Positions 1-23,774 of a stretch of DNA of 23,774 bases are shown piece after piece. Position numbers and translations under genes: made by a program. The notes below the pieces were generated by a model. That model was not told the origin of the DNA and searched no databases. It saw only the letters and a list, made by a program, of their open reading frames with translations. Source of the DNA: a virus; IMG/VR virus record IMGVR_UViG_3300035034_001295, positions 1-23,774 of that record. One strand, written 5' to 3'. How positions within the stretch are numbered: position 1 is the stretch's first letter; each line of letters starts with the position of its first letter.

Positions 1-96
1 CACAGTCCCGACGTGATGGATGCGGCGGCGCTGGCCTGCTATCGGGCCTATTCATCCGACTTCGAAGTCCCGAACGTGACTGGGGTGGTCGGATGA
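1..96 (+). CDS. Terminase large subunit, C-terminal end (5' truncated by window)
   Basis: An open frame enters from the window edge and ends at TGA 94-96, giving 31 residues that begin HSPDVMDAAALACY. Large terminases end their RNase H-like nuclease domain with a helix of the form D-x-x-D-A-x-A-L-A carrying the last metal-binding aspartate, and this fragment fits that pattern. The terminase cuts and pumps viral DNA into the prohead through the portal. The portal gene follows about 1 kb downstream, as usual in tailed viruses. Only the tail end of the protein is visible, so the assignment rests on a short motif and on gene order. The ATPase domain should lie upstream of the window. Confidence 0.6.
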   Translation, partial: HSPDVMDAAALACYRAYSSDFEVPNVTGVVG

Positions 97-179
97 CGGT
101 TCGATGCGACACCTGCGGCGCTGTTCGGAAGCTGGACAAAGTGGCTGGGCGCTGGCTATCTAACGCGATTATCAACTGA
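93..179 (+). CDS. Very small CxxC protein, unrecognised
   Basis: A 28-codon frame starts at an ATG that overlaps the terminase stop (ATGA), the coupling seen at other junctions of this cluster. It reads MTVRCDTCGAVRKLDKVAGR, then eight more residues. One CxxC pair (C5, C8) sits in a basic context, which resembles half of a zinc knuckle with no second pair before the stop. It could be a genuine micro-protein or the truncated start of a longer zinc-binding protein such as the HNH proteins often found beside terminase genes. I do not recognise it. Confidence 0.35.
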   Translation: MTVRCDTCGAVRKLDKVAGRWLSNAIIN

Positions 180-244
180 TTACCAGTCAGATCGGACCAG
201 AAGCCGGTGGGTAACTACGGTCGTTCACAGCGTCGACTGGGTCG

Positions 245-433
245 ATGGCAACACCGTTCCAAACGCGAACCGCTGACGTCCCGCTTCGACATTCGAATCA
301 CGATGTCGTCGAACGCCTGATCGGCCCGAAGACTGGTTGTTCGTCAATCCCGCGCTATTTCTGCCGAACCTGCGCCGCTGAAGCCTGTGACGTGGCGCTG
401 TTCATTTCTGGCGACTGTTCTTCGGCCCAGTAA
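245..433 (+). CDS. Possible small Cys-rich protein (doubtful)
   Basis: A 62-codon frame from ATG to TAA. Its second half has five cysteines spaced C-x7-C-x2-C-x4-C-x9-C, which could bind zinc. The stretch around 300-335 uses GAA, CTG, GTC and ATC codons like the rest of the virus, but the remainder shows little coding bias. No promoter box or ribosome binding site is evident upstream. It may be a real accessory protein, a remnant, or chance. Together with the CxxC micro-protein just upstream it could be what is left of one zinc-binding gene. Confidence 0.25.
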   Translation: MATPFQTRTADVPLRHSNHDVVERLIGPKTGCSSIPRYFCRTCAAEACDVALFISGDCSSAQ

Positions 434-526
434 GGCATCGACAACGTGGCGCTTATCAGCCCACAATCCCAGGGTGAGACTGCTTAGGTTTCTTGTGGGG
501 GCCACCGCGCCCCAGGCTGTCGACGC

Positions 527-550
527 CCTGCGCGTCACTGCCGCTTATAC
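527..550 (+). promoter_or_regulatory. Late-type promoter, copy A
   Basis: CCTGCGCGTCAC is followed after 6 nt by TTATAC. The TATA-like box begins 29 nt before the ATG at 574, the right distance for a leaderless archaeal transcript. It is one of six copies in the window with identical core-to-box spacing. Confidence 0.6.
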
Positions 551-573
551 GACCCACAGCCGGACTGCCAGGT

Positions 574-735
574 ATGTCGAACCAACAGACCGGCGGAACT
601 GCAGGCGGCCCTAGCGGGTTCACGATGGGCGGGCCGAACGGGGCGACAGCCGGGTCCTATCGCGACGTCCGATCTAGCATCGACCTGGAAGCCCAGCCAT
701 CCAGCATCATCAGCATCGACGGGAAGGGTGACTGA
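574..735 (+). CDS. 53-aa glycine-rich protein sharing a peptide with the distal tail protein
   Basis: The start is set by promoter copy A, whose TATA-like box lies 29 nt upstream; the frame could extend back to 493 but that would run through the promoter. Residues 7-25 are GGTAGGPSGFTMGGPNGAT, identical to residues 61-79 of the distal tail-like protein encoded at 20975. The rest is polar and acidic. The TGA overlaps the ATG of the next gene (TGATG), so the two are translationally coupled. I recognise no fold. The shared peptide hints at a structural role at the tail tip or a common partner, but this is inference. It could also be a fragment left by recombination. Confidence 0.5.
   Translation: MSNQQTGGTAGGPSGFTMGGPNGATAGSYRDVRSSIDLEAQPSSIISIDGKGD
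592..648 (+). repeat. 57-nt duplicated coding segment, copy 1
   Basis: Matches 21155-21211 at 55 of 57 positions. The two differences (597 and 612) are at third codon positions and are synonymous. Both copies are read in the same frame and encode the same 19 residues. Confidence 0.9.
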
Positions 736-1079
736 TGGCCGATAGCCTGGAAACCCGCCAGAACGTCCGGCTGACAGCAGGCGATTCGAAGACGCTGAAG
801 GTCGCTGTCACCGACGACGCTGGCGACCCCGTCGACATCAGCGGGACGACCATCAGATACGCAGTCGTCGAAGGACGTGGCGGGGCGACTGTAGCTTCGA
901 AACAATCTAGCATCACCGTCACTGACGCGGCTGGCGGCCTGTTCGAAGTCTACCTGGTCGGTGACGACACCGAAGGCCTGCTGGGCGAATACTGGCATGA
1001 AGCCGAATATGAAGACGCGACTGGCGACGTGTCGACCGTATTCACGGGGGCGTTCATCGTCCGGCCATCCAGCGCCTGA
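735..1079 (+). CDS. Ig-like beta-sandwich structural protein (BppU N-terminal-like)
   Basis: A 114-aa protein whose ATG overlaps the preceding stop. The sequence follows a pattern common in phage structural proteins: an N-terminal strand with 'AGDSKTLKVAVTDDAGDPVD', then 'ISGTTIRYAVVEG', a strand ending in 'DAAGGLFEVYLVGDDTEGLL', 'GEYWHEAEYEDATGDV' and a last strand 'TVFTGAFIVRP'. This resembles the beta-sandwich at the N-terminus of baseplate upper proteins and of many small tail or fibre attachment proteins. Its place between terminase and portal is unusual for a tail protein, so it may instead decorate the head or neck. The gene ends 51 nt before the portal start and has no visible terminator. 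Confidence 0.55.
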   Translation: MADSLETRQNVRLTAGDSKTLKVAVTDDAGDPVDISGTTIRYAVVEGRGGATVASKQSSITVTDAAGGLFEVYLVGDDTEGLLGEYWHEAEYEDATGDVSTVFTGAFIVRPSSA

Positions 1080-1084
1080 CCGAC

Positions 1085-1108
1085 CCAGCGCGTCACGGTC
1101 CCTTAAGC
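1085..1108 (+). promoter_or_regulatory. Late-type promoter, copy B (portal operon)
   Basis: CCAGCGCGTCAC, 6 nt, then TTAAGC. The box begins 28 nt before the portal ATG at 1131. It would drive the 7.7-kb unit from the portal to the MuF protein. Confidence 0.6.
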
Positions 1109-1130
1109 AAAGGCCTGACTACCGACTGGC

Positions 1131-3695
1131 ATGGAACCCGCCGAATCTTCTGAAGTCGCCGCCGCTGGCGACGATGTCGCGGGGACGGTCACACTGCAGG
1201 ACGGGTCCGAACTGCCTGTCTCACTGGATGCCAGCCTGGTCGATGCCGCCCAGGACGCTGGCGTCGACGTCGACCGTCTTCGATCTGCGGCAGTCCCGGA
1301 TGGCGCGATGGTCGATCTGACAGCCGCCACTGATGGCGATACGTCTGCGACCATCCCAGTCCAGGACCATCGCCAGACTGACCTGACGAATCGACTGCGA
1401 CAAGATCGCGACTTTCAGTTCATCCAGGACGACCAGATCAGGCGGCTAATCAGGAATAGCGTCAACTACACCGAACGGGTGGGCCGCTTTCTGCTGGCCC
1501 GTGATGACCTTATCCCGACCGTAAAGGAACGGCTGAAGTCGCTGATCGTCGGTCACGAAGGGCTGGAAGTCGAACCCGCAGACCCCGACAGCGACACCGA
1601 TCAGCGCCTGGGCGATCTGCTGGCTGATCGCTACGAAACCGACATCAAACCTGACGAAATCATCGACGTCATCCTGCGCGAAAACCTGATGAACGCCAGG
1701 GCTGTTCTGCGGTCGACCGATCTGAAGGAACTGGACCTGGCGACGCTGGACTACCTGCGCGACGGGCTGACTGGCGAAGAAATCTATGTCCAGGACCAGA
1801 CGACCGTCTACAGCTTCGATGTCGACGATGGCCAGGATGACGACGCCTATCCAGGCATCGACCTGGAAACAGAGACTGTCGACGCCCAGCCGCTGATCAT
1901 CGGGGAACACGTCTTCGACATCAGTCTGTATGACACCCCGCCACTGGAAGCCGTGGCCGATACGGCAGTCAACAAGATGGTTCTTCAGCGGCTGAAGGCC
2001 CGGAAGGCCGAAATCACGTCGTTCGGCGCGGTATATGCGAAGGTCGAACCGCCCAGCTACCTGCCTGAAGATCAGTACTTCGACCGGGTCGCTGACGACG
2101 ACTGGGATGGCGAAGGCCAGCCGCCGACGAAGCTAGAACGGGCCATGAAATCGAACATCCAGTCGGCCTTCGACACGCTGAAAGACTTCCAGTCGGGGAC
2201 TGTGATGTCGGTCCCAGACTTCTGGTCGCTGGAACAGTTGGATATTCCCGAATCTGACGACCCTATCGACGACCAGATCAGGGGCTACAATCGCGATATT
2301 TCCCGTCGACTGCTGGTCCCGCTGGACCTGATCGAACTGGAAAGCGGGTCGGAACTGTCCCGCGAAACCATGTTCCAGACGCTGATGACGACCATCGCTG
2401 GCTGGCGGGGTGAAATCAAACGCATATTCGACCAGTACGCTGAAGCTGTGGCCGACATCGAAGGCATCAACGGGTCGATAAACCACACCTTCCCGCCACT
2501 GCGCGACACCGATGCCGAACAGGTGGTCAGCGCCCTGCAGTATGCGGGCATCGCAGGCCTGTCTGAAAAGGAAGTCCGCCAGATGATGAACACCGTCCAG
2601 GGTGTCGACCTGGAAACCGATCTGGACCAACTGGAAGACGGCCAGATGCCTGCTGATGGCGGGCCGGATGACCCTGGCCAGCGAACCCAGCAGATGACCC
2701 AGTTCATGGACGAACAGCGCCGCGGGCCTGCCGATCAACAGCCGGACCAACAGCCTGCCCAGCAGGGCGGCCAGCAGGCCGGTCAGCAGACGCCCGCCAC
2801 TGCCGCCGACGCTGGGGTCTTCGAAGCCACGGTCTACCGCGTGGCGGCCCCTGACGAAGATGCTGATCAGTACGATGATCGCGTCCTGGGCATCGCCATC
2901 GACTTCCCGAACAGCGGGGTGTATGTCGACTGGCGAAACGAAGTCTTCCCGAACGAACTGGACGGGTCCCACGTCTCAATTTACAGCAGTATCAGCGATC
3001 TGGAACAGGCGACTGGGAACGTGACCGAAGCCATCGAAACCATCGGGGTCGAAGCCGCCGAAGCCATGATCGACGAAGACGCCGACACGCTGTTCGATCA
3101 GGGCGGCCAGCAGGTCCGCGAAGCCGAATCTGACGAACAGGCCCGCGATCTGCTGGCTGAAACGCTGGAAGCGCGGACGTCAGTCGATGATGTCGACCTT
3201 CAAAATCTCAATAAACAAAATGCGGCAACGATGGCCGAAGGCTTCGAACCCTTCCTGGACGCGGATGGCGATGACGACCCGTTGGGTGATGTCGAACAGG
3301 TGCGTGATTACGACATCAACGGCACAGCGAACGCCGCATATGAGGTTGGTCAGAACGCGCTGACGTTCCGTAATTCATCTATGACGGGCCATGATGACTA
3401 TGAAGGCTATTTGGCCCGTAATACTGGACAGGGGACGGTCGCCCACGAAATCGGTCACGCCCACGCATACGGAAAACTGGGCGACGACTACTTCTTTCAT
3501 GTTTTTTGGCCAGATGTTTCCCAGGAAGACATGGATTTGATCGAATCTGAAGTGAGTGAATATGCAATACAAAACGCCGAAGAAATGATAGCTGAAACCT
3601 ATTCAGTATTGGCTGACGGACAGGAAGTCGACAACAGGGTGATGGAAATATACAAGGAAATGCGTGGTCCGATGCCGCCAGGGGTGGGTGAATAA
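1131..3695 (+). CDS. Portal protein with C-terminal metallopeptidase-like (HExxH) domain
   Basis: 854 aa, much longer than a usual portal (400-550 aa). Residues about 90-500 look like a portal: an early helical segment with DRDFQFIQDDQIRRL, then a late region with YNRDISRRLLVPLDLIELESG and a helix IKRIFDQYAEAV. The portal forms the dodecameric DNA gate at one capsid vertex. Residues about 505-560 are a Gln/Pro-rich linker. The remaining about 290 residues end in a second domain with HEIGHAHAYG (H772, E773, H776) and, some 45 residues later, AEEMIAETY, where E817, E818 or E822 could be the third zinc ligand as in gluzincin-type peptidases. The last about 500 nt are visibly less GC-rich than the rest, suggesting that the domain was added later. 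The start fits promoter copy B. The TAA overlaps the next ATG (TAATG). A prohead or host-directed protease role is inferred. Confidence 0.75.
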   Translation: MEPAESSEVAAAGDDVAGTVTLQDGSELPVSLDASLVDAAQDAGVDVDRLRSAAVPDGAMVDLTAATDGDTSATIPVQDHRQTDLTNRLRQDRDFQFIQDDQIRRLIRNSVNYTERVGRFLLARDDLIPTVKERLKSLIVGHEGLEVEPADPDSDTDQRLGDLLADRYETDIKPDEIIDVILRENLMNARAVLRSTDLKELDLATLDYLRDGLTGEEIYVQDQTTVYSFDVDDGQDDDAYPGIDLETETVDAQPLIIGEHVFDISLYDTPPLEAVADTAVNKMVLQRLKARKAEITSFGAVYAKVEPPSYLPEDQYFDRVADDDWDGEGQPPTKLERAMKSNIQSAFDTLKDFQSGTVMSVPDFWSLEQLDIPESDDPIDDQIRGYNRDISRRLLVPLDLIELESGSELSRETMFQTLMTTIAGWRGEIKRIFDQYAEAVADIEGINGSINHTFPPLRDTDAEQVVSALQYAGIAGLSEKEVRQMMNTVQGVDLETDLDQLEDGQMPADGGPDDPGQRTQQMTQFMDEQRRGPADQQPDQQPAQQGGQQAGQQTPATAADAGVFEATVYRVAAPDEDADQYDDRVLGIAIDFPNSGVYVDWRNEVFPNELDGSHVSIYSSISDLEQATGNVTEAIETIGVEAAEAMIDEDADTLFDQGGQQVREAESDEQARDLLAETLEARTSVDDVDLQNLNKQNAATMAEGFEPFLDADGDDDPLGDVEQVRDYDINGTANAAYEVGQNALTFRNSSMTGHDDYEGYLARNTGQGTVAHEIGHAHAYGKLGDDYFFHVFWPDVSQEDMDLIESEVSEYAIQNAEEMIAETYSVLADGQEVDNRVMEIYKEMRGPMPPGVGE

Positions 3696-6600
3696 TGCCG
3701 CCACTGCGCCAGTCAGACCTGCCTGAAGGTCTGGCAGATGAAAACTTGACGTTCATCAGTAGTGTCATCGAAAAGCATCCAGAAGCCGCTGAACGTGCTG
3801 GCTACACGCTGGACAGTCGGCCCGAAGCCAGCGTCGACCCAGTGGCCGCATCAGGGTCGGTCGAAGCCCGTCGATCAGGCGGGTTAAGCGACGAATCGCT
3901 GGCCATCCTGCGAAACGTCCCGTTCTTCCCGGACTTCAGCGACGACGGCCAGGTCGATCTGGAACGAACCAACCTTCGAAACTGGCTGGCCTGGGTGCTG
4001 GCCGGTCGACCGTCGATGGAAGCCTTCGACCCGATTCTACACCCACGGGGTCCTGACGGCAGCTTCGTCGAACGACCCTGGGACATCCCTGACAGCGTCT
4101 GGGACGTCGTGAACAACCTGGACGGGGGCAACACACTGGACGCGCTGGTCGACGCAGATGAGCTGACCGACAGCCAACTGAACACGCTACTGCAGGACCC
4201 GAATCTACATATCGACGACGTCCCAGACGACATCGACGACGTCGACGAACTGCGTAAACGAATCGACCAGGGCGACACGCCGCTACTGGACGATGTCGAC
4301 GACGTTCCAGATGGCGGTGATGGGGGTGGCAGTGATGGCGATGGCGATCTGACGCTAGATGACATCTTCCCAGGCGATGATCGCTTCGTCGACACTGAGG
4401 AAGCCATCGACGGCATCGAAAGCGGGGACTTCGTGAAAATTCAGCGAAAACCGCAGTCCCAGAACGACCCAGAAGTCGCAGTCGTCGACCGTAATGATGC
4501 GGGTGTGGTCTATGTCGAAACTAAAGATGACGAACGGCTGACGCTGGGGACTAATGGAACGGGGCCTGCGCGCATCCAGGGCGTCTTCGTCGATGATGGC
4601 GAAGGCGACGGCGCTGGCCGGAACCAACCGGCTGACTTCCCAGACCTGGACGACGTCCGGGGAACGACAGACCCGCGCTTTGAGGTGGTCGGGCGGAACG
4701 ACCCAGAGACTGGCGACATCGTTCGCTGGACGACTGGGCCGACCGAATCGGGCATCGGGGAAGTCGTCGACACGCGGTTCAACGGGGCCGAACACACTAT
4801 CCGAACGCCTGATGGCGAAGAAATCGAACTGGGCATCAACGAAGACGCTGACGTCACGGGGGCCATCCAGACCGACAGCCCACTGTATAGCGTCACGCCA
4901 GACGACCCAGGCGATGGGCGCTGGGAAACAGGCGTCTTTTCGGCATCTGAAGGCGACACTGTCCGATTCAACAGTGACGACGGCCCGAAGATCGGTCGGA
5001 TTCAAAGCGAAAGTATGGGCCAGGCCACTGTCGTCGAACCGGACGGCAATCTGGCCGAAATTGAGTCGGACGATCTGACTGGGAAGTTCCAGCTATCAAC
5101 GCCTATCGACCCTGAAGACTTCGTCACTCTAGACGACCGCGACACGGTCGACCTGACTGATCGGGCTGGCCAGCGTGGCGTCGACTTCGCAGCAGACGTT
5201 CGCGAAGACATCGACACCGGGACCTACCTGTCAGAAGACCCCATCCCTGAAGCGATGGTCGAAGACGAAAAAGTCCCAGTCGGGTCGGTCATCAGCCATC
5301 GCGAAACATATGGTGACTTCCCGGCAGTCGTGACTGGCTACGGCGAAAACTTCCGTGGCGAAAAGACGCTGGAACTGCGGAAGGGTTCAGGAACTACCAT
5401 ATCCGAATCCAGTTCCCGCATCAACGGCCAGGGCTGGCGGCCATACAAGCCACGGGCCGAACCAACAGTCAGCATCGACGCCGACTGGGGCGACGACATC
5501 CCACGGGCTGAAAAGCGACAGGCGGTGAAAGAGGCGCTGGACGACATCCTACCGAAATCGCCAGATCATAATCGGAACCTGCCAGGCGACACGCTATCGA
5601 ACCTGGACATCGACGACGAAACCTTCGATAAGGTGAAAGACCAGGTCGCCGCCGAACTGTCGAAGGCCCGCAGTCGCGATCATGCCGAAAAAGTCATCGG
5701 CGGTCTGATGGCAGTGGGTGATTCGAAAAGTCGGGCATCCGCATCACCTGACGTCGACGAAATCGACGGGTCCCGGTCCCGGTTCCAGGTCAGCAAAGAC
5801 GATACTGAAAGCACTATCGTCCATGAACTGGGCCACAGTGTCGGGATGATCTACGGCCAGAAGGGCGGGTCGAACGACATGGATGGCGAAACCCACCCGA
5901 TGCCGGACTTCGCCTGGCAGTCGCCAAAATATGACGTCCCACAGCGATACGGCATGAAGACCCCGCCTAACAGCTCAGACTATGACGAATCAAAACCCCT
6001 GAGCGAACAGGCATCGTTCGGCCTGGACCGCTGGCAGGACGAAGTCGACGCCCAGGTCGGAACTGGGCTGGATGGCCGCAACTTCAGCAACGTCGATACG
6101 CTGGAAGACATCCCTGCCCAGGAAGGCGCGATGATCCAACTGGAAAGCGCGCCATCCTACGGCGACCCGAAGGTCTGGCGCATCGCATCGGTCGAAGAAC
6201 AGGAAGATACAATGGGCGAAACCAGATCGCGTGTCATCTTAGAATCGCGTGATGGGACACAGCACGAAGCTGTCCTACAGAGTAGCTTCGGGGAAGCCCG
6301 TGTCGACTGGGGCGATGACGCGCCGTATCTGGGGGCTGGCGACACTATCAGCAGGAAGCGGAACGGGACGCCAGACAACTGGCGCGAAGACCCACCAAAT
6401 GCCGATGACTGGCTAGGAACCCAGAGCATCGACGACACTGACGAAGCGATGCTGAACCTGGGCGAAATGGTGAACAAATCCTGGTATCGACAGGCCGCCG
6501 CCAGCCGGGAACTGGGGCCTGAAGATGCGAAAAAATACAGCATCAAAAGCGGCTACAGTACCAAACAGGCGCATGAAACGATGTCACGCATCCATGAAGT

Positions 6601-6850
6601 CATGCGAAGCGACGGCATGAACAGCCTGGGGCGGGCAAAAGCCGCCCGGACGCTGATAAAATACCATCCTGACCTGATCGAAGCCTACAGGCAAGTGTAT
6701 GATATGCCGGTCGGTATGAAACAGGCAATGAACGCGGTCGCAGAACGCGAAGGTATCGACTACAGATTCGACGTCATCGACCCCGATATGCCGGGCGATA
6801 TGGACAGTCGACTGATGGACGATATACGGGACCTATACGGTGAAAACTAA
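3695..6850 (+). CDS. 1051-aa head-associated protein with SH3-like barrels and a second HExxH motif
   Basis: Coupled to the portal by a 1-nt overlap. Residues about 110-130 carry HPRGPDGSF followed by RPWDIP, a short motif frequent in phage minor head proteins. An Asp-rich segment follows, then barrel-like units beginning 'GDFVKIQ' (about 241), 'GDIVRWTTG' (about 340), 'GDTVRFNS' (about 418), 'PVGSVISH' (about 526) and 'EGAMIQLES' (about 809). The second resembles HVA-TUDOR/KOW-like small barrels (GD-x-V-R-W, then G-x-V, then a D-x-P-Y-x-V ending). HELGHSVG (H710, E711, H714) lies between barrels and suggests a zincin. The metzincin third-ligand position is occupied by Tyr, so the third ligand is unclear. 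The last about 140 residues are helical and less acidic. It probably enters the head with the portal and MuF proteins, perhaps as an injected or maturation protein. The function is not established. Confidence 0.6.
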   Translation: MPPLRQSDLPEGLADENLTFISSVIEKHPEAAERAGYTLDSRPEASVDPVAASGSVEARRSGGLSDESLAILRNVPFFPDFSDDGQVDLERTNLRNWLAWVLAGRPSMEAFDPILHPRGPDGSFVERPWDIPDSVWDVVNNLDGGNTLDALVDADELTDSQLNTLLQDPNLHIDDVPDDIDDVDELRKRIDQGDTPLLDDVDDVPDGGDGGGSDGDGDLTLDDIFPGDDRFVDTEEAIDGIESGDFVKIQRKPQSQNDPEVAVVDRNDAGVVYVETKDDERLTLGTNGTGPARIQGVFVDDGEGDGAGRNQPADFPDLDDVRGTTDPRFEVVGRNDPETGDIVRWTTGPTESGIGEVVDTRFNGAEHTIRTPDGEEIELGINEDADVTGAIQTDSPLYSVTPDDPGDGRWETGVFSASEGDTVRFNSDDGPKIGRIQSESMGQATVVEPDGNLAEIESDDLTGKFQLSTPIDPEDFVTLDDRDTVDLTDRAGQRGVDFAADVREDIDTGTYLSEDPIPEAMVEDEKVPVGSVISHRETYGDFPAVVTGYGENFRGEKTLELRKGSGTTISESSSRINGQGWRPYKPRAEPTVSIDADWGDDIPRAEKRQAVKEALDDILPKSPDHNRNLPGDTLSNLDIDDETFDKVKDQVAAELSKARSRDHAEKVIGGLMAVGDSKSRASASPDVDEIDGSRSRFQVSKDDTESTIVHELGHSVGMIYGQKGGSNDMDGETHPMPDFAWQSPKYDVPQRYGMKTPPNSSDYDESKPLSEQASFGLDRWQDEVDAQVGTGLDGRNFSNVDTLEDIPAQEGAMIQLESAPSYGDPKVWRIASVEEQEDTMGETRSRVILESRDGTQHEAVLQSSFGEARVDWGDDAPYLGAGDTISRKRNGTPDNWREDPPNADDWLGTQSIDDTDEAMLNLGEMVNKSWYRQAAASRELGPEDAKKYSIKSGYSTKQAHETMSRIHEVMRSDGMNSLGRAKAARTLIKYHPDLIEAYRQVYDMPVGMKQAMNAVAEREGIDYRFDVIDPDMPGDMDSRLMDDIRDLYGEN

Positions 6851-7758
6851 TGTACGACATCCATCGCAGATCAGACGGTTCGAAGGTCGCATCATTCACG
6901 ACAGACCCCTACAGTAAAACGATCATCGCTGATGCTGGCCCAGGCGTTCGACAGGTCCTGAAAGACGTCGAAGACCTACAGCAGATGAACCGGACAGTCT
7001 TCGAAGGGACAGCGGCCTATCCTGGCCCAGAGACTGACGAATCATTCGACCCGACGTCGATGGAAGGCTACCAGGACCCGTCCGCCGACTATATCCTGTC
7101 GACGATTCACGACGTGTTACGGGATGGGTATATCATCAACGAAGTCGACGAAGTCCAGGCCCAGGCCGAACGCCTGGAAGCCGCGTTCAGCGAAGGCCAG
7201 GAAGTCGACACGCCGGACGGCGATGGCGTCATCGTCGAAATCCGAACGGAAGACTTCGACGGTCCAGATGGCGACGTCGAAGCGTCTGATGACGACCCAG
7301 CCTATGTCGTCGGGGTCGAATCGGGGGCGAAAGTCTACCGCGATAGCGACCTGTCTGATGGGTCGATCAGCGTCGACGGCGTCGACGACGCGACGGGCGA
7401 TCTGGCCGTCGAAGCCGCCCGCGCTGGACACGGGCCGTCAGTCGCGGCGCTGAAAGAGCGATACACCCAGGGTCAGATCGACGAAGACCGCTTCGACCGG
7501 CTGGTCGGGGCGGCCCTAAAAGCCCAGTTGGACGACACCGCCGAAGCCGCAGGCGACGATGGCCGCCAGTTCGACTACCCAGACAGTTGGGATGAAAGCC
7601 CGACACCGAACCGGATTATCCTGCTGAAAGCCTGGGCTGGACTGGGTGGGCGGTTCACGACGTGTCGACGGAAGATGAAAGGCGACGTGGCCAGCCCAGC
7701 CCGCTTCTGCGCGTCGATGAAAGATCGCGTCCTGCTGTGGGAAGGCTGGCGGCAGTGA
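6850..7758 (+). CDS. Putative head morphogenesis protein with SH3-like barrel and Cys/Arg C-terminal motif
   Basis: 302 aa, overlapping the previous stop by 1 nt. The N-terminal part is mixed and acidic. Residues about 115-175 form one small barrel-like unit (EGQEVDTPDGDGVIVEI, then DDPAYVVGVESGAKVY) similar to those in the protein upstream. The C-terminus changes character: PNRIILLKAWAGLGGRFTTC, then RRKMKG, then FCASMKDRVL and EGWR, with two Cys, several basic residues and conserved-looking aromatics. A similar ending (C, R-K-M, F-C-A, K-D-R, W-R) is one I associate from memory with proteins encoded beside MuF in haloarchaeal viruses. Position in the portal to MuF operon points to a head or injected protein. 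The exact role is unknown. Confidence 0.5.
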   Translation: MYDIHRRSDGSKVASFTTDPYSKTIIADAGPGVRQVLKDVEDLQQMNRTVFEGTAAYPGPETDESFDPTSMEGYQDPSADYILSTIHDVLRDGYIINEVDEVQAQAERLEAAFSEGQEVDTPDGDGVIVEIRTEDFDGPDGDVEASDDDPAYVVGVESGAKVYRDSDLSDGSISVDGVDDATGDLAVEAARAGHGPSVAALKERYTQGQIDEDRFDRLVGAALKAQLDDTAEAAGDDGRQFDYPDSWDESPTPNRIILLKAWAGLGGRFTTCRRKMKGDVASPARFCASMKDRVLLWEGWRQ

Positions 7759-8807
7759 CCCACAAACACAGCGGGCTGGACTGCTGTGGCGACGCAGGCC
7801 AGCGGCTGACCGCCGCGTCCGATGACGGGTCAAAACGGCGTGATGCGGCCACGTCGAACGTCACCGACCTTCGAAGGACTCGGCAGAAGGCCCGATCAGT
7901 GATTCGCGACATCCTGTCGGCCATCGAAGCCTGGATGGAAGCCAATGGCGTCCAGTCGATGCTGACGACCGATGCGGGGGCCAGGCGGGCCAATGAGGCT
8001 ATCACGCAGATCGCCAGCGACAAACTGCGGCGCGATCTGGTCGGCTGGCTGATCGAACGCCACAAAATCACGGCTGGCCGGGCCGCCCGCGATGCGGCTG
8101 ATAAGATGTCGTCGGCCCTGGGGACTGTCGACCGCGAACGGCTGGATGGCCAGCCGCAGTATGATCGACGCCTGGACGACGAAACCCTGCGGCAGATCAG
8201 GCAGGTCGACGCCGGTCTGCTATACGACACGGAACTGGCCCGCCAGAAGGGGCTGACCGAACCGTTGGCCCAGGAACTGGGCGACGATGTCACCCGCCAG
8301 CTACGACAGGGCCTGGCGAACGGCGAAACGGTCCCAGAGCTAGCTGATCGGGTGGCGTTCGTCATCACCGATGGCGACAGTCCAGAACGCCGCGAACGGG
8401 GTGTCACGGGCCAGACAAAACGAACCAAAGCTGAACTGATCGCCCATGACAGTGTCCAGGACGCCTACAACCAGGCGGCCAGGGGCCGCTACCTGCGGAA
8501 CGGCTTCAGATACGCTGTGTTCGATGCGACGACCGACACGAAGACGACCGACCTCTGTCTGCGGATGAACGAACACGTCATCGACCTGCGGGATGACCCG
8601 TTTTTCATGCCACCGTTACATCCGTGGTGTCGGTCGGGCATCCGGCCCATCCTGGACATCGGGGACAGGACGCCGCTGACCAGCGATGACGTGTCGAACA
8701 GCTTCATGCAGACCATTATGTCGACGAAGTCCTACCGACCGCCTGCGAACGCCGCAGGGACGTTCAGACCGACTGCGCTGACCCGCGATCAGGGCCAGAC
8801 AGACTGA
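7755..8807 (+). CDS. MuF-type minor head protein (SPP1 gp7-like)
   Basis: I choose the GTG at 7755, which overlaps the previous TGA as GTGA, just as ATGA junctions occur elsewhere here. An in-frame ATG at 7662 would give a much longer overlap with no obvious benefit. From GTG the protein is 350 aa. Most of it is helical. The C-terminal MuF core is clear: HDSVQDAYNQAARGRYL, then the DLCLRMNEHV segment (Cys about 267), then FFMPPLHPWCRSGIRPIL (H289, C292). This matches the family pattern C-x-x-x ... P-P-L-H-P-x-C-R. MuF proteins bind the portal inside the head and are needed for DNA exit or head assembly. It closes the portal operon; a 68-nt spacer and a different type of promoter follow. Confidence 0.8.
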   Translation: MTHKHSGLDCCGDAGQRLTAASDDGSKRRDAATSNVTDLRRTRQKARSVIRDILSAIEAWMEANGVQSMLTTDAGARRANEAITQIASDKLRRDLVGWLIERHKITAGRAARDAADKMSSALGTVDRERLDGQPQYDRRLDDETLRQIRQVDAGLLYDTELARQKGLTEPLAQELGDDVTRQLRQGLANGETVPELADRVAFVITDGDSPERRERGVTGQTKRTKAELIAHDSVQDAYNQAARGRYLRNGFRYAVFDATTDTKTTDLCLRMNEHVIDLRDDPFFMPPLHPWCRSGIRPILDIGDRTPLTSDDVSNSFMQTIMSTKSYRPPANAAGTFRPTALTRDQGQTD

Positions 8808-8840
8808 TAACTAACTATCATGATCTGATCGGTCAGTAGG

Positions 8841-8860
8841 ATAGTATTAATATGCTTAAT
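8841..8860 (+). promoter_or_regulatory. A/T-rich archaeal promoter of the 8876 unit
   Basis: ATAGTATTAATATGCTTAAT lies 16-35 nt before the ATG at 8876, so a TATA box (TATTAATAT) is at the usual distance of about 30 nt. The GCGCGTCAC core of the late promoters is absent. Just upstream, 8824-8835 (CTGATCGGTCAG) has short dyad symmetry and could be an operator. Confidence 0.5.
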
Positions 8861-8875
8861 GAGTGAGTCATAGCC

Positions 8876-9382
8876 ATGTCTGGGGCATCTGACAAGGCGA
8901 AAGTATGGGGCCGCCGCCCGTATGCGGGAAAATCAGCGCGTGAACTACTGAACGACATCAGCCAGCACATCAATCGGACCCGTCCCGATGATGTCGATGA
9001 CCCAGACGACCCGTCGCTATCCGATCTACTGCGGTATGCTGGTCCGGCCTTAGATCGCCGGGTCGGGGTCGATCAGCAGGACGACCCCAAAGCCCAGACG
9101 CTGACCCGACTGATGAAACACGGGCTGGGCTTCCAGGAAGCGGTCGTCTGGTATTGGTTTCGGCATTGTCGCTACGACATCACCGAAATACACTTCGCGA
9201 TGAACGGGACGAACACGGGCGGCGACCCCGAACAGCGCCGGAACGCCACGCGGAACATCCTGCGCGTCCTGGCGTCAGCCGCCCAGAAGCTACCCGATGC
9301 GTCGTCGGATGACGTCCCGTCGATGGTCGACGACCGGATGCGGCATGATCGGACAGCCGACGACATTGAAGCTGACACATGA
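8876..9382 (+). CDS. Putative HTH DNA-binding protein
   Basis: 168 aa. Residues about 75-140 form a compact helical region: LTRLMKHGLGFQEAVVWYWF, then CRYDITEIHFAMN, then a loop and EQRRNATRNILRVLASAAQKL. The order (helix with EAV-x-Y/W, short turn, 'DITEIHFAMNG', then an Arg/Asn-rich helix) resembles sigma-70 region 4-like helix-turn-helix proteins that are common and poorly studied in haloarchaeal viruses. The two ends are acidic and probably flexible. It is the first gene of a two-gene unit with its own A/T-rich promoter inside the head module, which suits a regulator expressed at another time from the structural genes. The next ATG overlaps its stop (ATGA). A role as late-gene activator is a guess. 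A small terminase subunit is an alternative, since these also carry an HTH. Confidence 0.45.
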   Translation: MSGASDKAKVWGRRPYAGKSARELLNDISQHINRTRPDDVDDPDDPSLSDLLRYAGPALDRRVGVDQQDDPKAQTLTRLMKHGLGFQEAVVWYWFRHCRYDITEIHFAMNGTNTGGDPEQRRNATRNILRVLASAAQKLPDASSDDVPSMVDDRMRHDRTADDIEADT

Positions 9383-10011
9383 TTTACCAACAGATCATTA
9401 CCCGACTGACAGACTATGCGCTATCGCATCCCGAACAGGCCGCGACGCTGATCGCGGCGCTGGTCGGTATCGGATTCAACTACCAGAAGACCGGGACCAT
9501 CCCGCTGGGTCGCCTGCCGTGGCGGCATCTGCGCCAGTCGTTCCGCGAACTGGGCGACTCTTACTTCGGCGTCAGCAGGCCGCGGGGCGTTCCTGGCCTG
9601 ATCGTCGACGCGAAGCCGTTCCAGATCGAACAGGCCCTGCGCCAGCGACACTACGAATCCAGCGATCTGTTCAGCTACGAATACAAGGGCGAAGTCTGGA
9701 ACCTTCGAAGGCCCAGTGGCCAGCGTCGACACCCGAAGACCGGGATGCTGACGCCGATGGAAACCCACCCGCGGGGCTTCGACATCGACGGCGACCGGAC
9801 GCTGATCATCTGCCACGACGAAGCGTCGCGAATGGAAGCCCAGGGGCCGCATCTGGACGAATCCATGATGTCCTGGGAACGTGGTCGCGATCTGCTGATG
9901 GTCGATCTGGACGGCCTGGGCATCGAATACGAACAGATAGAAAGCGAAGCTGATGCGGGCATCACCGTCGACGATGCTGGCGCGGTCGAACCCACAGCCG
10001 ACGACGGTTAG
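9379..10011 (+). CDS. Membrane-anchored protein, unrecognised
   Basis: 210 aa, overlapping the HTH gene by 4 nt (ATGA). Residues about 17-33 (HPEQAATLIAALVGIGFNY) form one hydrophobic helix that could anchor it with a short N-terminal tail outside. The following RLPWRHLRQSFRELGDSYFG segment is basic. The rest is a soluble alpha/beta domain with runs such as RGVPGLIVDAKPFQIEQAL, SYEYKGEVWNLRRPSG and DGDRTLIICHDEA, ending in an acidic tail. It shares the A/T-rich promoter with the HTH gene. I do not recognise it. Possible roles include superinfection exclusion or a membrane-bound accessory to lysis, but nothing specific is seen. Confidence 0.6.
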   Translation: MIYQQIITRLTDYALSHPEQAATLIAALVGIGFNYQKTGTIPLGRLPWRHLRQSFRELGDSYFGVSRPRGVPGLIVDAKPFQIEQALRQRHYESSDLFSYEYKGEVWNLRRPSGQRRHPKTGMLTPMETHPRGFDIDGDRTLIICHDEASRMEAQGPHLDESMMSWERGRDLLMVDLDGLGIEYEQIESEADAGITVDDAGAVEPTADDG

Positions 10012-10032
10012 CCAGCGACCACCAAACAGCGA

Positions 10033-10057
10033 CCAGCGCGTCACGCTACCTTTTATC
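10033..10057 (+). promoter_or_regulatory. Late-type promoter, copy C (capsid operon)
   Basis: CCAGCGCGTCAC, 6 nt, then TTTTATC. The box begins 35 nt before the ATG at 10086, so a short leader is likely. This copy has the most conventional TATA-like box of the six. Confidence 0.6.
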
Positions 10058-10085
10058 CGACCAATTAGAACGACAGGTCGTAGCC

Positions 10086-11534
10086 ATGACAAACGACCGT
10101 CGTCAGGCGCTGATGGCTTTTCAGCGACTGGCGGAACATCTGGGACAGGACGCCGACGTGCTGGACCAGGCTGACGGCTACAGCGCCCCCGATCTGCCAG
10201 ACGGTATCGAACTGTCTGCAGAAGCTACCGGGACCGTCACGTTCGACATCGACGCTTCGCAGACGCTGGAAGCCGCCCACGATCTAGATGGTCTGGGGGG
10301 CATCGTCTGGGGGGCTGGCGATCATGACCTGTCGCTGGGTGGGAAGCCGACGCCGGTTCGCGTCCCACCTGAAACGATTGAACCGACCTTCGAAGCCATG
10401 AAACAGGGCGTCGACAGCGGTGACGTCACTCTGGGCTTCGATCATCCTGGCCCCGACAGTGTGGCCGCCAGGACCGGCATCGTCGACATCGGGACGGCAG
10501 ACGCCGTCAGCCTGTCTGCAGACGGCCAGCATATCGTCATGACAGACAGCACCCTGACGAACGATCAGGCCGCTGAAGCCGCCGATCAGGGCGGGTTCGA
10601 CGACCTAGAATGGTCTGTTGTCGCAGATGTCGCAGTCCGCCGGGACAGCGATGGCGAACCCGTCGTCGAAGACGGGCGTGTCGTCATCGACGCCACCCGC
10701 ATCAGGCGGGTCGATGCGGTCGACACGGGCGCAGTAGATGGCAGTAGTATCGAACGGTCCAGCGCCGCCCTACCAGACCTAGCTGACGAAGCCCAGGTCG
10801 TCCAGGACGTCGCGGCAGGACTGAAACATACAGATCAGGCTGTTCAGGCGCTTCAGGCGTCTTCGACAGCCATCACCAATTCTATGGGAAACAAATTTAA
10901 TCCAGACATCGACGATGATCTGCCCGACGCTGTTCAGTCGCAACTGAACGCCGCCGCGGACATCATCGACGATCAGGAAGACGAACTGCAGGCGGCCCAG
11001 GCCCGTGCTGACGGGTTCGATCAGCTTCTGTCGGCCCACGGGCTGTCAGAAGACGACTTCGAAACCCCAGCCGAAGCGGCCCAGGCCGTCATCGACGAAC
11101 AGACCGCAGACACCCGCGAAGAAATCGCACAACTGGAAGCCGAACTGGGCAAATACGATGTCGACGACTCTGGCATCGAAGCCCGCGCTTCTGACCTGAC
11201 CGGGCAGTCCGCGACCGACCTTCAGAACACGCTGAACGCCCGGAAGGCCGAAGCCTTCGACCGCGATCAGAAACATCAGACCAAAGCCCGCGCCGCGGCG
11301 CGTGGCGACGGTGTCGGTCGCAGTAACTTCGCTGGCGGCAGTGGCGCGGACGGGTCCGCTGACGCTGACGACATCGCACTGTCGGCTATGGACGGCGCAG
11401 ATCGCGTCCAGGCGAAGGCCGCAGGCGAATCGCCTGCTGAATACGTGAAAAACGAATACGGGCTGACTGCCAGCCAGTATGACGCTGGCGACGAACTGAA
11501 CGCCGCGATCATGGACCAGGCAGGTGACAACTGA
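10086..11534 (+). CDS. Prohead protease fused to scaffold
   Basis: 482 aa just upstream of the decoration and major capsid genes. The N-terminal about 220 residues look like a phage prohead protease: TLEAAHDLDGLGGIVWGAG, then VTLGFDHPGPDSVAARTGIV, where H120 could be the catalytic His in the usual H-D/H-P position before G-x-V, and later FDDLEWSVVADVAV, where S177 fits the nucleophile of HK97/Mu gpI-type enzymes. Residues about 270-380 are strongly helical and heptad-like (QLNAAADIIDDQEDELQAAQ, then REEIAQLEAELGKYD), typical of a scaffold. The tail, ending EYVKNEYGLTASQYDAGDE, is the kind that binds capsid subunits. Such fusions let the protease act inside the prohead and remove the scaffold. 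An internal ATG at residue 267 may give a scaffold-only product. Confidence 0.7.
   Translation: MTNDRRQALMAFQRLAEHLGQDADVLDQADGYSAPDLPDGIELSAEATGTVTFDIDASQTLEAAHDLDGLGGIVWGAGDHDLSLGGKPTPVRVPPETIEPTFEAMKQGVDSGDVTLGFDHPGPDSVAARTGIVDIGTADAVSLSADGQHIVMTDSTLTNDQAAEAADQGGFDDLEWSVVADVAVRRDSDGEPVVEDGRVVIDATRIRRVDAVDTGAVDGSSIERSSAALPDLADEAQVVQDVAAGLKHTDQAVQALQASSTAITNSMGNKFNPDIDDDLPDAVQSQLNAAADIIDDQEDELQAAQARADGFDQLLSAHGLSEDDFETPAEAAQAVIDEQTADTREEIAQLEAELGKYDVDDSGIEARASDLTGQSATDLQNTLNARKAEAFDRDQKHQTKARAAARGDGVGRSNFAGGSGADGSADADDIALSAMDGADRVQAKAAGESPAEYVKNEYGLTASQYDAGDELNAAIMDQAGDN
10884..11534 (+). other. Possible nested scaffold-only product
   Basis: An in-frame ATG (M267) opens MGNKFNPDIDDDLPDAVQSQ, exactly where the protease domain ends and the coiled-coil scaffold begins. 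The local sequence (10880-10905) is unusually A/T-rich for this gene, as might favour internal initiation. This is the arrangement of lambda C and Nu3. No clear Shine-Dalgarno is seen, so the claim is weak. Confidence 0.25.
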
Positions 11535-12097
11535 TGGCGAACGAACATCTGTTCCGACCAGGCCAGGAAGTCCCAGTCGAAGTCCTAGCTGATTCGAACG
11601 ACGACGTGGCCCGCGAAGGCCAGGGCGTCGCTATCGTCGGGGAAGGCGAATCGCTGACCCAGGTCGAACTGGTCGAATCCGAATCCGACCGCTGTGTCGG
11701 TATCATCACGTCCGAACCGTCCGAACTGGAAGACGACACGAACAATCCATCCGACTACACGTCAGGCGACAGTGTCGGGGAAGCGTCCCTGGCGCTGTGG
11801 TATCCTGTCGTCTGGATGGAAGTCGACAGCGGCTACAGCCCGACTGTGGCCGACTATGTGGCAGTAGGCGACGGCGGCGACGTCGAAGCCTATACTGGCC
11901 CGACAGCCAGCGGGCTGGGTGGCGCTGTGACGAACACTATCGGTATCGACGCGAATGGCAACCTGGAAACGGACAACGCCAGCGACATCGACATCGACTT
12001 TACAAACGACGCCTTCCCGTTCGGCTTCGTTTTCACCACTATCGCCCGCGAATGGGGCGTTCAGGGGAAAGTTGCAGTAATGAAGGGGGTTCTCTAA
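11534..12097 (+). CDS. Capsid decoration (cement) protein
   Basis: 187 aa, coupled to the scaffold gene by TGATG and followed 3 nt later by the major capsid gene. It is beta-rich with few helices: FRPGQEVPVEVLADSNDDV, QGVAIVGEGESLTQVELVES, then CVGIITSEP, ASLALWYPVVWMEVDSG, PTVADYVAVGDGG and a closing FPFGFVFTTIAREWGVQGKV. Small beta-barrel cement proteins between protease/scaffold and major capsid protein are common in siphoviruses, and the composition and length fit. Its probable role is to bind the outside of the expanded shell and stabilise it. The call rests mainly on position and beta-rich character. Confidence 0.6.
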   Translation: MANEHLFRPGQEVPVEVLADSNDDVAREGQGVAIVGEGESLTQVELVESESDRCVGIITSEPSELEDDTNNPSDYTSGDSVGEASLALWYPVVWMEVDSGYSPTVADYVAVGDGGDVEAYTGPTASGLGGAVTNTIGIDANGNLETDNASDIDIDFTNDAFPFGFVFTTIAREWGVQGKVAVMKGVL

Positions 12098-12100
12098 ACC

Positions 12101-13192
12101 ATGCCGTGGTCACTACGCGACGCAAATCTGCATAGCCCGGAAGCGATCATGAATCGTATCGTCCGGCAGATCGACCAGATGAACGACGAAGGCCGACTTA
12201 TCACGTCGTCGGTCTTCCCGATGGTCGAACTGTCTGACAGCAAGGAAAAACACTTCGCGATGGATGGCATCCGCCCAGGGATGCGCCAGACCGCCCTGGC
12301 TTCCGAATCGCCAGTCGGTGACATCGAAGGGCTGACCGAACGCGAAGTCACGGTCGATTCGTACAAAAAGAAAATCCAGCCAGAGAAAGGCGTCGACACC
12401 GAACTGGACAGCCAGGTCGAAATCCTGAACCTGTTCAACGCGACCGCAGACGCCCTGATGGAAGACATCCTGCTGACCCGTGCTGAAATCGCCTGGCGCG
12501 GCCTGGGCGACGTCGACGGGATGATCGGGACCGACGGGCTGACTGCCCATCCCGAAATCGACGACACCCACGTCGCGACGCCTGGGACGGCCTACAGCGA
12601 CACGGCGAACAGCGAACCGATCATCGACATGATCGACGCCGAATACCGTATCAGCGAAGACGGAACGGCGCTGGGTCAGGCTGGCCCGATGACGTCCTAC
12701 ATGACGCCCAGCATCCTGAAGGACCTGAAGCTGAACGATGACATCCAGTCCGAATACGACAACGTCCGGGCGCTGACCCAGACGCAACTGGCCGATGCGT
12801 TCCAGCTAGACCGCATCCGCGTTATTCGGACCCAGGTCATCCGCCGCAACAGCAACGGCGAACCCGTCGACGAAGACGGGAACGTCGTCAACGATCTGGG
12901 CAATGCCGCCCAGGACAACATCCTGGAACCCCACGATGGGTCCAGCAAAAACCGGAACATCGTCATCGGCGCGCCTGGCCAGGTTTCGGCCTTCATGCCG
13001 TGGTTCCTGGACCGACTGGCCGAACGCGGCGCGGCGGCCCCGAACGGTGACGTCGCTGTCGACGCCACCAACGGCTGGATGACCCAGACCTGGACGGACA
13101 ACGACCCACTGGTTTCGTGGTACAAAGCCGCCCAGGAAATCGGCTTCCACGTAACGCGCGGGGATAATTGGTACGTGATTCAGGACATCTGA
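12101..13192 (+). CDS. Major capsid protein, HK97 fold
   Basis: 363 aa, the usual length for a major head protein without a long N-terminal scaffold. The layout fits the HK97 fold: an N-terminal arm (residues about 1-60), an extended loop region with VTVDSYKKKIQPEKGVDTEL, a long spine helix region (LDSQVEILNLFNATADALME, then DILLTRAEIAWRG), an A-domain with PSILKDLKLNDDIQSEYDN and NIVIGAPGQVSAFMPWFLDR, and a C-terminal strand ending DNWYVIQDI. Location directly after protease-scaffold and cement genes agrees. Essentially every Glu codon is GAA; by eye the gene contains GAG once and CTC never, an extreme case of the window-wide avoidance. Confidence 0.8.
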   Translation: MPWSLRDANLHSPEAIMNRIVRQIDQMNDEGRLITSSVFPMVELSDSKEKHFAMDGIRPGMRQTALASESPVGDIEGLTEREVTVDSYKKKIQPEKGVDTELDSQVEILNLFNATADALMEDILLTRAEIAWRGLGDVDGMIGTDGLTAHPEIDDTHVATPGTAYSDTANSEPIIDMIDAEYRISEDGTALGQAGPMTSYMTPSILKDLKLNDDIQSEYDNVRALTQTQLADAFQLDRIRVIRTQVIRRNSNGEPVDEDGNVVNDLGNAAQDNILEPHDGSSKNRNIVIGAPGQVSAFMPWFLDRLAERGAAAPNGDVAVDATNGWMTQTWTDNDPLVSWYKAAQEIGFHVTRGDNWYVIQDI

Positions 13193-13194
13193 TC

Positions 13195-13608
13195 ATGACA
13201 GAACTGCGATGGCCTGATGGCCGTGGCCGGTTCGTCGACCGGAACACCGACCGGACGCCTGTCGACGGCGTCCTGACGGTCCTACCGGGCGAAACCATCA
13301 GCGTCGATGACAGCGATGTCGCGGCCCAGTACCTGGGTCGGGGCTTCGAAGCTGTCGATGCTGACGGCGCGGACGGGTCCGTCGACGACGAACACGCAGT
13401 CGAATCGGATGCGGAACCGGCGACAGACGCCGATCAGGGCGACTTCGACGTCGAAGCCTTTGTCGACCGAACGCCAGTCGAAGTCGTCATCGACGACATC
13501 GACGCCGGGAAAGCCGACGGCCATCTGGACGCCGTGGCTGAAGCTGACGGGCGCGTCACTGTCCAGAAGGCAGTCGAAGATCGACGCGACGTCATCGGGG
13601 ACGACTAA
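13195..13608 (+). CDS. Small acidic head-proximal protein, unrecognised
   Basis: I choose the ATG at 13195, two nt after the capsid stop, over the in-frame ATG at 13168 that lies inside the capsid gene. This gives 137 aa. The N-terminal half (TELRWPDGRGRFVDRNTD, then LPGETISVDDSDVAAQYLGR) looks like a small beta domain. An acidic linker follows. The C-terminal about 45 residues (FVDRTPVEVVIDDIDAGKAD, then LDAVAEADGRVTVQKAVEDR) form a small helical module that may pack as a helix-extended-loop-helix. Genes in this position often encode head-completion or head-tail joining factors. No family could be named with confidence. Confidence 0.55.
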   Translation: MTELRWPDGRGRFVDRNTDRTPVDGVLTVLPGETISVDDSDVAAQYLGRGFEAVDADGADGSVDDEHAVESDAEPATDADQGDFDVEAFVDRTPVEVVIDDIDAGKADGHLDAVAEADGRVTVQKAVEDRRDVIGDD

Positions 13609-13611
13609 CGT

Positions 13612-13950
13612 ATGGTCGGGCTGGAATTTCTCTGGTCGATCTATGAGAACAGTGGCCCGGCCCTGCAGATCATACTGATCCTGGGCGGCGCGACGGTCCT
13701 GAAGTATGAGCTACTGCCGCGACTGGACGAACTGGAAACCACCCAGGAAAACCGCGATGATCGCTGGACAGATCAGTCGCTAAATGCTCAAGAGCGCGCC
13801 ATGCTGATCGACGACGCCCACGGCAGGGTCGACGACGTCAGCGAAACGATGTCGCGGCTGAAAGACCGGGTCAGGGCGCTGGAACACGCCCACGCCGCCG
13901 AACACGGGCGGATAGGCACAGAAGATCGGAAACGCAGGAGTGACCACTAA
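13612..13950 (+). CDS. Single-span membrane protein with coiled coil
   Basis: 112 aa starting 3 nt after the previous stop and sharing its last base with the next ATG. Residues about 15-33 (GPALQIILILGGATVLKYEL) form one transmembrane helix. The rest is a charged helix with heptad-like spacing (LPRLDELETTQENRDDRWTD, later SETMSRLKDRVRALEHAHAA). One membrane span followed by a soluble coiled coil resembles small XhlA/holin-like phage proteins, but those usually sit in lysis modules and not among connectors. Membrane anchoring of a head-tail cluster protein is unusual. The function is open. Confidence 0.55.
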   Translation: MVGLEFLWSIYENSGPALQIILILGGATVLKYELLPRLDELETTQENRDDRWTDQSLNAQERAMLIDDAHGRVDDVSETMSRLKDRVRALEHAHAAEHGRIGTEDRKRRSDH

Positions 13951-14399
13951 TGCCAACTATCACCGACAGCGATCTGGGTTCGACATACTGGTGTACCAGC
14001 GAAGATGTTCGCGACGACTTCCAACTGGAAATCAGGAACCGCGAACCGGACTTCGACCGGCGCATCCAGCGGGCGACCAGGCGCGTCAGGGCATGGTATG
14101 AGGACGCCGCCGGGCAAGAGGCCCCAAACACCCCACCCGCCTTACTGCGGGACGCTACGGCCCTGATGGCGGCCAGTCTGGCCCATCAGGCATTTAGTCA
14201 GAACATCAGCGGTGACAACGGGGGCGATCAGCGCCACGTATTTCTGGAAGATGCCGCCCAGGACACCTTCGAAGACTGGAAGGACCAGGCCGATCTGGAC
14301 CCAGGAAGCGAACCTAAGGGCGATGCCAGCGACACGATTACCGGGCAGTCTGGCGTCATCGGCGGTCGCGACCGTTCACCGATCTACAGGGGCGACTGA
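13950..14399 (+). CDS. Head-tail connector (adaptor) protein
   Basis: 149 aa, start overlapping the previous stop (TAATG). The pattern YWCTSEDVRDDFQLEIRNRE, then FDRRIQRATRRVRAWYEDAA and LLRDATALMAASLAHQAFSQ is that of the small all-helical adaptor proteins (HK97 gp6/SPP1 gp15 type) that bind the portal ring below the head. The order capsid, adaptor, gp10-like, tail terminator, tube is the standard one, which supports the call. The C-terminal about 35 residues are Gly/Asp-rich and probably flexible. Confidence 0.6.
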   Translation: MPTITDSDLGSTYWCTSEDVRDDFQLEIRNREPDFDRRIQRATRRVRAWYEDAAGQEAPNTPPALLRDATALMAASLAHQAFSQNISGDNGGDQRHVFLEDAAQDTFEDWKDQADLDPGSEPKGDASDTITGQSGVIGGRDRSPIYRGD

Positions 14400-14401
14400 T
14401 C

Positions 14402-14929
14402 ATGGCGAAGAACCGCCTGTCGCTGGGGATGGACCTGCGCGATGCCATCGCCCAGATGGAAGACGCCCCAGACGCCGTCGAAGACGGGGCCAGCCGGGCG
14501 GTCAAACAGCTAGCTGTGCTGGCCGAAGGGCCGATGAAAAAAGAAGCCCCAGAAGGCACAGGACGCGACAAACACCTTCGCGATACCATCGACACGAAGT
14601 TCAGGCGAAACGGGCTGACGGCGAACGTCGGGGCCAGGAAACGGACGTCAGACGGGGAACTGCTGGCCGCGATCATCGTCGAAGGAACTGATGCGACTTC
14701 CTACCAGACACAGCCGCCGTATGGGCCGCTGGTCGCCTGGGCAGATGCGAAGCTGGGCGAACCGGGCATCGGCTACTATCTGGCCGAAAAGATCGGTCGC
14801 GAAGGCCACGAAACCCTGCCGAACGATTACGTCGACAGATCGCTGGATGACTGGGAAGGCCAGGTCGGGGACGTCGCGGGGGACGCCGTTCGCGATGCCC
14901 TGTCGCGGCTGATGCGGGGGGCTGACTGA
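14402..14929 (+). CDS. HK97 gp10-like neck/tail completion protein
   Basis: 175 aa. It begins with a helix typical of the family (LRDAIAQMEDAPDAVEDGAS, then RAVKQLAVLAEGPMKKEAPE), continues with GRDKHLRDTIDTKF, a strand LTANVGARKRTSDGELLAAI and the motif YGPLVAWADAKLGEPGIGYY, where family members usually carry a G-x-x-Y/F-P-x-x-v-x-x-G region. It ends with helices (YVDRSLDDWEGQVGDVAGDA, then LSRLMRG). Proteins of this family sit between head and tail or cap the tail. Coupled to the terminator gene that follows: its TGA overlaps the ATG at 14929. Confidence 0.65.
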   Translation: MAKNRLSLGMDLRDAIAQMEDAPDAVEDGASRAVKQLAVLAEGPMKKEAPEGTGRDKHLRDTIDTKFRRNGLTANVGARKRTSDGELLAAIIVEGTDATSYQTQPPYGPLVAWADAKLGEPGIGYYLAEKIGREGHETLPNDYVDRSLDDWEGQVGDVAGDAVRDALSRLMRGAD

Positions 14930-15426
14930 TGCCGATGGACCTGTCGAACCCGACCGGGTTTAACAAGTTCTGGGACGACACCGTCGGTCAGTTCCGGGCC
15001 GAAGCTATCGACGACCATCTGGACGGGGGGAACCTGGATGCGGTCAACGAACATATCACGGGCGCTGTCGACCCCGACACGCTGGCGGCCCAGTATGCCT
15101 TCCCGGTCGTCTGGTCGGTCCCGACGAACCACAGCCCAGACTATGCGACTGTGGCGACCGATCAGGGAACGCTATCGTTCCAGGTGGTCACGCTGGCCGC
15201 CGACACCGACCCAGACATCGCACTGCAGAAGGCCAGAACGCTGGGCGGTCGTATCGTGAACAACGTCGAAGGGTCGGCCCTGGTCGACGACAGCGGGACG
15301 GCCCACGCCGCCCGTGTCGATCTGGACGACTTCCAGCTAGACAGCCGCCCGATCAGCGGTCAGGGCGCGCAGGTGAAATACTGCGAACTGGCCTTCGCGA
15401 TCAGAACTGAACGACGATACCCATGA
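14929..15426 (+). CDS. Tail terminator protein
   Basis: 165 aa located exactly where the tail terminator (lambda gpU/HK97 gp10 neighbour) is expected. N-terminal helix (NKFWDDTVGQFRAEAIDDHL), then strands YAFPVVWSVP, GTLSFQVVTLAADTDPD, a long helix IALQKARTLGGRIVNNVE, and closing strands RVDLDDFQLDSRPISGQGAQ and KYCELAFAIRTERRYP. The alpha/beta alternation fits the gpU-like fold that stops tube polymerisation and docks the tail to the head. Identification is from fold-like pattern and position, not from strong sequence motifs. The next gene starts inside its stop (ATGA). Confidence 0.55.
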   Translation: MPMDLSNPTGFNKFWDDTVGQFRAEAIDDHLDGGNLDAVNEHITGAVDPDTLAAQYAFPVVWSVPTNHSPDYATVATDQGTLSFQVVTLAADTDPDIALQKARTLGGRIVNNVEGSALVDDSGTAHAARVDLDDFQLDSRPISGQGAQVKYCELAFAIRTERRYP

Positions 15427-15809
15427 CCAGAGAACTACCACGAACAGACGCTGAAGCCCGCGACTTCGTCCAGTTCCGCGGCCCCCAGACGTCGGTGTCG
15501 CATGACCCGACTGGGGTGCATTTCGGGACTGAACGCCGTCACGGACGGATAGCTCACAAACCGCTACCAGTCGTCGACGACGATGCCGATCTGGATGACG
15601 TCCCGGATGACGCCATCGCCCGGTCGGTGGCCGACGTGCTGACCGAACGAAACCCGCTGGTCTGTTGGGGTGTCGCCTGCGAAGTCTGCGGCGACGTCTT
15701 CGACAGCCCGAAAGCGGTGAACAGCCATCAATCGGCCCACAAAACAGGTCCCGACACGGGGCCGGACGGGTCCGGGGCCGACGATGGGGGCGACGATGGC
15801 GACCGATAG
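15423..15809 (+). CDS. C2H2 zinc-finger protein in the tail module
   Basis: 128 aa, overlapping the terminator gene by 4 nt. The C-terminal part carries a textbook classical zinc finger: C86-x2-C89-x12-H102-x3-H106, with Phe at position 93 (three residues after the second Cys) and a hydrophobic V99, the core positions of the beta-beta-alpha finger. Just before it is another Cys (C81) in NPLVCWGVACEV. The N-terminus (RDFVQFRGPQTSVSHDP, then VHFGTERRHGRIAHKPLPVV) is beta-like, and the tail is a Gly/Asp-rich run. It is the last gene of the capsid operon. It could be a minor structural protein using zinc for stability, a regulator or a chaperone. DNA binding is not shown by the sequence. Confidence 0.65.
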   Translation: MTRELPRTDAEARDFVQFRGPQTSVSHDPTGVHFGTERRHGRIAHKPLPVVDDDADLDDVPDDAIARSVADVLTERNPLVCWGVACEVCGDVFDSPKAVNSHQSAHKTGPDTGPDGSGADDGGDDGDR

Positions 15810-15833
15810 CCAGCGCGTCACGCCACGCTAAGG
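15810..15833 (+). promoter_or_regulatory. Late-type promoter, copy D (tail tube)
   Basis: CCAGCGCGTCAC, 6 nt, then CTAAGG, starting right after the stop of the zinc-finger gene and 34 nt before the tail tube ATG at 15862. No other start codon lies between, which fixes the start of the tube gene. Confidence 0.55.
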
Positions 15834-15861
15834 GACCCGAACAGACACCAACTAACACATT

Positions 15862-16866
15862 ATGTCCATCGGACAATTGCCCCAGTCCTTCCGCGGTTAC
15901 GTCGGGCTGGCAAAAGAATCGACGTATGGAACCGGGGTCGAACCAGTTTACTTTGTAGACGCGACCAGCGACGGTTTTAGCATGGATAACCAGCCTGACT
16001 TCCAGAACACGACACGGGGTCGGGCCACCTACAAGGGCGAAGCTGGGGTCTTCAGCGACGAAGGGGCCATCGACCTGCCTGCGAACCCAGAGAACGGTCT
16101 GGGCCTGCTGTTGCTGGCCGCCTTCGGCAGTGAGACATTCACGTCGACGGACCCAGACGGCGACAGCACTGACGAAGTGGGCGAACACGTCTTCGTCCCG
16201 GCTGATACCCTGGATTCGCTGTCAGTCGAAGTCGACCGCGACACCGACGTCCTGCGGCATCTGGGCTGTGGGGTCGACACGCTGGAACTGTCCCACACAA
16301 ACGGCAATATGCTGACCGCGTCTGCCGACCTGATCGCGAAGGAACCCGACGGTGATGTCACGGCGGCCAGTCCGTCCTACAGTGACCTTCGAAACTTCCG
16401 ATGGCATGACATCAGCATCACCGTCGACGGGACCAACCGGGACACCGACATCACCGAAGCGACGTTCAGCATCGCGAACAACCTGTCACCACAGACCCGC
16501 GGCGAACGGACGCTGTCGAAGATGTCTGTCGGTGAACGGGTCATCACCGCATCGCTGTCGCTGGACTTCGAAAACACCGATCTGTTCGAAAAGTTCCTGG
16601 GCGAAGCGAACGCCACGTCGGTCCAGGACCAACTGGCGACCATCGGCGTCGAAGCCGAATGGACCAGCCCCGAAACCATCGACGACACGTCGACGGGCTA
16701 CAGCCTGCGCTGGAATATGCCGAATTGTACGATCAACACGGACGAAGCCCAGATCAATCAGAACGACCACGTCATCGAAAACATCGAACTGCGGGCGCTG
16801 TATGACAGCAGTCTGGGCGCTGAAGCCGAAGTCCAACTGGACAACGGCATCCTGAACGCCTACTGA
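15862..16866 (+). CDS. Major tail tube protein
   Basis: 334 aa, a monocistronic unit with its own late promoter and a T-run after its stop, which suits a protein needed in many copies. The N-terminus (FRGYVGLAKESTYGTGVEPV, then YFVDATSDGFSMDNQPDFQN) is the typical beginning of phage tube proteins of the 'tail tube' family, where an early A-x-E-x-x-Y-G-T motif is common. Alternating strands follow (DVLRHLGCGVDTLELSHTNG, then MLTASADLIAKEPDG, ITVDGTNRDTDITEATFSIA), then KMSVGERVITASLSLDFEN, and it ends with VIENIELRALYDSSL. The tube polymerises into stacked hexamers around the tape measure protein. Confidence 0.75.
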   Translation: MSIGQLPQSFRGYVGLAKESTYGTGVEPVYFVDATSDGFSMDNQPDFQNTTRGRATYKGEAGVFSDEGAIDLPANPENGLGLLLLAAFGSETFTSTDPDGDSTDEVGEHVFVPADTLDSLSVEVDRDTDVLRHLGCGVDTLELSHTNGNMLTASADLIAKEPDGDVTAASPSYSDLRNFRWHDISITVDGTNRDTDITEATFSIANNLSPQTRGERTLSKMSVGERVITASLSLDFENTDLFEKFLGEANATSVQDQLATIGVEAEWTSPETIDDTSTGYSLRWNMPNCTINTDEAQINQNDHVIENIELRALYDSSLGAEAEVQLDNGILNAY

Positions 16867-16870
16867 TCGT

Positions 16871-16886
16871 CCGCTGTTTTTCACGG
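16871..16886 (+). terminator. T-run terminator after the tail tube gene
   Basis: TTTTT at 16877-16881, 10 nt past the tube stop codon. Archaeal terminators are often simple T-runs without a stem. In a GC-rich genome such a run is uncommon, and the next gene has its own promoter. Confidence 0.35.
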
Positions 16887-16947
16887 GTCGACGGCAGTCA
16901 CGAACAGACGACTGTCACGACTGCATACCTGGTACAAATAACTGAAA

Positions 16948-16965
16948 GGTGTGTGTGTGTACACA
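16948..16965. repeat. Alternating TG/CA tract with palindromic end
   Basis: GGTGTGTGTGTGTACACA; its last ten bases (TGTGTACACA) are a perfect palindrome. The tract is nearly the reverse complement of 17492-17509 inside the following gene and shares its core with GTGTACAC at 17103-17110. Confidence 0.7.
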
Positions 16966-17046
16966 GACCCTACTCGAAGGTAAGGCGGACACCGACCAAA
17001 CAGCCAAACAGCCGCCAGCAGGCCGCTACCGACCGTCCCGCTTTAG

Positions 17047-17099
17047 CACGAGTAGTAGTAGTAGTATTGGAACTAAAAAATATATTATAACAACTCGTG
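17047..17099. repeat. 7-bp inverted repeat around an A/T-rich loop
   Basis: CACGAGT at 17047-17053 and ACTCGTG at 17093-17099 enclose 39 nt that include the AGT triplet run and an A/T tract. It may be an operator pair or chance in an A/T-rich stretch. Confidence 0.4.
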
Positions 17100-17167
17100 T
17101 CGGTGTACACACACCGGGTAGTTATTATAAATATTCAGTCGATGTTTGTATGTAACTATACTTAACC

Positions 17168-17180
17168 AACCTTTATTTGT
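17168..17180 (+). promoter_or_regulatory. TATA-type promoter of the 17205 gene
   Basis: CTTTATTTG, with TTTATT starting 33 nt before the ATG at 17205, resembles a normal haloarchaeal TATA box. A second A/T-rich candidate (ACTATACTTAA) is about 15 nt further upstream. The late GCGCGTCAC core is absent. Confidence 0.55.
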
Positions 17181-17204
17181 ACGTACTTACTACGACAGTT
17201 TGCG

Positions 17205-17921
17205 ATGTCTGACAGAAAACAGCCGACACCAATCGACGAAGACGAATATGAACGCTTTGTTCAGTTCGTTAAAGACGTTCATGGCGGGACGCGGGGCCAC
17301 CTTCGAACTGAAATCGAAAACGCCCTTAGAGAGTACCGACGCGACTTCTATGGCAGTTCTGACGAACTGGCGCGAATCGAAGACGACGTCGCGCAGATCA
17401 AAGCAATGCAGGCAGAACTGACTTCGATGCTAGCTGAAGCTGACGGTGGGACGACTGCGCCTGCCCCCGCCCCAGACGTTCGGACAGCCGATGTACACAC
17501 ACACACACCTTCGGATAATACAAACAACGACGACCAGGGTATGCAGACCGCCGACCCGGCAGTCGACCCTGATCATGACCCTGACGACCCACCCCACGCG
17601 AAGTCGACGACGAAGTCGAAGGTCGACTGGGTCGAAGCTGAAGTCCGGCGTCGATCTGCAGACCAGTCGTTCAGCCGACCTGCGGTCAGGAAGCTGATCG
17701 ACGACGCCTGGGGCTTCGCTGATCGAACCGCTGACCCGATGGTCGAAACCGTGGTCGAAGATCGCCTGGAAGCCTGGGTCGTTCCGAACACGAAGGGGAT
17801 GACCATCGCCTGGGGCGACAGCGACCGCGACAACGTGGCCGAAGACGACGCTGACGACGTCGACGCCGAACTGGACCGGCTGGACGATGCGGCGGCGGCG
17901 ACCCGCGACAGCGACGACTGA
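17205..17921 (+). CDS. Putative RHH-type DNA-binding protein inserted in the tail module
   Basis: 238 aa. The N-terminal region (residues about 12-45: DEYERFVQFVKDVHGGTRGH, then LRTEIENALREYRR) matches a pattern frequent in haloarchaeal ribbon-helix-helix-like proteins, where R-G-H-L-x-x-E-I-E-x-A-L-R-E-Y is the second helix. A helix with coiled-coil character follows (DDVAQIKAMQAELTSMLAEA). A long Pro/Asp/Thr-rich linker comes next, then a basic helical C-terminal domain (KSKVDWVEAEVRRRSADQ, then FSRPAVRKLIDDAWGF) and an acidic tail. It sits alone between tail tube and chaperone genes, with an A/T-rich promoter and symmetric elements upstream, like a moron or an autoregulator. The VHTHTP stretch in the linker is encoded by the (AC)n tract. 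Confidence 0.55.
   Translation: MSDRKQPTPIDEDEYERFVQFVKDVHGGTRGHLRTEIENALREYRRDFYGSSDELARIEDDVAQIKAMQAELTSMLAEADGGTTAPAPAPDVRTADVHTHTPSDNTNNDDQGMQTADPAVDPDHDPDDPPHAKSTTKSKVDWVEAEVRRRSADQSFSRPAVRKLIDDAWGFADRTADPMVETVVEDRLEAWVVPNTKGMTIAWGDSDRDNVAEDDADDVDAELDRLDDAAAATRDSDD
17492..17509. repeat. Intragenic CA/TG tract
   Basis: TGTACACACACACACACC is nearly the reverse complement of the tract at 16948-16965, about 530 nt upstream, differing by roughly one dinucleotide unit. The pair forms a long-range inverted repeat that spans the promoter and half of the gene. Confidence 0.65.
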
Positions 17922-17933
17922 CGGCCTTTTCTG
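17922..17933 (+). terminator. Weak T-run terminator after the 17205 gene
   Basis: CCTTTTCTG (TTTT at 17927-17930) immediately follows the stop codon and precedes late promoter copy E. Confidence 0.25.
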
Positions 17934-17946
17934 CGGGTCTACCCAT

Positions 17947-17970
17947 CCAGCGCGTCACGCTGGGTTAAGG
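17947..17970 (+). promoter_or_regulatory. Late-type promoter, copy E (tail chaperone/tape measure operon)
   Basis: CCAGCGCGTCAC, 6 nt, then TTAAGG, whose box begins 29 nt before the ATG at 17994. The core is embedded in a perfect dyad: CCAGCG, 5-nt spacer CGTCA, CGCTGG. Confidence 0.65.
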
Positions 17971-17993
17971 CCCGCCCATTCTTCGTTCGCTTC

Positions 17994-18413
17994 ATGTCGA
18001 CAGACCAATCCGGCGAACACCGTGTCCCTGATCAATCGACGTATGAACAGCAGACAGCCGACACCAACTGGGTCGATCTGGAAGACGGCGATGGGTCGTT
18101 CGAAATCCAGGAAGTCGCGCCGCTGAAGCTCCTGCGCGATATGCGGAAATACGGCGTCGCTGGCCTGCTGGGTGGCGACAAGAACGACGTCGACATGGCC
18201 GCCATGCTGGAAGACGGCGACTTCGACGCCTTTCTGGAAAAGACGGTTCTGCCGAACATCATTCAGCCGAAATGCTACTGGTCGGACGTCGGGTCGGGCA
18301 ACTTCGATATAGCCGCCCTGACGCCGAACGATCTGATGATCGTCATCACCGGGATGACTGGTCAGGACCGCGACGAACTGGATGAAAAGATGGACGAAAC
18401 CTTTCAAGGATAA
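17994..18413 (+). CDS. Tail assembly chaperone, upstream frame (lambda G-like)
   Basis: 139 aa directly before the tape measure region. It begins with an acidic, polar stretch, then APLKLLRDMRKYGVAGLLGG, a middle helical part (DVDMAAMLEDGDFDAFLEKT, then VLPNIIQPKCYWSD) and ALTPNDLMIVITGMTG. The size, acidic helical character and position agree with the first of the two overlapping chaperone frames found in siphoviruses, which bind the tape measure protein during tail assembly. The stop falls in an overlap with a second frame, and the site TTT C at 18402-18405 would allow a +1 shift into it. The start is set by late promoter copy E. Confidence 0.65.
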   Translation: MSTDQSGEHRVPDQSTYEQQTADTNWVDLEDGDGSFEIQEVAPLKLLRDMRKYGVAGLLGGDKNDVDMAAMLEDGDFDAFLEKTVLPNIIQPKCYWSDVGSGNFDIAALTPNDLMIVITGMTGQDRDELDEKMDETFQG

Positions 18414-18717
18414 TCCCATCGCGCTTCAGGCCCATCTGTTAGGAAAAGAATATGGTATGATGCCCACAGAGACGATGAACCGGCCCGCCTGGGACTTCTG
18501 GATGAACGCCCGCATCCGCGCCGCTGGCGTGGCCTGGGAGAACGAACAGAAAAAGAAGGCCCAGAACAGCGGCAATGCTGGGTCAGCGACCGATGCCCAG
18601 AAGGGCCAACTGGTCGACTCAAATGAAGATCGGGCCGACCGTCGCGAACGCCAGGACGGGTCCCAGCCGTCGATCAGCGATCAGATGGCGGCCTTCGAAG
18701 GTCAGGGTGGTAGCTGA
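18382..18717 (+). CDS. Tail assembly chaperone, frameshifted C-terminal part (lambda T-like)
   Basis: An open frame in the +1 register relative to the upstream gene, overlapping its last about 55 nt and ending with TGA coupled to the tape measure ATG (TGATG). From KDNPIALQAHLLGKEYGMMP onward it reads as a helical domain (MNRPAWDFWMNARIRAAGVA), then a Lys/Gln/Ser-rich tail ending FEGQGGS. The apparent initiator at 18382 has no ribosome binding site, and the first eight residues (MKRWTKPF) look like out-of-frame reading of the upstream gene. The sensible product is therefore a fusion with the upstream frame made by +1 slippage at 18402-18405. An independent start cannot be excluded. Confidence 0.6.
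   Translation: MKRWTKPFKDNPIALQAHLLGKEYGMMPTETMNRPAWDFWMNARIRAAGVAWENEQKKKAQNSGNAGSATDAQKGQLVDSNEDRADRRERQDGSQPSISDQMAAFEGQGGS
18402..18408 (+). promoter_or_regulatory. Candidate +1 ribosomal frameshift site
   Basis: The zero frame reads TTT CAA GGA TAA. A tRNA-Phe on TTT can re-pair with TTC one base on, giving AAG GAT AAT in the +1 frame and bypassing the stop three codons later. The +1 frame is open only from 18358, so any shift must occur between there and 18413. Confidence 0.5.
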
Positions 18718-20972
18718 TGGCCGAATCAGCGAACGTCGACATCCTGATCAATGCGTTCACGGATGCGGCAGAACAGGCCCTGGACGACGTCGGGGATGGC
18801 CTGCAGAACCTATCGGGCGATGGCGAACTGGCCCAGGTGATGCTGGACGAAGTCGCTGACGAACTGGATGACGTGACGACGTCCAGCGTGGGCGCTGGCG
18901 AAGCGATGGACGGCATCGACGCCGAACAGCTAGCTCTGGCTATGCAGGCACTGGCATCGCGAACTGACGAAGCGGGCGACCAGATCGCCCAGGCAGGCCG
19001 CAGGGCCGCCGTAACGACTGGCGTGTTCAACAGCCTGACCGTGTCGACGAACGGGCTATCCATCGCGATGTCGGGGCTGTCGACGGCGATGATCGCGTCA
19101 CTCATCCCTGCGGTGGGCATCCTGCTGTCGACGCTGGTCCCACTGGTCGGGGTGCTGGGCTTCGTGGCAACTGCCGGACTGTCACTGGCGGCTGTCTTCG
19201 GCGGCCTGGCGGTCGCTGGGGTGGTCACGCATCTGGAAGAACTGAAGGCCGCCCTGCAGGATGCGAAGGTTCAGATCATGGAAATCATCGGGCCACTGGG
19301 CGACGTCTTCGGCCCGCTGTTGATCGACGCGGTCGAAGCCCTGCCTGAACTGGTCAGACGCATCGTCGACAGCCTGGGACCGCTGGACCAGTTCGCGAAC
19401 ACACTGCGGGAACTGGGCGCGACCGCGATGGACGCCATCCCGGCGCTGACGGGCGTCATGTTCACCCTGGCGACCGAAGCCCTGCCGAAAGTAATCGACC
19501 TGATGGACTGGCTGATGGCGAACGGCCCAGGCATCCTGTCCTGGATGCGCGATGCGACAGATGCCCTGGCAGGCCCGCTGATGCGAATGGGGTCTGCGAC
19601 CGCCGATCTGCTGGGTTCGATGAACGAACTGGGTATCGTGGCGACCCAGTTGCTGGTCCCTGGACTGATCAAAATCTTCGACGCTATCGGCCAGGCCATC
19701 GACTTCGTGATGAACCTGGACGACGCCATGCGCGATCTGACGGTCGCGACTGGCATCACCGCCCCGATCATCTTCGGCATCGCGGCGGCCCTGGGGTCAC
19801 TGCTGGGGCCGCTGGGCGTCGCGGCGGCGGCGGTGACGGCGTTTGTCGCGGCCTACCGATCAGACTTCATGGGCATCCAGCAGATCGTCGACGACGTCAT
19901 CAGCGACGTCATCGACCTGCTGTCTGGGCTGGCCAGTCACTTCGAACCGATCTTCGAAACCATCACCCAGACGCTGGACGACAACGAAGACAAGTTCGAA
20001 ACCTTCGGCCAGATGGCGCAGGACGCCCTGGACGGCCTGGTCAGCGTTCTGCGGACGGTGGTCATGCCAGCGATGCGGTTTGTCTTCGAAAACTTCCTGA
20101 TACCGCTGTTGGACCGCGTGGCCGACACCTGGGCCGACAACTTCGGTGAAATCCTGCGGGAAGTCATCGAAACGATCAACGCTGTGGTAGCGTTCATCCA
20201 GCCCACCCTGGCGGCGATGGCGGCCTTCTGGGAACGCCACGGCGATGCCATCACGACAGCTGTAAAACTGGCCTTCGACATCGTCATCAGCATCATCAGC
20301 TTCGCGCTGAACGCCGCCTATACGGCCATCAAAGTCGTTCTGAACCTGATTCAAGGCGACTGGAAAGAAGCGTTCGGGAACATCGCTGACTTCCTGGTCG
20401 ACACGCTGATCGGCATCCTGGACTTTATCGACCGCTGGAACATCGTCGAAATCTTCCTGGGGGCCTTACGCGGCATGATCAGCGGGGCCATCACCCTGGT
20501 TACAGTCACCCTGCCGAACATCTTCATTCAGGGTCTGGCGACCATCATGACCCTGTTCCAAAACTTCGGACCTGCGCTGGCCAATACGATGCTGGCGATC
20601 TGGAACGGTATCGTCGGCATCATCGTCGACGGGGTGAACGGCATGGTCCAGACCGTGACCGACGGGCTGAACGGGCTGATCGACCTGTTCAATGAGGTCG
20701 CTGGCGAAGTGAACCGCCTGGAAGGGATTGATCTGCCGACACTGGACGGCCTGGAAGCGACGACCATCGACGCCAGCCGACTACAGCAGGACCGCGGCCA
20801 GATCATCGACAGTCGCGACCGGGCGGCTAATGCCCGGCAGATCAGATCGGAAGTGACCCTGGCCATCGAAGGCACTGGCGACCTGGCCGACCTAATCCGC
20901 GACAACGTATCGGCTGAAACCGACCGGCAAAGCCGGGAAGATACCCGGCGTGAACGCCGACAGAACGCATAA
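18717..20972 (+). CDS. Tape measure protein
   Basis: 751 aa, the longest tail gene, directly after the chaperone pair. It starts with helical segments (ILINAFTDAAEQALDDVGDG), then a long hydrophobic region (residues about 106-171: NGLSIAMSGLSTAMIASLIP through VFGGLAVAGVVTHL), another at about 348-380 (APIIFGIAAALGSLLGPLGV), and further amphipathic and hydrophobic helices (AFDIVISIISFALNAAY). This mix of long helices and hydrophobic stretches is characteristic of tape measure proteins, which fill the tube lumen, set tail length and enter the host membrane on infection. At about 0.15 nm per residue a tail near 110 nm is predicted (inference). No peptidase or lysozyme motif was noticed. Confidence 0.8.
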   Translation: MAESANVDILINAFTDAAEQALDDVGDGLQNLSGDGELAQVMLDEVADELDDVTTSSVGAGEAMDGIDAEQLALAMQALASRTDEAGDQIAQAGRRAAVTTGVFNSLTVSTNGLSIAMSGLSTAMIASLIPAVGILLSTLVPLVGVLGFVATAGLSLAAVFGGLAVAGVVTHLEELKAALQDAKVQIMEIIGPLGDVFGPLLIDAVEALPELVRRIVDSLGPLDQFANTLRELGATAMDAIPALTGVMFTLATEALPKVIDLMDWLMANGPGILSWMRDATDALAGPLMRMGSATADLLGSMNELGIVATQLLVPGLIKIFDAIGQAIDFVMNLDDAMRDLTVATGITAPIIFGIAAALGSLLGPLGVAAAAVTAFVAAYRSDFMGIQQIVDDVISDVIDLLSGLASHFEPIFETITQTLDDNEDKFETFGQMAQDALDGLVSVLRTVVMPAMRFVFENFLIPLLDRVADTWADNFGEILREVIETINAVVAFIQPTLAAMAAFWERHGDAITTAVKLAFDIVISIISFALNAAYTAIKVVLNLIQGDWKEAFGNIADFLVDTLIGILDFIDRWNIVEIFLGALRGMISGAITLVTVTLPNIFIQGLATIMTLFQNFGPALANTMLAIWNGIVGIIVDGVNGMVQTVTDGLNGLIDLFNEVAGEVNRLEGIDLPTLDGLEATTIDASRLQQDRGQIIDSRDRAANARQIRSEVTLAIEGTGDLADLIRDNVSAETDRQSREDTRRERRQNA

Positions 20973-20974
20973 TA

Positions 20975-21559
20975 ATGACATCAGTACCAGTAACAGATTT
21001 GGCCTGGACGTTCGACCCTGACCGATCAGACGGCGGCGTCCTGGTCGACAGCATTGATTCGGACATGCCTGAATACAAGCCAGGCAAGTCGTTCAGCATG
21101 GACTTCGTCTTCTGGCAGAACACCCAGGACACAGCGACCATCAAAACCGCATCTGGCGGGACTGCAGGCGGCCCCAGCGGGTTCACGATGGGCGGGCCGA
21201 ACGGGGCGACACTGGGTTCGACCGAAGCCGACCCGTCGGGCATCCCGCGGTATGAAAAAGTCCGCGAATACAGCCGCTGGGCCGGGCGCTTCGTCCTGGA
21301 CCACGCCATCGACGGGACGCCCCGGTTCACCGAACACACCCCGGACAGCGCGACCGTCGACAGCATCGTCGTCAAACTGGTCCCTGGCGATGGCCTGGCG
21401 GCGACCGATGGGCTATGGGTGCTGATCGACGACGTCGATGATCGCACCCGCTTCGCGAAGGACACAGCCCGCATCGGCCTGACGATGACCGTGCTGGCGC
21501 GTGGCGATGAATATGCGACCCGGACAGACATCAGAAATACGCTGGGGTCTGATCTGTGA
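20975..21559 (+). CDS. Distal tail (Dit-like) protein
   Basis: 194 aa beginning 2 nt after the tape measure stop. In siphoviruses this slot holds the distal tail protein that joins the tube to the tip. The sequence is beta-rich: VPVTDLAWTFDPDRSDG, GGVLVDSIDS, FSMDFVFWQNTQDTATIKT, then the Gly-rich insert GGTAGGPSGFTMGGPNGAT (residues 61-79), VREYSRWAGRFVLDHAI and a final part VDSIVVKLVPGDGL, LWVLIDDVDD, RIGLTMTVLARGDEY. The insert is shared almost base for base with the 53-aa gene at 574, which makes it look like a mobile loop. The assignment is by position and fold character. A hairpin and T-run follow the stop. Confidence 0.55.
   Translation: MTSVPVTDLAWTFDPDRSDGGVLVDSIDSDMPEYKPGKSFSMDFVFWQNTQDTATIKTASGGTAGGPSGFTMGGPNGATLGSTEADPSGIPRYEKVREYSRWAGRFVLDHAIDGTPRFTEHTPDSATVDSIVVKLVPGDGLAATDGLWVLIDDVDDRTRFAKDTARIGLTMTVLARGDEYATRTDIRNTLGSDL
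21155..21211 (+). repeat. 57-nt duplicated coding segment, copy 2
   Basis: Second copy of the segment at 592-648 (55 of 57 identical, both differences synonymous), here as an internal Gly-rich loop of the distal tail-like protein. Confidence 0.9.
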
Positions 21560-21600
21560 GGCGACCAGTCGCCACAGCCGACCGCTGACGCTCTTTTCGG
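21555..21600 (+). terminator. Hairpin plus T-run terminator
   Basis: GGCGACCAGTCGCC at 21560-21573 folds into a short GC-rich stem directly after the TGA, and TTTT occurs at 21594-21597. Late promoter copy F begins shortly after, so a transcription break here is plausible. Confidence 0.4.
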
Positions 21601-21611
21601 TCCCTACCATG

Positions 21612-21636
21612 CCCAGCGCGTCACGCTGGGTTAAGG
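21612..21636 (+). promoter_or_regulatory. Late-type promoter, copy F (adhesin)
   Basis: The GCGCGTCAC core lies within CCCAGCGCGTCACGCTGGG, a perfect 7-bp dyad with a 5-nt spacer, followed by TTAAGG. The box begins 28 nt before the ATG at 21659. Confidence 0.65.
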
Positions 21637-21658
21637 GCACTACTGACTGTCGATCAGT

Positions 21659-23774
21659 ATGGTCACAGATGATAATATCATAGACGTGGGCCAGGGATAC
21701 CATGCTCTGTATCACAATATCCAGGTCAGGCGGGCCTATGGATACGGCGTCATCAGCGGGGGCGTCGTGTCACCGGGGTCTGACGGTGGGGTCAGCGTCG
21801 ACGTCAGCGCCGGAACAGGGGTGTCTGATGGCGACAATGGCGACATCCCATCGAAGACGTCGCTTCAGTTGTCGTCACCGGACAGTAACGATTCGCGGCG
21901 CGATCTAGTCGTCTGGGACGGGTCCGACGTCATCACTGTCGACGGAACGCCCCAGCCTATCGACAATAATCAGTCGGGCGCGACCCGCTTCGAAGCCTAC
22001 CAGCCCAGCCCGCCAGCTACTGAAACGACCGCCTACGTGGTTTTAGCGGAAGTCTGGGTGGCCGCCGGGACGGGTACTATCCAGGCCGCGGACATCAATG
22101 ATCTACGGACAGACCCTGGGGCAAACTTCAGCAGTCTGGGCCTGCCGATCTATTCGGATAACACGAACGTCAGCCAGGAAGATGCCGAAGTGTGGTTCAA
22201 TGACGGGACTGGACCGGACGCCGCAGGGGTCTACTACTACGATGACGGCATCATCGGCCCGCTGGGAACTGGCGCAGGATCTGCCCCTGGAAACCTGTCA
22301 GGTTTGAATATCGACACCGACAAAGACTGGGGCGGATATTCGATTGAAAATGTCACGGCCTTAACCGCAGGGCATGATGAGGTAGATGTGCCGTCGGTCG
22401 TGGACCTCACCGTGGACGGGTTTGAGGGTGGCCAACTCCGTGACGGGTATGAGAAGCAAACCAACTTGGCGACCGTCCAATCTAACGTGACAGCGCCCGA
22501 GAGCGATTACGCGCTTGAACTCCTCTCTAACGCTGACGGGACCACATCCACCTTGGACGTGTATGAGGGCGTGGACACACTCCCACAACAAGGCGACCTC
22601 CCGACGTTCCGCCTCTACCTCACGGACGCAAACGATTGGGCGGAACTCCACTTTGGGGTTGAAGGCCTCATGGTAAAGGTCCGTGCCGACTCCGACAGAA
22701 TTAGTCTTGAATCGGACGGGAATTTCCAGCCGACGGATAGCGTTCCCGTCTCCAGCCACCTCAATGAGTGGCTCACGGTGGACGTAACCGCCGTAAAGAA
22801 CGGGAGTGCCTCCGCCACCCTATCGGCGGCAGACGGCACCGAATTGGGGAGCGTGAGTATCCCGTCATACGTGATTGGAGAGGGGCTTAGGTTCCAATCC
22901 AGTAATCAGGGTGGGATTCAAGCGACTATCCACTTTGACACGGTGCAAACCACCCGCCGAACCCGCGAATACCTCACCGAATCCAAGAAAGGCGTGGTCG
23001 AACTTGGCGGCGAAGTAGTAGCCCCATCGGGCGCGGTGAACGCTGGCCCGCTGGAGACGCCGACGAACCCAGGTAAAGTTATGCGAACAATCGTTCCCGT
23101 GAACGACGACGCGACACAAGGAGAGGAGCACGGTGTCGTAGACGACATAGCTGGTTCCCGCGCGACGTACACCGCCACCGCTGACGGCCAAGGCGGCGCT
23201 TACGCGGCTCACATGGATGCGCCGCTTGGACGGCTTTCACGGGTGAACGCAAATCTCTCGTGGGAGGTGTTAGACTTCAGTGAGTTGGATAATTGGAGTG
23301 CCGACCTTGTGAGTGGTTCATCTGCCAGTCTGACAGGGAGACCCAGACGACTGACGGTTTCAGTGGATGGCTCAACCGATGGTGTTAGTCGAATCATCTC
23401 AGATGTACTAACCACGCATGATAGCTTGGGTGCGTTCAGAATTACGTTTAAGGATGTGAGTTATACCAAAACAGGCAATGGGAACCTGTTGGGAATAGGC
23501 ATACGTGAGAATAACACTGGAGGTTTCATACGGCAATACGGAGGAGGTGATGCAGCCATAGCTTACTACAATAACGGCCTTAGTAACGACCTTTTCACCA
23601 CTACAACTTCTAATGATGGACCCACTGACTCGATCTCGGACATCGACTGGGGCAGTAACCATGATATTACTATCGAGTGGAATGGTACTGATGCCAGACT
23701 ACTCATCGACGGGGTTTTGCAATCATCCCTCAGCCACTCTGAGAGTGCTGATTACAGGCCATTCATCGAGATGG
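21659..23774 (+). CDS. Tail adhesin / receptor-binding protein (3' truncated by window)
   Basis: The frame is open from ATG 21659 to the window edge: 705 codons and one spare base, no stop. Residues about 1-150 (YHALYHNIQVRRAYGYGVIS, then SSPDSNDSRRDLVVWDGSDV and TTAYVVLAEVWVAAGTGTI) follow the pattern of fibre or adhesin N-termini that attach to the tail tip: R-x-D-L-V-V, then a later L-A-E-V-x-V segment. Two jelly-roll, lectin-like units seem to follow: about 246-432 (with LPTFRLYLTDANDWAELHF and EGLRFQSSNQGGIQATIHFD) and about 536 to the end (with GAFRITFKDVSY and HDITIEWNGTDARLLIDGVL). Such concanavalin A/LamG-like domains bind surface glycans. Codon use changes sharply at about residue 240: GAG and CTC, nearly absent before, become frequent. 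This points to a transferred receptor-binding part. Confidence 0.7.
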   Translation, partial: MVTDDNIIDVGQGYHALYHNIQVRRAYGYGVISGGVVSPGSDGGVSVDVSAGTGVSDGDNGDIPSKTSLQLSSPDSNDSRRDLVVWDGSDVITVDGTPQPIDNNQSGATRFEAYQPSPPATETTAYVVLAEVWVAAGTGTIQAADINDLRTDPGANFSSLGLPIYSDNTNVSQEDAEVWFNDGTGPDAAGVYYYDDGIIGPLGTGAGSAPGNLSGLNIDTDKDWGGYSIENVTALTAGHDEVDVPSVVDLTVDGFEGGQLRDGYEKQTNLATVQSNVTAPESDYALELLSNADGTTSTLDVYEGVDTLPQQGDLPTFRLYLTDANDWAELHFGVEGLMVKVRADSDRISLESDGNFQPTDSVPVSSHLNEWLTVDVTAVKNGSASATLSAADGTELGSVSIPSYVIGEGLRFQSSNQGGIQATIHFDTVQTTRRTREYLTESKKGVVELGGEVVAPSGAVNAGPLETPTNPGKVMRTIVPVNDDATQGEEHGVVDDIAGSRATYTATADGQGGAYAAHMDAPLGRLSRVNANLSWEVLDFSELDNWSADLVSGSSASLTGRPRRLTVSVDGSTDGVSRIISDVLTTHDSLGAFRITFKDVSYTKTGNGNLLGIGIRENNTGGFIRQYGGGDAAIAYYNNGLSNDLFTTTTSNDGPTDSISDIDWGSNHDITIEWNGTDARLLIDGVLQSSLSHSESADYRPFIEM

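Follow-up and report, generated by a model that had tools for sequence, protein, structure and literature searches.

How archaeal tailed viruses time the expression of their late genes is largely an open question. The transcriptome of HFTV1 revealed tight temporal control, antitermination and alternative polymerases seemingly being absent (PMC12542753), and a review of archaeo-viral transcription factors described one viral regulator able also to activate (PMC5569661). At the gas-vesicle promoters of haloarchaea, the upstream activating sequence (UAS) of GvpE adjoins the B-recognition element (BRE), and the two have to be this close together (PMC4390858). Haloarcula hispanica tailed virus 1 (HHTV-1) has been called a genomic singleton, and no motif of the kind considered here was reported for it (PMC3950731). 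We found no published description of this promoter family, a mention of which is possible in the original HHTV-1 genome paper (PMC3737338).

The window analyzed here is a whole IMG/VR contig of 23,774 bases and represents a partial genome. Megablast against 50,697 phage records returned no match, and in phage nucleotide databases HHTV-1 alone was found, at a distance. HHTV-1 (NC_021322, Clampvirus, Madisaviridae) is a cultivated virus. Its head and tail genes are homologous to those of the window and syntenic with them, with orthologues of the portal, gpF, protease, tail, and tape-measure genes in order, and the capsid proteins are 53% identical. In PHROG searches, the major capsid protein matched phrog_1005, the product of 15862-16866 a tail PHROG, and that of 18717-20972 tape-measure PHROGs. 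Judged by these homologous, syntenic head and tail genes, the partial contig can be placed with the HHTV-1 group. About twenty related contigs were collected by IMG/VR protein searches, and most were examined at full length.

The initial annotation of the window had described six copies of a shared core, starting at positions 530, 1088, 10036, 15813, 17950, and 21616, each followed by a weak TATA-like box and located just before a gene. All six cores were re-found in the sequence, with exactly 6 nt between the core and the box in every copy. CCA precedes the core in five of the six, copy 1 being the sole exception. The distances from box to ATG, measured on the sequence, agreed with those claimed, namely 28-29 nt in four copies and 34-35 nt in two. 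All copies are on the plus strand. Copy 1 (527-550; CTGCGCGTCAC-N6-TTATAC) is located 29 nt from the ATG at 574 and precedes a small ORF (574-735) and the ORF 735-1079. Copy 2 (1085-1108; CCAGCGCGTCAC-N6-TTAAGC) is located 28 nt from the ATG at 1131, which opens the portal-region operon (1131-8807). Copy 3 (10033-10056; CCAGCGCGTCAC-N6-TTTTAT) is found 35 nt before the ATG at 10086, ahead of a putative prohead protease/scaffold-capsid operon (10086-15809), and copy 4 (15810-15833; CCAGCGCGTCAC-N6-CTAAGG) 34 nt before the ATG at 15862 of a tail gene (15862-16866, phrog_290). Copy 5 (17947-17970; CCAGCGCGTCACGCTGGGTTAAGG, box TTAAGG), which contains the inverted repeat CCAGCG-N5-CGCTGG, is separated by 29 nt from the ATG at 17994 of the tail-assembly/tape-measure operon (17994-21559). 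Copy 6 (21612-21636; box TTAAGG), overlapped by the inverted repeat CCCAGCG-N5-CGCTGGG, is separated by 28 nt from the ATG at 21659 of the tail-fibre ORF, which runs to the contig end. The six elements, together with two AT-rich promoter-like regions devoid of the element (before the genes starting at 8876 and 17205), account for all substantial gaps between transcription units up to the tail fibre.

To estimate the level expected by chance, the window was submitted to 500 dinucleotide shuffles. The 9-mer GCGCGTCAC was present seven times on the plus strand and never on the minus strand, against a shuffle mean of 0.28 per strand and a maximum of 3. The seventh exact occurrence (13551-13559, plus strand) is internal to the CDS 13168-13608, has no TATA box, and was not counted as a promoter. 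The 9-mer followed by a box at 6-7 nt was found five times in the window and in none of the 500 shuffles. If one mismatch was allowed, the 9-mer alone was not enriched (12 matches versus 16 expected). Thus, the signal consists of the exact core, the box, and the position. The six elements are almost certainly promoters.

To assess conservation, a 19-position weight matrix was built from orthologous sites and used to scan both strands of 18 sequences. Counts were taken from 16 viral records, two short fragments being left out. Strong matches numbered 59, and 58 of these were on the late-gene strand. Related genomes were thereby scanned for elements distant from gene starts, a test set beforehand. 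Of the 59 matches, 53 precede an ORF start, at 28-30 nt from the box in 40 cases and at 33-36 nt in 13 more, two spacing criteria that are together satisfied by about 10% of random positions. The same 53 sites have the arrangement of leaderless-type promoters, a TATA-like box with the start codon a constant distance downstream. Seven of the genomes cover the early block, and all 30 of their strong elements were outside it (P = 0.002). These counts support the proposal of the initial annotation that the elements define a late, structural-gene regulon.

Since the matrix was built partly from the sites that it counts, controls with clade-only matrices and held-out contigs were needed. With matrices derived from the HHTV-1 clade only or from the G003 clade only, five of the six window copies were, in each case, the five best sites on the plus strand. 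Two window copies scored above the 95% shuffle maximum with the former matrix and four with the latter. A minus-strand match of the HHTV-1-clade matrix (score 15.1) was judged to be due to chance. Four contigs found solely through the orthologue of the gene starting at 8876 (g8876) served as the held-out set (L109, L116, L118, and L122). All four contained the element, on the plus strand only, at 28-30 nt before the next ORF, portal and tail genes among them, and at 34-35 nt before the protease gene.

In the relatives, the element is again found ahead of portal, protease, and tail orthologues. Portal elements orthologous to copy 2 were detected in G001, G002, G005, HHTV-1, G011, and G012, and in the held-out contigs L109, L118, and L122. 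The protease orthologues retain the box-to-ATG spacing of 33-36 nt, including those of L116, L118, and L122. Orthologues of copy 1 are located at 2163 in G003, 3962 in G004, 25960 in G005, and 17088 in G006, and the ORFs that follow them share a GG-x-x-GGPxGF motif. A weaker match in HHTV-1 (49064) is followed, across the permuted ends, by gene 1. G013 contains only weaker, diverged matches, and G015 no strong element. Based on sequence comparison, the same signal before matching genes of about twenty related viruses is very probably a switch for the late genes.

Two loci of HHTV-1 (L060) deserve mention. The annotated start of gene 19 (15199, in the region 15176-15223) coincides with, or directly follows, the TATA box of a weak element. 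All other protease orthologues have a spacing of 33-36 nt, which designates instead the ATG at 15223. The element of the major tail gene (20931-20986) is internal to the final part of gene 27, at a distance of 42 nt from the ATG, and is degraded in G009-type relatives. Some members of the family may therefore no longer have this promoter of the major tail gene, as judged from these sequences.

Alignment of the sites revealed that the block conserved across the relatives is CCA, 0 or 2 nt, and GCGTSAYG, ending about 5-6 nt upstream from the box. The leading GC of the 9-mer initially described is not conserved. In the window clade, CCA is followed by two variable bases, GCGTCACG, a low-information spacer where the BRE would be, and TTWARG, a weak TATA box. 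The HHTV-1 clade has a GCGTSAY core, with CCA moved two bases towards it. The clades thus differ by GTCAC versus GTSAY in the core and by a 2-bp shift of CCA. The initial annotation had located the conserved part where the BRE and upstream activators bind. The upstream block stands, but the 6 nt beside the TATA box are variable, and no recognizable purine-rich BRE was found there in the window clade. Low information at the BRE combined with a weak TATA box is as expected for dependence on an activator.

The initial annotation had suggested a virus-specific activator or a virus-specific TFB. Given the atypical boxes and the multiple TFBs and TBPs of haloarchaea, the conserved part could be a modified BRE, recognized by a TFB that is either viral or an alternative one of the host. 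We regard this as very improbable since no part of the element is less conserved than the BRE position, and the TFIIB family (PF00382) was detected in none of 10 viral records, some of them partial, in searches that were positive for the archaeal control genomes. The variable BRE position and the lack of a TFIIB-family match favour an activator that would bind upstream.

The core CGTSAYG forms an odd palindrome, which extends to CCAGC-GTGAT-GCTGG in HHTV-1 and to CCAGCG-CGTCA-CGCTGG in copies 5 and 6 of the window. The outer right arm is not generally conserved, and the palindrome was rejected as a defining feature, the inner CGTSAYG alone being symmetric throughout. The symmetry of the core may indicate a dimeric binder. 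Stem-loops at promoters have been proposed for T4-type phages and for HGTV-1, and inverted repeats are present in window copies 5 and 6 and in copies of HHTV-1, as would be expected if the repeats were recombination cassettes or RNA stem-loops rather than primarily promoters. This explanation is extremely improbable, if only marginally more so than the altered BRE: the outer arms are unconserved in most copies, the position relative to box and ATG is conserved, and the elements occupy orthologous rather than shuffled places. The element has no match in Rfam, indicating that it is no known RNA element.

A partly palindromic block beside a TATA box would also suit a dimeric repressor, and the characterized archaeo-viral regulators are mostly repressors (PMC5569661). 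The element could accordingly be an operator silencing the late genes, for example in lysogeny or early infection. However, HHTV-1 is listed as virulent (PMC4284463), and searches with the major capsid protein (MCP) among 84,980 genomes revealed no provirus relative. Moreover, a repressor would have little to repress, since the boxes of the window clade are weak. Repression is therefore improbable, and activation from the upstream block is the reading that we retain.

Word usage differs between the members of the family. In HHTV-1, 35 tetranucleotides are below 10% of expectation, and AGCT, CATG, CTAG, CTCC, CTTG, GAGC, GGAG, and TGAG are absent. GTSAC sites are depleted (9 versus 112 expected), and we infer that the shift from GTCAC to GTGAT in the HHTV-1 element may follow from this avoidance. 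In the window, CGAG is found 4 times (169 expected) and CTCG 6 times (168 expected). No word avoidance was detected in the relatives G009, G010, G012, G014, and G015. The tail-fibre ORF displays a composition break (22340-23774), the last 1.8 kb of the window containing about half of all its GAG and CTC trinucleotides, which suggests that a segment of the fibre was acquired recently or, less probably, that the assembly is chimeric. Near-identical stretches at 590-655 and 21150-21220 encode GGTAGGPSGFTMGGPNGAT, within the 53-aa ORF 574-735 and the tail gene 20975-21559, respectively. A similar peptide, GGTLGGPTGFTLGG, is encoded after the first element of G003.

Taken as a whole, our preferred reading is that the window belongs to a lytic haloarchaeal siphovirus of the HHTV-1 group, in which the elements act as UAS-activated late promoters and respond to a factor that is most likely viral and for which gp16 is the best candidate. 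We consider this reading likely on balance. The UAS, composed of CCA, 0 or 2 nt, and GCGTSAYG, would be located beside a weak TATA box, with an unconserved BRE in between, and the mRNAs would be leaderless or nearly so, the ATG following the box by 28-30 nt, or by 33-36 nt for the protease. Late in infection, a factor bound to the UAS would recruit or stabilize TFB/TBP on the poor core promoter, thereby switching on together the operons for portal/head, protease/capsid, major tail, tape measure, and tail fibre, and in the relatives also for terminase. That the elements are late and activator-dependent is quite probable. The factor would most likely be encoded by the virus, which we hold with slightly less confidence than the reading as a whole, and the best candidate for it would be the product of 8876-9382, a member of the HHTV-1 gp16 family.

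This gene, named in the initial annotation as coding for a candidate regulator, is on the plus strand and encodes a protein of 168 aa, predicted to be all-helical with a C-terminal helix-turn-helix (HTH) resembling sigma region 4. Upstream from it, the AT-rich promoter-like region (8840-8875, plus strand) contains TATTAATATG about 31 nt before the ATG and no late element. In most of the upstream regions inspected, in the window and in the relatives, the g8876 orthologues are likewise preceded by TATA-type or AT-rich sequences without the element, an arrangement that would be consistent with a factor produced ahead of late-gene expression. Two models of the protein (pLDDT about 70, pTM about 0.5) contain a four-helix, HTH-like C-terminal unit. 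In a PDB fold search with both models, sigma-region-4 structures were prominent among the best matches, all of which were non-significant (E > 1). Pfam, NCBIfam, and PHROGs gave no family assignment, no profile match being significant. A role as terminase small subunit (TerS) is unlikely since gene 1 of HHTV-1 matches TerS families (phrog_1889, E 4.7e-10; NF040601, E 3.1e-8, below its cut-off).

A g8876 orthologue was found in 15 of the 16 records. It is missing only from G015, which has no strong element, and it is encoded by G013 though the element matches of that genome are weaker and diverged. This co-occurrence is confounded by common ancestry since G015 is simply the most distant relative. 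The 8876 product is the best activator candidate found and may bind the element and activate. That gp16/g8876 is the late factor is a tentative proposal, and slightly more tentative still is the view that the gp16 family consists of late activators with a sigma-region-4-like fold, each binding the element of its own clade and recruiting archaeal TFB/TBP.

As the assignment of g8876 rests on co-occurrence and a weak fold match, and as haloarchaea possess many regulators, a host transcription factor could activate the same promoters, late timing then resulting from DNA copy number or host state. Two observations make this unlikely. The clade-specific form of the element (shift of CCA, GTCAC versus GTSAY) is easier to explain with a viral factor that co-evolves, and the strict HHTV-1-type pattern is, among viral contigs, confined to the HHTV-1 family. 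Among 2.9 million viral contigs, this pattern, CCAGCGTSAYNCTGGTTTA, was found in 13 stretches of 10 contigs, all of that family, including two short terminase or terminase/portal fragments new to the set. The window-clade pattern was found in 79 stretches, 68 of those tested being without any family protein, and every contig with multiple copies was a family member. The loose pattern GCGCGTCAC-N7-TAAGG gave 48 single-copy matches, probably mostly due to chance. A viral factor remains the source that we prefer.

Other regulators were considered. The product of 17205-17921 (plus strand), predicted to be ribbon-helix-helix-like, is a weaker candidate, restricted to the window clade, and its gene is preceded by an AT-rich region without the element. 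Palindromes of the GTGTACAC type and (GT)n/(AC)n runs surround this gene or are internal to it (16950-17110 and 17490-17505) and are possible autoregulatory operators. HHTV-1 gp64, encoded by the most widespread early gene, gave no HTH reading. The 75-aa protein M4JGG7 of halovirus PH1 (L126, 1056-1283), probably gp04, resembles the g8876 model (Foldseek E 0.022, probability 1.00) and is the sole other viral protein with a confident Foldseek probability, a hint, from these models, that haloviruses may share a wider HTH family.

The question of late timing becomes directly testable with a late promoter that is shared across the family, has a defined upstream sequence, and occurs in a cultivated virus, HHTV-1, and with a named candidate activator. 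The element also provides a sequence handle for the prediction of operons and the correction of start codons in the HHTV-1 group. If the proposal is true, gp16 would be a dedicated late activator of archaeal tailed viruses, combining a bacterial-sigma-like domain with a eukaryote-like core promoter.

Repeated elements have been described in other haloviruses. The class I and II intergenic repeats of HF1/HF2 likewise have promoter activity, but they are long, AT-rich, and from another virus family, whereas the window element is short, rich in GC, and followed by a weak TATA box (PMC7230728). HGTV-1, like the window virus a haloarchaeal tailed virus, contains a repeated motif, with a TATA box and an inverted repeat, before many ORFs (PMC3950731). 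HGTV-1 belongs to an unrelated virus family, and its motif is compared here through the description in a citing paper (Sencilo et al. 2013, in PMC3950731). The first 40 kb of HGTV-1 contain no copy of the late element. Among virus-encoded archaeal regulators, AvtR of an Acidianus virus can both activate and repress, but it is a ribbon-helix-helix protein that covers about 100 nt between two promoters and is no activator of a late regulon (PMC5569661). Ptr2 and TFB-RF1 are archaeal activators whose binding close to the core promoter recruits TBP or TFB (PMC5569661), as is proposed for the viral factor. They are host proteins. The UAS of GvpE differs from the viral core in sequence and length, since it extends over 20 nt, consists of two 8-nt parts with 4 nt of no importance between them, and is bound by the leucine-zipper-like GvpE (PMC4390858), whereas the viral core is shorter and only its inner palindrome is conserved. 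Both are nevertheless short upstream sequences located beside the BRE and TATA box at a constant, close spacing (PMC4390858). In the GvpE system, a weak promoter drives a structural operon whose expression is raised by a dedicated activator, and the same architecture is proposed for the virus.
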